A stretch of DNA of 64,000 bases from Cellulosimicrobium sp. Marseille-Q4280 (GTDB lineage: Bacteria > Actinomycetota > Actinomycetes > Actinomycetales > Cellulomonadaceae): positions 124,001-188,000 of the forward strand of contig NZ_CALPBY010000008.1 in NCBI RefSeq assembly GCF_943181405.1, given 5' to 3'. This document shows, piece after piece, positions 1 to 64,000 of this stretch. The number at the start of each line of letters is the position of its first letter. The first letter of the stretch is position 1. The translations under genes and the position numbers were made by a program. Below the pieces are notes generated by a model that had not been told where the DNA came from, searched no databases, and was given only the letters and a program-made list of their open reading frames with translations.

Positions 1-1
1 C

Positions 2-520
2 GCGGGCGTCAAGGAGATCCTCAACTTCGCGCCGCGCGCGCTGCAGGTGCCGGCGGACGTCGACGTGCGCGGGGTGGACGTGGGCAGCGAGCTGCAGATC
101 CTCGCGTTCCACTCCCAGGCGCGCGCGCTCGCAGCGGCCGACCGCCGACGGCGTCCCCGGACCTGGCTCCGCCATGACGAGAGGCCGCGTGCGGGGAGCA
201 CGCGGCTCTCGCGCCGCCCCGGGGCGGCCGAACCGCTGCCGGCCGGGCGGGGGCGGGCCGGCAGCGGCGGTCGGTCGGGTCAGGCCTGCTTGATGGCCGA
301 GACGTCGAGCGTGATCTTGATCTTGTCGCCGACGAGCACTCCGCCGGTCTCGAGCGCGGCGTTCCAGGTGAGGTCGAACTCCTTGCGGGAGATCTCCGTC
401 TTCGCCTCGAAGCCGGCGCGCGCGTTGCCGAACGGGTCGGTCGCGGTGCCCGCGAACTCGGCCTCGAGCTCGACCGGCTTGGTCACGCCGTTGATGGTGA
501 GGTCACCGGTGATGACGTAG
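2..520 (+). CDS. rex: Redox-sensing transcriptional repressor Rex, C-terminal part (5' end outside window)
   Basis: The first 40 or so codons match the end of Rex, the NAD+/NADH-sensing repressor of respiration and fermentation genes. The visible motifs are ILNFAPRALQVP, then VDVRGVDVGSELQILAFHSQ, the last helix that swaps between subunits in the Rex dimer. Family members normally end within a few residues of this helix. Here the frame stays open to the TAG at 518-520, adding over 100 Arg/Gly/Pro-rich residues, crossing the hairpin at 233-267 and running 240 nt into the convergent yceI gene. The shadow frame contains a TGA at 175-177, close to where Rex should end, so a frameshift or sequencing error is possible. 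The identity of the Rex part is secure; the end point is not. Confidence 0.8.
   Translation, partial: AGVKEILNFAPRALQVPADVDVRGVDVGSELQILAFHSQARALAAADRRRRPRTWLRHDERPRAGSTRLSRRPGAAEPLPAGRGRAGSGGRSGQACLMAETSSVILILSPTSTPPVSSAAFQVRSNSLREISVFASKPARALPNGSVAVPANSASSSTGLVTPLMVRSPVMT
233..267. terminator. Bidirectional hairpin terminator between rex and yceI
   Basis: Arms CCGCTGCCGGCC (233-244) and GGCCGGCAGCGG (256-267) pair perfectly over 12 bp around an 11-nt loop. It lies just after the expected end of rex and just before the yceI stop codon, so it probably terminates both. A second zero-loop palindrome (GCCGCCCC/GGGGCGGC, 213-228) lies beside it. Confidence 0.65.
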
Positions 521-831
521 TCGTCGCCGTCGCCCTGGATGCTGCGCGACGCGAAGGTCCACGTCGGCTTGCTCTCCGCGTCCCAGAAGTCGGCGCTGCG
601 AAGGTGGTTGTCGCGGTTCGCGTCGCCGGTGCTCACCGACGCGGCGTCGAGCTCGGCGGAGACCGCCGAGGAGTCGAGGTCGTCGCCGACCGCGATCGTC
701 CCGCCGGTGATCGCGAGGGTGCCGCGCACCTTCGAGATGCCGGCGTGGCGGACGGTGAACGCGGCCTGCGAGTGCGAGGCGTCGATGGCGTAGGTGCCGG
801 CGGTGAGGCCGGTGGGCAGCGGCGTGGCCAT
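280..831 (-). CDS. YceI-family lipid-binding protein
   Basis: This encodes 183 residues of the YceI family, a lipocalin-like beta-barrel that binds isoprenoid or other amphipathic lipids. Family signatures seen include TYAIDASHSQAAFTVRHAGI near the N-terminus, the LRSADFWDAE segment in the middle and the LTINGVTKPVELE strand. There is no signal peptide, so the protein is likely cytoplasmic, as in many actinobacterial members. An upstream ATG-less extension exists, but the ATG at 831 has an AAGGAG ribosome-binding site 6 nt before it and begins directly at the family core. It is divergent from a MarR-type regulator with a palindromic operator in between, so MarR control is likely. The ligand is unknown; a link to polyprenyl quinones is only suggested by the neighbourhood. 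Confidence 0.9.
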   Translation of the reverse strand: MATPLPTGLTAGTYAIDASHSQAAFTVRHAGISKVRGTLAITGGTIAVGDDLDSSAVSAELDAASVSTGDANRDNHLRSADFWDAESKPTWTFASRSIQGDGDDYVITGDLTINGVTKPVELEAEFAGTATDPFGNARAGFEAKTEISRKEFDLTWNAALETGGVLVGDKIKITLDVSAIKQA

Positions 832-890
832 GGTGGCTCCTTCAGATCGGTGTCGTGCGGTGGCTCGCGGTGGTCCCGCGAGAAGTCCAT

Positions 891-908
891 TGGTTGAAGA
901 TTCAACCA
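891..908. promoter_or_regulatory. Perfect palindrome, probable MarR operator
   Basis: TGGTTGAAGATTCAACCA has 8-bp arms around a 2-nt centre. It contains the TTGAA..TTCAA core typical of MarR-family sites and lies between the divergent yceI and marR genes, 60 nt before yceI and 114 nt before marR. Joint repression of both genes is inferred. Confidence 0.7.
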
Positions 909-1021
909 CAGTCGCACGTATCAACGCGACCCCCTGCACGGTCTATTCCCGGTGGATGGAAGAATCGTCCCGACGCCCCACCGACCCAACCCGAGGACCG
1001 GATGCACAACCCGAGGACCGC

Positions 1022-1525
1022 ATGAGCAGCCAGAACGTCTCCAGCGCCGCCGCGACCCGGCTCGAGCCGCGCTGGCTCGACGCCGAGCAGCAGAGGCAGT
1101 GGCGCGCCTACCTCGACGGCACGGTGCGCTTCATCGAGGCGCTGAGCCGCGACCACGAGGAGCGGTCCACGGTCTCGCTCAACGAGTACGAGCTCCTCGT
1201 CCGGCTCTCGGAGAGCCCCGAGCACACGCTGCGCATGTCCGCGCTCGCCGACGGCCTCGCGCGCTCCAGGAGCCGCGTGACCCACACCGTCGCCCGCATG
1301 GAGGCGCGCGGTCTCGTGCGCCGGTCGGCGAGCGTCGGCGACCGGCGGGGGGTGAACTGCGCGATGACGCCCGAGGGCTACGACGCGCTCGTGGCCGCCG
1401 CGCCCGCGCACGTCGCCGCCGTGCGCCGGTACATGGTGGACGTGCTGACGCCCGAGCAGTTCCGCGCGCTCGGAGAGGCGATGGCGTCGGTCGCCGAGGC
1501 CTGCAAGGCGGACGACGACGACTGA
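1022..1525 (+). CDS. MarR-family transcriptional regulator
   Basis: This encodes 167 residues. The winged-helix core is clear: NEYELLVRLSESPEHTLRMS, then MSALADGLARSRSRVTHTVA as the recognition helix, then the wing VRRSASVGDRRGVNCAMTPE. Long flanking helices would form the dimer interface. Start choice: ATG 1022 has a weak GAGGA 5 nt upstream; an in-frame ATG at 956 would add 22 disordered residues. The 14-nt segment CAACCCGAGGACCG, which includes the ribosome-binding site, occurs twice before this start. The gene is divergent from yceI and next to a palindromic operator, so autoregulation plus yceI control is likely. No Cys residues suited to redox sensing are evident; MarR proteins usually respond to small phenolic or lipid ligands. 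Confidence 0.88.
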   Translation: MSSQNVSSAAATRLEPRWLDAEQQRQWRAYLDGTVRFIEALSRDHEERSTVSLNEYELLVRLSESPEHTLRMSALADGLARSRSRVTHTVARMEARGLVRRSASVGDRRGVNCAMTPEGYDALVAAAPAHVAAVRRYMVDVLTPEQFRALGEAMASVAEACKADDDD

Positions 1526-1571
1526 GGCCCGGCTGAGACGCACAGGGCCGGGCGTCGCCGATACTGGACCC

Positions 1572-2243
1572 ATGGTCTCCACAACCGTCCACCTGCTGCG
1601 TCACGGCGAGGTCCACAACCCCGACGGCGTCCTGTACGGCCGCATCGCCGGCTACCACCTGTCCGAGCGTGGGCACGAGATGGCCCGGCGCGTCGCCACG
1701 CACCTCGCGGGCGAGCCCGGGCCCGACGGCGCGTCCCGGCCGCGCGCCGACGTCACCGTCGTCGTCGCGTCCCCGCTCCAGCGGGCCCAGGAGACGGCGA
1801 CGCCCGCGGCGGAGGCGTTCGGCGTCGAGCTCGGGACGGACGACCGGCTCATCGAGGCCGCGAACCACTTCGAGGGCATGACGTTCGGCGTCGGCGACGG
1901 CTCGCTGCGCCACCCCCAGCACTGGCGGTACCTCTGGAACCCCCTGCGGCCGTCGTGGGGCGAGCCGTACGTCGAGCAGGTCGCGCGCATGCGCGCCGCG
2001 GTCGCGGACGCGCGCGACAAGGCCGCCGGCCACGAGGCCCTCCTCGTGAGCCACCAGCTGCCGGTCTGGCTCACGCGCCTCAGCTTCGAGAACCGCCGGC
2101 TGTGGCACGACCCGCGCAAGCGCCAGTGCGCGCTCGCGTCGCTCACGTCGCTCACGTTCGAGGACGACCGCCTCGTGGGGATCCACTACTCCGAGCCCGT
2201 CGCGGACCTCCTCCCGGGGGCCTCCCAGGTCGCCGGGGCGTGA
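1572..2243 (+). CDS. Histidine phosphatase family protein (phosphoglycerate-mutase fold)
   Basis: This encodes 223 residues. It opens with HLLRHGEVHNPDGVLYG, the RHG catalytic motif with the phospho-accepting His. VASPLQRAQETATPAAEAFG supplies the second Arg, EAANHFEGMTFG the acid loop, and LLVSHQLPVWLTRLSFENR the second catalytic His. The substrate cannot be told from sequence; the family includes phosphoglycerate mutases and broad-range phosphatases. It is the first gene of a co-oriented run with the cytochrome c maturation genes, an arrangement I recall from other actinobacteria. GATACT at 1560-1565 lies 6 nt before the ATG, with no Shine-Dalgarno, so the mRNA may be leaderless. It ends 106 nt before the thioredoxin lipoprotein. 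Confidence 0.85.
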   Translation: MVSTTVHLLRHGEVHNPDGVLYGRIAGYHLSERGHEMARRVATHLAGEPGPDGASRPRADVTVVVASPLQRAQETATPAAEAFGVELGTDDRLIEAANHFEGMTFGVGDGSLRHPQHWRYLWNPLRPSWGEPYVEQVARMRAAVADARDKAAGHEALLVSHQLPVWLTRLSFENRRLWHDPRKRQCALASLTSLTFEDDRLVGIHYSEPVADLLPGASQVAGA

Positions 2244-2349
2244 CGTCCGTCATGTCGCAGCCCGTGGACGCCCGTTCTGCCCGGTTCGCCGGGCGATCTC
2301 TCAGCGCCCGCTCAGGTTGGGGCGCGAGTGTTCGACCCGTGATGCCGTC

Positions 2350-2979
2350 GTGACCGCCCGTGCTCGCGCCCGCGCGCGCGCCCTCGCAGCGGCCGGGGTC
2401 GCCCTCGTCGCTTCCGTCACCCTGTCCGGGTGCGCCCAGGAGTCCGGCGCGACGACCGACGTCGTGGGCCAGGGCTACGTCTCCGGCGACGGGTCCGTCC
2501 GGACCTGGGACACCGACGACCGTGGCGAGCCGGTCTCCCTCACAGGCACGGACTACGAGGGCGGGACGGTCGACACGAGCACGTGGCTGGGCGACGTCGT
2601 GGTCCTCAACACCTGGTACGCGGCGTGCGCGCCGTGCCGCGCCGAGGCCCCGGACCTCGTGGAGCTCGCGAACGAGCACGAGGCCGACGGCGTCCGCGTC
2701 GTCGGGATCAACACGACGGACGAGGCGGGGGCCGCCCAGGCGTTCCAGCGCACGTTCGAGGTGCCGTACCCCTCGATCGACGACCGCAGCGGCGAGGTCG
2801 TCGCCGCGCTCTCGGGCACGGTGCCGCTGCAGGCCGTGCCGTCCACCGTCGTGCTCGACCGCGAGGGGCGGGTCGCCGCGCGCGTCATCGGCCTCGTCGA
2901 GGGCACGACCCTCGGCGCGCTCGTCGACGACGTGCTCGCCGAGGACCCTGTCGCGTCCACGGGCGAGGCGGCCGGCTGA
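2350..2979 (+). CDS. TlpA/ResA-type thiol-disulfide oxidoreductase lipoprotein
   Basis: This encodes about 209 residues. An Arg-rich start and hydrophobic stretch end in the lipobox LSGC, so the protein is probably exported and lipid-anchored outside the membrane. The thioredoxin fold has the active site WYAACAPCRAEAP (CxxC). VPSTVVLDREGRV provides the cis-Pro loop (AVPST). In System II cytochrome c maturation this protein reduces the apocytochrome CXXCH cysteines before haem attachment, taking electrons from CcdA, which is the next gene, 2 nt away. GTG 2350 is preferred because the signal peptide starts directly after it; an in-frame TTG at 2317 is possible. Confidence 0.88.
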   Translation: MTARARARARALAAAGVALVASVTLSGCAQESGATTDVVGQGYVSGDGSVRTWDTDDRGEPVSLTGTDYEGGTVDTSTWLGDVVVLNTWYAACAPCRAEAPDLVELANEHEADGVRVVGINTTDEAGAAQAFQRTFEVPYPSIDDRSGEVVAALSGTVPLQAVPSTVVLDREGRVAARVIGLVEGTTLGALVDDVLAEDPVASTGEAAG

Positions 2980-2981
2980 CC

Positions 2982-3860
2982 GTGTCCCCGCTCTCGTCGC
3001 TCGCGCCGGCCGTGCCTCTCGGCACGGCGCTCGCCGCCGACGTCGGCGACACGTTCGCGACCACCGTCTTCAGCGGGTCGATGCTCCTCGCGATCCCGGT
3101 CGCGGTCCTTGCCGGGCTGGTCTCGTTCGCCTCCCCGTGCGTGCTCCCGCTCGTTCCCGGCTACGTCGGCTACGTCAGCGGTATGGCCGCCGCGAACGCC
3201 GGGTCCGGTCGCACGGCCCGGACGTCGCGCGCCGGCGGCGGCACGACGACGGCCCGCCCGCAGGTCGCCGTCGCCGCCCCCAGCCGTGGCCGCGTCCTGG
3301 CCGGCGTCGGCCTGTTCGTCGCCGGGTTCACGCTCGTGTTCGTCGCGCTGATGTTCGCGGCGGGAGCGGTCGGCGTGCACCTCGTCCGCTGGGAGGACGT
3401 CATCACCCGCGTGCTCGGCGTCGTCGTGATCCTCATGGGCTTCGCGTTCCTGGGCGCCGTCCCCTTCCTGCAGCGCGAGCGCCGCCTGCACCTCAGCCCG
3501 CAGGCAGGGCTGTGGGGTGCGCCGCTCCTCGGCATCGTGTTCGGCCTGGGCTGGACGCCGTGCCTCGGCCCGACGCTCGTCGCCGTCCAGGCGCTGTCGC
3601 TCAGCGAGGCGTCGGCGGGCCGCGGCGCGGTCCTCGGGGTCGCGTACTGCGTCGGGCTCGGCGTGCCGTTCCTGCTCATCGCGCTCGGCCTGCAGAGCTC
3701 GCAGCGGATGCTGGGCTTCCTGCGCCGCCACCGCCTCGCGGTCATGCGCGTCGGCGGTGCGCTCCTCGTGCTCATCGGCCTCGCGCTCGTCACGGGCCTG
3801 TGGGGCACGCTGACCGGGGCGCTGCAGGGCTGGATCGGCGGATTCGTGACGGTGGTGTGA
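2982..3860 (+). CDS. ccdA: Cytochrome c biogenesis protein CcdA (DsbD transmembrane family)
   Basis: This encodes 292 residues with about six hydrophobic segments. The two redox-active Cys lie in the signature motifs SFASPCVLPLVPGYVGYVSG (after the first membrane segment) and GLGWTPCLGPTL. CcdA carries electrons from cytoplasmic thioredoxin across the membrane to the extracytoplasmic thioredoxin, here the TlpA-type lipoprotein encoded just upstream. An Ala/Gly/Arg-rich loop of about 35 residues after the first signature is longer than in minimal CcdA proteins. The GTG at 2982 follows the upstream TGA by 2 nt, and the TGA overlaps the ATG of resB, so translation is probably coupled across all three genes. 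Confidence 0.92.
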   Translation: MSPLSSLAPAVPLGTALAADVGDTFATTVFSGSMLLAIPVAVLAGLVSFASPCVLPLVPGYVGYVSGMAAANAGSGRTARTSRAGGGTTTARPQVAVAAPSRGRVLAGVGLFVAGFTLVFVALMFAAGAVGVHLVRWEDVITRVLGVVVILMGFAFLGAVPFLQRERRLHLSPQAGLWGAPLLGIVFGLGWTPCLGPTLVAVQALSLSEASAGRGAVLGVAYCVGLGVPFLLIALGLQSSQRMLGFLRRHRLAVMRVGGALLVLIGLALVTGLWGTLTGALQGWIGGFVTVV

Positions 3861-5776
3861 TGAGCGACGAGAAGACCGAGCCGAGGTCGGCACCGAGGTA
3901 TCGCCCGGAGGGCATCGACGACGCGTTCGCCGAGGGTGGCCCGGAGGCAGCCTCGACGCGGCCCGCCGACGGGCAGGACGCAGCGGGGACGGACGGGTCA
4001 GCAGGGTCGGCAGGCCCGAGCGTGCCGAGGCTCGGGCTCGTCGGGACGCTGCGCTGGACGTGGCGCCAACTCACGAGCATGCGCGTCGCGCTCATGCTCC
4101 TCATGCTGCTCGCGGTCGCGGCGGTGCCCGGGTCGGTGCTGCCGCAGCGCCCGCAGGACCCCGCCGCGGTGCTGCGCTACCTCCAGGACAACCCGACGAC
4201 GGGGGAGTGGCTCGACCGCCTCGGGTTCTTCGACGTCTACGCGTCCGTCTGGTTCTCCGCGATCTACATCCTGCTGTTCGTCTCGCTCGTGGGCTGCATC
4301 CTCCCGCGCACGAAGGCGCACCTGCAGGCGCTGCGCAGCCGCCCGCCGCGCACGCCGCGCCGGTTCGACCGGTTCCCCGCGCAGGGGGACGTCACGACCG
4401 ACGCGTCGCCCGACGAGGTCGTGGCCGCGGCGCAGACGCACCTGCGCGGCCGCGTGCGGTGGCTGCCGACGTTCCGCGTCGAGACGGGCACGGAGGAGGC
4501 GGCCCCCGCCGTCGGGAAGCGGGCGGCGCGGCCGGCCGCGCGGACCGTGGCCGCGGAGCGCGGCTACGTGCGCGAGACGGGCAACCTCGTCTTCCACCTG
4601 TCGCTCCTCGGGCTGCTCGTCGCCGTCGCCCTCGGCCAACTCCTGCACTACCGGGGGCAGGCGATCGTCACGGAGGACCGCGGCTTCGCGAACGCCGTCG
4701 TGGACTACGACACGTTCGAGAACGGCGCGTGGTTCCGGCCGTCGTCGCTCGTGCCGTTCTCGATGACGCTCGACCGGTTCGAGGCCGAGTTCGCCGCGGA
4801 CGCCGTCGCGTTCGCGCAGTCGCGCGACTTCACGGCGTTCGTGACGGTGCGCGACCCGGACGGCGCGAGCCACGAGGAGACCATCAAGGTCAACCACCCG
4901 CTCACCGCGGGCGGGGCGAAGATCTACCTCCAGGGCAACGGGTACGCGCCCGAGGTGACCGTGCGCGACGCCGACGGCGAGGTCGCGTTCGCCGGCCGCG
5001 TGCCCTTCCTGCCCGAGGACACGATGTACACGTCGCGCGGCGTGATCAAGGTGCCGGACGTCTCGCCCGGGCTCGACCAGGTCGGGCTCGTCGGCTCGTT
5101 CCTGCCGACGGCGGAGCTCAGCGCGGACGGCACGACGGCGAGCTCGGTCTACCCGCAGCCGATCAACCCGCTCCTCGTGCTCGAGGTGTACCGCGGCGAC
5201 CTGGGCCTCGACGAGGGTCTGCCGCAGAACGTGTACCGCCTCGACACCGAGGACCTCGAGCCGTCCGTCGACGAGGACGGCGAGCGCGTCAAGGTGCTGG
5301 TCGCCCCGGGCGAGACGGTCGAGCTTCCCGACGGCCTGGGCACGATCACGTTCGAGTCGCTGCCGCGCTACGTCGCGCTCGACCTGCGTCACGACCCGTC
5401 GCTCACGTGGGTGCTCGTCTTCGCGCTCGGCGCGCTGGGCGGCCTCGCGGTCTCGCTGTTCACGCCGCGCCGCCGCGTGTGGGTGCGCGCGTGGCGCGAG
5501 CCGGAGCCCGAGGCGGCGGACGACGCGACCGGGACGGTCCCGGGCGTGCCCCGCGGGCGGACCGTCGTCCGGGTCGCCGGGCTCGCGCGCGGCGACGACG
5601 CCGGGCTCCAGGGCGAGGTGGACTCGCTTCTCGCCGCGCTCCCGGGCGTGGCACCATCGGGTGAGGGCGACCTCACCTCCGGTCCGGCGCGCTCGCGCGG
5701 GACCTCGTCCTCCGACGCCCGGGGGACCGGATCGACCGCGCGCGGCACGGGCCGCGCACGAAAGGCTGACCGATGA
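3860..5776 (+). CDS. resB: ResB-like cytochrome c biogenesis protein
   Basis: This encodes 638 residues. An acidic, disordered N-terminus of about 60 residues precedes the ResB core LRWTWRQLTSMRVALMLLML, whose PGSVLPQRPQDP loop is typical. Further membrane segments occur near residues 130 (AIYILLFVSLVGCILP), 240 (VFHLSLLGLLVAVALGQLLH) and 520 (LTWVLVFALGALGGLAVSLF), with a large extracytoplasmic domain between the last two. With CcsB it forms the System II haem export and cytochrome c synthetase complex. The ATG overlaps the ccdA stop, and the TGA overlaps the ccsB ATG (ATGA). The C-terminal 70 residues are charged and low in complexity. This implies that the organism makes covalently bound c-type cytochromes, such as those of an actinobacterial bc-aa3 branch. 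Confidence 0.93.
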   Translation: MSDEKTEPRSAPRYRPEGIDDAFAEGGPEAASTRPADGQDAAGTDGSAGSAGPSVPRLGLVGTLRWTWRQLTSMRVALMLLMLLAVAAVPGSVLPQRPQDPAAVLRYLQDNPTTGEWLDRLGFFDVYASVWFSAIYILLFVSLVGCILPRTKAHLQALRSRPPRTPRRFDRFPAQGDVTTDASPDEVVAAAQTHLRGRVRWLPTFRVETGTEEAAPAVGKRAARPAARTVAAERGYVRETGNLVFHLSLLGLLVAVALGQLLHYRGQAIVTEDRGFANAVVDYDTFENGAWFRPSSLVPFSMTLDRFEAEFAADAVAFAQSRDFTAFVTVRDPDGASHEETIKVNHPLTAGGAKIYLQGNGYAPEVTVRDADGEVAFAGRVPFLPEDTMYTSRGVIKVPDVSPGLDQVGLVGSFLPTAELSADGTTASSVYPQPINPLLVLEVYRGDLGLDEGLPQNVYRLDTEDLEPSVDEDGERVKVLVAPGETVELPDGLGTITFESLPRYVALDLRHDPSLTWVLVFALGALGGLAVSLFTPRRRVWVRAWREPEPEAADDATGTVPGVPRGRTVVRVAGLARGDDAGLQGEVDSLLAALPGVAPSGEGDLTSGPARSRGTSSSDARGTGSTARGTGRARKADR

Positions 5777-6852
5777 CCGTGGCCGAGCTGAGCCAGGACC
5801 TCGTGTGGGCGGCGGCGACCGCGCTGACCGTCGCGCTCGTGGCGTTCGCGATCGACCTGTCGCGCCTCGCGGGACGCCGCGACGACGAGCGCACCGACGA
5901 GCGGGCGGCCGAACAGGTCCGGCGCCGCGACGCCGCGACGGCGCCGGAGCGCGCCGAGGCTCTCGCCGCGACCGGTGGGGCCGCGGCCGCCTCGCCGTAC
6001 GGGCCGGGCGACGACGGCGACGACGTGCCGCGCGCCGAGGCCACTGCGGGTGGCGGCGCGGTCGACGGGCCGGCGCCGGTCTCGCGCAAGGCCGCGAACA
6101 TCGGCATCTCGCTGACGTGGCTCGGCACGGCGCTCCTGCTGGCGGCCATCGTCACGCGCGGCATCGCGGCCGGTCGCACGCCGTGGGCCAACATGTACGA
6201 GTTCACGCTCGTGGGCAGCTTCGTGGCGCTCGCCGTGTTCCTCGTCGTCTCGCTCAAGCGGGACGTGCGGTTCCTCGGCTCGTTCGTCACCGGGCTCGCG
6301 GTGCTCTTCCTCGTCCTCGCGCAGAACGCGTTCTTCGTCGTCGCCACGGGCGTGCAGCCGGCGCTCCAGTCGTACTGGCTCGTCATCCACGTGGGCGTCG
6401 CGATCATCGCGACGGGCATCTTCACCGTCGCGTTCGTCACGTCGGTCCTGCAGCTCCTGCGCGACTCGCGCGACGAGGGGAGCGCGATCCTCGGCCGCCG
6501 CGGCTGGCGCTGGCTCGACTCGACGCCCACGCCGACGCAGCTCGAGGCGCTGAGCTTCCGCCTCAACGCCGTCGCGTTCGTCCTGTGGACCTTCACGATC
6601 ATCGGCGGCGCGATCTGGGCCGAGCACGCCTGGGGCCGCTACTGGGGCTGGGACCCCAAGGAGGTCTGGAGCTTCGTCGTCTGGGTCGTCTACGCGGCCT
6701 ACCTGCACGCCCGGACGACGCGCGGCTGGTCCGGCCGTCGTGCCGCCTACTTCGTGGTCGTGGGCTACGCGTGCGTCCTGTTCAACTTCACCGGCGTGAA
6801 CCTGCTGTTCAGCGGGAAGCACTCGTACTCGGGCCTCAACCCGGGCGACTGA
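5773..6852 (+). CDS. ccsB: CcsB, cytochrome c synthetase membrane subunit
   Basis: This encodes 359 residues and about eight membrane segments. The diagnostic haem-handling WWD-type motif is GRYWGWDPKEVWSFVVWVVY near residue 295. Conserved His residues sit in the helices around it (SYWLVIHVGVAI; AEHAWG). It belongs to the HemX/CcsA/CcmC family and pairs with ResB to export haem and ligate it to apocytochromes. The N-terminal 110 residues include a membrane segment and a low-complexity Ala/Gly/Asp linker that is not part of the conserved core. Its ATG overlaps the resB stop. A very strong hairpin follows after the stop, so this is the last gene of the operon. Confidence 0.94.
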   Translation: MTVAELSQDLVWAAATALTVALVAFAIDLSRLAGRRDDERTDERAAEQVRRRDAATAPERAEALAATGGAAAASPYGPGDDGDDVPRAEATAGGGAVDGPAPVSRKAANIGISLTWLGTALLLAAIVTRGIAAGRTPWANMYEFTLVGSFVALAVFLVVSLKRDVRFLGSFVTGLAVLFLVLAQNAFFVVATGVQPALQSYWLVIHVGVAIIATGIFTVAFVTSVLQLLRDSRDEGSAILGRRGWRWLDSTPTPTQLEALSFRLNAVAFVLWTFTIIGGAIWAEHAWGRYWGWDPKEVWSFVVWVVYAAYLHARTTRGWSGRRAAYFVVVGYACVLFNFTGVNLLFSGKHSYSGLNPGD

Positions 6853-6866
6853 CGCCCTCCCTCGCG

Positions 6867-6926
6867 CCGAGAGATGAGCGTCCGCCCCCGGATCGGCCGA
6901 TCCAGGGGCGGACGCTCACGTCTCGG
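6867..6926. terminator. Very long near-perfect hairpin closing the cytochrome c operon
   Basis: The dyad runs from CCGAGA (6867) to TCTCGG (6926). It includes 13-bp arms GAGCGTCCGCCCC and GGGGCGGACGCTC and an inner GATCGGCCGATC, so nearly all of the 60 nt can pair. It lies between the convergent ccsB and PLDc_N genes and probably terminates both. There is no strong T-run, as is usual in high-GC actinobacteria. Confidence 0.8.
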
Positions 6927-6943
6927 CGGGAGTGCGCGTGGTC

Positions 6944-7504
6944 TCAGCGGCTGCCCGGTCCGTCGCGCTCGGGTCCGGTACCGCTCTGGCCGGTGTCCTC
7001 GTCCCGCTCCGGGTCCGCGGCGTCGTCGTGCAGGCCGTGGTCCGGGCCGCTCGAGCCCGGGTCGGTTCTCGGTGTCGGTTCGGTTCCCGGTGTCGGGCCC
7101 GTGCCGTAGGCCGGGGCGTCGTCGGCTGCGGGGCGGTCCGGGCGGTCGGTGGTGCCGGAGGTCCCGGGCGCCGACGTGTCGTTGCCCTGACGACGCTGCT
7201 GCTGCTCGAGGCGCCAGAGGAACTCCGGGTCGTCGTCCGGCGCGAGCGGCACGTTGCGCCGGCGTCGCGCGGGCGGCGTCGACCCGCTCCCGGGGCGCCC
7301 GCTCCCGCCGTAGCGGGGGGCGGAGCGCTGCGACCGCTTGACGAGGATCCAGGCGATCGGCCCCACGAACGGCAGCAGGACGATGAGCACGACCCACAGC
7401 CCCTTGGGGATCCCGCCCCGGTCCTCCTCGTCGCTCGAGGCGAGGTCGACGAGCGCGTAGACCGCGAGACCGACGGCGATGAGGGGCAGCAGCACGCGAA
7501 GCAT
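6944..7504 (-). CDS. PLDc_N domain membrane protein
   Basis: This encodes 186 residues. Two membrane helices (LLPLIAVGLAVYALVDL, and LWVVLIVLLPFVGPIAWILV) form the short PLDc_N domain found at the start of cardiolipin synthases and, alone, in many small actinobacterial membrane proteins. The signature GGIPKGLWVVLIVLLPFVGP is present. The remaining 130 residues are Pro/Gly/Asp-rich and disordered, with no phospholipase HKD motif, so no catalytic activity is expected. ATG 7504 has TAGGCT exactly 6 nt upstream, indicating a leaderless transcript. It is divergent from the DUF4229 gene with only 31 nt between start codons. Function is unknown. Confidence 0.82.
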   Translation of the reverse strand: MLRVLLPLIAVGLAVYALVDLASSDEEDRGGIPKGLWVVLIVLLPFVGPIAWILVKRSQRSAPRYGGSGRPGSGSTPPARRRRNVPLAPDDDPEFLWRLEQQQRRQGNDTSAPGTSGTTDRPDRPAADDAPAYGTGPTPGTEPTPRTDPGSSGPDHGLHDDAADPERDEDTGQSGTGPERDGPGSR

Positions 7505-7510
7505 GCCTCC

Positions 7511-7529
7511 AGCCTACGGGCCGTACCCT
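7511..7529. promoter_or_regulatory. Compact divergent promoter with two mirror-image -10 elements
   Basis: On the minus strand TAGGCT (7511-7516) lies 6 nt before ATG 7504. On the plus strand TACCCT (7524-7529) lies 6 nt before GTG 7536. The two hexamers are 7 nt apart. Each fits the actinobacterial TANNNT -10 consensus, and each would place the transcript start on the start codon. Confidence 0.65.
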
Positions 7530-7535
7530 GGAGGA

Positions 7536-7835
7536 GTGCCCGTCCTCGTCTACTCCGTCCTGCGCCTCCTGCTCTTCGCAGCGGCTCTCGGCGCGCTCTG
7601 GCTCGCCGGGATGCGCGGCTGGCTGCTCGTGCTCGTCGCGGCCGTCGTCGCGCTCATGCTGTCCTACCTGACGCTGAACCGGCCCCGCGAGGCGGCGTCG
7701 CGCTATCTCGCCGAGCGGGCCGAGCGTCGTGCGCGCACGGGGGAGCGGTTCTCGCGCGAGATCGAGGACGACGCCGCGGTGGAGGACGCCGCGGTCGACG
7801 CCGCGGACGGACCCGAGGCGCACCCGACCCGCTGA
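7536..7835 (+). CDS. DUF4229 small membrane protein
   Basis: This encodes 99 residues: two hydrophobic segments (VYSVLRLLLFAAALGALWLA; WLLVLVAAVVALMLSYLTL) followed by the conserved RPREAASRYLAERAERRART and an acidic tail. This pattern fits DUF4229, a small actinobacterial membrane family of unknown function often found near menaquinone genes. GTG 7536 is chosen because a -10 hexamer lies 6 nt upstream. An ATG at 7503 in frame would add 11 residues but would overlap the divergent gene. menA follows convergently; the short stem GACCCG-CTGA-CGGGTC at 7826-7841 may act as a weak terminator. Confidence 0.75.
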   Translation: MPVLVYSVLRLLLFAAALGALWLAGMRGWLLVLVAAVVALMLSYLTLNRPREAASRYLAERAERRARTGERFSREIEDDAAVEDAAVDAADGPEAHPTR

Positions 7836-7865
7836 CGGGTCCTTCGTCGCAGGTCGGGCCTGTCG

Positions 7866-8735
7866 CTACAGCGCGAGACCGACCCCGAGCAGGATCCCGT
7901 ACGCGAGCTCGAACAGGCCCGTCCCCGCGAGGACCGGCACGAGCAGCGGGCCGCGCGCGCCGGCGATCACGGGCAGCGTGAGCAGGACCGCCGGCAGGAG
8001 CAGCACGAGGGTCAGCAGCGTCCACGCCGAGGCGAACGAGCACACGACCGCGAGCAGCAGCGGCACCCAGATCATGAGCACGAACACGCGCCGCGCGCGC
8101 CAGTCCCCGAGGCGGACGGCCAGCGTGCGCTTGCCCGCGACGACGTCGGTGGGGATGTCGCGCAGGTTGTTCACCATGAGGAGCGCGCACGCGAGCAGGC
8201 CCACGGCGACCGCCCCGACGAGGGACGGCCACGTCACGACGTCCGCCTGGGTGTACGTCGTGCCGAGCGTGGCCACGAGGCCGAAGAAGACGAACACGCC
8301 GACCTCGCCGAGCCCGCGGTACCCGTAGGGGTTGCGTCCGCCGGTGTAGTACCAGGCGGCGAGGATCGCGAGGGCGCCCACCGCGAGGAGCCACCAGTGC
8401 CCCGAGACCGTGCAGAGCAGGAGGCCGAGCACGGCGGCGAGCCCGAACGCGCCGAACGCCGCGGCGCGCACCTCGCTCGCTCGCGCCGCCCCGGTCGCGG
8501 TGAGGCGCATCGGTCCGACCCGCTCGACGTCCGTCCCGCGGATCCCGTCCGAGTAGTCGTTCGCGTAGTTGACGCCGACCTGGAGGGCGAGCGCGACGCC
8601 GAGCGCGAGCAGGGCGGGCCAGAACGCGAACCCGTCGACCTGTGCCGCGGCGCCCGAGCCGACGATCACGGGGGTCGCGGCGGCGGGGAGGGTGCGCAGG
8701 CGTGCGCCCGCGACCCACTCGGCGGGACTGGCCAT
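7866..8735 (-). CDS. menA: 1,4-dihydroxy-2-naphthoate polyprenyltransferase MenA
   Basis: This encodes 289 residues of the UbiA superfamily with about eight or nine membrane helices. It attaches a polyprenyl chain to dihydroxynaphthoate, giving demethylmenaquinone. The first Asp-rich motif NYANDYSDGIRGTD (near residue 56) and the second, NNLRDIPTDVVAGKRTLAVR (near residue 190), bind the Mg-diphosphate of the prenyl donor. PMRLTATGAA between them is typical of MenA rather than UbiA. ATG 8735 has GGAG 5 nt upstream. menE ends 29 nt before it on the same strand, so the two form an operon. The prenyl donor could come from the synthase at 45-46 kb, and MenG (23.2 kb) carries out the next step. Confidence 0.93.
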   Translation of the reverse strand: MASPAEWVAGARLRTLPAAATPVIVGSGAAAQVDGFAFWPALLALGVALALQVGVNYANDYSDGIRGTDVERVGPMRLTATGAARASEVRAAAFGAFGLAAVLGLLLCTVSGHWWLLAVGALAILAAWYYTGGRNPYGYRGLGEVGVFVFFGLVATLGTTYTQADVVTWPSLVGAVAVGLLACALLMVNNLRDIPTDVVAGKRTLAVRLGDWRARRVFVLMIWVPLLLAVVCSFASAWTLLTLVLLLPAVLLTLPVIAGARGPLLVPVLAGTGLFELAYGILLGVGLAL

Positions 8736-8764
8736 GGTGCTCCGATCGGTCGTGCGGCTCGTGC

Positions 8765-9925
8765 TCAGGCGCCGTCGTGCCCGACGGCGAGCCGCGCCAC
8801 CGCGGCCCGGTCCACCTTGCCGGGGCCTCGTCGAGGCAGGTCCGTCACGACGAGGACGCGGCGCGGTGCAGCGGCCCGTCCCAGCCTATCCGCGACGCGG
8901 CGCCGGATCGCGCCGGACAGCTCGGACGATGCCTGGCCCTGCAGCGTCACGACGGCGACGACCGCCTGCCCCCACTCGGGGTCGGGAACGCCGACGACGC
9001 ACACCTCGCCGACGCCCTCGACGCCCGCGACCACGTCCTCCACGGCGGCCGGGGCGACGTTGACGCCGCCCGTGACGACGACGTCGTCGGCGCGTCCGAG
9101 GACCGTCAGGCGGGGCGGGTCGTCGTCGGTGATCCGGCCGAGGTCGCTCGTGCCGAACCACCGCGACCCGTCGGCGTCGGTGCGGAACGCCGCCGCCGTC
9201 GCCGCGTCGTCGCCGAGGTAGCCCTCCGCGAGGACCGGTCCCGAGAGCTCGACGACGCCAGACCCCCGCGCGAGGCGCACGCGCACGCCCGGGAGCGGGA
9301 CGCCGTCGTAGACGCAGCCGCCGCACGTCTCGGTCATGCCGTAGGTCGTCACGACGCGGGCCCCGGCGGCGCGGGCGCGGTGGAGCAGCGCGGTCGGGGT
9401 CGTGGCACCGCCGAGCAGGACGGCGTCGAGCGAGCACAGGGCGTCGAGCCCGCGCGCGCCGCCGTCGGCGCCGGACTCGGCCGCCACGACCAGGCGGTGG
9501 AGCTGCGTGGGGACCAGGGAGGCGTAGCGCCGCCCGTCGTGCTGTGCGCGACGGACGAGCGCGGCGAAGCCGTCGGCCGTGAACGGCTCGCCGGCGGGCG
9601 CTGCGGTCAGCCCGTGGCCCGCGTGCGCGCGGGCGACGACCTGGACCCCCGCGACGTGCGTGGCGGGCAGGGTGAGCAGCCAGTGGCCCGGACCGCCGAG
9701 GCGCGAGTGCGTCGCCTCGCCCGAGGCGCGCAGCGCGCTCGCCGACAGCGCGACCTCCCGCGCAGAGCCCGTCGATCCCGAGGTGCGCAGCACGAGCGCC
9801 GCGTCGCCGGGGTCGGCGTCCGCGAGCACCGGGACGGGCGCGACGGGCGGGCCGTCGCCGTCGAGCGCCGCTCCCACGGCCCGGACGAGCTCGGCCAGGT
9901 CTGCGGGGACGACGGCGCGGGTCAC
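8765..9925 (-). CDS. menE: o-succinylbenzoate-CoA ligase MenE (AMP-binding)
   Basis: This encodes 386 residues, the short form seen in actinobacteria (other acyl-CoA ligases exceed 500). ATP-loop RTSGSTGSAREVALS lies near residue 47, TTYGMTETCGGCVYDG is the A5 motif, RWFGTSDLGRI the A7 region, VLGRADDVVVTGGVNV the hinge, and RRGPGKVDRAAV carries the catalytic A10 Lys. It activates o-succinylbenzoate with ATP and CoA for MenB. GTG 9925 is chosen: TACGCT (9932-9937) lies 6 nt upstream, and homology begins just after it; the open frame extends 54 codons further without similarity. It is divergent from the DUF3048 gene and co-directional with menA. Confidence 0.9.
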   Translation of the reverse strand: MTRAVVPADLAELVRAVGAALDGDGPPVAPVPVLADADPGDAALVLRTSGSTGSAREVALSASALRASGEATHSRLGGPGHWLLTLPATHVAGVQVVARAHAGHGLTAAPAGEPFTADGFAALVRRAQHDGRRYASLVPTQLHRLVVAAESGADGGARGLDALCSLDAVLLGGATTPTALLHRARAAGARVVTTYGMTETCGGCVYDGVPLPGVRVRLARGSGVVELSGPVLAEGYLGDDAATAAAFRTDADGSRWFGTSDLGRITDDDPPRLTVLGRADDVVVTGGVNVAPAAVEDVVAGVEGVGEVCVVGVPDPEWGQAVVAVVTLQGQASSELSGAIRRRVADRLGRAAAPRRVLVVTDLPRRGPGKVDRAAVARLAVGHDGA

Positions 9926-9931
9926 CCGATC

Positions 9932-9953
9932 AGCGTAGGTCGGGACGTAGGGT
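9932..9953. promoter_or_regulatory. Divergent -10 elements for menE and the DUF3048 gene
   Basis: Minus-strand TACGCT (9932-9937) is 6 nt before the menE GTG, a leaderless arrangement. Plus-strand TAGGGT (9948-9953) would start a transcript near 9960, leaving an untranslated leader of about 80 nt for the DUF3048 gene. Confidence 0.5.
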
Positions 9954-10038
9954 GTCCGGGAACCAGCCAGGGGACGCGCGGGAGCGACGGTCACGGGCGA
10001 CGGACGAGGGGGTCCGGCGAGCGACGGGAGGGGCGACG

Positions 10039-11145
10039 GTGAGGATGCTCGCTGGAGGACCACACGGGCGACGCGGGCCACGAGCACCGCGCGGCCGCCG
10101 CGCCGTCGGTGGCGTGCTCGCGCTCGCGACGGCCGTGACGCTCGCGGCGTGCGGGGGCGGCGAGCCCGCGGCGCCGGTCACGGAGACCGTCGAGGCGGAC
10201 AGCTCGGTCGCGAAGGGCGGCCCGCCCGACCCCGTGGTGCCCGTCGTGTGGCCGCTCACGGGCGTCGCCGTCGAGGAGGTCGCGGCGCGTCCGGCCCTCG
10301 CCGTGAAGATCGAGAACGCGCCTCAGGCGCGCCCCCAGACCGGCCTCGAGTCCGCCGACGTCGTCTGGGAGGAGGTCGTCGAGGGCGGGATCACGCGGTT
10401 CGTCGCGGTCTACCACTCGCAGGCTCCCGAGCTCGTCGGACCGGTGCGCTCGGTACGTCCCATGGACCCTGCGATCGTCGCGCCGCTGCACGGCGTCCTC
10501 GCCTACACGGGCGGGCAGGAGCCGTTCGTGGATGCGGTGGGAGCGGCGGGCGTCCAGTCCGTCGTCATGGACCACGGCGACGACGGCTTCGAGACGACCC
10601 GGGCCCGCCGGGCCCCGCACAACGTCTACGGGCGGCTCGCGGACTTCTGGGAGCAGGCCGACGACGAGCGCACGTCGCCGCCGCCGGCGCAGCTCGTCCA
10701 CGCGCGCGAGCCCGGTCGGGGCACGGCGACGGTCTCGGGCACCCCGGCCGCACGGCTGGACGTCGACCTGACGTTCGCGAGCCGGGCGGTGTGGGACTGG
10801 GCGGGCGACCAGGGCGCGTACGTGCGGAGCGAGGGCGACGAGCCCGCCGTCTCGGCCGACGACGCACGCCTCGCCGCGACGAACGTCGTGCTGGTCTCCG
10901 CGACGATGGTGAACACGCCGTTCACGGATCCCGCGGGGGCGCCGGTCCCGGAGACCCAGCTCGTCGGGTCGGGGGACGCCGTCGTCGCGAGCGGCGGCAA
11001 GCACGTCGCGGCGACCTGGTCGAAGGAGGCCGTCGACGCGCCGCTCGTCCTCACCGGCGCCGACGGCGCGCCCGTCCGGCTCGAGCCCGGCACGACCTGG
11101 ATCGAGCTCGTGCCGACCGGCAGCGGGAGCTGGACGATCGGCTGA
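10039..11145 (+). CDS. DUF3048 domain lipoprotein
   Basis: This encodes 368 residues. After an Arg-rich start, AVGGVLALATAVTLAACGGG forms a lipoprotein signal with LAAC lipobox. The mature part matches DUF3048 (YerB-like): ARPALAVKIENAPQARPQTG, ADVVWEEVVEGGITRFVAVY and LVGPVRSVRPMDPAI in the first domain, then RRAPHNVYGR and the C-terminal sheet VVASGGKHVAATWSKE. The protein should be anchored on the outer membrane face; no enzymatic role is established. GTG 10039 is preferred because GGGAGGGG lies 5 nt before it; an in-frame GTG at 9952 would add 29 charged residues. It is divergent from menE. The dyad CGCTCC..GGAGCG after the stop is a possible weak terminator. Confidence 0.87.
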   Translation: MRMLAGGPHGRRGPRAPRGRRAVGGVLALATAVTLAACGGGEPAAPVTETVEADSSVAKGGPPDPVVPVVWPLTGVAVEEVAARPALAVKIENAPQARPQTGLESADVVWEEVVEGGITRFVAVYHSQAPELVGPVRSVRPMDPAIVAPLHGVLAYTGGQEPFVDAVGAAGVQSVVMDHGDDGFETTRARRAPHNVYGRLADFWEQADDERTSPPPAQLVHAREPGRGTATVSGTPAARLDVDLTFASRAVWDWAGDQGAYVRSEGDEPAVSADDARLAATNVVLVSATMVNTPFTDPAGAPVPETQLVGSGDAVVASGGKHVAATWSKEAVDAPLVLTGADGAPVRLEPGTTWIELVPTGSGSWTIG

Positions 11146-11256
11146 CCCGTCCTCCTTCGGGCGGACGACCGCTCCCCCCGCGGGAGGAGCGGGCGCCGAC
11201 CAGGAGCCTCCGCCGGGCCGACGCGCCCGGGCGACCCGGGACGGCACCGTGGAGAC

Positions 11257-11496
11257 ATGGCAACCGTCGTCCCGAACCCCGTCCCCCCGTCGTCGGCCCG
11301 CACCTCCGGTGAAGGCCCCTCCGTGCCCCCGGCCCCGCCGTCGTTCGCCCCGCGTCCGCAGCGCGACGAGCCCGGCGCCGCGCGCTCGGCCGTCCCCGTC
11401 GTCGTCTCCGTCGGCCTGCTCTTCGGGCTCGCCGTCGCCGCCGCGTTCGTCGGCCGCGGCATCATCGAGATGCTCACGGGCATGCTCGGCCAGTGA
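11257..11496 (+). CDS. Small single-pass membrane protein, unknown
   Basis: This encodes 79 residues. The first 45 are Pro/Ser-rich and disordered; one hydrophobic helix follows (VPVVVSVGLLFGLAVAAAFV) and the chain ends with RGIIEMLTGMLGQ. I do not recognise a family. ATG 11257 has a weak GGAG 4 nt upstream. Reading-frame quality is supported by the clear membrane helix and by a strong hairpin terminator starting 5 nt after the stop. It faces menB convergently, and no operon partner is evident. Confidence 0.55.
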   Translation: MATVVPNPVPPSSARTSGEGPSVPPAPPSFAPRPQRDEPGAARSAVPVVVSVGLLFGLAVAAAFVGRGIIEMLTGMLGQ

Positions 11497-11500
11497 CCGC

Positions 11501-11532
11501 GCGGCCGTGACCCCCGCGCGGGGCGTGGCCGC
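11501..11532. terminator. Bidirectional hairpin between the small membrane protein and menB
   Basis: Outer arms GCGGCC (11501-11506) and GGCCGC (11527-11532) enclose the perfect palindrome CCCCGCGCGGGG (11512-11523). It is the only structure in the 44-nt convergent gap and should terminate both transcripts. Confidence 0.6.
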
Positions 11533-11540
11533 CCGTCGCG

Positions 11541-12616
<1,076 letters not shown>

Positions 12617-12620
<4 letters not shown>

Positions 12621-13639
12621 GAGCGCCACGGTAGCCGGTCGACCGCCGGCTCGGGTGCCGGCTGAGGTGCCGACCGAGGTGCCGGCTCGGGTGCCGGCCC
12701 GCGTGGCGCGTGACGGCGCGGGGCGAGTCCCAGCGCGAGCCCGGCGCCGACGGCGAGCACCCCCGCGACGGCGTGCCAGGTCGCGCTCTCGACGCCGAGC
12801 GCGACGGAGGCTGCGAGGGCTGCGACCGGCATGAGCCCGGCGAAGAGGCCCGCGCGCGCAGCCCCCAGTCTCGCGAGCCCCGAGTACCACAGGAGGAAGG
12901 CGACGGCCGTGACGACGACGGCCAGGTAGGCGAGCGCGGCGGTCTCCGTCGCGGTCGGCACCGCGAGGAACGGCCCGGGGAGCAGCAGGCCGCCCAGCGC
13001 GAGCTGCGGGACGGCGAGCCCGCACGCCCAGGCGGAGACCCGCAGCGGGCCGAGGGTCGACAGCAGCGGCAGCGCGAGGAGCGAGAAGCAGACCTCGCAC
13101 GCGAGCGCGCCGAGGGCGAGCCCGAGCCCGACGAGGTCGACCGCACCGGGACCTTCGACGAGCACGACCCCGCCGGTCACGGCGAGGGCCGCGAGCCCGG
13201 TGCGGGCATCGACACGCCGCTCGCGGAGCGCCGCTGCGACGGCGAGGACCACGGGTGTCGCCCCGACGACGGCGCCGATGAGCGACGGGTCGGCACGGTC
13301 GGCGCCGCGCACGACGAGGACGCTGAAGGCGACGAGCCCGGTCGCGGAGAGCGCCACGAGCCGTCCCGTCTGCCGCGCGGTCGGCCGGACCCACGGGACC
13401 CGGCGCCAGGCGAGGACGCCGACGAGGACGAGGGCGCCCACCGCGTAGCGCACCGCCTGCCCGCCGAGCAGCGGGTAGTCGGCGAGGGCGGCCGACGCCA
13501 CGAACGACGCGCCGACGACGAGCATGCCCGCCGCGCAGAGGATCGAGGCCCGCGCGACGGACAGGCCGTCGCCGGCGACGCCGGACGGCGGGAGGACGCG
13601 GGACGCCGGCGGGGCCGGGCGGGCGGTGGACGTGGTCAC
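12617..13639 (-). CDS. EamA/DMT-family transporter
   Basis: This encodes 340 residues and ten predicted helices arranged as two EamA repeats. Typical features are GGQAVRYAVGALVLVGVLAW in the first half, IGAVVGATPVVLAVAAALRE, and in the second half YLAVVVTAVAFLLWYSGLAR and LFAGLMPVAALAASVALGVE. Such proteins export small metabolites such as amino acids or drugs; the substrate is not predictable. The last 40 residues are a repetitive Ala/Pro/Glu tail encoded by a degenerate 12-nt repeat around 12650-12700. GTG 13639 follows TACCGT (13646-13651) by 6 nt. The gene is divergent from a MocR-type regulator, its probable controller, and overlaps menB downstream. Confidence 0.85.
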
Positions 13640-13645
13640 CCTGCG

Positions 13646-13707
13646 ACGGTAGAAAAGGTCTGGTCCATGCGGACAGGGCCAGATCGATTCTGGTTCACTG
13701 GTCCAGA
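13646..13707. promoter_or_regulatory. EamA/MocR intergenic control region with repeated TCTGGTYC
   Basis: The minus-strand -10 TACCGT (13646-13651) serves the transporter. Beside it are TCTGGTCC (13659-13666) with an inverted partner GGGCCAGA (13676-13683), TCTGGTTC (13689-13696) and ACTGGTCCAGA reaching the MocR start codon (13697-13707). MocR regulators bind direct or inverted repeats, so these are candidate operators. Confidence 0.5.
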
Positions 13708-15119
13708 TGACGGATCTCGCTCAGCACCGGCTGGAACCCGACGCGCTGCTCCTCCTGCTGGGGCCGCGACCCGACGGTGCCGTCGGACGGTGGATCGAGG
13801 ACGGGCTGAGGACCGCGATCGTCGACGGGCGGCTGAGCGCCGGTGCCGTGCTGCCCTCGAGCCGGGACACCGCGACGGCGCTCGGCGTCGCGCGCGGGAC
13901 GGTCACCACGGCGCTCGACCTGCTCGTGGGCGACGGGCTGCTCGTCAGCAGACCTCGTGCCGGGGTCGCGGTGGCGGCTCTCCGCGGCCCGTCCGCGGCG
14001 TCGGCGAGCATGGCGAGCGACCCCGTCCCCGCGCCTCGCCCTGCCCGTGCGCCGAGCGTCGGGACGCCCGACCCGGCGCTCTTCCCGCGCACGGCCTGGT
14101 CGCGCGCGGTGCGGTCCGCGACGGCAGGCCTCCCGGACTCGGACCTCGGCTACCCGGACCCACAGGGGCTCCCCGCGCTGCGGGAGGCGCTCGCGGACCA
14201 CCTCCGGCAGGCGCGGGGCGCGCAGGCCCGGGCGCGCGACGTCGTCGTGGTGAGCGGCGTGGCCCAGGGCCTCACGCTGCTCGCCGGCCTGCTCGCGGCG
14301 CGGGGCGCCGGGACGTCGGCGCCTCCGCGCGTCGCGGTCGAGGACCCCTCGTCACCCGGAGCCGTCGACCTGCTCCTCGCGGCGGGGCTCGGCGTCGACC
14401 CCGTCCCGGTCGACGACGACGGCCTCCGCACCGACCTGCTCCCCGACGCGAGCGCGGTGCTCGTCACGCCGGCGCACCAGTTCCCGCTCGGCGTCGTGCT
14501 GGCGCCGGACCGGCGGCGGGAGGTCCTCGCCTGGGCGGGGGCGGGCGACCGGTACGTGCTCGAGGACGACTACGACGCCGAGCTCCGGTACGACCGGCGC
14601 CCTGTCGCCGCCCTCCAGGCGATGGACCCCGACCGGGTCGTGCTCCTCGGCTCGGTGTCGAAGATGCTCTCGCCGGCGCTGCGCCTCGGCTGGGTCCTGG
14701 CGCCGCCGCAGCTCGTCGGGCCCCTCGTCGAGGCGAAGACGCGGGCCGACCTCGGCTGCTCGGTCCCCGAGCAGGCGGCGCTCGCGGACCTCCTGCGCGG
14801 CGGCGCCTACGGTCGCCACCTGCGCCGCGTGCGCACGATCTACCGCCGCCGTCGCGCGGTCCTGCTCGACGCGCTCGCCGCCCAGGCTCCGGGCCTCCGG
14901 GTGCGTGGTGTCGACGCCGGGCTGCACGTGGTGGTGGAGCTCGGGTCGCGCGGGGCCGAGGAGGAGGCCGTCCGCGTCCTCGCGGGGGCGGGTGTCCCGG
15001 CGCTGGCGCTGAGCGCGACGGGCGCGAGGCCCGGCGAGCGGTTCGGGGTCGTCGTCGGCACCGCCAGGGTGCGGGACGGCCAGGTGGGCGCCGTGGTGCG
15101 AGCCGTCCGGGCGAAGTAG
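13707..15119 (+). CDS. MocR-type regulator (GntR HTH plus aminotransferase-like domain)
   Basis: This encodes 470 residues. The N-terminal GntR winged helix (residues about 25-95) contains LSAGAVLPSSRDTATALGVA and RGTVTTALDLLVGDGLLVSR. After a linker comes a fold-type I aminotransferase domain: LGYPDPQGLPALREALADHL, VVVSGVAQGLTLLAGLLAAR, VTPAHQFPLGVVL, YVLEDDYDAELRYDRRPVAA, and the PLP-binding Lys in LLGSVSKMLSPALRLGW. MocR proteins such as PdxR and GabR use PLP as ligand or cofactor. Here control of the divergent EamA exporter is the simplest reading, for example for an amino-compound; PLP salvage genes are not seen. The ATG has no Shine-Dalgarno. Its TAG overlaps the next operator by 2 nt. 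Confidence 0.9.
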   Translation: MTDLAQHRLEPDALLLLLGPRPDGAVGRWIEDGLRTAIVDGRLSAGAVLPSSRDTATALGVARGTVTTALDLLVGDGLLVSRPRAGVAVAALRGPSAASASMASDPVPAPRPARAPSVGTPDPALFPRTAWSRAVRSATAGLPDSDLGYPDPQGLPALREALADHLRQARGAQARARDVVVVSGVAQGLTLLAGLLAARGAGTSAPPRVAVEDPSSPGAVDLLLAAGLGVDPVPVDDDGLRTDLLPDASAVLVTPAHQFPLGVVLAPDRRREVLAWAGAGDRYVLEDDYDAELRYDRRPVAALQAMDPDRVVLLGSVSKMLSPALRLGWVLAPPQLVGPLVEAKTRADLGCSVPEQAALADLLRGGAYGRHLRRVRTIYRRRRAVLLDALAAQAPGLRVRGVDAGLHVVVELGSRGAEEEAVRVLAGAGVPALALSATGARPGERFGVVVGTARVRDGQVGAVVRAVRAK

Positions 15120-15137
15120 TGGTACGTTAGTACCACT
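15118..15137. promoter_or_regulatory. 20-bp perfect dyad, probable TetR operator
   Basis: AGTGGTACGTTAGTACCACT has 8-bp perfect arms around GTTA. It lies 55 nt before the SMR transporter, which is followed by a TetR-family gene, and contains TACGTT, a possible -10 element. Binding of the TetR protein here would repress both genes. Confidence 0.7.
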
Positions 15138-15191
15138 TAGCGCACGACGGCGGGATCTGCCACCCGGTGCGCCGACCCACGGAGAGTCCTC

Positions 15192-15521
15192 ATGGCGCTC
15201 GCATGGATCGTCCTCATCCTGTCCGGAATGCTCGAGGCCGGCTGGGCCCTGAGCCTCAAGGCGTCGGAGGGCTTCAGCAAGCTCTGGCCGAGCGTCTCGT
15301 TCGTCGTGCTGCTCGTGCTCAGCATGGTCGGGTTGAGCTACGCCCTCAAGACCCTGCCCGTGGGCGTCGCCTACGGCGTGTGGGTGGGGATCGGGGCCGC
15401 GCTGACAGCGGTCCTCGCCATCGTCCTGTTCGACGAGCCCGTCACGGTCCTCAAGGTCATCTCCCTCGTGCTGATCGTCGCCGGGGTGGTCGGGCTCAAC
15501 CTGTCCGGTGGGGGCCACTGA
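15192..15521 (+). CDS. SMR-family small multidrug/guanidinium exporter (SugE/Gdx-like)
   Basis: This encodes 109 residues and four membrane helices. ILSGMLEAGWALSLKASEGF has the essential Glu of helix 1, and this region with SLKASEGF resembles the SugE/Gdx branch (quaternary ammonium or guanidinium export) more than EmrE. VGVAYGVWVGIGAALTAVLA forms helix 3 and the glycine-rich dimer interface. It acts as an antiparallel dimer exchanging H+ for cation. Only one SMR gene is present, so a homodimer is expected. ATG 15192 has GGAGA upstream. The stop overlaps the ATG of the TetR gene, so the two are one operon. The leader of about 55 nt is too short for a known guanidine riboswitch. Confidence 0.88.
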   Translation: MALAWIVLILSGMLEAGWALSLKASEGFSKLWPSVSFVVLLVLSMVGLSYALKTLPVGVAYGVWVGIGAALTAVLAIVLFDEPVTVLKVISLVLIVAGVVGLNLSGGGH

Positions 15522-16159
15522 TGCCCGAGACGTCGAGGGAGCTCGCGCCCCCCGAGGGCACGCCCACCGGACCTCGTCGACAGGCGCGTGGCACCGCGCG
15601 CCGCGACGCGATCGTCCGGGCGGCCGCCGACCTCATCCTGCGCGAGGGGCCCGCCGCCGTGACGCACCGTGCGGTCGCCGCTCGCGCCCAGGTCCCGCTG
15701 GCGGCGACGACCTACTACTTCACCGGTCTCGACGACCTCATCGGCGCCGCGGGGCGGATGATCGTCGACGGGTGGGCCGAGCACGCGCGCGACGCCGCGG
15801 CGCGGGCCATCCGGCGGGCCTCGTCCGGGCGGAGGGCGGCCACCACCGGCGCCGAGGCCCTCGTCGACTCCGTCCTGCTGCCCGGCGGCGAGGCAGAGGT
15901 GCGCGGGTTCTACGAGCACCTCGTCGGCGCGGGAAGGTACCCGGCCCTCGCGCACGCGTACGCCGAGGGACGGCACCAGCTCGACACCGCCGTCGCCCAC
16001 GTCCTCACGGTGCTCGGCGTGGAGCGGGTGAGCCCCGGGCTCCTCGTCGCCGTCGTCGACGGCGCCGCGGTGAGCGCGCTGAGCGAGGGCCGCGACGTGC
16101 GTGGCCTCGCCGTGCGGCTCGTCGCCGACCTGCTGGGCGACGACGGGCAGAGCAGCTAG
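15521..16159 (+). CDS. TetR-family transcriptional regulator
   Basis: This encodes 212 residues. The N-terminal HTH is canonical: AIVRAAADLILREGPAAVTH, then RAVAARAQVPLAATTYYFTG, then LDDLIGAAGRMIVDGWAEHA. The C-terminal ligand domain is all-helical and not assignable to a ligand class. Translation is coupled to the upstream SMR exporter by an ATG/TGA overlap, and the 20-bp dyad before that operon is the probable target, so exporter substrates should induce both genes. The end of the gene is followed by three 14-bp tandem repeats and then menC. Confidence 0.87.
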   Translation: MPETSRELAPPEGTPTGPRRQARGTARRDAIVRAAADLILREGPAAVTHRAVAARAQVPLAATTYYFTGLDDLIGAAGRMIVDGWAEHARDAAARAIRRASSGRRAATTGAEALVDSVLLPGGEAEVRGFYEHLVGAGRYPALAHAYAEGRHQLDTAVAHVLTVLGVERVSPGLLVAVVDGAAVSALSEGRDVRGLAVRLVADLLGDDGQSS

Positions 16160-16185
16160 ACCTCGTCCCGGTACGCAGGCCCGGC

Positions 16186-16227
16186 GACCGGGACCGGCCG
16201 ACTGGGACCGGCCGACCGGGACCGGGC
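16186..16227. repeat. Three tandem 14-bp repeats
   Basis: GACCGGGACCGGCC, GACTGGGACCGGCC and GACCGGGACCGGGC follow each other without gaps between the TetR gene and menC. Function is unknown; the copies could be polymorphic between strains. Confidence 0.75.
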
Positions 16228-16260
16228 CGCGCTCGACGGGGGCCGTGGCGGGTGGTGGCA

Positions 16261-16266
16261 TAGCCT
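16261..16266 (+). promoter_or_regulatory. -10 element for a leaderless menC transcript
   Basis: TAGCCT lies 6 nt before the menC GTG at 16273. There is no properly spaced Shine-Dalgarno, only a G-run that touches the start codon. Confidence 0.55.
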
Positions 16267-16272
16267 GGGGGC

Positions 16273-17283
16273 GTGCCCGACCCCCGCTCCGCCGTCGTCT
16301 ACCGCACCCGCCTGACCACGCGCTTCCGCGGCCTCGACGCACGCGACGGCGTGCTCCTGCGGGGCGACGCCGGGTGGGGCGAGTTCTCCCCGTTCTGGGA
16401 CTACGACGACGCCGAGTCCGCCGCATGGCTGCGCGCCGCGCACGAGGCCGCCGACGACGGCTGGCCCGCTCCGGTGCGCGACGTCGTCCCGGTCAACGTC
16501 ACGGTGCCGGCCGTCGGGCCCGAGCGCGCGCGGGAGATCGTCGCCGCGTCCGGCGGGTGCCGCACCGCCAAGGTGAAGGTCGCCCAGCGCGGGCCGGACG
16601 GTGCCCTCGAACCGCTCGCGGACGAGGTCGCGCGGCTCGAGGCCGTGCGCGACGCGCTCGGCCCCGGCGGCCGGGTGCGCGTCGACGCGAACGGCGCGTG
16701 GGACGTCGACGACGCGCTGCGCCGCCTGCCGCACCTCGACCGCGCCGCGGGCGGTCTCGAGTACGTCGAGCAGCCGTGCGCGGACGTCGCCGGTCTCGCC
16801 GCCGTCCGTCGCGGGCAGCCGGGCGACAGGGCGGTGCCCGTCGCCGCCGACGAGTCGGTCCGTCGCGCCGAGGACCCGCTCGCGGTGGTCCGCGCCGACG
16901 CGGCCGACGTGGTCGTGCTCAAGGTGCAGCCGCTCGGCGGTGTGCGGGCGTGCCTCGAGCTCGCCGCGCAGGTCGGGGTGCCCGTGGTGGTGTCGTCCGC
17001 GCTCGAGTCGTCGGTCGGGATCGCGGCGGGAGTGGCGCTCGCGGCCGCACTGCCCGAGCTGCCGTACGCGTGCGGTCTCGCGACGGTCCAGCTCCTCGCC
17101 GACGACGTCACCGACTCCCCGCTCCTGCCGGTCGACGGCGTGCTGCCCGTCGCTCGCCCCGAGCCCGCGCCCGGCCGGCTCGCCGCGTGCGCGCCCGACG
17201 GCGACACCGACCGTCGCTGGCGCGACCGGCTCGACCGGGTCTCCGCGCTCGTGGGCGCCTCCGCCTCGGCGGCGCGGCGATGA
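16273..17283 (+). CDS. menC: o-succinylbenzoate synthase MenC
   Basis: This encodes 336 residues of the enolase superfamily. It dehydrates SHCHC to o-succinylbenzoate. The barrel signatures are present: CRTAKVKVAQRG with the KxK catalytic Lys pair, RVRVDANGAWDVDDALR (first metal Asp), LEYVEQPCADVAGLAAV (metal Glu), VAADESVRR (metal Asp), and DVVVLKVQPLGGVRACLEL with the second catalytic Lys. The short N-terminal capping domain is typical of actinobacterial MenC. GTG 16273 directly follows a -10-like hexamer. Its TGA overlaps the menD ATG, so menC and menD form a coupled pair making the o-succinylbenzoate used by MenE. Confidence 0.92.
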   Translation: MPDPRSAVVYRTRLTTRFRGLDARDGVLLRGDAGWGEFSPFWDYDDAESAAWLRAAHEAADDGWPAPVRDVVPVNVTVPAVGPERAREIVAASGGCRTAKVKVAQRGPDGALEPLADEVARLEAVRDALGPGGRVRVDANGAWDVDDALRRLPHLDRAAGGLEYVEQPCADVAGLAAVRRGQPGDRAVPVAADESVRRAEDPLAVVRADAADVVVLKVQPLGGVRACLELAAQVGVPVVVSSALESSVGIAAGVALAAALPELPYACGLATVQLLADDVTDSPLLPVDGVLPVARPEPAPGRLAACAPDGDTDRRWRDRLDRVSALVGASASAARR

Positions 17284-19178
17284 GCGGCGCGGTGACGGGC
17301 GGCGCGGTGACGGGCGGCGCTCCGGGCGAGACGGCCGGGGCGCAGCAGCCGCCCGCGGTGCGCGCCGCGTGCGCGCTCGTGGCCCGGCTCGTCCGCGAGG
17401 GCGTGCGCGACGTCGTGCTCGCGCCCGGCTCGCGCTCCGCGCCGCTCGCGTACGCGGTCGCGGCGGCGGCGGACGCCGGCCTCCTGACGCTCCACGTGCG
17501 CGTCGACGAGCGGTCGGCCGCGTTCCTCGCGCTGGGCCTCGCGCGCGGGAGCGCGCCGGTCGAGGCCGCGGGCGGGGTCGCGATGCCACGGCCGGTCGCC
17601 GTCGTCACGACGTCCGGAACGGCGGTGGCGAACCTCCACCCCGCGGTGCTCGAGGCGCACCACGCGGGCGTGCCCCTCGTGCTCCTCACCGCCGACCGAC
17701 CGCACGAGCTGCGCGGCACGGGCGCCAACCAGACCACCGACCAGGTGGGGATCTTCGGGTCGGCGGTGCGCCTCGTCGTCGACCAGCCCGCGCCCGACGG
17801 GCGGGACGGCGAGCTGCGCGACCTCCTCGCCGTGGCGACGCGTGCCCTCGCCGCGGCGACCGGCGCACGCACCGGCGCTCCCGGTCCCGTGCACCTCGAC
17901 CTCGCGTACCGCGAGCCGCTCGTCCCCGTCAGCGCCCTCGGCGCGGCGGACGTCGACCCCGCGACGGCCGGTGTCCGCCGGACAGGGGTCGTCCCGGCGC
18001 TGGTGTCCGGTCCGCGGCAGGGGTGGCCCACCGGGAGGACCGTGGTCGTCGCGGGCGACGGCGCCGGAGCGGTCGCCCGCGAGCTCGCCGAAGCGCGCGG
18101 CTGGCCGCTGCTCGCCGAGCCGTCGTCGGGTGCCGTCGGAGGACCGAACGCCGTGCCGGCGGCGTCGCTCGTGCTCGGCGTGGCCGAGCTCGCGGACGAC
18201 GTCGAGGAGGTCGTCGTGCTCGGCCGCCCCACCCTCACGCGTCCGGTCCAGCGGCTGCTCGGCCGCGAGGACGTGTCCGTCGCGGTCGTCGCGCCTGCAG
18301 GTGCACCGTGGCCCGACGCCGCACGCAACGCGTGGTCGGTGCTCCCTGCCGTCCCGCCGGAGTGGCTCGTGCCGGCGCCCGAGGTACCGGCGGCCGCCGA
18401 CGCCGAGGAGGCCGACCGGCGCTGGCCGGCCCGGTGGCGCGCCGCGGCCCGGGCGGCCGCGCGCGTCGTCGACGCCGCGACCACCGGAGACCGCCCGACC
18501 GGCCCGGCCGTCGCGCGCGCCGTCGCGGAGGCGTGCGGAGCCGACGACGTGCTGGTCGTCGGGTCGTCCAACCCGGTGCGCGACCTGGACGTCGTGCTCG
18601 GCGTCGCGCTCGCCGAGGACGCCGCTGACGACCGCGCCCACGATGCGGTGTCCCGCACCGGACGCGGCGCGCCGCGCGTCGTCGCGAACCGCGGCCTCGC
18701 GGGGATCGACGGCACCGTCTCGACCGCGCTCGGCGTCGCGCTCGCCGAGGCCCGGCGCGGACGGCGGACGCGGGCGCTGCTCGGCGACCTGACCTTCCTG
18801 CACGACGTGGGCGGGCTCCTGCGCGGGCCGCACGAGCCGCACGTCGACCTGCAGCTCGTGGTCGTCAACGACGACGGCGGGTCGATCTTCGCGGGGCTCG
18901 AGCCCGGCGCGCTGGGGGAGTCGTCGACGGCCGCCGGTGCGACGTTCGAGCGCGTCTTCTCGACGCCGCACGGCGCGAACCTCGCGCACCTGTGCTCCGG
19001 GTACGGCGTGGACCACCAGCTCGTGCCCGACGTCGCGTCGCTGCGGCACGCGCTCGCCGCGCCGAGCCACGGGGTGCAGGTGCTCGAGATCCAGGTTCCG
19101 CGGACCGACCGGCGGGCGGACGCCGCAGCGCTCGCCGCGGCGGTAGACACCGCCGTCGTGGAGGCGCTCGCGGGCTGA
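17280..19178 (+). CDS. menD: SEPHCHC synthase MenD (ThDP-dependent)
   Basis: This encodes 632 residues. MenD condenses isochorismate, from MenF, with 2-oxoglutarate. Visible motifs are DVVLAPGSRSAPLAYAV near residue 42, VRVDERSAAFLALGLAR with the ThDP-activating Glu, TTSGTAVANLHPAVLEAHHA, LLTADRPHELRGTGANQTTD, and in the C-terminal half VVANRGLAGIDGTVSTALGV, LLGDLTFLHDVGGLL and the ThDP-Mg motif VVVNDDGGSIFAGLEPG. It is slightly longer than the usual 550-600, partly from a start region encoded by a 15-bp direct repeat (SGAVTGGAVTGGAPG). ATG 17280 overlaps the menC stop. An intergenic region of 162 nt follows before the protease gene. Confidence 0.93.
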   Translation: MSGAVTGGAVTGGAPGETAGAQQPPAVRAACALVARLVREGVRDVVLAPGSRSAPLAYAVAAAADAGLLTLHVRVDERSAAFLALGLARGSAPVEAAGGVAMPRPVAVVTTSGTAVANLHPAVLEAHHAGVPLVLLTADRPHELRGTGANQTTDQVGIFGSAVRLVVDQPAPDGRDGELRDLLAVATRALAAATGARTGAPGPVHLDLAYREPLVPVSALGAADVDPATAGVRRTGVVPALVSGPRQGWPTGRTVVVAGDGAGAVARELAEARGWPLLAEPSSGAVGGPNAVPAASLVLGVAELADDVEEVVVLGRPTLTRPVQRLLGREDVSVAVVAPAGAPWPDAARNAWSVLPAVPPEWLVPAPEVPAAADAEEADRRWPARWRAAARAAARVVDAATTGDRPTGPAVARAVAEACGADDVLVVGSSNPVRDLDVVLGVALAEDAADDRAHDAVSRTGRGAPRVVANRGLAGIDGTVSTALGVALAEARRGRRTRALLGDLTFLHDVGGLLRGPHEPHVDLQLVVVNDDGGSIFAGLEPGALGESSTAAGATFERVFSTPHGANLAHLCSGYGVDHQLVPDVASLRHALAAPSHGVQVLEIQVPRTDRRADAAALAAAVDTAVVEALAG

Positions 19179-19282
19179 CGCGTGCGTGCGCCCCCTCGGT
19201 GCGGGCACCGCGTAGGTGGCGTCGGCCGTCGGGTCGTCCGGGAAGGCGCCGCGCAGGATTCGCAGCCGATTCCCAGGAACGC

Positions 19283-19299
19283 TCAAGGGTCGTTCAAGG
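19283..19299 (+). promoter_or_regulatory. Direct repeat upstream of the HtrA protease, possible response-regulator site
   Basis: TCAAGG occurs at 19283-19288 and 19294-19299, an 11-bp period that places both copies on the same face of DNA, as for OmpR-type response regulators. HtrA genes in actinobacteria are commonly under envelope-stress two-component control. No regulator gene lies nearby, so this is tentative. Confidence 0.4.
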
Positions 19300-19340
19300 C
19301 CAGGGGTGTGAAGTAGTGGGCAGAACCGAGGAGGCCCACC

Positions 19341-20960
19341 ATGTCGAACGACACCCCCACCGCGCCGATGCAGCCCGTCGAGCACCCGCAGACGCAGCCG
19401 ACCGCTCCGCTCGCGGTGCCGCAGCACGTCCAGCAGGTCCAGTTCGCCCAGCCGGCCGCGCCGCAGCAGCCGGCCGCGCCGCAGCAGGCGGCCACGAACC
19501 CGTACGCCCGTCCGGCGCAGGCTGCCGCGGGTACGCCGGCCGGACCCGGCGCCGGCGCGGCGTCGGGCGGGTACGGCGCCGTGCCGCCGCCTCCGGCACC
19601 GCCCGTGCAGGGCGGGCCCACCGGTCCGCGCTCCGAGCGCCGTCGCACCTGGGTGCCCGTCGTGAGCGCCGCTGCCGCAGCCGCGATCGTCGCGAGCCTC
19701 GGCACCGCCGGGCTCGTCCTTGCGGTCGACGACGACACCTCGCCGAACAGCTCGCTCGCGCAGGTCGGGCAGCAGCAGGACGAGTCGACCACGGCCCCCG
19801 TCTCGAGCTCGTCCTCGCAGAACCCCGACTGGGAGGCCGTGACGCAGGCCGTCGCGCCGTCGGTCGTGGCGATCCAGGTCCAGACGCAGTCCGGCGGCGG
19901 TGAGGGCTCGGGCGTCATCATCGACGACCAGGGCCACGTCGTGACGAACAACCACGTGGTCGCGGGCGCCGTCGACGACACCGTCCAGGTGACCCTCAGC
20001 GACGGCCGCCTGTTCGAGGCGACGATCGTCGGGCTCGACCCGGCGACGGACCTCGCCGTCGTGCAGATCAAGGACGCCCCGGACGACCTGCAGCCCGCGA
20101 CGCTCGGCGACTCGGACGACGTGAGCGTCGGCGAGTCGGTCCTCGCGGTGGGCAACCCGCTGGGTCTCGCGAACACCGCGACGACGGGCATCGTGTCCGC
20201 CGTGGACCGGCCCGTCTCCGCCTCGGGCTCCGAGGGCGGCACGTCGGTGGTGACCAACGCCATCCAGATCGACGCCGCGATCAACCCCGGCAACTCGGGC
20301 GGGCCGCTGTTCGACGCGCAGGGCAGGGTCATCGGCATCACGTCCTCGATCGCGTCGCTGTCGAGCGGCGGGAGCCAGTCCGGCTCGATCGGTCTGGGCT
20401 TCGCGATCCCCGTGAACCTCGCGAAGACGATCGGCGGTCAGCTCGTCGAGAACGGCACCGCGGAGCACGCGTTCCTCGGGGTCTCCCTCTCGGACGCGAC
20501 CGCGACGGCCGACGGCGTGACGCGCCGCGGCGCGCAGGTCGCCGAGGTCACCGAGGGATCGCCCGCCGCCGAGGCCGGCATCGAGAGCGGTGACGTGATC
20601 GTCGCGATCGACGGCGACCCAGTCGGCGGTGCGGAGTCGCTCACCGCGTTCGTCCGCGAGCGTGCGGCCGGCGCGAACGCGGCGCTCACCGTCGTCCGCG
20701 ACGGCGAGACCCTCGAGGTCGACGTGACCCTCGCGACGCGCCCCGCCGACCAGGAGACCACCGGCGAGGGCTCGGAGGGCTCGGACGGTTCCGGCCAGGG
20801 CCAGCTCCCGGAGGGCCAGCTGCCCGAGGGCCAGGACGGCCAGGGCCAGGTGCCCGAGGGCCAGGGCGACCAGCAGGGCGAGCAGGGTCAGGAGACCGAC
20901 CCCAGCGACCCGGGCAACGTCCCGAACCCGTTCGACTGGTTCTTCGGCGGACAGGGCTGA
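19341..20960 (+). CDS. HtrA/DegP-type membrane-anchored serine protease with PDZ domain
   Basis: This encodes 539 residues. Residues 1-105 are Gln/Pro/Ala-rich and cytoplasmic; a single membrane helix follows near 110-135 (WVPVVSAAAAAAIVASLGTA), so the catalytic part is outside. The trypsin-like triad is complete: VVTNNHVVAG (His205), GLDPATDLAVVQIKD (Asp237) and AINPGNSGGPLFDAQGRVIG (Ser319). A PDZ domain covers about 370-465 (AEAGIESGDVIVAIDGDPVG). The last 60 residues are a Gly/Gln/Glu-rich repeat tail ending in PNPFDWFFGGQG. Such enzymes degrade misfolded envelope proteins. ATG 19341 has GAGGAGG 6 nt upstream. It stands alone, between menD and the convergent acetyltransferase. Confidence 0.93.
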   Translation: MSNDTPTAPMQPVEHPQTQPTAPLAVPQHVQQVQFAQPAAPQQPAAPQQAATNPYARPAQAAAGTPAGPGAGAASGGYGAVPPPPAPPVQGGPTGPRSERRRTWVPVVSAAAAAAIVASLGTAGLVLAVDDDTSPNSSLAQVGQQQDESTTAPVSSSSSQNPDWEAVTQAVAPSVVAIQVQTQSGGGEGSGVIIDDQGHVVTNNHVVAGAVDDTVQVTLSDGRLFEATIVGLDPATDLAVVQIKDAPDDLQPATLGDSDDVSVGESVLAVGNPLGLANTATTGIVSAVDRPVSASGSEGGTSVVTNAIQIDAAINPGNSGGPLFDAQGRVIGITSSIASLSSGGSQSGSIGLGFAIPVNLAKTIGGQLVENGTAEHAFLGVSLSDATATADGVTRRGAQVAEVTEGSPAAEAGIESGDVIVAIDGDPVGGAESLTAFVRERAAGANAALTVVRDGETLEVDVTLATRPADQETTGEGSEGSDGSGQGQLPEGQLPEGQDGQGQVPEGQGDQQGEQGQETDPSDPGNVPNPFDWFFGGQG

Positions 20961-21051
20961 CCCACCGCCGCTGTCTTCCGCTGCGCCGTCCTCCCATCCG
21001 GCGCGACGGGACCGGCGGAGCGCTGCGGACGTCCCCCCGCGCGCACCGCCC

Positions 21052-21080
21052 GGCCGGCACGGACCTGGTCCGTGCCGGCC
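21052..21080. terminator. Bidirectional hairpin terminator
   Basis: Perfect 14-bp arms GGCCGGCACGGACC (21052-21065) and GGTCCGTGCCGGCC (21067-21080) around a single T, between the convergent protease and acetyltransferase genes. Confidence 0.8.
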
Positions 21081-21096
21081 TTCGGCGTCCCCGGGG

Positions 21097-21672
21097 TCAG
21101 GTCGGTCCAGCGGTGACGTCAGGGCCGTCCCAGCCCGCGTCGTCGGACGACAAGCCACCGAGCGTCGCCGTGTCGGTCGCGGGCCCTCCGGACGTGAGGG
21201 GCTTGGTGAAGAACCCCGCGGTCCGCGCGTAGCCGTGGGCCGTCGAGAACTCCTCGCAGACGGCCGTCGCGATCGCCGCCCGGGCGGCGCCGGCCTCGAC
21301 CGCCCAGTCCTCCGCGGACGACAGCAGGGCGCGGCCCACGCCGCGACGCCGGTGCGCGGAGGCGACGGCCACCTCCTCGACGCGGCACACGTCGCCGTCG
21401 GCGGCGAAGCTCAGGTGTCGGTTCGCCAGGACGTAGCCGACGACGCCCTCGCCCGGCAGCTCGGCCACCGCGAACCAGGTGTCGAGCGCACCGAGCAGCG
21501 GGCCGAACGACCGGTCGAACGCCCGTCGCTCGGGTGCGTCGGGCCGGAGCTCCGCGACGAGGGGCCAGACGGCGTCGCGGTCGGTGACCGTCGCACGCCG
21601 GACGAGGACGCCGGCGCGGCCACGATCGGGACCGGTGACGGACGAGCCGGGAGGAAGGGAGGATTCGGACAC
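21097..21672 (-). CDS. GNAT-family N-acetyltransferase
   Basis: This encodes 191 residues. The GNAT core is visible: VLVRRATVTDRDAVWPLVAE (strand 1 and helix 1), DTWFAVAELPGEGVVGYVLA, VEEVAVASAHRRRGVGRALL with the acetyl-CoA binding RRRGVGRA loop, and STAHGYARTAGFFTKPL, the terminal beta-bulge region. The acceptor substrate is unknown. GTG 21672 is preferred over further-upstream codons because TAGGTT (21680-21685) lies 7 nt before it and similarity starts immediately. It is transcribed toward the protease gene, with a strong shared terminator. menF follows on the same strand but is separated by 126 nt. Confidence 0.86.
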   Translation of the reverse strand: MSESSLPPGSSVTGPDRGRAGVLVRRATVTDRDAVWPLVAELRPDAPERRAFDRSFGPLLGALDTWFAVAELPGEGVVGYVLANRHLSFAADGDVCRVEEVAVASAHRRRGVGRALLSSAEDWAVEAGAARAAIATAVCEEFSTAHGYARTAGFFTKPLTSGGPATDTATLGGLSSDDAGWDGPDVTAGPT

Positions 21673-21798
21673 CTGCGCGAACCTAGCAGCGGCCCGAACT
21701 CCCTGGACAGAGGCGTCCGGTGCGCGGTCGGGTGCTCGCGGTGGTGACGTTCCCCACACCCGCCGGCTCGACGGCGACGGCCGGCGCCCACCACCGGC

Positions 21799-23151
21799 TC
21801 AGGAGCCGAGCGCGTACCGCAGGGGCTCGAGCTTTGCCTCGGACTCCGCGAGCTCGGCCGCCGGGTCCGACGCGGCGACGATGCCGCAGCCCGCGAAGAG
21901 CCGCACGTCGCGCGGGTCCGATGCGGAGAGCTCGGCCGAGCGCAGCGCGATGCCCCACTCGCCGTCGCCGTCCGCACCGAGCCAGCCCACGGGACCGGCG
22001 TAGCGGGAGCGGTCCATGCCCTCGATCTCGCGGATGAGGTCGCGCGCGGCCTCGGTCGGGGTGCCGCACACAGCGGCCGACGGGTGCAGCGCCGCCGCGA
22101 GCGCGAGGCTCGTCGGCGCCGCAGCCGGGCGCGACGCGCCGCCGCGCGCGAGGACGCCCGTGACGTCGGACGCGAGGTGCATGACGTTCGGCAGATGGAG
22201 CACGAACGGCGTGTCGGGGACGTTCATCGACGAGCAGAACGGCGCGAGCGCCTGCGCGACGGAGGTCACGGCGTACTCGTGCTCCTCGAGGTCCTTGGAC
22301 GACCGCGCGAGCTGTGCCGCGCGCAGGAGCGCCTCGTCGTCGGACAGCCCGGCCCGCCGGATCGTGCCCGCGAGCACGCGCGACGTGACGAGGCCCTTCT
22401 CGCTGCGCACGAGCAGCTCGGGCGTCGCGCCGACCATGCCGTCGACCGAGAAGGTCCAGCACGCCTCGTACGCCGTGGCGAGGCGTGCGAGCAGCCAGCG
22501 CGGGTCGACCGGCGCGCTCGTGCGGGCCACGACGTCGCGCGCGAGCACGACCTTCTCGAGCGCCCCGGCGCGGATGCGCTCGACACCCTCCGCGACGACG
22601 GCGGCCCAGTCGTCCGCGCGCAGGGCGCCGTCGTGCCACGTGACCTCACCGGGCGGCGTGACGGGCGTGCGCGGCGTGCGGGCCAGCGCGGCGGCGGGGG
22701 AGGAGGACAGCGAGCCCGCGGTGTCGACCGTCGTGAGCCACGTCGTCCCGTCGCGGCGACCGACGACGACGCGCGGGACCACGAGCACCCCGCCTGCCCG
22801 CAGCGGCTCGTGCGCGTCGTCGCCGGGCGCGGAGTCGTCGAACGCGAACGTGCCGAACGCCACCGGCCCGGTGCCCGGCAGGCCGACCTCGTCGCGCACG
22901 ACGGCGCGCGCGAGGGTCTCGTGCCATGCCGCCTCGGCGTCGGCGAACCGGCCCGGTCCCCACGTCTCGAGGCGCAGCGCCTCGCCCCAGCCCACGATCC
23001 CGTCGCCGCGGCGCACCCAGCTGAGGGGCCGCGCGTCGGGCAGGAGGTCGACGAGCGCGGCGGGACCACCGGGGAGGTCGTCGATCCGGCTGGTCCGGAC
23101 GACGAGCGGGTGGGGCTGGACGGCCGGGGCCGCCGACGGTTCTGCAGTCAT
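21799..23151 (-). CDS. menF: Isochorismate synthase MenF
   Basis: This encodes 450 residues of the chorismate-binding family (MenF/EntC/DhbC). It converts chorismate to isochorismate, the first committed step to menaquinone. The C-terminal chorismate domain has [20 protein letters not shown] with the catalytic Lys, [51 protein letters not shown] (Mg-binding Glu), [20 protein letters not shown] and [20 protein letters not shown] followed by [20 protein letters not shown]. The N-terminal 150 residues are more variable, as usual. ATG 23151 lies 8 nt after the minus-strand hexamer TACCCT (23160-23165). It is divergent from menG with a 65-nt gap, so the two menaquinone genes probably share regulation. 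Confidence 0.92.
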
Positions 23152-23216
23152 CGCCACCCAGGGTAAGCGCGCCCGCCTGGTGCGGCGCAGCGCGGCGGTC
23201 GTGGAAGCATGGGCCC

Positions 23217-23915
23217 ATGCCCCGCGCCAGCCTGGACAAGAAGCCCGCCGAGGTCGCGTCGATGTTCGACGGCATCGCCCGCCGCTACGACCTGACCAAC
23301 GACATCCTGTCGCTCGGCCAGGACCGGGCCTGGCGCCGGGCCACCGTGCGCGCGCTGGGTGCGCTGCCCGGCGAGAAGGTGCTCGACCTCGCTGCCGGGA
23401 CGGGCACCTCGTCCGAGCCCTTCGCGGACGACGGCGTGCGCGTCGTGCCGTGCGACTTCTCGTTCGGGATGCTCCAGGTCGGCAAGGAGCGTCGGCCCGA
23501 CCTGCCGTTCGTCGCGGGGGACGCGACGCACCTGCCCTTCGCCGACGGGACGTTCGACGCCGTGACGATCTCGTTCGGGCTGCGCAACGTCGTCGACACC
23601 GAGGGTGCGCTGCGCGAGATGCTGCGCGTCGTGCGGCCTGGCGGCCGTGTCGTGATCTGCGAGTTCTCGACGCCGACGTGGGAGCCGTTCCGCGTGCTCT
23701 ACCAGGAGTACCTCGTGCAGGCGCTGCCGCGGATCGCCGCCGCGGTGACGCGCGAGGGCGGCTCGTACGAGTACCTCGCGGAGTCCATCGCGGCGTGGCC
23801 GGACCAGCGAGGTCTCGGCCGCCTGCTGCTGCGTGCCGGCTGGGAGAGCGTGGCCTACCGGAACCTGTCGGGCGGCGTCGTCGCGCTGCACCGCGGCACG
23901 CGCCCCGCCGCATAG
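23217..23915 (+). CDS. menG: Demethylmenaquinone methyltransferase MenG (UbiE)
   Basis: This encodes 232 residues. SAM-binding motif I is [20 protein letters not shown]. UbiE family signatures are [20 protein letters not shown] near the N-terminus and [20 protein letters not shown] in the middle. [20 protein letters not shown] and [20 protein letters not shown] complete the fold. It methylates demethylmenaquinone from MenA to menaquinone, the last essential step. ATG 23217 has no Shine-Dalgarno; AAGCAT lies 6 nt upstream, a weak match to a -10 element. In related genomes the next co-oriented gene would be the geranylgeranyl reductase; here the AbiE pair and a MOSC gene lie between. Confidence 0.92.
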
Positions 23916-24039
23916 GGACCGCGACGGCGACCCTTGCGGCCGACACCGTGGCTGCCCTCAGAGGGTGCCTCGCCACGTCACCGCCAGGCGCGCGGAGCAT
24001 CCTCGACGCTCGATCCGGGCGCCGACTCGGTGCGGACGC

Positions 24040-24945
24040 TCATCGGACCGCCTTCGACATGTCGGGTGCCGGTCCCCAGGTGCGGGAGTCGGGGTCCCAG
24101 GTGTGGCTGTCGGGGACGTCGCCCGCGTAGACCGGGTCGAGAAATCGGACGATCATCGACATCTGGTCGTCGAGGATCACCTCAGATCGTGCGACAAGAT
24201 CGTTCTTCGTACGCCAGGCCGCCCATTTGCCCTGTCCGACGAGGCCGTACCCCGCGACGCTCGGGGCCAGGGGCCGGAGCTCTTCTTCTCGATGTGCAGC
24301 GACCGCCAGCGCCGCGTGCCGGAGATCCCCCGCCGCAAAGGCATGGGCTCGTGCCAGATTGACGACGTCGACGTAGTCGCGCCAGCGTGTGCTGGTCGTC
24401 CCACGTTGGAGGATGGTCACGGTCTTCTCGGCGATCACGGTCGGCATCGGATGGCCCATGATCGTCACGTCGCCGCCGAGGAGGCCGGGGACCACGACGC
24501 GCTGGGGTGCCGGCCAGACAGGGTCACCGGTGGACACGTCGAGCTGGACGCGAAGGGGCGAACGTCCGAGACGTGCGGTGCACAGGGCACGGAGTCCTTC
24601 GTACTCGTCGTCCTCGCGGATGACCTCGACCCGAGGGTCGGCCTCGTCGAAGACCAACCCGTCAGCAGCGTCTACCGCAGCGATCGCCTGAACCACCTCG
24701 ACCAGGCGAGCGGGGGAGAGCTCGATCGCCGTGGCCTGGAGGTCGATGTCCCGGGTCACACGTCGTTGGTCGAACGCTGCGAGCAGCACGCCACCCTTGA
24801 GGACGAACGCGTCGGCGTACTCGGTACGCGTGAGCCGGTCGAGTGTTCTCTCCAGCGCGTAGAGGACCAGGAGCTCTCCGAGGTTCCGACCGCGACGGCG
24901 GGACTCTGCGCGCAGAGCGCGTAGCACCTCCTGGTCGGTTGTCAT
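24040..24945 (-). CDS. abiEii: AbiEii-type nucleotidyltransferase toxin
   Basis: This encodes 301 residues of the AbiEii/AbiGii family, type IV toxins with a DNA-polymerase-beta-like nucleotidyltransferase fold. VLKGGVLLAAFDQRRVTRDI contains the KGG helix, and TRDIDLQA the paired metal-binding Asp residues. PTVIAEKTVTILQRGTTSTR and WRDYVDVVNLAR form the second conserved block (Lys and Asp). The family modifies tRNA ends and gives reversible growth arrest, often in phage defence. It is the second gene of the pair; its ATG overlaps the antitoxin stop by 4 nt. The C-terminal 60 residues after the fold are unusual and end in a repeat DSHTWDP/DSRTWGP. Codon use is visibly less GC-biased than in the flanking genes. 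Confidence 0.88.
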   Translation of the reverse strand: MTTDQEVLRALRAESRRRGRNLGELLVLYALERTLDRLTRTEYADAFVLKGGVLLAAFDQRRVTRDIDLQATAIELSPARLVEVVQAIAAVDAADGLVFDEADPRVEVIREDDEYEGLRALCTARLGRSPLRVQLDVSTGDPVWPAPQRVVVPGLLGGDVTIMGHPMPTVIAEKTVTILQRGTTSTRWRDYVDVVNLARAHAFAAGDLRHAALAVAAHREEELRPLAPSVAGYGLVGQGKWAAWRTKNDLVARSEVILDDQMSMIVRFLDPVYAGDVPDSHTWDPDSRTWGPAPDMSKAVR

Positions 24946-25541
24946 GCGAGGATGCTCAAGGCGTTCCTGAGGGCCGTCTCGGTACGGGGAAGCTGCTGCG
25001 CCACCTCAAGGAGGCGTGCCGGCGTGTGGCCGCGCCCGCGCAACCACTGCTTCGTCGCAGCGACCGCCTCGTCGCGCCGGTGGGGGAGCCGGAACAGGTC
25101 GGCGATCGTCCGCTCCGGGGAGTAGACCCAGATCGCGAGGACAGGCTCGTCGGGCAGAGGGTGCGACTCTCGCCCCACGGCATAGGTCGCGGCATCGAAC
25201 CGGTGGAACGTCACGCTCGTATGGAGGACCGGGGGCCGCGCACCTCGCGCGACGGCGAGGTCGTACGTCCTGGGGATCTCGTCGGTGAGGCCGTGCCATG
25301 CCAGCGCGCTGGTGAGGCACAACGTCGCCTTGGGTGCGCGTGCCGCGATCTCCACGAGGTCCGTGTCGACGACCGGCAGGTCGAGGGATCGGTACAGGCC
25401 GTGCCCGATGCGCTCGTACTTCGTCGGGTCGGTGAGAACTTGATGGGCCTTGCCGCTGCTCAGGCGACGACCGGCGACCTCGGCCCAGCGAACCACGGGA
25501 CGTCCTTCGACCGGCCCGTCACGACTGCTCGAACTGCTCAC
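24942..25541 (-). CDS. abiEi: AbiEi-type antitoxin/regulator
   Basis: This encodes 199 residues. The N-terminal winged-helix part (VRWAEVAGRRLSSGKAHQVL, then YERIGHGLYRSLDLPVVDTD) and the AbiEi C-terminal domain (KATLCLTSALAWHGLTDEIP, then VYSPERTIADLFRLPHRRDE) are recognisable. AbiEi proteins neutralise the toxin by a type IV mechanism without stable binding and autorepress by binding inverted repeats. GTG 25541 is chosen because AGGAGG lies 7 nt upstream and the operator dyad ends just before it. Longer in-frame starts run through the operator and are rejected. It is transcribed together with the toxin, as in all characterised AbiE systems. There are no mobility genes beside the pair. Confidence 0.87.
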   Translation of the reverse strand: MSSSSSRDGPVEGRPVVRWAEVAGRRLSSGKAHQVLTDPTKYERIGHGLYRSLDLPVVDTDLVEIAARAPKATLCLTSALAWHGLTDEIPRTYDLAVARGARPPVLHTSVTFHRFDAATYAVGRESHPLPDEPVLAIWVYSPERTIADLFRLPHRRDEAVAATKQWLRGRGHTPARLLEVAQQLPRTETALRNALSILA

Positions 25542-25564
25542 CTGGACGCCTCCTGTCCCTACTG

Positions 25565-25614
25565 GATGAATCAAACGTACACAGGTAACGGTACCTGTGC
25601 ACAGATGCTTCATC
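25565..25614. promoter_or_regulatory. 50-bp interrupted dyad upstream of abiEi, probable autorepression operator
   Basis: GATGAA (25565-25570), 6-nt spacer, GTACACAGGTA (25577-25587), centre ACGG, TACCTGTGCAC (25592-25602), 6-nt spacer, TTCATC (25609-25614). The outer arms are exactly mirror-placed and the inner arms match at 10 of 11 positions. AbiEi antitoxins are known to bind paired inverted repeats upstream of their own operon. Confidence 0.75.
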
Positions 25615-25655
25615 AACGGCAGGCGGTTCCACGTCCTTGACGTCGACACGGACAA

Positions 25656-25899
25656 GGTCCTCTTGAGCTCTCGAGCGTTCCATGGTGGCTGAAGCCTCGA
25701 GCGGACGGAGGTCTGCGCCCCTGTCGGTCGGTTGCCATCGCCGCTGCTCCGGTGCGAAGCCTTGCCACCGCGCTGGGGCTGCGAGACGTGTGGTCCTCGG
25801 GGAGGCGTCGGACGTCCGACTTGTTCGGCACGATGATCGTCGACGCGACGAGATCGTCCTGAAGTGGTTGCTTCGAGGCGGGTACTCCTGGGTGCCCGG
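25656..25899. other. Gap without a supportable gene between abiEi and the MOSC gene
   Basis: This stretch has lower GC than most of the window and no reading frame with recognisable similarity. Minus-strand frames are short and lack start signals. It may be residual DNA from the acquisition of the AbiE pair, but nothing direct shows this. Confidence 0.4.
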
Positions 25900-26469
25900 T
25901 CAGACCGGCGCGAGGGGCTCGTGCGGCTCGTCCGGGAGGTGGACGACGACGTCGTCCCCCGCCGTGATCGTCCCGCCCTGCGCGACCACGGCCATGACGC
26001 CGGCCTTGCGCACGACCCCGCCCGCGCCGTCGGGCACGACGACGTGCTTGAGCAGGCCGGCCTGGAAGTCGTTGATCTGCTGGCACGGGTTGCGCAGCCC
26101 GGTGACCTCGAGCACGACGTCCGGCCCGATGGCGAGCCGTGTGCCGCGGGGCAGCGCGAGGAGGTCGATCCCGCGCGTCGTGACGTTCTCCCCGAGGTCT
26201 CCCGGAGCGACGTCGAACCCCGCGCCGGCGAGCTGGTCGAACAGCTCGGCGTGGATGAGGTGCACCTGGCGCAGGTTCGGCTGCGTCGGGTCCGCCCGGA
26301 CCCTGCTGCGGTGCTGGACCGTCACGCCCGCGTGCGTGTCGCCGACGACCCCGTGACCTGCGACGACACGGACCGAGGCGCTGACCTGCTTGCTGAACGC
26401 GTGGTCCGGGCTCGAGGCCACGGCCGCGACGTGCGGTGAGGTGGAGGGCACGCGGTCATCCTGCCGCAC
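25900..26469 (-). CDS. MOSC domain protein
   Basis: This encodes 189 residues. The MOSC (molybdenum-cofactor sulfurase C-terminal) fold is indicated by VVGDTHAGVTVQHRSRVRAD, RQVHLIHAELFDQLAGAGFD, APGDLGENVTTRGIDLLALP and EVTGLRNPCQQINDFQAGLL with the conserved Cys thought to bind the molybdenum cofactor. Stand-alone MOSC proteins (YiiM type) are linked to detoxification of N-hydroxylated compounds. The start is uncertain: GTG 26469 (used here) or GTG 26451, six residues later, both without a convincing Shine-Dalgarno. It runs toward the AbiE pair and is divergent from the reductase gene. Confidence 0.87.
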   Translation of the reverse strand: MRQDDRVPSTSPHVAAVASSPDHAFSKQVSASVRVVAGHGVVGDTHAGVTVQHRSRVRADPTQPNLRQVHLIHAELFDQLAGAGFDVAPGDLGENVTTRGIDLLALPRGTRLAIGPDVVLEVTGLRNPCQQINDFQAGLLKHVVVPDGAGGVVRKAGVMAVVAQGGTITAGDDVVVHLPDEPHEPLAPV

Positions 26470-26559
26470 CGTGGGACCGAGGGCCCAGGAGATGCCGACG
26501 AGGGTCCCCGATGTGGCGAGGAAGGGTCACCTTGCTACACATCGCGCGGAACCAGTGAC

Positions 26560-26680
26560 TAGAGTGACGGTGTCCATTGTGACCGACTTCACAAGGGCTG
26601 TGGGTGCATCGTGCCTGACGACGGGTGACGGTGAGGTGCGCGAGCACCGGTGGTCCGACGAGCGGCGAAGAGGTGAGGAC
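26560..26680 (+). promoter_or_regulatory. Probable promoter and leader of the reductase-nuo operon
   Basis: TAGAGT (26560-26565) fits a TANNNT -10 element. No good -35 lies 16-19 nt before it. Transcription would begin near 26572, leaving about 110 nt before GTG 26681, which has GAGGTGAGGAC immediately upstream. Earlier in-frame GTG codons at 26570 and 26579 cannot be excluded as starts. Confidence 0.4.
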
Positions 26681-27982
26681 GTGGGCGCAGGACGCGACGA
26701 CGCCGACGTCATCGTCGTGGGCGCGGGTCCCGCCGGCTCGACGGCGGCCCACTACTGCGCCGCCGCGGGCCTGAACGTCCTGCTGCTGGAGAAGTCCGCG
26801 TTCCCGCGCGACAAGATCTGCGGCGACGGCCTCACCCCGCGCGCCGTGGCCGAGCTGGTGCGCATGGGCGTCCCGACGCGCGCCGAGGACGGCTGGATCC
26901 GCAACGAGGGCCTGCGCGTCGTCGCGAGCGGCCGGTCGTGGGAGCTGGCGTGGCCCGACCTCGCGTCCTACCCGAGCTACGGCATGGCCCGCGCACGGCA
27001 CTCGTTCGACCGCACGCTCGCCGAGCACGCGCAGCGCACCGGCGCCAAGCTCCTGGAGCGCACGGCGGTGACCGGTCCGCTGCTCGACGAGCGCACCGGC
27101 CGCGTCGTCGGTGTCACGGCCCGTCCTGTGGACGACAAGGGCCGCCGCGCGGGCGACGAGGTCACGTACCGCGCGCCCGTCGTCATCGCCGCCGACGGCG
27201 TCTCGTCGCGGTTCGCGCTCGCGCTCGGCCTGAGCCGTCGCGAGGACCGGCCCATCGGCGTCGCCGTCCGCACGTACTTCCGCACGCCCCGTCATGACGA
27301 CGCGTGGATGGAGTCCCACCTCGAGCTCTGGGAGGGCGCGCCGAACGAGTCCGCGCTGCTGCCCGGCTACGGGTGGATCTTCGCGCTCGGCGACGGCACC
27401 GCGAACATCGGTCTCGGGTCGGTGAGCTCGTCGCCGGCGAAGCAGTCCGCGGCGAACGTCGACTACAAGGACCTGTTCGCCACGTGGATGCGCAACGCGC
27501 CCGCCGAGTGGGAGCTCACCGAGGAGAACCAGATCGGCCCGGTGCGCGGCGCGGCGCTCCCCATGGGCTTCAACCGCACGCCGCTGTACACGCGCGGCGT
27601 GCTGCTCGTCGGCGACTCGGGCGGCATGGTGAGCCCGTTCAACGGCGAGGGCATCGCCTACGCGATGCAGGCCGCGCGCACGGCGGCGGACGTTGTGGCG
27701 CAGTCCCGGGCACGGGCCACGGACGCGGGGCGCGAGCGCGCGCTCCAGACGTACCCGAAGGTCATGCGCCGCGAGCTCGGCGGCTACTACACGCTCGGCC
27801 GGTATTTCGTGAAGCTCATCGAGCACCCCGAAATCATGCGGATCTGCACCCGTTACGGGCTGCCGCGCCCGGTCGTCATGCGGTTCGTCCTCAAGCTGCT
27901 GTCCGACTGCTACGAGCCCCGCGGCGGCGACTGGGTCGACCGCGTCATCGCGGGGCTGACGAGGGTGGTGCCATCGTCATGA
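26681..27982 (+). CDS. Geranylgeranyl reductase family FAD oxidoreductase (MenJ-like)
   Basis: This encodes 433 residues. The N-terminal Rossmann motif is DVIVVGAGPAGSTAAHYCAA, followed by NVLLLEKSAFPRDKICGDGL. The internal motif is APVVIAADGVSSRFALALGL, and the FAD-binding GVLLVGDSGGMVSPFNGEGI is strongly conserved in the family. PGYGWIFALGDGTANIGLG matches the product-site strand. Actinobacterial relatives, such as MenJ of mycobacteria, hydrogenate one or more isoprene units of menaquinone. Its place just before nuoA and near menG supports the same role here. GTG 26681 has a good Shine-Dalgarno. The gap of 118 nt to nuoA contains a 9-bp hairpin. Confidence 0.88.
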   Translation: MGAGRDDADVIVVGAGPAGSTAAHYCAAAGLNVLLLEKSAFPRDKICGDGLTPRAVAELVRMGVPTRAEDGWIRNEGLRVVASGRSWELAWPDLASYPSYGMARARHSFDRTLAEHAQRTGAKLLERTAVTGPLLDERTGRVVGVTARPVDDKGRRAGDEVTYRAPVVIAADGVSSRFALALGLSRREDRPIGVAVRTYFRTPRHDDAWMESHLELWEGAPNESALLPGYGWIFALGDGTANIGLGSVSSSPAKQSAANVDYKDLFATWMRNAPAEWELTEENQIGPVRGAALPMGFNRTPLYTRGVLLVGDSGGMVSPFNGEGIAYAMQAARTAADVVAQSRARATDAGRERALQTYPKVMRRELGGYYTLGRYFVKLIEHPEIMRICTRYGLPRPVVMRFVLKLLSDCYEPRGGDWVDRVIAGLTRVVPSS

Positions 27983-28049
27983 GACCACGAGGTGGGCCGC
28001 CAGACGATCCGGCAGAGGCGCCGGCGCTCGCACCACCACCTGACCTCCA

Positions 28050-28071
28050 CCCCGGACGGCGTCGTCCGGGG
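28050..28071 (+). terminator. Hairpin between the reductase gene and nuoA
   Basis: CCCCGGACG (28050-28058) pairs perfectly with CGTCCGGGG (28063-28071) around GCGT. It may act as an attenuator, a partial terminator or an mRNA processing boundary that sets the ratio of reductase to complex I. Confidence 0.5.
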
Positions 28072-28100
28072 ACCACGAGCCACCACGCGAGGAGTCGACG

Positions 28101-28463
28101 ATGACCAACCCGTACGTGCCGCTCCTCGTCCTCATGGGCGTGGCCGCAGTGCTCGCCCTCGGCGGCGTCGGCGCGAGCGCCGTGATCGGTCCGAAGCGTT
28201 ACAACCGCGCCAAGGTGGACGCGTACGAGTGCGGCATCGAGCCCACGCCCCACGCCGTCGGCGGCGGGCGCTTCCCGATCAAGTACTACCTCGTCGCGAT
28301 GACCTTCATCGTCTTCGACATCGAGGTCGTCTTCCTCTACCCGTGGGCCGTCGACTTCGCGACGCTCGCGACGTTCGGCCTCGTCGCGATGCTGGCGTTC
28401 CTCGCGCTCATCACCGTCCCGTTCGTCTACGAGTGGCGTCGCGGGGGCCTCGAGTGGGACTGA
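28101..28463 (+). CDS. nuoA: NADH-quinone oxidoreductase subunit A
   Basis: This encodes 120 residues with three membrane helices. KVDAYECGIEPTPHAVGGGR is the conserved loop with the Cys used to sense complex I conformational state. RFPIKYYLVAMTFIVFDIEV and VVFLYPWAVDF follow, the latter pair being the most conserved part of the subunit. It lies at the junction of the membrane arm and the quinone cavity. GAGGAG precedes the ATG. It is the first of 14 consecutive nuo genes; all are present and in the standard A to N order. NuoB starts 69 nt downstream. Confidence 0.96.
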   Translation: MTNPYVPLLVLMGVAAVLALGGVGASAVIGPKRYNRAKVDAYECGIEPTPHAVGGGRFPIKYYLVAMTFIVFDIEVVFLYPWAVDFATLATFGLVAMLAFLALITVPFVYEWRRGGLEWD

Positions 28464-28532
28464 CACCGATCATCTGCACCTGTCCGCGGCACGAGCCGCA
28501 CGCGCGACCGACGATGGGCTAGGAGAACAACC

Positions 28533-29084
28533 ATGGGGATCGAGGAAGCTCCTTCAGGCTTCTTGCTCACGACCATCGAGGACCTCGCCGGGTACTTCCG
28601 CAAGGCCTCGCTGTGGCCCGTGACGTTCGGGCTCGCGTGCTGCGCGATCGAGATGATGGCCGCGGGCGCGTCGCGCTTCGACCTGTCGCGCTTCGGCATG
28701 GAGGTCTTCCGAGCGTCGCCGCGCCAGGCGGACCTCATGATCGTCGCCGGCCGAGTGAGCCAGAAGATGGCGCCCGTCGTGCGCCAGGTCTACGACCAGA
28801 TGAGCGAGCCCAAGTGGGTTCTGTCGATGGGCGTGTGCGCGTCGAGCGGCGGGATGTTCAACAACTACGCGATCGTGCAGGGCGTCGACCACGTCGTCCC
28901 GGTCGACATCTATCTCCCGGGGTGCCCGCCGCGGCCCGAGATGCTCATCAACGCGATCCTCGCGCTGCACGAGCAGATCGGCGACGAGCCCCTGGGCGCG
29001 AACCGCAAGGAGGCGGCGCGCGCCGCGGAGGCGGCCGCGCTCGAGGCGACGCCGACCTTCCAGATGAAGGGTCTGCTCCGGTGA
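28533..29084 (+). CDS. nuoB: NADH-quinone oxidoreductase subunit B (N2 cluster)
   Basis: This encodes 183 residues. The ligands of the terminal 4Fe-4S cluster N2 are all present: [12 protein letters not shown] (adjacent Cys pair), [11 protein letters not shown] and [11 protein letters not shown]-like [11 protein letters not shown]. The [20 protein letters not shown] segment lines the quinone pocket. N2 passes electrons to menaquinone. AGGAG lies upstream of ATG 28533. The C-terminal 35 residues (Ala-rich, ending FQMKGLLR) resemble other actinobacterial NuoB tails. Its TGA overlaps the GTG of nuoC. Confidence 0.96.
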
Positions 29085-29857
29085 GCGCCGGGCCCGCAGA
29101 CGGCGCCAAGCCCGTCCCGCAGCCCGAGGAGGTCCAGGGGCCGCGATCGGGCGAGCTCGTCACCGGTGCCGAGGCGCCGCGCACGCTCGACGTGGTCGAG
29201 GTGCGGTCGGGCATGTTCGGCGCGCAGGGCTCCGGCGACACGTCCGGCTACGGCGGTCTCGTGCAGCCCGTCGCGATGCCGGGCGCGACCCCGCGGCCGT
29301 ACGGCGGCTGGTTCGACGACGCCGTGGACGTCCTCGCGCAGGTCCTCGCCGAGGGCGGCACGTCGATCAACGACGCAGTCGAGTACGTGAGCGTCGACCC
29401 GCCGGGACGGCACGGCGAGCTGACGCTCCACGTGCACCGCGACCACCTCGTGGAGGTGTGCCGTGCGCTGCGCGACGACCAGGACCTGCGGTTCGAGCTG
29501 AGCCTCGGCGTGAGCGGCGTGCACTTCCCGCACGACGTCGGCCGCGAGCTCCACGCGGTCTACCACCTGACGTCGATCACGCACGGCCGACGCCTCCGCC
29601 TCGAGGTCGCCGTGCCCGACGCCGACCCGCACGTCCCGTCGACCACGTCGGTGTACCCGACGAACGACTGGCACGAGCGCGAGACGTGGGACTTCTTCGG
29701 CATCGTCTTCGACGGGCACCCGGCGCTCGCGCGCATCGAGATGCCCGACGACTGGCCCGGCCACCCCCAGCGCAAGGACTACCCGCTCGGCGGGATCCCG
29801 GTCGAGTACAAGGGCGCGACCGTCCCCCCGCCGGACACGAGGAGGTCGTACTCGTGA
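29081..29857 (+). CDS. nuoC: NADH-quinone oxidoreductase subunit C
   Basis: This encodes 258 residues. The core (residues about 95-245) has [60 protein letters not shown] and [14 protein letters not shown], matching the 30-kDa complex I subunit. About 90 residues of Pro/Gly/Glu-rich sequence precede it, longer than in enterobacteria but usual in actinobacteria. GTG 29081 overlaps the nuoB stop. It binds NuoD in the peripheral arm and has no cofactor. A strong GGAGG inside its last codons serves nuoD. Confidence 0.95.
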
Positions 29858-31233
29858 GCACGCACACCACCGGGGCGTCGCAGTCCGCCCCGCACTCCAC
29901 GCGCCCGCCCGTGGGCGACTTCGAGCAGGGCGTCCCGAGCTTCGAGGCGTCGGGCGGCGACTGGGCGGAGATCGCGGAGAGCGCGGTCGCCGCGGCGGCG
30001 CTCGGCGAGGAGCGCATCGTCGTCAACATGGGCCCGCAGCACCCGTCGACGCACGGCGTGCTGCGCCTGATGCTCGAGATCGACGGCGAGACCGTCACCG
30101 AGGCGCGCTGCGGCATCGGCTACCTGCACACGGGCATCGAGAAGAACATGGAGTACCGGACGTGGACGCAGGGCGTCACGTTCTGCACGCGCATGGACTA
30201 CCTCGCGCCGTTCTTCCAGGAGACGGCGTACTGCCTCGCGGTCGAGAAGCTCCTCGGCATCACGGACGACGTGCCCGAGCGGGCCAGCGTGATCCGCGTG
30301 CTCGTCATGGAGCTCAACCGCATCGCGTCGCACCTCGTGTGCCTCGGGACCGGCGGCAACGAGATGGGCGCCACGACGGTCATGACCGTCGGCTTCACGG
30401 CGCGCGAGGAGATCCTCAAGATCTTCGAGGCGATCACGGGCCTGCGCATGAACCACGCGTACGTGCGCCCCGGCGGCGTCGCCCAGGACGTGCCGACCGA
30501 CATCGTGGACCAGGTCCGCGAGGCGGAGCCCCTGATCCGGCGCTACCTCGGCCAGCTCGGCGACCTCATGCTCGCGAACCCGATCTTCAAGGGCCGACTC
30601 GTCGGCGTCGGGCACCTCAACCTCGCCGGCTGCATGGCCCTCGGCATCACGGGCCCGGTCCTGCGGTCGACGGGCCTGCCGTACGACGTGCGCAAGACAG
30701 ACCCCTACTGCGGCTACGAGACGTACGACTTCGACGTCCCGACGTCGCAGGGCGCGGACTGCTACGACCGCGTCGTGCTGCGGATCGAGGAGTGCTACCA
30801 GTCGCTGCGCATCGTCGAGCAGTGCCTCGAGCGCCTGGAGGCGACGGCGGGTCAGCCCGTGATGGTCGGCGACCGCAAGATCGCGTGGCCGGCGCAGCTC
30901 GCGATCGGGTCCGACGGCCAGGGCAACTCGCTCGAGCACATCAAGGAGATCATGGGCACCTCGATGGAGGCCCTGATCCACCACTTCAAGCTGGTCACGG
31001 AGGGCTTCCGGGTCCCGGTGGGCCAGGCGTGGCAGACCGTGGAGCACCCGCGCGGAGAGCTCGGCGTGCACCTCGTGTCCGACGGCGGGACGCGCCCCTA
31101 CCGCGCGCACTTCCGCGACCCGTCGTTCAACAACCTCCAGGCCGTGGCCGCGATGTGCGAGGGCGGCCAGGTCGCCGACGTCGTCGTCGCCGTCGCGTCC
31201 CTGGACCCGGTGCTGGGAGGGGTGGACCGATGA
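29854..31233 (+). CDS. nuoD: NADH-quinone oxidoreductase subunit D (quinone-binding)
   Basis: This encodes 459 residues, homologous to hydrogenase large subunits but lacking the NiFe Cys pairs. [19 protein letters not shown] contains the quinone-pocket His; [20 protein letters not shown] and [20 protein letters not shown] carry the conserved Tyr and acidic residues. [11 protein letters not shown]-like sequence ([20 protein letters not shown]) and the C-terminal end [10 protein letters not shown] are standard. About 45 disordered residues precede the core. The GTG overlaps the nuoC stop, GGAGG lies 8 nt upstream, and its TGA overlaps the nuoE ATG. Confidence 0.96.
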
Positions 31234-32134
31234 CGATCGACGCTGGACCCGCCACGAACGGGTCGCCCGGGGGCGGTCGCCGCTCGCGCCCGGGCTACGA
31301 CTCCGAGACGCACGCGCGCCTCGCGTCCGACGCCGCGCAGATCGTGGCGCGCTACCCGCAGGCACGATCGGCGCTTCTGCCGATGCTGCACCTCGTGCAG
31401 GCCGAGGACGGCTACGTCTCGCGCGACGGGATCCTGTTCTGCGCCGAGCAGCTCGACCTCACGGCCGCCGAGGTCTCCGCCGTCGCGACGTTCTACACCC
31501 AGTACAAGCGCCACCCCAACGGCACCTACACGGTGGGCGTCTGCACCAACACGCTGTGCGCGATCATGGGCGGCGACGCGATCTTCGACGAGCTCTCCGA
31601 GCACCTCGGCGTCGGCCACGACGAGACGACCGACGACGGTGCGATCACCCTCGAGCGCGTCGAGTGCAACGCCGCCTGCGACTACGCGCCGGTCATGATG
31701 GTCAACTGGGAGTTCTTCGACAACCAGACCCCGCAGACCGCGACGGACGTCGTCGACCGCCTCCGCGCGGGCGAGCAGGTCGCGCCGACCCGCGGCGCGG
31801 CGAGCGTCTGCTCCTTCAAGCAGATGAGCCGCGTCCTCGCGGGCTTCTCCGACGGCCGCGCCGACGAAGGCGTCGGCGCCGGCGGGCCCACGCTCGTGGG
31901 CCTGCGCCTCGCCCGCGAGAACGGCTGGACCGCTCCCGAGCCCGACGACAGCGGTACTACCTCGGCAGGAGAGCCGAGCCCCGACGCCGCCTCCCCCGCC
32001 GGGGGCACGACCCCCGAGCCGGGCGAGGAGCAGTCCAGCGCCGAGCGCGAACCGACGACCGACGCCGACGTCGACCCGGGCGGAAAGCCCGGCACGCCCG
32101 AGGCGAAGCCCGACGCGTCGAAGGGAACGGACGC

Positions 32135-32138
<4 letters not shown>
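31230..32138 (+). CDS. nuoE: NADH-quinone oxidoreductase subunit E
   Basis: This encodes 302 residues of the 24-kDa thioredoxin-like subunit. The 2Fe-2S cluster N1a ligands are in [15 protein letters not shown] and [40 protein letters not shown] is the other signature. After the domain (residue about 240) come 60 disordered Pro/Glu/Ala residues, making it longer than most homologues. With NuoF it forms the NADH dehydrogenase head. It is coupled to nuoD and nuoF by 4-bp overlaps. Confidence 0.95.
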
Positions 32139-33507
<1,369 letters not shown>

Positions 33508-33508
<1 letters not shown>

Positions 33509-36228
33509 TGACGACGACCACCCCGGCGACCTCCGGCGCCGGAAAGGCCCAGCCGGCGGTGCCGTCACAGCCGGCGCGGCCCGCGCTGCCGGCGCCGCCC
33601 GCGGACCAGGTGTCGTTCACGATCGACGACATCGAGATGGCCGTGCCGAAGGGCACGCTCGTCATCCGCGCGGCGGAGCAGATCGGCATCCAGATCCCGC
33701 GGTTCTGCGACCACCCGCTCCTGGCCCCGGCCGGCGCATGCCGCCAGTGCCTCGTCGAGGTCGCGACGCCGGACCGCGAGGGCAACCTGCGGCCCATGCC
33801 GAAGCCGCAGGCGTCGTGCACGCTCGAGGTCACGCCGGGCATGGTCGTGAAGACGCAGCGCACGAGCCCCGTCGCCGACAAGGCGCAGCACGGGATCATG
33901 GAGATGCTGCTCATCAACCACCCGCTCGACTGCCCGGTGTGCGACAAGGGCGGCGAGTGCCCCCTGCAGAACCAGGCGATGAGCAACGGGCGCGCGACGA
34001 GCCGGTTCGTGGACGTCAAGCGCACGTTCCCCAAGCCGATCTCGGTGTCGACGACGATCCTGCTCGACCGCGAGCGCTGCGTCCTGTGCCAGCGGTGCAC
34101 GCGCTTCTCGAAGGAGATCGCGGGCGACGCGTTCATCGACCTGCAGAAGCGCGGGGCCGCGCAGCAGATCGGCCGGTTCGACGAGGCGGTCCTGGACTTC
34201 GCGCCGCCCGCGGGCGAGGCGCCGGGGGACCGCCCCGTCGGGCTCGCGCTCGAGGACGAGTCGGGCCAGCCGTTCGCGTCGTACTTCTCGGGCAACACCG
34301 TGCAGATCTGCCCGGTCGGCGCGCTCACGGGTTCCGCGTACCGGTTCCGCTCGCGCCCGTTCGACCTGGTCTCGGCCCCGTCGGTCGGCGAGCACGACGC
34401 GTGCGGCAGCGCGATCCGCGTGGACCACCGCCGCGGCGTCGTGCTGCGACGCCTCGCGGGCGACGACCCGCTGGTCAACGAGGAGTGGATCACCGACAAG
34501 GACCGCTTCGCGTTCACGTGGCAGTCCGCGCCCGACCGTCTGACGCACCCGCTCGTGCGCGACCGCGAGGTCGCGCCCGACGGCACCGTGACGCGTGGTG
34601 ACCTGCGGCCGGCGTCGTGGGCCGAGGCGCTCGAGCTCGCGGCACAGGCGCTCGTGGCGGCGCGCGACGCGGGCGGCGTCGGGGTCCTGCCCGGTGGCCG
34701 CCTCACGGTCGAGGACGCGTACGCGTACGCGAAGCTCGCCCGCGTGCTGCTCCGGACGAACGACGTCGACCACCGCGCCCGCGCGCACAGCGCCGAGGAG
34801 GCCGACTTCCTCGCGCACGCGGTCGCCGGTCACGGGATCGGCGTGACCTTCACCGAGCTGGAGAAGGCCCCCGCGGTCCTCCTCGTCGGCCTCGAGGCCG
34901 AGGAGGAGGCCGGCGTCACGTTCCTGCGGCTGCGCAAGGGCGCGGTCCAGCACGGCGTGCGCGTGTTCTCGCTCGCGCCCTACGCGTCGCGGGGCCTCGA
35001 GCGCATGCACGGGACGCTGCTCCCGGCCGCGCCGGGCACGGAGGCCGAGTGGCTCGACGGCCTCGCCGCGGGTGACCGGGTCCGCACGCTCGACGAGGCG
35101 GCCGGTACGGAGGACGCGCTCGCCGAGGCGAGCGACGCGCTGCGCACGCCCGGGGCCGTGATCCTCGTGGGGGAGCGTCTCGCCGCGACCCCCGGCGGCT
35201 ACAGCGCCGTCCTGCGGGCCGCCGCCGCCACGGGGGCCCGGCTCGCCTGGGTGCCGCGCCGTGCGGGCGAGCGCGGCGGTGTCGAGGTCGGCACGCTGCC
35301 GAACCTCCTGCCCGGCGCACGGCCTGTCGCCGACGCGGGCGCCCGGGCGGACGTCGCGTCCCTCTGGGGCGTCGACGCCGCGGACCTGCCCGCAGCGCCC
35401 GGCCGCGACGTCACGGAGATGCTCGACGCGCTGTCGGTCGGACAGCTCTCGGGCGTGCTCGTCGGCGGGCTCGAGCTCGCCGACCTGCCCGACCCCGCGC
35501 ACGCGCGCCGTGCGCTCGAGGCGGCCGACGTCGTCGTGAGCCTCGAGGTGCGCCGCTCGGCCGTCACGGAGCTGGCCGACGTGGTCCTGCCGGTCGCGCC
35601 GCCCGTCGAGCGGTCCGGGTCGTTCTGGAGCTGGGAAGGCCGGCTGCGGCCGTTCCCCGCGGCGCTCGCGTCGACCGCGATGACGGACCACCGCGTGCTC
35701 GACGCCCTCGCCGACGCCGCGGGCGTCCACCTCGGTCTTGCGACGGCGGACGCGGCGCGGGCCGAGCTCGGCCGGCTCGCCGCCTGGGACGGCGAGCGCG
35801 TCGCCGCCCCGGACGTCCCCGCGGCCGAGCCGCCCGCCGTCGCGCCCAGCACCGCGGTGCTCGCGAGCTGGCGGCTGCTGCTCGACGACGGGCGCGGCCA
35901 GGACGGGGAGCGCTACCTCGCCGGGACCGCGAAGCGGCCCGTCGCCCGGATGTCCGCGACGACCGCCGCGGCCGTCGACGTGTTCGACGGCGAGCTCGTC
36001 CGGGTCGGCACCGACCGCGGGGCGATCACGCTGCCGGTCGTCGTGACGGACATGGTCGACCACGTCGTGTGGGTCCCGCTGCGGTCCGCGGGGTCGCAGG
36101 TGCACGCGACGCTCGGCGCCGTGCCGGGCGACGTCGTGACGCTCGCGCCCGCCGACGTGCCAGGGCAGTCCACCTCCGCAGCGACCCCTGGCACGACACG
36201 TCGTACCGAGGGAGGGGAGCGGGCATGA
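33508..36228 (+). CDS. nuoG: NADH-quinone oxidoreductase subunit G
   Basis: This encodes 906 residues. N-terminal clusters are intact: 2Fe-2S N1b ligands in [19 protein letters not shown] and PQASCTLEV; the His-Cys3 N5 site in [20 protein letters not shown] and GGECPLQ; N4 Cys residues in [11 protein letters not shown] and [11 protein letters not shown]. The C-terminal molybdopterin-oxidoreductase-like domain follows but is inactive. In this domain the usual N7 ligand region reads [15 protein letters not shown] and [12 protein letters not shown], so most of the Cys residues that would hold the optional N7 cluster are missing. About 35 disordered residues precede the core. It overlaps nuoF and nuoH by 4 bp each. 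Confidence 0.95.
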
Positions 36229-37607
36229 GGTTCGAGACACCCGGCATCGCGGCCGACTTCTCGCAGGACAACGGCTGGACGTACCTGGTCAAGGCGGTGC
36301 TCATCATCGTCTTCCTGCTGACGAGCGTGCTGCTCGCGATCTGGTTCGAGCGCAAGGTCGTCGCGCGCATGCAGGTGCGGCCCGGCCCGAACGTGCACGG
36401 GCCGTTCGGCCTGCTGCAGTCGCTCGCGGACGCGATGAAGCTCCTGCTCAAGGAGGACATCACCGTCAAGGCCGCGGACAAGTTCGTCTACCTGCTCGCG
36501 CCGATGATCTCGGTGTTCTGCTCGCTGCTCGTGTTCGCCGTCATCCCGTTCGGGCCCGAGGTGCGCGTGCCGTTCACGGACTTCGTGACGCCCGCGCAGC
36601 TCACCGACTTCCCCGTCGCGGTGCTGTACATCCTCGCGTGCGCCGCGCTCGGCGTGTACGGGATCGTGCTCGGTGGCTGGTCGTCGGGCTCGACGTACCC
36701 GCTGCTCGGCTCGGTGCGCTCGACGGCGCAGGTCATCAGCTACGAGCTCGCGATGGGCCTGTCGCTCGTGTCGGTGTTCATCATGGCGGGGTCGATGTCG
36801 ACGTCGCAGATCGTCGACTCCCAGACCCCGCTGTGGTGGTTCCTCCCGCTCCTGCCGGCGTTCGTCATCTACGTCATCTCGATGATCGGCGAGACGAACC
36901 GGCTCCCGTTCGACCTCCCCGAGGCCGAGGGCGAGCTCGTGTCGGGCTACATGACCGAGTACTCGTCGATGAAGTTCGCGTGGTTCTTCCTCGCGGAGTA
37001 CATCAACATGATCAACGTCTCGGCGATCGCGACGACGCTGTTCTTCGGCGGGTGGCGCGCGCCGTGGCCGCTGTCGGCGATCAACGACGGCATGTTCAAC
37101 GAGGGCTGGTGGCCGATCCTCTGGTTCCTCGTGAAGATGTGGGCCTTCATGTTCGTGTTCGTGTGGGTGCGCGGCACGCTCCTGCGCCTGCGCTACGACC
37201 AGTTCATGACGTTCGGCTGGAAGGTGCTCATCCCCGTCGCGCTCGGCTGGGTCGTCCTCCTGTCCGTCGTCCAGGGCGTGCGCCAGTTCGGCGAGGTCGA
37301 CACGCGCGTCGTGCTCGGCGTCGGGGTGGGCCTCGCGCTCGTGGTCGTGGCGATCACGTGGTTCTGGCCCGAGAAGAAGGCACCACCGGGACCGGCCGGG
37401 ACGAGCCGGCCCGCGACGTCGGGCGCCCGCGGACCCGCCGAGCCGTTCGACGCCTTCGCGGGTGGCTTCCCCGTCCCGCCGCTCCCGGGCCAGTCCCTCC
37501 CGCCGTCCCCGCGTCGTCGGGCACTCGTGCCCGACGACGCCCGCTCGCCCGCCGGCACGGCGTCCGGGACCGGCACGCCCCACGACAAGGAGGTCGACCG
37601 TGGCTGA
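36225..37607 (+). CDS. nuoH: NADH-quinone oxidoreductase subunit H
   Basis: This encodes 460 residues and eight membrane helices forming the roof of the quinone tunnel. [59 protein letters not shown] and [20 protein letters not shown] with the E-channel Glu residues are all conserved. The last 80 residues are cytoplasmic, Pro/Ala/Gly-rich and end in DKEVDRG, an extension common to actinobacterial NuoH. The ATG overlaps the nuoG stop. AAGGAGG inside the tail serves nuoI. Confidence 0.96.
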
Positions 37608-38316
37608 CGACCAGCAGCAGTCCGCAGCGCCGGGGGAGTACCAGCCCCTGCGGCCGCAGGCCTCCGGCCTGCGCGAGGCGCTCGCGCCCGTCGCGGGCTT
37701 CGGCGTGACGTTCTCGTCGATGTTCCGGCCGACGGTCACCGAGCAGTACCCGCGGAAGAAGCACGCGCCGAAGCCGCGCTACCACGGGCGGCACCAGCTC
37801 AACCGCTACGCCGACGGCCTGGAGAAGTGCATCGGCTGCGAGCTGTGCGCGTGGGCGTGCCCTGCCGACGCGATCTACGTCGAGGGTGCCGACAACGCGG
37901 ACCTGCCCGAGGGCGAGCACATGTCGCCCGGCGAGCGGTACGGGCGCGTCTACCAGATCAACTACCTGCGCTGCATCTTCTGCGGGCTCTGCATCGAGGC
38001 GTGCCCCACGCGCGCCCTGACGATGACGAACGAGTACGAGCTCGCCGGCCCCACGCGCGAGGGGATGATCTGGGAGAAGGAGGACCTCCTCGCGCCGCTG
38101 GAGCAGGGGATGCTCGCCGCACCGCACCCGATGGTCCCGGGCACGAGCGACACGGAGTACTACCGCGGGGAGGTGAGCGGCCCGGTGGCCGAGCAGGTGG
38201 CGTGGGTGCGCGAGCACCGTCCGGACGACCCGACGCTCCCGCCCGAGCCGCCCGGCCCGACGCCTGAGGTGCGCCGCGTCGAGCACGCCGACCGTCACCG
38301 GAAGGCGGCCCGATGA
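37600..38316 (+). CDS. nuoI: NADH-quinone oxidoreductase subunit I
   Basis: This encodes 238 residues with two ferredoxin-type 4Fe-4S motifs, [16 protein letters not shown] and [16 protein letters not shown], binding clusters N6a and N6b that relay electrons from NuoG to N2. [19 protein letters not shown] before them and [20 protein letters not shown] after them are typical. The C-terminal 80 residues are charged and low-complexity, longer than in E. coli. GTG 37600 overlaps the end of nuoH by 8 nt and has AAGGAGG upstream; the TGA overlaps the nuoJ ATG. Confidence 0.96.
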
Positions 38317-39218
38317 CCGCGAGCGCGGGCGAGGCGGCCCTCTTCTGGGTCCTCGCCCCCCTCATGGTCCTGGCAGCCCTCTCGCTGCTGTTCGCGCGCA
38401 AGGCGGTCCACGCGGCGATCGCGGTCATGTTCGTCATGGTCGACCTGGCGATCCTCTACATCGCCCAGGAGGCGTCGTTCCTCGGGGTCGTGCAGGTCGT
38501 CGTCTACACGGGCGCCGTGATGATGCTGTTCCTCTTCGTCCTCATGCTCGTGGGCGTCGACGCCTCCGACTCGCTCGTCGAGACGATCAGGGGGCAGCGC
38601 TGGATCGGCGTGCTCCTGGGGCTCGGGCTGGGCGTCGTGCTCGTGGGCGTCGTCACGCAGGCGACGTTCCCGCCCGCCGTCGGGCTCGCGGCGGCCAACG
38701 AGGCGACGAACCCCGTGGCCCTGGCCCGCGTCCTGTTCGCCGACTACGTCTTCGCGATGGAGGTCGTCGGCATCCTGCTGGTCACGGCCGCCGTCTCGGC
38801 CCTCGTGCTCACGCACCGCCGCCGGCTCGTGGCGAAGGTGGGCCAGCGCGAGCAGGCCGACGCCAAGGTCGCCGCGCTCCCCGCGGGCGGTCGCCTCACG
38901 CCGCTCGCCGCGCCGGGCGTCTACGCGCAGAACAACGCGATGGACACGCCCGCGCTCGACGCCGCCGGGCGCCCGATCGAGGAGTCGGTCTCGCGCATCC
39001 TGCGCATCCGCGGCCAGGAGCGCTCGGCGGGGACGATCCTCGCCGCCGAGCGCGAGGTGCTCGTGGAGCACGAGCCGCAGCGGGCGCTCCCCGCGCTGCG
39101 CGCGGGCGACGCGAACGAGCGGAGCGTCCAGGCGGAGCCCGCGGACGCACCACCCGCCGGCGACGTGTCGGGACCCGACGACCCGGGCCGGACCCGCACC
39201 CTCGGAGATGAGGCCTGA
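38313..39218 (+). CDS. nuoJ: NADH-quinone oxidoreductase subunit J
   Basis: This encodes 301 residues: five membrane helices in the first 180 residues, then a hydrophilic C-terminal extension of about 120. [40 protein letters not shown] and [19 protein letters not shown] match NuoJ; the third helix carries the pi-bulge Tyr/Gly region that moves during turnover. The hydrophilic tail has no recognised domain. The ATG overlaps the nuoI stop, and the TGA overlaps the nuoK ATG. Confidence 0.95.
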
Positions 39219-39517
39219 TGGAGATCACGAACTACCTCGTGCTCGCGACGATCCTGTTCACGATCGGCGCCACGACGGTGCTCCTGCGGCGCAACGCGAT
39301 CATCGTGTTCATGGGCATCGAGCTCATGCTCAACGCGACGAACCTCGCGCTCGTGACCTTCGCACGCATCCACGGCGACGTCACGGGCCAGGTGCTCGCG
39401 TTCTTCGTCATGGTCGTCGCGGCGGCCGAGGTCGTCGTGGGCCTCGCGATCATCGTGTCCATCTTCCGCACGCGTCGGTCCGCCTCGGTCGACGACGTCA
39501 ACCTGCTGAAGAGCTGA
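39218..39517 (+). CDS. nuoK: NADH-quinone oxidoreductase subunit K
   Basis: This encodes 99 residues with three helices. [20 protein letters not shown] contains the first E-channel Glu, and [20 protein letters not shown] the second. These residues carry protons between the quinone site and the antiporter subunits. The length is typical of the family. The start overlaps the nuoJ stop, and nuoL starts 14 nt downstream. Confidence 0.96.
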
Positions 39518-39530
39518 GAGGTCGGCACCA

Positions 39531-41534
39531 GTGACGATGCTCCTGCCCCTCGAGACCACGATCGTGCCCGCGAGCACGGTCGTCCCCGGCCCGTTCCTCG
39601 CCGCGCCGCTGCTCGTCGTGCTGCCGCTGCTCGGCGCGGCGGTCCTCCTCCTCGCCGGGCGCCGCAGCGACAGGTGGGGCGCGTGGTTCGGCGTGGCCAT
39701 GTCCGGCGCGGCGTTCCTCGTCGGCGCGTGGGTCTTCCTGTCGATGCTGTCACTGCCCGCGGACGAGCGGGTCGTGGACTACCGGCTCTTCGACTGGATC
39801 GCCGCCGGGGGTCTCGACGTCGCGGCCGGCCTGCGCATCGACCCGCTGTCGATGACGTTCGTGCTGCTCGTGACGTTCGTCGGCACGCTCATCCACGTCT
39901 ACGCGGTCGCGTACATGGAGCACGACGTCGACCGGCGCCGGTTCTTCGCGTACCTCAACCTGTTCGTCGCGGCGATGCTGGTGCTCGTCCTCGCCGACTC
40001 CTACCTGCTGCTGTTCGTCGGGTGGGAGGGCGTGGGCCTCGCGTCGTACCTGCTCATCGGGTTCTGGAACCACCGCCGCGACTACGCGGTGGCCGCCAAG
40101 AAGGCGTTCGTCATGAACCGCGTGGGCGACATCGGCCTCATCGTCGCGCTCATGCTCATGTTCGCGACGTTCGGTGCGGTCGACTTCACGACGGTGTTCG
40201 AGCAGGTGCCGGAGGCGTCGACGGCGCTCCTCACCGCGACCGGACTCGCGCTCCTGCTCGCCGCGTGCGGCAAGTCGGCGCAGTTCCCGCTGCAGGCGTG
40301 GCTCGGCGACGCGATGGCCGGCCCGACGCCGGTCTCGGCCCTCATCCACGCCGCCACGATGGTCACCGCGGGCGTCTACCTCGTGGTCCGGTCCGCGCCG
40401 GTCTTCGAGGGCGCGCCGACCGCGCAGCTCGTCGTGGTGATCGTCGGCGCCGTGACGCTGATCTTCGGCGCGGTCGTCGGCTGCGCGAAGGACGACATCA
40501 AGAAGGCGCTCGCCGCCTCGACGATGTCGCAGATCGGCTACATGATCCTCGCGGCCGGCCTCGGCCCGATCGGCTACGCGTTCGCGATCTTCCACCTCGT
40601 GACCCACGGCTTCTTCAAGGCGGGCATGTTCCTCGGCGCCGGCTCGGTCATGCACGGCATGGGCGACCAGGTCGACATGCGACGGTTCGGCGGTCTCTCG
40701 CGGTTCATGAAGGTCACGTGGATCACGTTCATGATGGGCTGGCTCGCCATCCTCGGCATCCCACCGTTCTCGGGCTTCTGGAGCAAGGACAAGATCATCG
40801 AGGCCGCGTTCGTGCCCGTCGACGGCGCCCCGTGGCGGGCCTGGGTCTTCGGCGGCGCGGCCCTGATCGGCGCGGGGATCACCGCGTTCTACATGTCGCG
40901 CCTGTTCTTCATGACCTTCCTGGGACGTCGGCGCTGGAACGACGGTCGCGGCGACGTCGACGGCCTCGGGTCGCAGGACGGTCCGGTGCAGCACCCGCAC
41001 GAGTCCCCGCGGCTCATGACGTGGCCGATGATCGTCCTCGCCGTGGGGTCGGTCGGGCTCGGGTGGTTCCTCGCCGCCGGCTCGCGGTTCGTCGACTGGC
41101 TCGAGCCGGTGACGGGGCACGCCGAGCACCACGAGCCGGTTCTGCCGGTGTGGTCGCTCATCGCGCTCACGCTGCTCCTCGTCCTCGCCGGCCTCGCGCT
41201 CGCGTGGCGCCAGTACGTGGTCTCCCTCGTCCCGGTCCGCGCCCCGCGCGGCACGGCGCTCACGCGGGCGGCCCGTCGCGACCTCTACCAGGACGACGTC
41301 AACGAGACCGTGTTCATGCGCCCCGGCCAGTACCTGACCCGGTCGCTCGTGTACGCGGACAAGGAGATGGTCGACGGCGGGTGGCTCGGCCTCGCGGGCC
41401 TCGTCGGCAAGGTCGGCGAGTGGCTGCGCGGCTGGCAGAACGGGTACGTGCGCTCGTACGGCGCGACCATGCTCGGCGGCCTCGTCGTCATCGCCGCCGT
41501 CGTCCTCGCCCTCACCACCGGCACCGCGAGCTGA
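39531..41534 (+). CDS. nuoL: NADH-quinone oxidoreductase subunit L
   Basis: This encodes 667 residues of the distal antiporter-like proton pump, with about 16 helices. [20 protein letters not shown] carries the key Glu, and [20 protein letters not shown] with [15 protein letters not shown] the Lys/His helix; [20 protein letters not shown] is the discontinuous-helix region. The long C-terminal amphipathic helix follows residue about 560. GTG 39531 has a weak GAGG upstream; an in-frame ATG lies two codons later. It ends 10 nt before nuoM. Confidence 0.96.
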
Positions 41535-41544
41535 GGAGACTCAC

Positions 41545-43212
41545 ATGAACGGCTTCCCCTGGCTCACCCTCCTCGTCGCGTGGCCCGTCGTCGGCGCGGC
41601 CGCGGTGTGGCTCACCGCCGCGGCACGCACGCGCGGCGTCGGCCCCGGCGCCCTGCGGGCCGTCCGCGGCATCGCCCTCGGCGCCGCGCTCGTCGAGGTC
41701 GCGCTGCTCGTCGGCGCCTTCACCGCGTTCGACACCGCGGCCTCCGGCACGGTCCAGCTCGCCGAGACCTACGCCTGGATCCCGCAGATCGGCGCGAGCT
41801 ACGCCGTCGGCGCCGACGGGGTCGCGCTCGCGCTCGTCGCGCTCGCCGTCGTGCTCGTCCCCCTCGTCGTGGGGGCCGCGTGGAAGGAGCAGGAGGGTGA
41901 CGTACGCCGCCTGCGCCACTACCTCGCGCTCGTGCTCCTGCTCGAGGCGTTCATGGTCGCGGTGTTCGTCGCGCGCGACGTGTTCCTCTTCTACGTCCTC
42001 TTCGAGGCGATGCTCATCCCCGTCTACTTCATGATCGGCGGGTTCGGCGTCGGTGCGCGGCGACGGTACGCCGCGGTGAAGTTCCTGCTCTTCTCGCTCG
42101 CGGGCGGCCTGATCATGCTCGCGGCGGTCATCGCGCTCTACCTGCACGGTCCGGGCGGGCCGCAGGGCTTCCTCACGGCGAACCTCGTCGAGCACCTCGC
42201 CGCGAACCCGATGCCGGTCACCACGGAGCGCCTGCTGTTCCTCGGCTTCTTCCTCGCGTTCGCGATCAAGGCGCCGCTGTTCCCGGTGCACACGTGGCTG
42301 CCCGACGCCGCGCAGCACGCGCCGGCGGGCACGTCGACGCTGCTCGTGGGCGTGCTCGACAAGGTCGGCACGTTCGGGATGCTCACCCTGTGCCTCCCGC
42401 TCTTCCCGAGCGCGAGCGCGTGGGCGGCGCCGGTCGTCATCGTCCTCGCCGTCGTGTCGATCCTCTACGGCGCGCTCATGGCGATCGGGCAGAGCGACCT
42501 GATGCGGCTCATCGCCTACACGTCGGTGTCCCACTTCGGGTTCATCGTGCTCGGCATCTTCGCGTTCACGACGACGAGCGTCGCGGGGTCGTCGCTGTAC
42601 ATGGTCAACCACGGCATCTCGACGGGCGCCCTGTTCCTGCTCGCCGGGTTCCTCGTCGCGCGGCACCCGGAGCGCTCGCAGCGGCTCACGGACTACGGCG
42701 GGCTGCAGAAGGTCGTGCCCGTCCTCGCGGGCACGTTCCTCGTCGCGGGCCTCTCGGCGCTCTCGCTGCCCGGTCTGTCGACGTTCGTCAGCGAGATCAT
42801 GGTGCTCCTCGGGACGTTCACCCGGAGCCCGTGGGCGGCGCTCGTCGCGGTGCTCGGCGTCGTCCTCGCCGCGCTCTACGTGCTGCTCACGTACCAGAAG
42901 GTGTTCACGGGCCGGACGCGAGAGGGCCTCGAGCAGCTCCCGGACCTGGGAGGCCGCGAGAAGTGGGTCGTCGCGCCCCTGATCGCGCTGCTCCTCGTGC
43001 TCGGGTTCTACCCGGCGCCCGCGCTCGACCTCGTGGACGAGCCGGCCGAGGTCACGCTGTCCGACCTCGCGCCCGCCGGGGTCGAGGACCCGCCGCGCAC
43101 CGACCCGTTCGCCCCCGACCCGACACCTGCCGCAGCCGCCGACGTCGCCGGGGTCGTCGACACCTCCGTCTCTGACACCGTGCCCACCACCGCAGAAGGG
43201 AGCGAGTCGTGA
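41545..43212 (+). CDS. nuoM: NADH-quinone oxidoreductase subunit M
   Basis: This encodes 555 residues and about 14 helices of an antiporter-like proton pump. VLFEAMLIPVYFMIGGFGVG has the pumping Glu; KAPLFPVHTWLPDAAQHAPA with TSTLLVGVLDKVGTFGMLTL has the conserved Lys and His; SDLMRLIAYTSVSHFGFIVL follows. GAGGAG lies 8 nt before the ATG. The hydrophilic C-terminal 50 residues are Asp/Pro/Thr-rich. Its TGA overlaps the nuoN GTG. Confidence 0.96.
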   Translation: MNGFPWLTLLVAWPVVGAAAVWLTAAARTRGVGPGALRAVRGIALGAALVEVALLVGAFTAFDTAASGTVQLAETYAWIPQIGASYAVGADGVALALVALAVVLVPLVVGAAWKEQEGDVRRLRHYLALVLLLEAFMVAVFVARDVFLFYVLFEAMLIPVYFMIGGFGVGARRRYAAVKFLLFSLAGGLIMLAAVIALYLHGPGGPQGFLTANLVEHLAANPMPVTTERLLFLGFFLAFAIKAPLFPVHTWLPDAAQHAPAGTSTLLVGVLDKVGTFGMLTLCLPLFPSASAWAAPVVIVLAVVSILYGALMAIGQSDLMRLIAYTSVSHFGFIVLGIFAFTTTSVAGSSLYMVNHGISTGALFLLAGFLVARHPERSQRLTDYGGLQKVVPVLAGTFLVAGLSALSLPGLSTFVSEIMVLLGTFTRSPWAALVAVLGVVLAALYVLLTYQKVFTGRTREGLEQLPDLGGREKWVVAPLIALLLVLGFYPAPALDLVDEPAEVTLSDLAPAGVEDPPRTDPFAPDPTPAAAADVAGVVDTSVSDTVPTTAEGSES

Positions 43213-45035
43213 GCGACTCCTTCGTGGCCCCCACGGTCGACTGGCTCTACCTCGTCCCGATCCTCGTGGTGCTCGGCGCCGGCGTGGTCGGCGTCCTCGT
43301 CGAGGCGTTCGTCCCGGCGCGCGTGCGCCGCACGACGCAGGTCGTGCTCGCGCTGCTCGCGACGGCGGCGGCGTTCGCCGCGATCGTCGTGCTGTGGCGC
43401 GACCCCGCGGTGCAGGGCGACCCCACGACCGGCACCTACGGCGTGCGCGTGCTCGGCGGGTCCATGGTGGTCGACCCCTTCGGCCTCGCGGTCCAGGGCA
43501 CCGTGGTGCTGCTCGCCCTCCTGGCGATCCTCGTCATCGCCGACCGGACGTCGACCGGGCAGGACGCGTTCGCTCCCACCGCCGCGGCCGTGCCCGGCTC
43601 GCCGTACGAGGACCTGGCGCGTCGCCAGGGCCTCGAGCAGACCGAGGTCTACCCGCTCGTCCTGTTCGCCGTCGGCGGCATGATGATCTTCCCCGCGACG
43701 GGCAACCTCCTCGTGATGTTCGTCGCGCTCGAGGTGCTCTCGCTGCCGCTGTACGTCCTCTCCGCGATGGCACGCCGACGCCGGCTGCTGTCGCAGGAGG
43801 CGTCGTTCAAGTACTTCCTCCTCGGCTCGTTCGCGTCGGCACTGTTCGTCTTCGGCGTCGCCCTGATCTACGGCTACGCGGGGTCGGTCGACCTCGCGCA
43901 GATCCAGCGGGCCCTCGCCACGGGCGAGAGCCCGGTCGCGGACATGCCCGGCCTCGTGCTCACCGGGATGCTGCTGATCCTCGCGGGTCTGCTCTTCAAG
44001 GTGGGCGCGGCGCCGTTCCACGCGTGGACGCCCGACGTCTACCAGGGCGCCCCCACCCCGATCACCGGCTTCATGGCGGCGTGCACCAAGGCGGCCGCGT
44101 TCGGCGCTCTCCTGCGCGTGCTCTACTCCGTCGCGATCGGCCTGGAGTACGGCGCGCCCGACCTGCGCCAGGACCTCTTCGTCGCGCTGTGGGTCGTCGC
44201 CCTGCTGACGATGGTGATCGGCACCGCCGTCGGCGCCGTGCAGACCGATGTCAAGCGACTCCTCGCGTACTCGTCGATCGCGCACGCGGGCTTCATCCTC
44301 GTCGGCGTCGTCGGTTTCTCCCAGCTCTCGCTGCGCGCCACCGTGTTCTACCTCCTCGTCTACGGTCTCGCGACGGTCGGCGCGTTCGCCGTCGTCACGC
44401 TCGTGCGGGAGAAGGCACCGTCGTCGGCCACGCTGCCGACCGCGGCCCCCGCCGTCGTCGGGGCACGCACGGGCGCAGCGGCGGGCGAGCTCACCGCGAG
44501 CGGCGACGACGCGGCGTCGGGCAGCGGCGACGGGCCCGCGGGCGTCCCCGACAACCCGTCCCGCGCCTCGGTGCCCGACGCCGGCGCCGTCCTCGGCGAG
44601 GCCACGCACCTCGCGCAGTGGGCGGGCCTGGGGCGGCGCAGCCCGTGGCTCGCGGGCGCGTTCGCGCTGTTCCTCCTCTCGATGGCCGGCATCCCGCTCA
44701 CCGCGGGGTTCATCGCCAAGTTCACGGCGTTCGGCGCGGCGGTCGCCGGACCCGACGGGCAGGGCGGCGGATCGACGTGGGTGCTCGCCGTCGTCGGTGT
44801 GCTCGCGTCCGCGGTCGCCGTGTTCTTCTACGTCCGGATCATCGTCCTCATGTTCTTCACGCCCCCGGCCGACGAGGCCGCGGAGGCCGACGGCGGCGTC
44901 GGCGTGACCGTCGTCCGGTCGAACGGACCGACCACCGTCGCGATCGCCGTGTGCGCGCTCGGCGTGCTCGTCCTGGGCGTGTTCCCCTCCCCGGTTCTCG
45001 ATCTGGCGGCAGAGGCGGTTAAGTTCGTCCCGTGA
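43209..45035 (+). CDS. nuoN: NADH-quinone oxidoreductase subunit N
   Basis: This encodes 608 residues, the third antiporter-like pump. FVALEVLSLPLYVLSAMARR contains the Glu, LFKVGAAPFHAWTPDVYQGA with TPITGFMAACTKAAAFGALL the Lys helix, and VKRLLAYSSIAHAGFILVGV is the family signature. It is longer than usual because of a Ser/Gly/Asp-rich cytoplasmic insertion of about 50 residues near residue 410-460. It is the last nuo gene; its stop overlaps the GTG of the polyprenyl synthase, and a possible internal -10 (TAAGTT, 45020-45025) lies in its final codons. Confidence 0.95.
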   Translation: MSDSFVAPTVDWLYLVPILVVLGAGVVGVLVEAFVPARVRRTTQVVLALLATAAAFAAIVVLWRDPAVQGDPTTGTYGVRVLGGSMVVDPFGLAVQGTVVLLALLAILVIADRTSTGQDAFAPTAAAVPGSPYEDLARRQGLEQTEVYPLVLFAVGGMMIFPATGNLLVMFVALEVLSLPLYVLSAMARRRRLLSQEASFKYFLLGSFASALFVFGVALIYGYAGSVDLAQIQRALATGESPVADMPGLVLTGMLLILAGLLFKVGAAPFHAWTPDVYQGAPTPITGFMAACTKAAAFGALLRVLYSVAIGLEYGAPDLRQDLFVALWVVALLTMVIGTAVGAVQTDVKRLLAYSSIAHAGFILVGVVGFSQLSLRATVFYLLVYGLATVGAFAVVTLVREKAPSSATLPTAAPAVVGARTGAAAGELTASGDDAASGSGDGPAGVPDNPSRASVPDAGAVLGEATHLAQWAGLGRRSPWLAGAFALFLLSMAGIPLTAGFIAKFTAFGAAVAGPDGQGGGSTWVLAVVGVLASAVAVFFYVRIIVLMFFTPPADEAAEADGGVGVTVVRSNGPTTVAIAVCALGVLVLGVFPSPVLDLAAEAVKFVP

Positions 45036-46078
45036 CCTCCGCTCCTCCCGGGCCGCCCGCACGGACGACCCCCGTGACGACCACCGCCATCCCGATCTCC
45101 GACCCCGAGCTCGCCGCAGTGCTCACGCAGCGGCTCGCGGGTGTGGAGACCCGGCTGCGGGACGCCGTCGCGCACGCCGACCCGCTCGCCGACACGGCGT
45201 CGCGCCACCTCGTCAACGCCGGGGGGAAGCGGCTGCGACCGTTGCTCACGCTGCTCGCGGCGGAGCTCGGCGACGGGGACCGGTCCGAGGTGGTGGAGGC
45301 CGCCGTCGTCGTCGAGCTCACGCACCTCGCGTCGCTGTACCACGACGACGTCATGGACTCCGCCGCCGTGCGGCGCGGGGCGCCGGCGGCGCACGCCGTC
45401 TTCGGCAACTCCGTGGCGATCATGGTCGGTGACCTGCTCTTCGCGCGCGCGGCCTCGACGGTCGCTGCGCTCGGACCGGAGGCGGTGCTCATCCAGGCGC
45501 GCACCTTCGAGCGCCTGTGCCTCGGCCAGCTCCACGAGACCGTCGGCCCCGGCGAGGGCGAGGACCCCGTCGCGCACTACCTCCAGGTGCTCGCAGACAA
45601 GACCGCGTCGCTCCTGTCCACGTCGGCCCGCCTCGGCTCGATGTTCGCGGGGTGCGACGCGCGCACCGTCGACACCGTCGCGGCCTACGGGGAGCGCCTC
45701 GGGGTCGCGTTCCAGCTGGCCGACGACGTGCTCGACCTCGCGTCGACGGGCGACGAGTCGGGCAAGACGCCCGGCACGGATCTCCGCGAGAAGGTCCCGA
45801 CGATGCCCGTCCTGCTGCTGCGCGCGCGCGTCGCGGACGGCTCTGCCGACGCGGCGGACGTCGCGCTCGTCGAGCTCCTCGACTCCGACCTGTCCGACGA
45901 CGCCGCGCTCGCCGACGCCGTGGCCGCCCTGCGCCGCCACGAGGTCGTCGCGGAGACGCGTGCGCTGGCCGTGCGGTGGGCCCGTGACGCGGCGGGAGAG
46001 CTCGACGGTCTCCCCGACGGGCCTGTGGTCGACGCGCTGCGGACCTTCGCCGAGGCGCTCGCCGACCGCGCTGCCTGA
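45032..46078 (+). CDS. Polyprenyl diphosphate synthase (trans-type)
   Basis: This encodes 348 residues. The first Asp-rich motif is LYHDDVMDSAAVRRGAPAAH (DDVMD) and the second is FQLADDVLDLASTGDESGKT (DDVLD), both chelating the Mg-diphosphate of substrate. NAGGKRLRPLLTLLAAELGD is the GKR motif at the start of the fold, and the chain-length site lies just before DDVMD. It most likely makes the long prenyl chain used by MenA for menaquinone, given its coupling to nuoN and the men genes nearby; chain length cannot be told from sequence. GTG 45032 overlaps the nuoN stop. TAAGTT 6 nt upstream might also allow a separate leaderless transcript. Confidence 0.92.
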   Translation: MTSAPPGPPARTTPVTTTAIPISDPELAAVLTQRLAGVETRLRDAVAHADPLADTASRHLVNAGGKRLRPLLTLLAAELGDGDRSEVVEAAVVVELTHLASLYHDDVMDSAAVRRGAPAAHAVFGNSVAIMVGDLLFARAASTVAALGPEAVLIQARTFERLCLGQLHETVGPGEGEDPVAHYLQVLADKTASLLSTSARLGSMFAGCDARTVDTVAAYGERLGVAFQLADDVLDLASTGDESGKTPGTDLREKVPTMPVLLLRARVADGSADAADVALVELLDSDLSDDAALADAVAALRRHEVVAETRALAVRWARDAAGELDGLPDGPVVDALRTFAEALADRAA

Positions 46079-46419
46079 CCGACGGAGGAGTCGCCCACGC
46101 CCTCGTCGCCGTTCCGTCGGCGGGTGAGATCCCGGCGGTCCTCCTGGACCGGTGAGGCGGTCGGCGGTCCACGACGGTCGTTGCCGTAGGCATCGATGAC
46201 CTGCGAACATGTCCCCGTCGTGCCCGTCGGTGTTCCCTGAGACCTCCGCCGCGACCGGTGCCCGATCACCGGACGGGGGACTTCTCCCCATGACGCAGTG
46301 ACGAAACCGACACACGGGGACGCTATCCTCGTGTGCGCGATCGGTGCGGGGCCCGGCGACACGGAGCGACGGGGGACAGGACGGAAGCCGGTCGCCACCG
46401 ACCCGATCTCGGAGGACCA
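46079..46419. promoter_or_regulatory. Intergenic region before the surface-protein/phosphosignalling cluster
   Basis: These 341 nt contain no gene. TATCCT at 46324-46329 is a good -10 candidate, with TGACGA (46299-46304) as a poor, wide-spaced -35; transcription would start near 46336 and leave an 85-nt leader. CCGGTG..CACCGG (around 46256-46273) is a small dyad. GGAGGA just before GTG 46420 is the ribosome-binding site for the giant protein. This is probably the main promoter of the downstream operon. Confidence 0.45.
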
Positions 46420-49400
46420 GTGGGCTTTCTGGCGCGCCTGAACGACAACCGACGCACCGTGGCGTCGGTGACGACGGTGTCGGTGTTCTCGACGGCACTG
46501 GTGGGACTCGCGTGGTTCTACGAGGGCGAGGCGACGGCCGACGTGGAGCTGAACGACTCGGGTGTGTGGGTGACGAAGACGTCGTCGGGGCAGCTGGGTC
46601 GGTTCAACTACGAGTCGCAGGCGATCGACGGTGTGCTCGTGGCGGGGTCGGCGTCGTTCGACGTGCAGCAGGACGAGGGTCGGGTGCTGCTGGACGACGA
46701 GGGGACGAGCACGGCGTCGCCGGTCGAGGTGGCGCACCTGACGCTGGACGGGCAGGTGCGGCTGCCGGCGGGGGCGCAGGTGGCGTCGGGGGGTGCGACG
46801 ACGGCGGTGCTCGACGGTGAGGAGGGCCTGCTGTGGGTGCTGCCGTTCGACGGTGCGACGGCGTTCGACCCGGAGGAGACGGAGCCGGTCGCCGAGGTCG
46901 AGGGTGACGGCGCGCTGACGGTCTCGGGCGACGGCACGGTGTTCGTCGCGGTCCCGTCGACCGGGACGCTGTGGACCGTGGGCACGACGTCGAAGGGGAC
47001 GGCCGAGGAGCCGGAGGAGCTCGACCTCCCGGTGAGCACGGGCGCCGACGTGGCCGTGACAGCGGTCGGTGACGAACCGGTCGTCCTCGACCGGTCGGGC
47101 GGACAGCTCGTCCTTCCCGACGGGAAGACGGTCGGCGTCGAGGGCGCGGACGGTGCCCAGCTGCAGCAGCCGTCGAAGAGCTCGGACTCCGTGGTCGTCG
47201 CGACCTCGACCGGTCTGGTCACCCAGCCGCTCGGCGGCGGGGACGCCCAGGTGCGCCGGGCCGACGGCGTGCCGTCCGCCCCGGTGCAGCTCGACGGCTG
47301 CACCTACGGCGCCTGGGGCTCGACCGGGCAGGTGATCCGCGACTGCGCCGGGCCGGACAACGACGTGGACAAGCGGCTCGAGGGCGTGGACCCGCAGGCG
47401 CGCCTGGAGTACCGGGTGAACCGGCACGTCGTGGTGCTCAACGACCTGGCGGCCGGGACGCTGTGGATGGCGGCGGACGAGTACGAGAAGGTCGACGACT
47501 GGGACGTGCAGCTCCCGGAGGAGGCCGAGGGCGAGGAGTCCGACGCCGAGCTGACCAACCCGGAGCAGGTGGACCAGTTCATCGCGGACCGGTCGCAGCC
47601 GAACAAGCCGCCGCAGCCGAAGGACGACGTGTTCGGGGCCCGCCCCGGGCGCACGACGATCCTGCCGGTGCTCGCGAACGACGTCGACCCGGACGGCGAC
47701 GTCATGACGGCCTCGCTGGTCGGGGAGTCGCCGGGCAACGCGACGGTGCAGCAGATCCTCGGCGGTGCGGCGCTGCAGGCGGTCGTGCCCGAGGACGCCG
47801 AGGGCACGCAGGGGTTCCGGTACTCGGTGTCCGACGGACGGGGTGGCGTCGCCGAGGCCGGGGTCTCGCTGAAGATCTCGCCGTGGAGCGAGAACGAGAT
47901 CCCCGAGTCGACGGGCGACCCCGTGCTCAAGGTCGCGCAGGGCGGGACCGCCACGATCAAGGTGCTGCCGTTCTTCCGCGACCCGGACGGCGACGACCTG
48001 TACCTCGCGTCGGCCGCTGCGACGTCGGCGGGGGACGACGTGCGCTCGCGCCCGGACGGGACCGTGGAGTTCCGTGACGCCGGGGGATCGACCGGCCGCA
48101 AGATCGTCACGTTGACGGTGGCCGACGGCCTGGGCGGCCTGGCCGAGGGCAGGCTGCTCGTCGACGTCCTCCCGGGGACGCAGCCGCCGATCGCGGTGAA
48201 CGACCACGTCGTGGTGCCCGCCGGGCAGCCGGTCACGGTCGAGCCGCTGCGCAACGACTCCGACCCGAACGGCGACGAGCTGCGGCTCGCGTCGGTCTCG
48301 GAGTCCGCGCCGGCCGAGATCACGCCGAACTACGACGCCGGGACGTTCACGTTCTTCTCGAACGAGCCGCGCTCCTACGACCTCACGTACCAGGTGACCG
48401 ACGGCCCGGACGCCACGACCGGCCTCGTCCGGGTCGACGTGCTGCCGCCCGACGCCGCGAGCGGCCCGCCGATCGTCGTCGCGGACACCGCGCTGCTCCC
48501 CACGGGCGGCAAGACGCTCGTCGACGTGCTCGCCAACGACACCGACCCGGCGGGCGGCGTGCTCGTGGTGCAGTCGGTGCGCGTCCCTGCCGACGCGGGC
48601 GTCTCCGTGGCGGTGCTGGCGCACCAGATGCTCCGGATCACCGAGATCCGGCGGCTCGACGGGCCCGTGACGATCGAGTACACGGTCTCGAACGGCACCG
48701 AGACGTCCACGGGCCAGGTGCGCGTCGTGCCGGTGCCCGCCCCGACCCGGCTGCAGCCGCCGAACGCGGCCGCCGACGAGGTGACCGTCCACGCGGGCGA
48801 CGTCGTGACGATCCCCGTCCTGAAGAACGACACGCACCCGGACGGGCTCGAGCTGTTCCTGCAGCCCGAGCTGGAGCAGGACGTCGACCCGGCGCTGGGC
48901 GAGGCGTTCGTCTCCGAGGACACCCTGCGGTTCAAGGCCGGGCCCGAGGCCGGGACCGCCTACGCGATCTACCGGGTGCGCGACGCCAACGGGCAGGAGG
49001 ACTCCGCCCAGGTGACGATCCGCATCCGCGACGGTGAGGACAACGCGCCGCCGCAGCCGCGCCAGGTCGAGGCCCGCGTGCTCTCCGGCGCGTCGGTGCG
49101 CATCGACATCCCGGTGCACGGCATCGATCCCGACGGGGACTCCGTCCAGGTGACCGGTATCGGGGCGCCGGCGTCGAAGGGGACGGCCCGCGTCGTCGAC
49201 GGCGTCGTGGAGTACGCGGCCTCGAAGAGCTCCGTCGGGCTCGACTCGTTCACCTACACGGTGCTCGACGCGCGCGGCGCGGTGGCGACGGGTTCCGTGC
49301 GCGTGGGCATCTCGGCGCCCGGCGAGACGAACCAGCCGCCGGTCGCCGTCGACGACGAGGTGACGGTACGACCCGGACGCACGGTCGCCGTCGCCGCGCT

Positions 49401-52400
49401 GGTCAACGACACCGACCCGGACGGCGACCAGATCGCGCTCGTGCCCGCCGCGGTCGAGGACGAGCACGGCATGGACGCCGAGGTCGTCGCGGACCGCGTG
49501 GTCGTGACGACGCCCGCCGAGGACGGCTCGTACACGTTCTACTACGGCATCCAGGACACCTACGGGGCGCGTGCGACCGGCGCGATCACCGTGAACGTCG
49601 CCGCGGACGCCCCGCTCCAGCCGCCCGTCGCCCGTGACGACACGGTGCCGGTCGAGGACATCCTGGGCAGGACGACGGTCACCGTCCCGGTGCTGGACAA
49701 CGACGACGACCCCGACGGCGCGGCGACGGAGCTGACCGTCGCCGTCGAGGGGGAGACCGTCGCGGTCACCGACGGCAACGAGCTCGAGGTCACCCTGACC
49801 GAGAGGCGCCAGGTCGTGACGTACACGGCGACCGACCCCGACGGCCTGACCGCCAAGGCGTTCGTCAAGGTGCCGGGCCTCATGGACCAGGCACCGACCC
49901 TCCGCCCGGGCATCGCCCCGCTCGAGGTCAACAGCGGCGAGCCGCTCGAGATCGACATCACCGACTACGTGCTCGTCGTCGAGGGCCGCACGCCGCGGCT
50001 GACCGTCGAGGACAAGGTCACCGCGCTCGAGGGATCGCGCGAGGTGACGAGCACGACGCAGATCACGTACACGTCGACCGCCGGCTACGTCGGTCCCGCG
50101 GCCGTGACGTTCGAGGTCACCGACGGCTCGGGCCCGGACGACCCGGACGGCAGCACCGCGCTGCTCACGCTGCCGATCAGCGTGCTGCCGCCGGAGAACC
50201 TGCCGCCCGAGATCGTCGGGTCGCCGACCCTGGACGTCGCCGCGGGCGAGGAGGCGGCCGTCGACCTCGCGCGCTTCGTCGAGGACGTGGACGGCGACCC
50301 GCTGACCTTCCGGACCACCGCTCAGCCGCAGGGTGTCACGCTGGCCGTGGAGGGCTCGACGCTGCAGGCCCAGGCCACGCCCGACGTGCCCAAGGGCACG
50401 GTCGTGCAGGTGCCGATCACCGTGACCGACGGCGAGCACCCGCCGGTCGAGGGGGCCGCGACCCTGACCGTGGTGGCGTCGACGCGCCCGCTCGCGCGGG
50501 CGAACGACGACGCGGTCCCCGACGCCCACCAGGGCAAGGAGACCGTGGTCCCCGTGCTCGACAACGACTCGAACCCGTTCCCCGACACCCCGCTCACGCT
50601 CCTGGACGCCGTCGTCGAGACGGGGCAGGGCACGCCCACGGTCCGCGGTGACTCCGTCGCCGTGACGCCGCGCGAGGACTTCGTCGGGGTGATGGTCGTG
50701 CGCTACCGCGTGCAGGACGCGACGAAGGACCCCGACCGCGAGGTCGAGGGCCGGATCCAGCTCACCGTGCTCGGCAAGCCCGAGGCGCCGCCCACGCCGC
50801 AGGTCGAGGAGGTCCGCTCGAAGACGGTCGTGCTGTCCTGGGACCCGCCGAACAACAACGGCGCCGAGATCACCGGCTACACCGTGCGGTCCCAGAACGG
50901 GTACGAGAAGGCGTGCGGCACCACGACCTGCACCCTGGACGGGCTGACGAACGACGTCGAGTACACGTTCACCGTGTTCGCGACCAACGACGTCGGCGAC
51001 GAGTCCCTCACCGCCGCGCGGAAGAACGCGACCTACACCGACCGGTCCGCGATCGAGTGCGTCAACCTGCGCATCTCCCCGGCCCCCGCCGGCGGCGCGA
51101 CCGACAAGACGTGCCTGACCGAGACCACCACCACCTGGGAGGGCCTGACCAACGGCCAGGCCTACACCGTCCAGGTCCAGGCCGAGAACCGCGCACCCGA
51201 CCCGTCCGAGTGGGGCGAGACCTCGGCGCCGGAGATCCCGGCCGGCAAGCCGGCGGCACCGGCCACGCCGACCGTCTCGCGCGGCGGGCTCGGCAACGAG
51301 GTGCAGATGACGGTCTCCTGGACCCCGCCGCACGACAACGGTGGCCCGATCACCAGCTACACCGTCGAGGCCCTGCAGGGCGGTGCCGTCGCCAAGACCG
51401 TCACCGCCGGCGGCGGTGCGACCAGCGCCACGGTCCCCGTCCCGGCCTCGACCACCGACTACACGTTCCGTGTCCGGGCGCACAACAAGGCCACCGAAAA
51501 GTTCGGAGACGCCGAGTTCTCGCCCCCCTCCGCACCGGTGCGCGCCTTCGCGACGCCCGGCCAGGTGTCGAACCTCCGCGCTGACGCGACCGGGGCGAAC
51601 GGGCGGATCCAGCTCTCCTTCGGCGCCGCGTCGGGCAACGGGGTGCGTGCCGACGAGATCCGGTACCAGTACGACGCCGGCGGCGGCTGGGCCGCCCTCG
51701 GCGCCGACAAGCTGGTCGCCGGCCTCGAGAACGGTCGGAACTACACCATCAAGGTCCGCGCCCTCGCCGGCGTCGCCGGCACGACCGAGCCCGGGCCGGC
51801 CGCCAGCGCCAACGCGGAGTCGCCGTACGGCCCGATCCCCGCGCCGGACGTGGCGATGAACGGCGGCAACCAGACGATCTCCTACAGCTGGTCGACGTCC
51901 GGCAACGGGCGGGACTACACGACGTCGGTCACCGGCGCGGTCAGCTCGTCCGCCAAGAACGGGTCGGGCTCGCTCAACGTCGGCTACTCCGACACCCGCC
52001 GGATCTGCGTGACCGTCACGCCGACCGAGGGCGAGGCCAAGCAGACGTGCCGCGAGGCGACGTCGGACAAGAAGCCCGAGCCGGTGTTCACCGTCAGCAA
52101 GGGCAGCAACCACAAGCTGCCCGACGGCAACTGGCCCGGGAACTGCCAGCACTCGTCCTGCGCGGAGCTCTACCTCACGATCAAGGACGGTCCGCCGAAC
52201 ACGTCCTTCCGCTCCACGTGCTACGCGGGCGGGAACCGGATCGGCTCCGGCAACTACTTCCAGGACGCCCAGTACCGGAACCTGCGGACCGACGGCAACG
52301 GGAACTACTCCGGTGGCCAGCAGTGCGTGTGGGGCGGCCCCGGCACCCAGGTGTGGGTCGAGACGACGATCGGCACCACGAACCGCATGGCCTGGTACTG

Positions 52401-52401
52401 A
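46420..52401 (+). CDS. Giant membrane-anchored Ig-like/Fn3 repeat protein (1993 residues)
   Basis: Residues 13-34 form one membrane helix (VTTVSVFSTALVGLAWFY) after a short basic start, so the rest is outside the cell. Residues about 40-390 have repeated short strands such as GLLWVLPFDG and TGTLWTVG, suggesting a beta-propeller. From about 395 to 1453 there are roughly eleven Ig/cadherin-like repeats; several carry the calcium-type motif VLANDTDPDGD or variants and begin with PPVAVDD-like strands. Fn3 domains follow (about 1454-1890; WDPPNNNGAEITGYTV, WTPPHDNGGPITSYTV), the last having a Cys pair (ICVTV, KQTC). The final 100 residues contain four Cys and no sortase motif. GTG 46420 has GGAGGA. 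It heads the operon with MoxR, DUF58, FHA, phosphatase and kinase genes. Role unknown; adhesion or a surface fibre is plausible. Confidence 0.85.
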   Translation: MGFLARLNDNRRTVASVTTVSVFSTALVGLAWFYEGEATADVELNDSGVWVTKTSSGQLGRFNYESQAIDGVLVAGSASFDVQQDEGRVLLDDEGTSTASPVEVAHLTLDGQVRLPAGAQVASGGATTAVLDGEEGLLWVLPFDGATAFDPEETEPVAEVEGDGALTVSGDGTVFVAVPSTGTLWTVGTTSKGTAEEPEELDLPVSTGADVAVTAVGDEPVVLDRSGGQLVLPDGKTVGVEGADGAQLQQPSKSSDSVVVATSTGLVTQPLGGGDAQVRRADGVPSAPVQLDGCTYGAWGSTGQVIRDCAGPDNDVDKRLEGVDPQARLEYRVNRHVVVLNDLAAGTLWMAADEYEKVDDWDVQLPEEAEGEESDAELTNPEQVDQFIADRSQPNKPPQPKDDVFGARPGRTTILPVLANDVDPDGDVMTASLVGESPGNATVQQILGGAALQAVVPEDAEGTQGFRYSVSDGRGGVAEAGVSLKISPWSENEIPESTGDPVLKVAQGGTATIKVLPFFRDPDGDDLYLASAAATSAGDDVRSRPDGTVEFRDAGGSTGRKIVTLTVADGLGGLAEGRLLVDVLPGTQPPIAVNDHVVVPAGQPVTVEPLRNDSDPNGDELRLASVSESAPAEITPNYDAGTFTFFSNEPRSYDLTYQVTDGPDATTGLVRVDVLPPDAASGPPIVVADTALLPTGGKTLVDVLANDTDPAGGVLVVQSVRVPADAGVSVAVLAHQMLRITEIRRLDGPVTIEYTVSNGTETSTGQVRVVPVPAPTRLQPPNAAADEVTVHAGDVVTIPVLKNDTHPDGLELFLQPELEQDVDPALGEAFVSEDTLRFKAGPEAGTAYAIYRVRDANGQEDSAQVTIRIRDGEDNAPPQPRQVEARVLSGASVRIDIPVHGIDPDGDSVQVTGIGAPASKGTARVVDGVVEYAASKSSVGLDSFTYTVLDARGAVATGSVRVGISAPGETNQPPVAVDDEVTVRPGRTVAVAALVNDTDPDGDQIALVPAAVEDEHGMDAEVVADRVVVTTPAEDGSYTFYYGIQDTYGARATGAITVNVAADAPLQPPVARDDTVPVEDILGRTTVTVPVLDNDDDPDGAATELTVAVEGETVAVTDGNELEVTLTERRQVVTYTATDPDGLTAKAFVKVPGLMDQAPTLRPGIAPLEVNSGEPLEIDITDYVLVVEGRTPRLTVEDKVTALEGSREVTSTTQITYTSTAGYVGPAAVTFEVTDGSGPDDPDGSTALLTLPISVLPPENLPPEIVGSPTLDVAAGEEAAVDLARFVEDVDGDPLTFRTTAQPQGVTLAVEGSTLQAQATPDVPKGTVVQVPITVTDGEHPPVEGAATLTVVASTRPLARANDDAVPDAHQGKETVVPVLDNDSNPFPDTPLTLLDAVVETGQGTPTVRGDSVAVTPREDFVGVMVVRYRVQDATKDPDREVEGRIQLTVLGKPEAPPTPQVEEVRSKTVVLSWDPPNNNGAEITGYTVRSQNGYEKACGTTTCTLDGLTNDVEYTFTVFATNDVGDESLTAARKNATYTDRSAIECVNLRISPAPAGGATDKTCLTETTTTWEGLTNGQAYTVQVQAENRAPDPSEWGETSAPEIPAGKPAAPATPTVSRGGLGNEVQMTVSWTPPHDNGGPITSYTVEALQGGAVAKTVTAGGGATSATVPVPASTTDYTFRVRAHNKATEKFGDAEFSPPSAPVRAFATPGQVSNLRADATGANGRIQLSFGAASGNGVRADEIRYQYDAGGGWAALGADKLVAGLENGRNYTIKVRALAGVAGTTEPGPAASANAESPYGPIPAPDVAMNGGNQTISYSWSTSGNGRDYTTSVTGAVSSSAKNGSGSLNVGYSDTRRICVTVTPTEGEAKQTCREATSDKKPEPVFTVSKGSNHKLPDGNWPGNCQHSSCAELYLTIKDGPPNTSFRSTCYAGGNRIGSGNYFQDAQYRNLRTDGNGNYSGGQQCVWGGPGTQVWVETTIGTTNRMAWY

Positions 52402-52441
52402 GCACCCCGCCACGTACCCGCGACATCGAACGGAAGCGACA

Positions 52442-53416
52442 ATGACCACGATGACCCCCGAGCAGGCCGCCTGGTTCGCTCAGACCTTCGACCGCCTCGT
52501 CGGCAACGTCGGCCAGGCCGTGCTGGGCAAGCCCCACGTCGTGCGCCTCGTGCTGACGTGCATGCTCTCCGAGGGCCACGTCCTCCTCGAGGACGCGCCG
52601 GGCACCGGCAAGACGTCGCTCGCGCGAGCGATCGCGGCCAGCGTGCAGGGCACGCAGCAGCGCATCCAGTTCACTCCGGACCTGCTGCCCTCCGACGTCA
52701 CGGGCGTGACGATCTACGACCAGAAGACGGGCAAGTTCGACTTCCACCCGGGCCCGATCTTCGCGTCGATCGTCCTCGCGGACGAGATCAATCGCGCGTC
52801 GCCGAAGACGCAGTCCGCGCTCCTCGAGGTCATGGAGGAGGGTCGGGTCACGGTCGACGGCGTCGGGCACGAGGTCGGCCGCCCGTTCATGGTCATCGCG
52901 ACGCAGAACCCCATCGAGCAGGCCGGCACCTACCGGCTGCCCGAGGCACAGCTCGACCGCTTCCTCATGAAGACGTCGATCGGCTACCCCGACCACGCGT
53001 CGACGGTCGAGATCCTCTCGGGCGCGTCGGTGCGCGACCGCAGCAAGACGCTGCAGCCGCTCATCACGACGCAGGCGGTCACCGAGATGGCCGAGCTCGG
53101 CGCGCGCGTGCACGTCGACGGCGCGGTGCTCGAGTACATCTCCCGGCTCGCCGAGGAGACGCGCAACGCTCCCGAGGTCCGCGTCGGGGTCTCGGTCCGT
53201 GGTGCCCTCGCGCTGGTGCGGGCCACCAAGGTCTGGGCGGCGGCGCACGGCCGCAACTACGTGCTGCCCGACGACGTCAAGGAGCTCGCGCAGCCCGTCT
53301 GGGCGCACCGCTTCGTCCTCGACCCCGAGGCCGAGTTCGCGGGCGCGACCAGCGAGGCCGTGCTCGGCCGCCTCCTCGCCGACGTCGCCGCGCCGCAGGA
53401 GCGCCGCAGCGCCTGA
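52442..53416 (+). CDS. MoxR-family AAA+ ATPase
   Basis: This encodes 324 residues. Walker A is LLEDAPGTGKTSLARAIA, Walker B IVLADEINRASPKTQSALLE, with sensor 1 in VIATQNPIEQAGTYRLPEAQ and the Arg finger region LDRFLMKTSIGYP. The C-terminal helical lid follows. MoxR ATPases act with VWA or DUF58 proteins as chaperones that mature or assemble other proteins. Here a DUF58 protein and a transglutaminase-fold membrane protein lie directly downstream, the standard MoxR-DUF58-TGase order. ATG 52442 has only a weak purine tract (GGAAGCG); a second in-frame ATG is at 52451. The giant surface protein just upstream is the likely client. Confidence 0.93.
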   Translation: MTTMTPEQAAWFAQTFDRLVGNVGQAVLGKPHVVRLVLTCMLSEGHVLLEDAPGTGKTSLARAIAASVQGTQQRIQFTPDLLPSDVTGVTIYDQKTGKFDFHPGPIFASIVLADEINRASPKTQSALLEVMEEGRVTVDGVGHEVGRPFMVIATQNPIEQAGTYRLPEAQLDRFLMKTSIGYPDHASTVEILSGASVRDRSKTLQPLITTQAVTEMAELGARVHVDGAVLEYISRLAEETRNAPEVRVGVSVRGALALVRATKVWAAAHGRNYVLPDDVKELAQPVWAHRFVLDPEAEFAGATSEAVLGRLLADVAAPQERRSA

Positions 53417-53492
53417 CCCGGACGCGCCGCCCTCCCCGGCGGTGCGGACCGCCCGACACCCATCTCGCAGGACCCGTTCCGAGAGCAGGACG

Positions 53493-54785
53493 ATGAACGC
53501 CTCACGACCCCGATCCCGCGGCGCCACCGCCGGCACCCCGCCGTCGACCGCGCTCGCCGGGCTCCTGCGTCCCCTCCGGGACGTGGTGGCCCGCGCCCTG
53601 GCCGGGGTCGGCCGGGCGCTCGCCCCCCTCGAGCCGGTGACGTCCGCGGTGAGCCCGCTCGGCTGGGCCACGGTCGTCGCTACGGTCGCCGCGTGGTGGG
53701 CGGGGCTGCGCTACTCGTGGCTCGAGCTGGTCGTCGTGGCGATCCTCCTCACGGTCGCGCTGCTCGCGGCGGTCGTCTTCGTGCTCGGACGCTTCCGCTA
53801 CGCCGTCGTGCTCGACCTGGCGCAGCGCCGGGTGACCGTCGGGGACAGGGCGGTGGGCCGGCTCGACGTGAAGAACGACTCGTCGCGCCCGCTGCTGCCG
53901 TCGGTCATGGAGCTTCCCGTCGGCCAGGGCATGGCGACGTTCCCCGTCCCGCGCCTGCGTCCGGGGGCGAACCACGAGGAGATCTTCACCGTGCCGACCC
54001 ACCGGCGCTCCGTGATCTCCGTCGGGCCGGTCCGCTCGGTGCGGGCCGACCCGCTGGCGCTCCTGCGCCGAGAGGTGGTGTGGACCGAGCCGGAGGAGCT
54101 GTTCGTCCACCCGCGCGTGAAGAACCTCTCCGGGTCGTCGACGGGCTTCCTCAAGGACCTCGAGGGCCGCGTCACGACGGACATCTCGAACTCGGACGTC
54201 TCGTTCCACGCGCTGCGGGACTACGTCCCCGGGGACGACCGGCGCCACATCCACTGGAAGACGACGGCGCGCACGGGTCAGCTCATGGTGCGCCAGTTCG
54301 AGGAGACCCGGCGCTCGCACCTCGCGGTGCTCCTGTCCACGCGCGCCGAGGACTACGCGAACGACGACGAGTTCGAGCTCGCGGTGAGCGCGTGCGGCTC
54401 GCTCGGGCTCCAGGCCATCAAGGAGGACCGCGGGGTCACGGTGCTCGTCAACGACGGCAACCTGCGCGGCGACCACCGGACGCGGCTGCTCGACGACCTC
54501 GCGCGCGTCGAGACCCGGTCGCAGCGGGCGTCGCTCGTCGACGTCGCGCGCGTCGCGGGCCTGACGATCACGGACGCGTCGGTCGTCGCGTTCATCGTCG
54601 GGTCGCGCGTGACGCCGACCGAGCTCCGCGCGGCGTCGGCGCGGCTGCCCCAGGACGTGCGGGTCATGGCGATCCAGTGCGTCCCGGGCGCGTCGCTGAG
54701 CCGGCACGCGATCGCCGAGCTCGTGGTCCTGACGATCGGGGAGCTCGGCGAGCTCCCGCTCGCCCTGCGGAGGCTGAACGACTGA
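53493..54785 (+). CDS. DUF58 domain protein
   Basis: This encodes 430 residues. Two membrane helices near residues 55-95 (WATVVATVAAWWAGLRYSWL; VAILLTVALLAAVVFVLGRF) precede a beta-rich region and the DUF58 signature FHALRDYVPGDDRRHIHWKT, then TARTGQLMVRQFEETRRSHL. The DUF58 domain is a VWA-like fold usually partnered with MoxR ATPases. ATG 53493 has GAGAGCAGGA before it. The gene follows moxR by 76 nt, and its TGA overlaps the ATG of the transglutaminase-like gene. It probably anchors the MoxR complex at the membrane. Confidence 0.9.
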   Translation: MNASRPRSRGATAGTPPSTALAGLLRPLRDVVARALAGVGRALAPLEPVTSAVSPLGWATVVATVAAWWAGLRYSWLELVVVAILLTVALLAAVVFVLGRFRYAVVLDLAQRRVTVGDRAVGRLDVKNDSSRPLLPSVMELPVGQGMATFPVPRLRPGANHEEIFTVPTHRRSVISVGPVRSVRADPLALLRREVVWTEPEELFVHPRVKNLSGSSTGFLKDLEGRVTTDISNSDVSFHALRDYVPGDDRRHIHWKTTARTGQLMVRQFEETRRSHLAVLLSTRAEDYANDDEFELAVSACGSLGLQAIKEDRGVTVLVNDGNLRGDHRTRLLDDLARVETRSQRASLVDVARVAGLTITDASVVAFIVGSRVTPTELRAASARLPQDVRVMAIQCVPGASLSRHAIAELVVLTIGELGELPLALRRLND

Positions 54786-57298
54786 TGAGCGCCACCGGTA
54801 CCACCACCCGCGGCTCGCGCCGCGCACCGTCGGGACAGCCCGGCACCCCGTCCGGCGCCCCCTCCGGCACGTCGTCGGGCACGTCCCGCCGGGGAACGAC
54901 CCGCCTCCGCGAGGGACGTCCTCGCGCGCTCACCGCGCTGGGCGCCGTCGACGCCGTCGCCCTGGTCGTCGTGCTCGGCGCGACGGTCGTCGGGTTCGCC
55001 CCCGTCTGGGGCTCCACCGGCTACCTCCTACCCGCGGTCGGGGGCGTCGTCGTCGGGCTCGGCGTCGCGTGGCTCGGGGCCTGGCGGCGCTGGCCCGCCG
55101 TGACCGTCCTCGCGGTCGCGGTCGTGGCCTACGTCCTGCTCGGCGGCGTGCTCGCGCTGCCCGCGGACGCGATCGGCGGCGTGCTGCCGTCGCTCGACAC
55201 GGTCCGGAACCTGCTCCTCGGCTCCGTCACCGGGTGGAAGGAGTTCGTGACGACGGTCCCGCCGCTGCACTCCTTCCCGGAGCTCGCCGTGGTGCCGTAC
55301 CTGCTGATGATGGTCACGGCGCTCGTGGCCGGCTCGATCGCGTGGCGCGCGAAGCACGCCGCCTGGGCGCTCGTCCCGCTGGTCGTGACGTTCGTCGGCG
55401 TGATCCTCCTCGGGACGGTCATCGCGGCCTACCCCGTGGTGCAGGGGCTCGTCGTCGGGATCGTCGGTCTCCTGTGGGCGAGCTGGCGCGTCACGGCCGC
55501 ACGGCTCGGCGCGCACCAGGTCACGACGGAGGCGAGCAAGGCCGCCACGCGTCGCCTGTGGTGGCACCGCGTGCGCGCGGGCGCGGCGATGCTCGCCGTC
55601 GGTGCCGTCGCCGCCGCCTTCGGCGGCCCCGCCCTGCTGCCCGACGCACCGCGGACCGTGCTACGCGAGACGGTCGTGCCCCCGCTCGACCTCCACGAGT
55701 ACGTCAGCCCGCTCACCGCGTTCCGCAAGTACGCCAAGGACATGAAGGAGGCCGAGCTCTTCACGGTGCGCGGGCTCCCCGCGGGCACGAAGGTCCGGCT
55801 CGCGACGCTCGACGCCTACAACGGCGTCGTCTACGACGCGTCGAGCGGCCTGCCGGGTTCGGGTGTGTACACCCGGGCCGGCGAGGAGATCGCGACCGTG
55901 GCGCCCGGCACCGAGGCGACCCTCGACGTCGTCGTCGGCGACTACGCGGGCGTGTGGGTCCCGGAGACGGGCACCCTCGCGGGCATCTCGTACACCGGGA
56001 GCCGCGCGCGGGAGCTCGCCGAGGGCACGTACTACAACGCGACGACGGGGACGGCGCTCACGACCGCCGGACTGCGGCCGGGGGACACGTACACCGTCGC
56101 CACGCGCGTGACGCCCGAGCCGACCGAGGAGGACCTGCGGGCCGGTGCGATCGACCAGGTCCCGGTGCCGCCGACCCCCAAGGGCCTGCTGCCCGTCTCG
56201 CTCGCGGGCAAGGGCGCCCAGTTCATGGGCGAGGAGACCGACCCGGTCGACCAGCTCTTCGCGCTGCGCGACGGGCTCGTCGCCAGCGGGATCTTCTCGA
56301 GCGGCCTGGACAACCAGCCGCCCTCGCGGCCCGGTCACTCCGCGGAGCGCATCGACACGCTGCTCGCCGACGACGAGATGGTCGGCGACGACGAGCAGTT
56401 CGCCGTCGCGCTCGCCCTCATGGCGAACCAGGCCGGGATCCCGGCGCGCGTCGTCATGGGCTTCTACCCCGACGAGAAGAACCCGTTGGAGCCGGGGGAG
56501 CCGTTCACCGCGACGGGGGCCGACGTGCACGCCTGGGCGGAGGTGCCGTTCGTCGGTTACGGGTGGGTGCCGATCACGGCGATCCCGGACGAGGACAACA
56601 AGATCCAGCCCGAGCCGAAGAGCCTGCAGGTCCCGAAGCCGCCGGTGCTCGAGGACCCGGAGCCCCCGGAGGAGCCCGCGGAGGCGGAGGCCGGCAAGGT
56701 CGACGACGAGGACAAGGAGAAGGCCGACAGCGACGGGTTCGACTGGGGCACCGTGCTGATCATCGGTGTCGCGGTGGCCGTCCCGCTCGCGCTGATCGCC
56801 CTGCCGATCGTGCTGATCCTCGCCTACAAGTCGCGTCGCCGGGCCCGGCGGCGCGCGGCCGAGCGCCCGGTCGACCGGGTGAGCGGCGGCTGGCGGGAGG
56901 TGCTCGACGCGGCGACCGACCTCGGGACGCCGGTCCCGTCCGGCTCCACCCGGCGCGAGGGGGCGGGCGTCATCGCGCAGACCTTCGGCGCGACGACGAC
57001 CATCCCGCTCGCCCACCGCGCCGACGCGACGGTCTTCGGGGCCGGAGAGCCGACCGAGCAGGAGATCGAGGCGTTCTGGGCGGACGTCGACGGAGTCGTC
57101 GGAGGGCTACGCTCCTCCGTGAACCGGCGTGCCCGGATCCGTGCCGCGCTGTCGACCCGGTCGCTGCGCTCGGCCCGGTCCGCCGGTCGGGCCGGGACGC
57201 GACGTCTGACGTCGTGGCTCCGGCGCGGCTCGACACCGACGACCACGTCGTCGCGGAACCCGACGAAGGGCTCCTCGACGAAGCAGGGAGAGAAGTGA
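54785..57298 (+). CDS. Transglutaminase-fold membrane protein, catalytic Cys replaced
   Basis: This encodes 837 residues. About seven membrane helices occupy residues 45-285; an outside domain follows to about 640; one helix near 654-682 and a cytoplasmic tail end the protein. This is the TgpA-like layout paired with DUF58 proteins. The transglutaminase core is recognisable: NQAGIPARVVMGF, TGADVHAWAEV (His582) and GYGWVPITAIPD. But the nucleophile position reads VGDDEQFA, with Asp536 where GxCxxFA enzymes have Cys, and Thr598 stands where the third triad Asp is expected. It is therefore probably a non-catalytic binding or scaffold protein. The start overlaps the DUF58 stop, and the stop overlaps the RDD-FHA start. 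Confidence 0.87.
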   Translation: MSATGTTTRGSRRAPSGQPGTPSGAPSGTSSGTSRRGTTRLREGRPRALTALGAVDAVALVVVLGATVVGFAPVWGSTGYLLPAVGGVVVGLGVAWLGAWRRWPAVTVLAVAVVAYVLLGGVLALPADAIGGVLPSLDTVRNLLLGSVTGWKEFVTTVPPLHSFPELAVVPYLLMMVTALVAGSIAWRAKHAAWALVPLVVTFVGVILLGTVIAAYPVVQGLVVGIVGLLWASWRVTAARLGAHQVTTEASKAATRRLWWHRVRAGAAMLAVGAVAAAFGGPALLPDAPRTVLRETVVPPLDLHEYVSPLTAFRKYAKDMKEAELFTVRGLPAGTKVRLATLDAYNGVVYDASSGLPGSGVYTRAGEEIATVAPGTEATLDVVVGDYAGVWVPETGTLAGISYTGSRARELAEGTYYNATTGTALTTAGLRPGDTYTVATRVTPEPTEEDLRAGAIDQVPVPPTPKGLLPVSLAGKGAQFMGEETDPVDQLFALRDGLVASGIFSSGLDNQPPSRPGHSAERIDTLLADDEMVGDDEQFAVALALMANQAGIPARVVMGFYPDEKNPLEPGEPFTATGADVHAWAEVPFVGYGWVPITAIPDEDNKIQPEPKSLQVPKPPVLEDPEPPEEPAEAEAGKVDDEDKEKADSDGFDWGTVLIIGVAVAVPLALIALPIVLILAYKSRRRARRRAAERPVDRVSGGWREVLDAATDLGTPVPSGSTRREGAGVIAQTFGATTTIPLAHRADATVFGAGEPTEQEIEAFWADVDGVVGGLRSSVNRRARIRAALSTRSLRSARSAGRAGTRRLTSWLRRGSTPTTTSSRNPTKGSSTKQGEK

Positions 57299-58977
57299 TG
57301 ACGGACGTGACGTGCGCCGCGTGCGGTTCCGCGCAGTCGTCGGGCTCGGCGTTCTGCGCGGTGTGCGGCCAGCCGTTCCCGCGGACCGGTCGTCCCGTCG
57401 CCTCGGCCGTGGCCGGGCCGCAGGGCGGCGTCCAGGCCGCCGCGGGCGGACCGGGCCTGCCGCCGTTCGCCTCCGGCGGCGGCGCGCCCGACACCACGAC
57501 CGAGCCCGAGGTCTACACGGCGACGCAGAAGGCCGTGCTGGGCGCACCGTCGTCCGGCGGGCCGACCCTGCTGACGGCGCCGTACGCGGGCGTCGGGCGC
57601 AGGTTCCTCGCGTACCTGGTCGACGGCGCCGCGATCGGCGTGATCGTGCTCGCCGTGCTCCTGGTCGGGACCGCGGTCGTCGGCGTCCCGCTCCTGGGCG
57701 GCACCCGGACCGTGAGCGCCGAGGAGGCGTCGGCCCTCCTCGGCAGGCTGCTCGGCGTCTACGTCGTCGCCGCCGTGATCGCGATCGCGTGGTGGGTCGG
57801 CCTCTGGTTCTGGGAGGGCACCACGGGCAAGACCCTGGGCAACCTCGCGACCGGGATCCGCACGCTCGACGCCGCCACCCGCGCACCGGTCGGCTTCGGG
57901 CGGGCGTTCCTGCGCTGGCTCGTCGTCGGGGCGGGCTCGATCGTGGTCTTCGTCGGTCAGCTCGTCGTCGTCCTGAGCCCCGCGTTCGACTCGTCGGGCC
58001 GCCGCCAGGGCTGGCAGGACAAGGTGGCGAGGTCCGTCGTCGTCGACGCCCGTGGCGTCGCCCCGGCGCGCGACGGCTTCGAGGGCGTCGCGTCGCTCGT
58101 CCCGCCGGCCGCGGGGACCCGGGCTGGAGCGGGGTACCCCGCGCAGGACGCGTACGGGCCGACCGGCGGATACGCCCCTGGCGGGTACGCGCCGGCCGCG
58201 ACGCCCAGCGGGTACGCGCCGGCCCCGGCTCCCGGCTACCCGACCGGGGCCTCGCCGACCGGGTACGCGCCCCCCGCGCCGCCGCGCCCCACGGGAGCGC
58301 CGACGAGCGCGGCACCGTCGGGGCAGCCCGCTCCCACGCAGGCCGGACGAGCAGGGCAGCCCCCGGCACCGCTGCCGGACCCGTGGGCCTTCCCGTCGTC
58401 GGCGTCCTCGCCCGCGAGCAGCGGTGGCGGCCTCATCACCGGCGTCCCGGGATCGGCCGGTCCGGCCGTGCCCGCCCAGGCCGCACCGCACCCCCAGCAG
58501 CACGTCCCCGCACAGGCCGTCGCGCAGACGCCCGAGCCGGTGCACGCCCGGGCCGCGGCCCCGGTCGCGGAGCCCGAGGACCCGGAGTGGGACAGCACGC
58601 GCATGGGCGCCCGCGACGTCCGGGCGATGGAGCCCGCGCCGGTCGTGACCGTCGTGCTCGAGCTCGAGTCAGGCGAGCGGCGCGTCGTCGACGGCCCCGC
58701 GCTCGTCGGGCGCAACCCCCAGCCGGCCGACGGCGAGGACTGGATCCTCGTCGCCGTCGAGGACCCGACGCGGTCGGTCTCGAAGACGCACGTCGAGCTC
58801 GGCGTCGACCCGGACGGTCTGTGGGTGAGCGACCGCGGATCGACCAACGGGACCGTCGTGTCCGCCCCGGGGACCGCCCCGCGCGTCGCGGCGCCGGGCG
58901 CACGCGTCCGCGTGCCGGTCGGCGCGACGATCCACGTGGGCGACCGTCGCCTCGTCGTGCACCCGGGACCGGCATGA
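57298..58977 (+). CDS. Zinc-ribbon, RDD membrane and FHA domain protein
   Basis: This encodes 559 residues. An N-terminal zinc ribbon (CAACGSAQSSGSAFCAVCG) precedes an RDD domain with three membrane helices (residues about 98-240: GRRFLAYLVDGAAIGVIVLA, LWFWEGTTGKTLGNLATGIR, GRRQGWQDKVARSVVVD). A Gly/Tyr/Ala/Pro-rich linker of about 200 residues with GYAPA repeats follows. A C-terminal FHA domain (about 460-555) ends it, with ALVGRNPQP, SVSKTHVEL and DRGSTNGTVV. All the phosphothreonine-binding residues (GR, SxxH, NGT) are there. It should read a phosphorylated protein, most likely a substrate of the kinase three genes downstream. Translationally coupled on both sides. Confidence 0.9.
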   Translation: MTDVTCAACGSAQSSGSAFCAVCGQPFPRTGRPVASAVAGPQGGVQAAAGGPGLPPFASGGGAPDTTTEPEVYTATQKAVLGAPSSGGPTLLTAPYAGVGRRFLAYLVDGAAIGVIVLAVLLVGTAVVGVPLLGGTRTVSAEEASALLGRLLGVYVVAAVIAIAWWVGLWFWEGTTGKTLGNLATGIRTLDAATRAPVGFGRAFLRWLVVGAGSIVVFVGQLVVVLSPAFDSSGRRQGWQDKVARSVVVDARGVAPARDGFEGVASLVPPAAGTRAGAGYPAQDAYGPTGGYAPGGYAPAATPSGYAPAPAPGYPTGASPTGYAPPAPPRPTGAPTSAAPSGQPAPTQAGRAGQPPAPLPDPWAFPSSASSPASSGGGLITGVPGSAGPAVPAQAAPHPQQHVPAQAVAQTPEPVHARAAAPVAEPEDPEWDSTRMGARDVRAMEPAPVVTVVLELESGERRVVDGPALVGRNPQPADGEDWILVAVEDPTRSVSKTHVELGVDPDGLWVSDRGSTNGTVVSAPGTAPRVAAPGARVRVPVGATIHVGDRRLVVHPGPA

Positions 58978-59828
58978 CGACCCCCGAGACCGAGGTGCAC
59001 CTCGCCTGGGGTGCCGCGTCGCACCGCGGCGCACGGCGCCTCCTCAACGAGGACCGCTTCCTCGTCTCGCGCTCGGTCTTCGTCGTCGCCGACGGCATGG
59101 GGGGCCACGACGCGGGCGAGGTGGCGAGCGCGACCGCCGTCGACGCCCTCCGGCCGCTCGCCGACCTCGAGGTCGTGACGCCCGACGACGTCCGCACGCA
59201 CCTCGCGGTCGCCCAGGAGAACGTCCGCGCGATCACGACCGAGCCCGGCCGCGGTGCGGGGACGACCGTGACGGGCGTCGCGGTGGCCGAGCAGGACGGC
59301 AACCCGTACTGGCTCGTGGTCAACGTCGGGGACTCGCGCACCTACCACCTGTCCGGGGGGCGCCTCGAGCAGGTGAGCGTGGACCACTCGGAGGTCCAGG
59401 AGATGGTCGACGCCGGTCTGCTCACCCCGAGCGAGGCGCTCACGCACCCGCGCCGGCACGTCGTGACCCGCGCGCTGGGCTCGCGCGGGGTGCCGCAGGC
59501 CGACTTCTGGTACGTCCCGATCCACCGGCACGACCGGATCCTGGTCTGCTCCGACGGCCTCACGGGCGAGCTGTCGGACGAACGGATCGCCGAGGTGCTC
59601 CTCGAGAACCCGGACCCGCAGGGTGCCGCCGAGCGCCTCGTGCACGAGGCGATCGCGGCCGGCGGTCGGGATAACATCACAGTCGTCGTCGTCGACGCGA
59701 CGGGCGTGTCCGACGACACGAGCGGTGGGAGCACCGCACCGCGGGAGCGGACGCCCGAGCCGGGTTCGACGGTCGACGAGGACACCTTGCCGAGAGAGGC
59801 TCGACTCCAGATGGGGGGCATGGCGTGA
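58974..59828 (+). CDS. PP2C-family serine/threonine phosphatase
   Basis: This encodes 284 residues. Metal-binding and catalytic motifs are complete: RLLNEDRFLVSRSVFVVADG, MGGHDAGEVAS, LVVNVGDSRTYHLSGGRLEQ, RILVCSDGLTGELSDE and GGRDNITVVVVD. The domain is about 240 residues with a 40-residue disordered acidic tail and no membrane helix, so it acts in the cytoplasm. It probably reverses phosphorylation by the kinase encoded two genes downstream, as PstP does for PknB in mycobacteria. The ATG overlaps the FHA gene's stop, and its TGA overlaps the next GTG. Confidence 0.94.
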   Translation: MTTPETEVHLAWGAASHRGARRLLNEDRFLVSRSVFVVADGMGGHDAGEVASATAVDALRPLADLEVVTPDDVRTHLAVAQENVRAITTEPGRGAGTTVTGVAVAEQDGNPYWLVVNVGDSRTYHLSGGRLEQVSVDHSEVQEMVDAGLLTPSEALTHPRRHVVTRALGSRGVPQADFWYVPIHRHDRILVCSDGLTGELSDERIAEVLLENPDPQGAAERLVHEAIAAGGRDNITVVVVDATGVSDDTSGGSTAPRERTPEPGSTVDEDTLPREARLQMGGMA

Positions 59829-61558
59829 CGCTGCGCTACGTGACGGGACAGGCACGCGCGCTCGTGCGGGGCGGTGCCGTCGTGGTGCTCCCCGCGCCGG
59901 TCGAGACGGACCTCGTCGACCAGGTGTGGGACCAGCTCGGTGCCGCGCCGGGGGTCGTGGAGGTCCTCCAGGTCCTCACCGGCGCCTTCGGCTCGAGCCT
60001 GCGCACGATCCCGCCGTTCGCGGTCGCCGTCGTGGCCGACCGCCGGGTCCACGTCGCCGTGCGGGGTGCCCTCGCGGTGACCCTGGAGGTCGAGGGTGGT
60101 GACCGCGTCCACGTCGACGGTGACGACGTCACCACCTGGTCCGAGCGGGTCGTGGACGACGTGGTCGAGCTGCTCGTGCGCACGGGCGCCGCCCCCGCCG
60201 ACGCCCCGGTCGGCGAGCCGTTGCTCGGGGACCGCGCGACGTGGCCCCTCGCGTCCGCGGTCGTGCTGGCCGACGCCGTGGCGTGGCAGCTCGCCGAGCG
60301 TCCCGCGCGGGCGGTCGCGGACCCCGAGCGCGACGAGGCCCCGGTCCACGAGACCTCCGTTCCTGGGACCGCGGCGTCGGCACCGGTCGTCGCCGGCGGC
60401 ACGAGCAGCGGCACGGACGACTCGCTCCGCGCCGAGCCCGCGTCCGCGGGGGCGCTTCCGGCTGCACCGTCCGAGCAGCCCGGGACGTTCGGCGCGACCA
60501 TCGCGCTTCCCGAGGAGACGATGGCGCCCGAGCCGGACGGCGCCGGCCTCCTCGACCACCCCGGTACGGCGAGCGAGACCGAGGACGATGCCCCGGTGAC
60601 GCCGGACGACCCGTTCCCGGCGGCCGACGACTACTCGCACCTGTGGGGCTCGACGGTGCTGCGCACCGTCGAGGACGCGGCGGTCCGGGCGCAGGACGCC
60701 GACGACGACGAGGGCGAGCCCTCTACGTCGCCGGCGGAGACACCTGTGCCGGCCGTCCCGGCGCCCGGCTCCGCCGAGCGGGTCGACGCGACCGTCCCGC
60801 CGCCCCCGGGGATCGGCGTCCCGCCCGTCCCCGGTCCGGACGAGCCGCCGCAGGCCGGCGGCCTCATCGCCGGCGTCCCGCGCGAGTGGACGGGTGCGAC
60901 CCCGGCCGCGGCCCATCGCGCCGCGACCGTCACCCCGGACGACGCGGCGCCCGACGGTTCCGCCGACGGCGGTCTCGACCACGACGGGCACACCGTGCTG
61001 TCGTCCGCGATCGCCGACCTGCGTGCGGCCGCGCAGGAGGCCGACACCCCGCCGCCACCGCCCGCGACCCCCTCGTTCACGACGCCGCCCGCCTCGGGAC
61101 AGCAGCGGATCCTCGCGCGGACGTGCGAGCAGGGGCACGGCAACCCGCCGTCGCGCGACACGTGCGCGGTCTGCGGCGGTGCGCTCGACGGCGACGCCGC
61201 GCTCGCGGTGCGCCCGCCGCTCGGTCGGCTACTGGTCTCCACCGGGCAGACGATCGAGCTCGACCGCGGGGTCGTCGTCGGGCGGCGACCCAGGACGCCC
61301 CGGACGCAGGCGGCCGACCTGCCGCGCCTGGTGACCGTGCCGAGCCCGCAGCAGGACATCTCGCGCTCGCACCTCGAGGTCACCCTCGAGGGCTGGCACG
61401 TGCTCGTGAGCGACATGGCGACGACGAACGGCACCACGCTCCTGCGCGCCGGCCAGCCGCCGCGCCGCCTGCACCCGTCGGAGCCCGTGCTCGTCGTCGA
61501 CGGCGACGTCGTCGACCTCGGGGACGACGTGACCCTGACGTTCGAAGGAATCTGGTGA
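59825..61558 (+). CDS. Cytoplasmic FHA domain protein with zinc ribbon
   Basis: This encodes 577 residues. The first 160 residues form a folded domain (WDQLGAAPGVVEVLQVLTGA, then FAVAVVADRRVHVAVRGALA) resembling a phosphatase-regulator or scaffold, which I do not recognise. A disordered Pro/Asp/Thr-rich stretch follows to about 430. Then comes a zinc ribbon (CEQGHGNPPSRDTCAVCGG), and a canonical FHA domain (VVVGRRPRT, QDISRSHLEVTLEGW, DMATTNGTTLL). There is no membrane segment. Many Thr residues in the linker could be kinase targets. It lies between the phosphatase and the kinase, overlapping both by 4 bp, so a shared complex is likely. Confidence 0.9.
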   Translation: MTLRYVTGQARALVRGGAVVVLPAPVETDLVDQVWDQLGAAPGVVEVLQVLTGAFGSSLRTIPPFAVAVVADRRVHVAVRGALAVTLEVEGGDRVHVDGDDVTTWSERVVDDVVELLVRTGAAPADAPVGEPLLGDRATWPLASAVVLADAVAWQLAERPARAVADPERDEAPVHETSVPGTAASAPVVAGGTSSGTDDSLRAEPASAGALPAAPSEQPGTFGATIALPEETMAPEPDGAGLLDHPGTASETEDDAPVTPDDPFPAADDYSHLWGSTVLRTVEDAAVRAQDADDDEGEPSTSPAETPVPAVPAPGSAERVDATVPPPPGIGVPPVPGPDEPPQAGGLIAGVPREWTGATPAAAHRAATVTPDDAAPDGSADGGLDHDGHTVLSSAIADLRAAAQEADTPPPPPATPSFTTPPASGQQRILARTCEQGHGNPPSRDTCAVCGGALDGDAALAVRPPLGRLLVSTGQTIELDRGVVVGRRPRTPRTQAADLPRLVTVPSPQQDISRSHLEVTLEGWHVLVSDMATTNGTTLLRAGQPPRRLHPSEPVLVVDGDVVDLGDDVTLTFEGIW

Positions 61559-63333
61559 GCACCAAGCGAGCACCGTCCCCGCCGCCGGAGATCCAGGGCT
61601 TCGAGTACGTCTCGCTCATCGGCTCGGGCGGTTTCTCCGACGTCTTCCTGTACCAGCAGCAGCGGCCACGGCGCCGCGTCGCGGTGAAGGTCCTGCTCCA
61701 GGAGTGGTCGAGCCCGTCGCAGCGGGCCGCCTTCGACGCCGAGGCCGACCTCATGGCGACGCTGTCGACGCACCCGTCGATCGTCACGATGTACGAGGCG
61801 GACGTCGCGGACGACGGGCGTCCGTACCTCGCGATGGAGTTCTGCTCGCGACCCAACCTCGGCGCCCGCTACCGCACCGAGCGGCTGTCCGTCGCGGAGG
61901 CCCTGCGGACCGCGGTGCAGATCGCGGGAGCCGTCGAGACGGCGCACCGCGCGGGCATCCTCCACCGCGACATCAAGCCGGCGAACATCCTCGTCACGGA
62001 GTACGGCCACCCGGCGCTCACGGACTTCGGCATCTCGTCCACCGTCGACGACGCCGCGCGCGCCGAGGGGATGTCGATCCCGTGGTCCCCGCCGGAGTCG
62101 TTCGCGGAGCCCCCGCGCAGCGGCATCGCGACGGACGTGTGGGCGCTCGCCGCGACGACCTACACGCTCCTCGCCGGTCGCTCGCCGTTCGAGGTCCCCG
62201 GCGGCTCCAACTCCAGCGCGAACCTCATCTCCCGCATCGAGACGTCGCCCCTGCCGCGCACGGGGCGCACGGACGTGCCCGCGTCGCTCGAGCGCGTGCT
62301 CGACACGGCGATGGCCAAGAACCCTGCGTCGCGGTACCCGTCGATGCTGGCGTTCGCCCGCGCCCTGCAGCAGGTCCAGAACGAGCTCTCGTACGCGGTC
62401 ACACCGGTCGACCTCCTGGACGACTCGGGTCACGTCCACGAGGAGGAGCCGGACGACGACGGCGGGACGCGCCTGCGCCAGGTCGTGTCGATCGACCCCG
62501 GAGGTCAGGCGCAGCCGACCCCGACGCGCAACCCCACGCTGCCGACCACCCCGCTCCACCCGCCGCGACAGCCCGCACCGCAGTGGCCCGCGCAGCCCAC
62601 GCCGGGCGCCCACGTCCCGCAGCAGGCATCGGCGGCACCGGCGGCGTGGGCTGACCGTCCGACCGGCACGTCGCCCGGCCACCCGTCGTCGGGCACCTCG
62701 GGCACCTACCCGACCGCCGGTCCGTACGCGCCGGTCGTCGAGGCGACGGACCCGTCGCGGCGGCACCCGGGCGCCGTCGCGCCCTACGCGCCCTGGGGGA
62801 CGGCGCCGGTCGAGGACACGGTGCAGCGCACCGTCGGTCCGGGGGAGGGAGCGGCGCCGGGCGCGCCGGAGCAGGAGGCGCGACGCGGGGCGCTGGTCCC
62901 CGTCCTCGTCGGAGCGGGAGTCCTCGTGCTGGCGGGCGTCGGCATCTTCGCCCTCACCCAGGGCGGGGGCTCCTCCGAGGCCGACGACGACCCGAGCACC
63001 ACCCCGACGAGCGAGACCTCGACCGTGCCGTCCGACAACCTCGGCGCGCTCGTCCCGCCCGTCAACGACCTCACCGGGACGTACGACCCCGAACGTCAGG
63101 TCGCGACCTTCACGTGGGCGTACGACAGCCTGGACGCGCAGGAGGGGGACGGCTTCGCGTGGCGCAAGCTCGACCTCGTGGAGACGGCGCAGTACAAGCA
63201 GATCTGGGACCAGGACACCGTCGAGCTGAGCGCGAAGCCGGGCGAGCGCGTGTGCATCGAGGTCATCGTCGAGCGTGACGGCAAGCCCTCCGCCAGCCCG
63301 CAGACGGCGTGCGTCGAGGGGGAGGCCGGGTGA
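61555..63333 (+). CDS. Receptor-type serine/threonine protein kinase with Fn3-like ectodomain
   Basis: This encodes 592 residues. The kinase domain (about 15-275) has IGSGGFSDVFLYQQ, Lys45 in VAVKVL, the catalytic loop LHRDIKPANILV (Asp139), DFGISST (Asp157) and the PPES equivalent of APE. The activation loop is short. A Pro/Gly/Thr linker (280-440) and one membrane helix (about 445-465, LVPVLVGAGVLVLAGVGIFA) lead to an outside domain of about 95 residues after a Thr/Ser stalk; it resembles a Fn3 sandwich (ATFTWAYDS) with a Cys pair (VCIEV, QTACVEG). This ectodomain is not a PASTA repeat. It resembles the last Fn3 module of the giant protein in this operon. GAAGGA precedes GTG 61555. Confidence 0.93.
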   Translation: MSTKRAPSPPPEIQGFEYVSLIGSGGFSDVFLYQQQRPRRRVAVKVLLQEWSSPSQRAAFDAEADLMATLSTHPSIVTMYEADVADDGRPYLAMEFCSRPNLGARYRTERLSVAEALRTAVQIAGAVETAHRAGILHRDIKPANILVTEYGHPALTDFGISSTVDDAARAEGMSIPWSPPESFAEPPRSGIATDVWALAATTYTLLAGRSPFEVPGGSNSSANLISRIETSPLPRTGRTDVPASLERVLDTAMAKNPASRYPSMLAFARALQQVQNELSYAVTPVDLLDDSGHVHEEEPDDDGGTRLRQVVSIDPGGQAQPTPTRNPTLPTTPLHPPRQPAPQWPAQPTPGAHVPQQASAAPAAWADRPTGTSPGHPSSGTSGTYPTAGPYAPVVEATDPSRRHPGAVAPYAPWGTAPVEDTVQRTVGPGEGAAPGAPEQEARRGALVPVLVGAGVLVLAGVGIFALTQGGGSSEADDDPSTTPTSETSTVPSDNLGALVPPVNDLTGTYDPERQVATFTWAYDSLDAQEGDGFAWRKLDLVETAQYKQIWDQDTVELSAKPGERVCIEVIVERDGKPSASPQTACVEGEAG

Positions 63334-64000
63334 GCGAGCTCGCGATCGAGTTCTGCGGCGAGTGGTTCCGTCCCTCCGCGGACGACGGCGACGTCTTCGA
63401 GATCGGCCGTGACGGCGACCTCTCGATCGAGGACAACCCGTACCTGCACCGCCGCTTCCTCCGGGTCTCCTTCGAGAGCGGGATCTGGTGGCTCGCCAAC
63501 GTGGGTTCCCTCATCTCCGCGACGGTGTGCGACGCCGGCGGTGGCGTCCAGTCCTGGCTCTCGCCCGGGAACCGGCTCCCGATCGTCTTCCCGACGACGT
63601 CGATCGTCTTCACCGCCGGTCCGACGACGTACGAGATCCTCGCGCAGCTGCACGGCGCGCCGTACCAGGAGATCCGGTCGGAGGACGCCGACTCCGGTGC
63701 GACGACCATCGGGATGATCACGTTCACGACGAGCCAGAAGCAGCTCATCGTCTCGCTCGCCGAGCCGATGCTCCGCCGCGACGGCACGGGGCTGTCCGAG
63801 ATCCCGTCGTCGGCCGCGGCGGCCGCGCGGCTCGGCTGGGCGACGACGCGGTTCAACCGCAAGCTCGACAACGTGTGCGACAAGCTCGACCGGATCGGCG
63901 TGAAGGGGCTGCGCGGCGGCCCCGGGGCGCTCGCGACGAACCGGCGGGCGCGGCTCGTCGAGTACGCGGTCGCGTCACGCCTCGTGACGTCCGCCGACCT
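63330..64000 (+). CDS. FHA-like protein with possible HTH C-terminus (3' end outside window)
   Basis: At least 223 residues are visible. The N-terminal half reads as an FHA-like sandwich: VFEIGRDGDLSIEDNPYLHR, RFLRVSFESGIWWLANVGS; the GR and LHRR parts fit, but the NGT motif is replaced by SLISATV. After residue 130, TFTTSQKQLIVSLAEPMLRR leads into a region resembling a winged helix (SEIPSSAAAAARLGWATTRF, NRKLDNVCDKLDRIGVKGLR). That would suggest a phospho-responsive DNA-binding regulator. The GTG overlaps the kinase stop. The gene is cut at the window end, so its C-terminal part is unknown. Confidence 0.7.
   Translation, partial: MSELAIEFCGEWFRPSADDGDVFEIGRDGDLSIEDNPYLHRRFLRVSFESGIWWLANVGSLISATVCDAGGGVQSWLSPGNRLPIVFPTTSIVFTAGPTTYEILAQLHGAPYQEIRSEDADSGATTIGMITFTTSQKQLIVSLAEPMLRRDGTGLSEIPSSAAAAARLGWATTRFNRKLDNVCDKLDRIGVKGLRGGPGALATNRRARLVEYAVASRLVTSAD

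Follow-up and report, generated by a model that had tools for sequence, protein, structure and literature searches.

Gene content of the locus

The window analysed here, a stretch of 64,000 nucleotides from Cellulosimicrobium sp. Marseille-Q4280, carries at its end a run of genes whose set and protein families, as given in the original prediction, were confirmed on re-reading. The following features were recognized.

46420..52401, + strand: giant surface protein, 1993 aa (Pfam, TM scan, conserved regions, N-terminal matches in relatives)
52442..53416, + strand: MoxR AAA+ ATPase of the PFNA type, Walker A motif PGTGKT (Pfam)
53493..54785, + strand: DUF58 protein (Pfam; start choice examined)
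54785..57298, + strand: TgpA-type membrane protein with a transglutaminase fold, without the catalytic Cys (Pfam, TM scan, alignment)
56390..56392, + strand: codon of Asp536 of TgpA, occupying the place of the catalytic Cys (alignment)
57298..58977, + strand: protein with an RDD membrane domain and a C-terminal FHA domain (RDD-FHA), with a weak zinc-ribbon-like part (Pfam)
58597..58599, + strand: Thr434 of RDD-FHA, candidate phosphorylation site (conserved in 48/51)
58974..59828, + strand: PP2C phosphatase, Stp1-like (Pfam; NCBIfam match under its cut-off)
59825..61558, + strand: soluble FHA protein (Pfam; FHA residues in 75/75 rows)
60653..60655, + strand: Thr277 of the FHA protein, candidate phosphorylation site (conserved in 56/62)
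60992..60994, + strand: Thr390 of the FHA protein, candidate phosphorylation site (conserved in 55/62)
61555..63333, + strand: membrane Ser/Thr kinase (Pfam, catalytic residues, TM scan)
62467..62469, + strand: Thr305 of the kinase linker, candidate phosphorylation site (conserved in 38/38)
62818..62820, + strand: Thr422 of the kinase linker, candidate phosphorylation site (conserved in 30/38)
63330..64000, + strand: protein of 233 aa with an FHA domain and a helical C-terminal domain, ending 31 bases beyond the window

The locus is cut by the window edge, and same-strand genes go on past base 64000. They encode an FtsK ATPase of the EssC/TsdC type, followed by a WXG100-type protein and an LpqN-like protein, which brings the locus to 12 genes. 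Judged from its sequence, the run inside the window forms the first half of a locus for type VII-like secretion; the secretion half, lying just beyond the window, had been missed by the original prediction.

Giant surface protein

The giant starts with a predicted signal anchor (residues 13-31, TM scan) and a conserved N-terminal domain of ~360 residues, followed by Big_9/cadherin-like Ig repeats and two fn3 stretches recognized by Pfam; two more Fn3-like stretches were judged by eye. At an E-value of 10, Pfam gave nothing for the N-terminal 400 residues and a chance-level match for the C-terminus, which contains Cys. A C-terminal membrane helix was predicted in 0/67 rows of the giant, a count that includes duplicates and start-truncated copies (TM scan). 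The N-terminus was matched in 18/18 genomes tried, which were drawn from the best 80 of 536 ATPase relatives; 17 of the 18 have frames of ~1900-2300 codons and one (G112) has fragments only. Wherever stretches were read, the giant lies on the same contig as the remaining genes.

MoxR, DUF58 and TgpA

MoxR proteins of the cluster have PGTGKT in 23/25 rows, the remaining two being short fragments, as opposed to PGVGKT in 10/10 generic MoxR proteins. TgpA has six N-terminal helices and one more at residues 662-680 (TM scan). The catalytic Cys is present in 0/91 cluster-linked TgpA rows (77 distinct; 3 further rows are gapped in the alignment) and in 11/11 generic ones (Fisher p 5.6e-15). Further linked sets gave 0/10 (two unreadable), 0/19 and 0/3, and a further generic set gave 2/2; cluster TgpA is often without the His as well. 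The loss of the catalytic Cys from the cluster 'transglutaminases', which the original prediction had also overlooked, is a new observation. Because this residue is missing, the idea that TgpA cross-links the giant as an active enzyme was rejected, and the published name transglutaminase (tgm) is open to question. Since TgpA keeps the fold and not the Cys, we propose that it may act as a scaffold or recognition module.

Kinase, phosphatase and FHA proteins

The catalytic residues of the kinase and the metal-binding Asp of PP2C are intact in 76/76 rows each, the phosphothreonine-binding residues of the soluble FHA protein in 75/75 and those of RDD-FHA in 70/71, the remaining row being gapped (window included in all four counts). 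Together with the ATPase, this gives a kinase, a phosphatase and three FHA sites that are intact in nearly every row, a new observation that lends sequence-level backing to the kinase-FHA-phosphatase circuit of the original prediction. The FHA domain of the last gene in the window lacks the phosphothreonine-binding Ser and should therefore, by prediction, fail to bind. The near-invariant linker threonines share the motif T-x-hydrophobic-R/K, and Thr434 is the sole conserved linker Thr of RDD-FHA; conservation was counted after redundancy thinning, which left sets of 51, 62, 38 and 15 of the 70-77 sequences found, with the window among them.

The kinase has a helix at residues 447-465 and an ectodomain of ~110 residues with an Fn3-like look, for which the best match among five comparisons with Fn3-like domains of the giant reached 45% probability. 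Of the models compared, the PknB-type one fits the kinase domain best, with 159 bits and thus below the cut-off, and a membrane kinase adjoining a long surface protein recalls a wall-integrity sensor, in which the two would monitor the wall as PASTA kinases do while the FHA set adjusts wall synthesis. We consider this improbable, given that Pfam found no PASTA match in the kinase, that the ectodomain has ~110 residues, and that none of the 12 locus genes encodes a wall-synthesis enzyme (Pfam, NCBIfam). For the last gene, a possible transcription regulator in the original prediction, the model of an orthologue places helices at 133-148, 160-167 and 171-187 in the C-terminal domain, which is perhaps winged-helix-like; the fold lists in which a winged helix was sought returned the FHA part only.

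ATPase and WXG100 proteins

The ATPase scores 534 bits with the EssC model and 351 with EccCa, each under its cut-off. Walker A1, B1 and A2 are kept in 81/81 rows and the phosphothreonine site of its FHA domain in 80-81 of 81 (window included in both). Its N-terminus probably carries a ubiquitin-like domain, a new assignment suggested by weak profile matches to YukD in 5/23 members (best E 0.0045), by others to ubiquilin, ubiquitin and SAMP1, and by the strand order of the predicted model, which agrees with such a fold. The two top profile matches represent another fold (CD276), and the fold lists in which a YukD/EsaB-like fold was sought were filled by the FHA domain. The WXG100-type protein of the locus (P0001) has W-x-G; its scores with TIGR03930 (E 1.9e-4) and PF06013 (E 0.002) fall short of the curated cut-offs. 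Of the best 80 of 536 loci, 67 extend 5 kb or more downstream. The search detected a WXG100 gene in 37 of them, among which are Sinomonas and Microbacterium, and none in the other 30, all bearing the genus name Arthrobacter or Pseudarthrobacter; most Arthrobacter loci are thus without one. A second EssC/EccC-like gene is present elsewhere in the Cellulosimicrobium genome (C1:849196).

Distribution and linkage

The ATPase loci compared are the best 80 of 536, with similarity to the Salsipaludibacter protein as the ranking criterion. In the row counts of this study, some rows represent one genome reached via two routes. Among these 80, the exact row of genes from TgpA to the ATPase is kept in 69 and missing in 11 (L093, L094, L097, L101, L105, L112, L128, L135, L140, L149 and L169); several loci stop at contig ends. 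PP2C, FHA and kinase genes are present in 75 of the 80 loci each (all three in 73), the last gene in 77, TgpA in 73 and RDD-FHA in 72. As the 10-kb flanks end close to DUF58, the search for the giant covered 18 of these genomes, and that for MoxR the stretches read.

Genera with the row include Arthrobacter, Microbacterium, Cryobacterium and Brachybacterium, and the locus is widespread in soil and plant actinobacteria. The core of giant, MoxR, DUF58 and TgpA also occurs in a different family of the class, as well as in Salsipaludibacter, a member of another class. The block thus behaves as the one conserved unit that had been predicted: gene order recurs across families, and the outcome named beforehand as refuting the prediction, conservation limited to close relatives, was not observed. 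A local or recent cluster was rejected on account of this recurrence.

In a sample of 39 genomes of the order, 20 have a PFNA-type MoxR and 11 an orthologous ATPase; every one of these 11 belongs to the 20 (Fisher p 1.5e-4), and in 10/11 the ATPase is less than 20 kb from the core. A profile detected it in 9/20 core stretches read in this sample (L217-L221, L223, L226, L228 and L233), and G169 has a 33%-identical ATPase just beyond the end of its core stretch; no ATPase adjoins 10/20 (L222, L224, L227, L229-L232 and L234-L236), and it is also absent from the stretch read in G082, L239 and L241. The predicted service of a MoxR/DUF58/TGase-fold complex to the giant is supported by their usual co-occurrence, with some exceptions. 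L181 is without MoxR, L227 has MoxR, RDD-FHA, PP2C and FHA matches without giant, DUF58 or TgpA, and giants without any partner gene in the stretch read were found in L173, L186, L190, L191 and, in the Cellulosimicrobium genome itself, L237.

The occurrence of the ATPase in only about half of the stretches read, beside a giant, MoxR, DUF58 and TgpA that are usually together, could mean that the locus, with assembly enzymes and a kinase circuit of its own, displays the giant as an adhesin or wall spacer, and that the type VII ATPase is a frequent neighbour with separate work. Extra orphan and tandem giants occur, and a role of bifidobacterial FN3 in adhesion is reported in the accessible part of the PFNA literature, both in keeping with display. 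However, where the orthologous ATPase is present it sits beside the core in all but one of the genomes, a start at -4 of the stop of the preceding FHA gene is available to it in 47/76 cases, and its FHA domain retains the phosphothreonine site, so that we hold separate display to be possible but doubtful.

Comparison with known systems

The combination had been thought undescribed; its core is in fact the published PFNA operon, and the ATPase, WXG100 protein, kinase and giant resemble T7SSd. According to the accessible part of the PFNA reports, the operon comprises pkb2, fn3, aaa-atp, duf58, tgm, prpC, a hypothetical gene and fha, is confined to Bifidobacterium of the gut, and encodes a kinase, Pkb2, that phosphorylates MoxR. 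As far as those reports can be compared, all five core families, the phosphatase and FHA are present here, the order fn3-aaa-duf58-tgm is kept, and the giants (1993 aa here vs 1994 aa) have Fn3 domains in a similar region. In contrast to the PFNA order pkb2-fn3-aaa-duf58-tgm, the kinase here follows tgm near the far end, and the locus has additional FHA proteins, an RDD domain, and WXG100 attached together with a type VII ATPase. The full PFNA order is present in L206-L211 and L234-L236. The latter, three genomes of one family (f44), combine the five-gene order with matches to the cluster profiles (971-1215 bits for the giant); gene order and the 57-67% G+C of the stretches suggest that they belong to a bifidobacterial genus. 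In the TgpA of such presumably bifidobacterial genomes, the Cys column holds Ser and the His column Thr or Gln.

Because the core occurs in other actinobacterial genera, its restriction to bifidobacteria is contradicted and a host-directed role is weakened. A role in host immune sensing, put forward for the PFNA operon, would fit reports, in the same partly accessible literature, that B. longum GT15 binds TNF-alpha and induces it. The gene set is found, however, also in Arthrobacter, Cryobacterium, Herbiconiux and Sinomonas, genera known chiefly from soil, plants and cold habitats, and such a function is very unlikely.

The MoxR-DUF58-TgpA triad, exemplified by PA2875-2873 of Pseudomonas, shares its three families and their order with the cluster; we take PA2875 to be the MoxR gene and PA2874 the DUF58 gene. 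Whereas Pseudomonas TgpA has a catalytic triad and, in the accessible part of its description, measured activity (PMC3507681), cluster TgpA lacks the Cys and often the His, and cluster MoxR has its own Walker signature.

T7SSd consists of TsdA, TsdC, TsdD, TsdH and TsdI (PMC11217815). The present locus has counterparts of TsdC (an EssC-like ATPase with a phosphothreonine-competent FHA domain, alike by domain make-up), TsdA (a WXG100 protein by the ATPase, here under curated cut-offs), TsdD (a membrane Ser/Thr kinase) and TsdI (a giant Ig-like protein). A small one-helix protein like TsdH was not seen between the giant and the LpqN-like gene, where no gap exceeds ~150 nt, and may lie elsewhere. 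The locus differs by the addition of MoxR-DUF58-TgpA, PP2C and three further FHA proteins and by the probable fusion of a ubiquitin-like domain to the ATPase. Membership in T7SSd as defined was rejected because the topology of the giant differs, its anchor being N-terminal whereas TsdI has a C-terminal membrane helix. With T7SSb and T7SSe (EssC, EsaB/YukD, PP2C, FHA) the locus shares an ATPase nearest EssC and, for T7SSe, the kinase/phosphatase/FHA theme, but its proteins gave no EsaA/EssB-type family matches, and the giant and the triad are present instead. Text searches found no paper joining the PFNA operon to T7SSd.

Proposed function

The explanation that we favour, with a probability of roughly 0.53, is a phosphorylation-controlled cell-envelope system made up of a PFNA-type core and a T7SSd-like secretion module, which would install a wall-spanning giant and often be coupled to type VII secretion. 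MoxR, using ATP, would fold and install the giant together with DUF58 and the TGase-fold membrane protein; the N-terminal helix of the giant would stay membrane-bound and ~1960 residues would reach through the wall. The membrane kinase, under the control of its small ectodomain, may phosphorylate itself and threonines in the disordered linkers of RDD-FHA and of the soluble FHA protein. FHA domains, that of the ATPase included, would dock on the phosphorylated threonines, PP2C would reset them, and the docked state would gate the TsdC-type ATPase, so that WXG100 proteins and effectors with a WXG head would leave the cell past or through the giant. The sequences show the gene set and its conserved linkage, the intact motifs of kinase, phosphatase, FHA domains and ATPase, the loss of the TGase Cys and the conserved Thr motif; the physical contacts, the direction of signalling and the export are inferred.

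In some lineages the giant-assembly part has no linked ATPase, whether or not the kinase set is present. A more tentative extension, to which we give less than an even chance, is that the locus represents a distinct Actinomycetales type VII subtype, with an FHA-switched ATPase and a giant conduit installed by MoxR, DUF58 and the pseudotransglutaminase, PFNA being a lineage that parted from the secretion ATPase. The comparison joins the newly sorted type VII variants with the PFNA operon, on which work has so far focused as a host-directed device that binds cytokines. Should the two prove to be one system, the function of PFNA must be sensible in soil and plant bacteria too. The fused ubiquitin-like domain, if true, would explain why T7SSd showed none, and the few conserved threonines listed above would allow a direct test of whether phosphorylation controls a type VII machine.

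Gene content of the locus

Gene calls and Pfam searches in the window bore out the nine genes of the original prediction in the arrangement that it stated (giant Ig/Fn3 protein, MoxR, DUF58, TgpA, RDD-FHA, PP2C phosphatase, FHA protein, kinase and FHA-HTH protein); the window spans 124001-188000 of contig C8 in a genome of 4.86 Mb. That observation is sound; the interpretation attached to it, an undescribed system in which a MoxR-DUF58-TgpA complex assembles or tensions the giant protein and a kinase and FHA proteins relay its state, is right in part only. At the level of sequence, the locus is a PFNA core (the published Bifidobacterium set pkb2-fn3-aaa-atp-duf58-tgm) joined to a module like T7SSd, the published type VII variant. 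The row continues past the window edge on the same strand:

FHA-HTH protein (last gene of the predicted row): stop 31 bases beyond the window end
ATPase: start 69 bases after the last gene; 1503 aa; FHA domain and FtsK/SpoIIIE ATPase domains
WXG100-type protein: directly after the ATPase; 89 aa; W-x-G motif, family scores below cut-offs
LpqN-like protein: after the WXG100-type gene; 157 aa; LpqN family matched by relatives

The best NCBIfam match of the ATPase is the EssC model (534 bits, under the cut-off of 778), with EccCa second (351), and YukB and EccC5 are within its four best solved-structure matches. The LpqN family is matched above cut-off by two of three relatives of the 157-aa protein; the sole match of the locus's own copy is DcrB (E 0.22). 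Among the loci fetched, the nearest named relatives belong to Cellulosimicrobium, with best identities on one stretch of 94% for MoxR, 90% for TgpA and 69% for the giant. Upstream of the giant, window positions 33283-46078 encode respiratory complex I and a polyprenyl synthase, with no sign of a link to it. A second EssC/EccC-like ATPase in the same genome (G000:C1:849196-852018, locus L199) has a 1467-codon open frame and 37% identity to the cluster ATPase.

Conservation and distribution

An ATPase-alignment scan of named genomes gave 536 relatives, and the best 80 loci were queried with the 12 proteins of the locus. The neighbourhood survey that the original prediction had proposed found the exact order TgpA, RDD-FHA, PP2C, FHA, kinase, FHA-HTH, ATPase in 69 of these best 80 of 536. 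In the same 80, the last gene was present in 77, PP2C, FHA and kinase in 75 each (all three together in 73), TgpA in 73, RDD-FHA in 72, DUF58, near which the fetched flank stops, in 57, WXG100 in 38 and the LpqN-like gene in 20. The 11 loci without the exact row are mostly truncated by contig ends (L097, L101, L105, L128, L149, L169); in L112, L135 and L140 one gene is unmatched, and the distant relatives Salsipaludibacter (L093) and an actinobacterial MAG (L094) have another order. Start codons at -4 are retained. An actinobacterial DUF58-to-ATPase row on contig NZ_JADHDY010000023.1 (L117), titled Sporosarcina beigongshangi (Bacillota), is likely contamination of that assembly.

In a sample of 39 genomes from the order, MoxR shares 56% identity or more with that of the window in 20, and the matches in the remaining 19 do not exceed 51%; MoxR of genome G136 is only 50% identical, yet the cluster is present. 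An orthologous ATPase (>1000 bits) occurs in 11 of the 39, all among the 20 with a close MoxR (Fisher p 1.5e-4), and in 10 of the 11 it sits with the core, within 20 kb. Around MoxR genes of this sample 20 stretches were read: nine contain the ATPase by profile, one has a 33%-identical ATPase just past its end, and ten lack it, including those of G145, G162, G152 (two of three loci), G159 (two), three genomes of family f44 and the reduced locus L227. In the latter (genome G150), RDD-FHA, PP2C and FHA matches come after a PFNA-type MoxR, with no match to giant, DUF58 or TgpA; from this gene content, we read the locus as a reduced or rearranged form of the cluster. In the class, the giant N-terminus was matched at E 1e-8 in 5 of 79 genomes: three of the sample's four own-order genomes (source genome included) and two from another family, which carry giant-MoxR-DUF58-TgpA in three loci, one with the ATPase. 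TgpA-ATPase linkage was seen in two genomes besides our own in a 100-genome phylum sample.

Relation to published systems

The three f44 genomes (G136, G151, G168; 1.8-2.7 Mb, stretch 57-67% G+C), which we infer to be bifidobacteria, share the order kinase-giant-MoxR-DUF58-TgpA; in two, PP2C comes next and an FHA-containing match further on (in one on the opposite strand). Their giants score 971-1215 bits with the giant profile, and the ATPase search gave short FtsK-like matches only. The same five-gene order is found in six stretches (L206-L211) from MAGs of the same family as a contig titled Bifidobacteriaceae.

A review on mycobacteria likens the moxR operon to PFNA (PMC12067865). T7SSd, originally described from Olsenella and Bifidobacterium, has five core parts, and the main text of its description gave no match for MoxR or transglutaminase (PMC11217815). 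The WXG100 gene named for B. longum GT15 has a locus tag distant from PFNA (PMC9415070), and other bifidobacteria are reported to carry a type VII cluster (PMC4965825). Searches of the open-licence PMC literature found no paper that ties type VII secretion to PFNA or to the pairing of MoxR and transglutaminase, and the locus has features absent from the texts consulted on PFNA and T7SSd. Beyond the sequence level, its mechanism is one that we infer.

ATPase N-terminus and putative substrates

Residues 1-95 of the ATPase, upstream of the FHA domain, form a candidate ubiquitin-like domain, judging from profile matches and a structure model. YukD, the most frequent family, is matched by 5 of 23 N-termini (best E 0.0045); ThiS and three other ubiquitin-like families also match, alongside unrelated families. 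Against solved structures, the profile search is headed by two CD276 entries of a different fold (E 0.004); beneath them come ubiquilin-3, SAMP1 and a redesigned ubiquitin (E ~0.01), then ISG15 (E 0.09). The model (pLDDT 80) runs strand-strand-helix-strand-strand-helix-strand, then FHA; fold-search lists are occupied by FHA matches (OdhI, GarA). If real, the fused domain would account for the absence of a separate ubiquitin-like gene in T7SSd.

In some relatives, the position downstream of the ATPase also holds WXG-headed proteins of 307-417 aa that look like type VII substrates. Locus L112 has two apparently WXG-headed proteins of 357-359 aa (11539-12612 and 12785-13864); the first, with a weak Mbeg1-like/lipase class 3 match, is a candidate type VII effector. 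LpqN-family genes adjoining WXG-headed genes (L106:16245-16727, L095:15847-16323) could encode substrate chaperones.

Transglutaminase core

Pseudomonas TgpA has a catalytic triad and activity (PMC3507681), whereas the cluster TgpA is without the catalytic Cys. This column holds Asp (or Glu, Ala, Gln, Ser) in 91 of 91 aligned cluster-linked rows (77 distinct; three further rows gapped there are omitted), whereas Cys is kept in 11 of 11 generic MoxR-DUF58-TgpA triads, one from the same genome (p 5.6e-15). Additional linked sets have Cys in 0/10 (two more unreadable), 0/19 and 0/3, and additional generic proteins in 2/2. The catalytic His is also lost in many divergent linked proteins and kept in most Actinomycetales rows of the main alignment; the f44 proteins have Ser for Cys and Thr or Gln for His. 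Because Cys is replaced in linked rows and kept in generic triads, the cluster TgpA most likely acts as a scaffold rather than cross-linking.

Probable phosphorylation circuit

The residue counts cover the window and loci from the best 80 of the 536 relatives. In 76/76 rows each, the kinase shows no change at six residues and PP2C retains four aspartates. The six FHA residues are kept in 75/75 rows of the FHA protein, 70/71 of RDD-FHA (the odd row is gapped) and 80-81/81 of the ATPase; in the last gene's FHA, Gly, Arg, His and Asn are retained, and the binding-position Ser is missing in 78/78. Judged by these residues, the circuit appears intact and live.

Otherwise variable linkers carry conserved single threonines: T434 of RDD-FHA (48/51), T277 (56/62) and T390 (55/62) of FHA, and T305 (38/38) and T422 (30/38) of the kinase. 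Elsewhere in the linkers, Thr columns stay at or below 10%, 18% and 50%, respectively; the exceptions are FHA T473 (79%), which neighbours Ser472 (92%) and flanks the FHA domain, and kinase T283 (38/38), on the border of the kinase domain. Conservation also extends to some Pro, Gly and acidic positions. All five single threonines tend towards a T-x-hydrophobic-R/K pattern, least clearly at FHA T390 (Lys 33/62) and RDD-FHA T434 (Arg 30/51), and may be phosphorylated and then read by FHA domains.

The giant protein

The giant N-terminus turned up in every one of the 18 genomes tried; 17 have frames of ~1900-2300 codons, and G112 has fragments only. In stretches read, the giant usually lies immediately upstream of MoxR, at times as a tandem pair. 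Giant, ATPase and the genes between share one stretch in L174, L180, L185, L187, L188, L189, L192, Arthrobacter ipis (G008) and L217-L221, and in L183 without an RDD-FHA match. Of 67 rows, 45 have a single N-terminal helix, while many others begin inside the gene; a TM scan found a C-terminal membrane helix in none of the 67. The ~1960 extracellular residues could span a Gram-positive wall.

Two more giants lie in tandem in the same genome (G000:C1:933597-946893, L237), 65% and 88% identical to the window giant over the N-terminal 450 residues. No partner genes occur within the 34 kb read; a single assembly set may therefore serve more than one giant. In an Arthrobacter that also holds the full cluster, locus L181 (G106:C3) has giant, DUF58, TgpA and kinase matches in a row, with no MoxR match.
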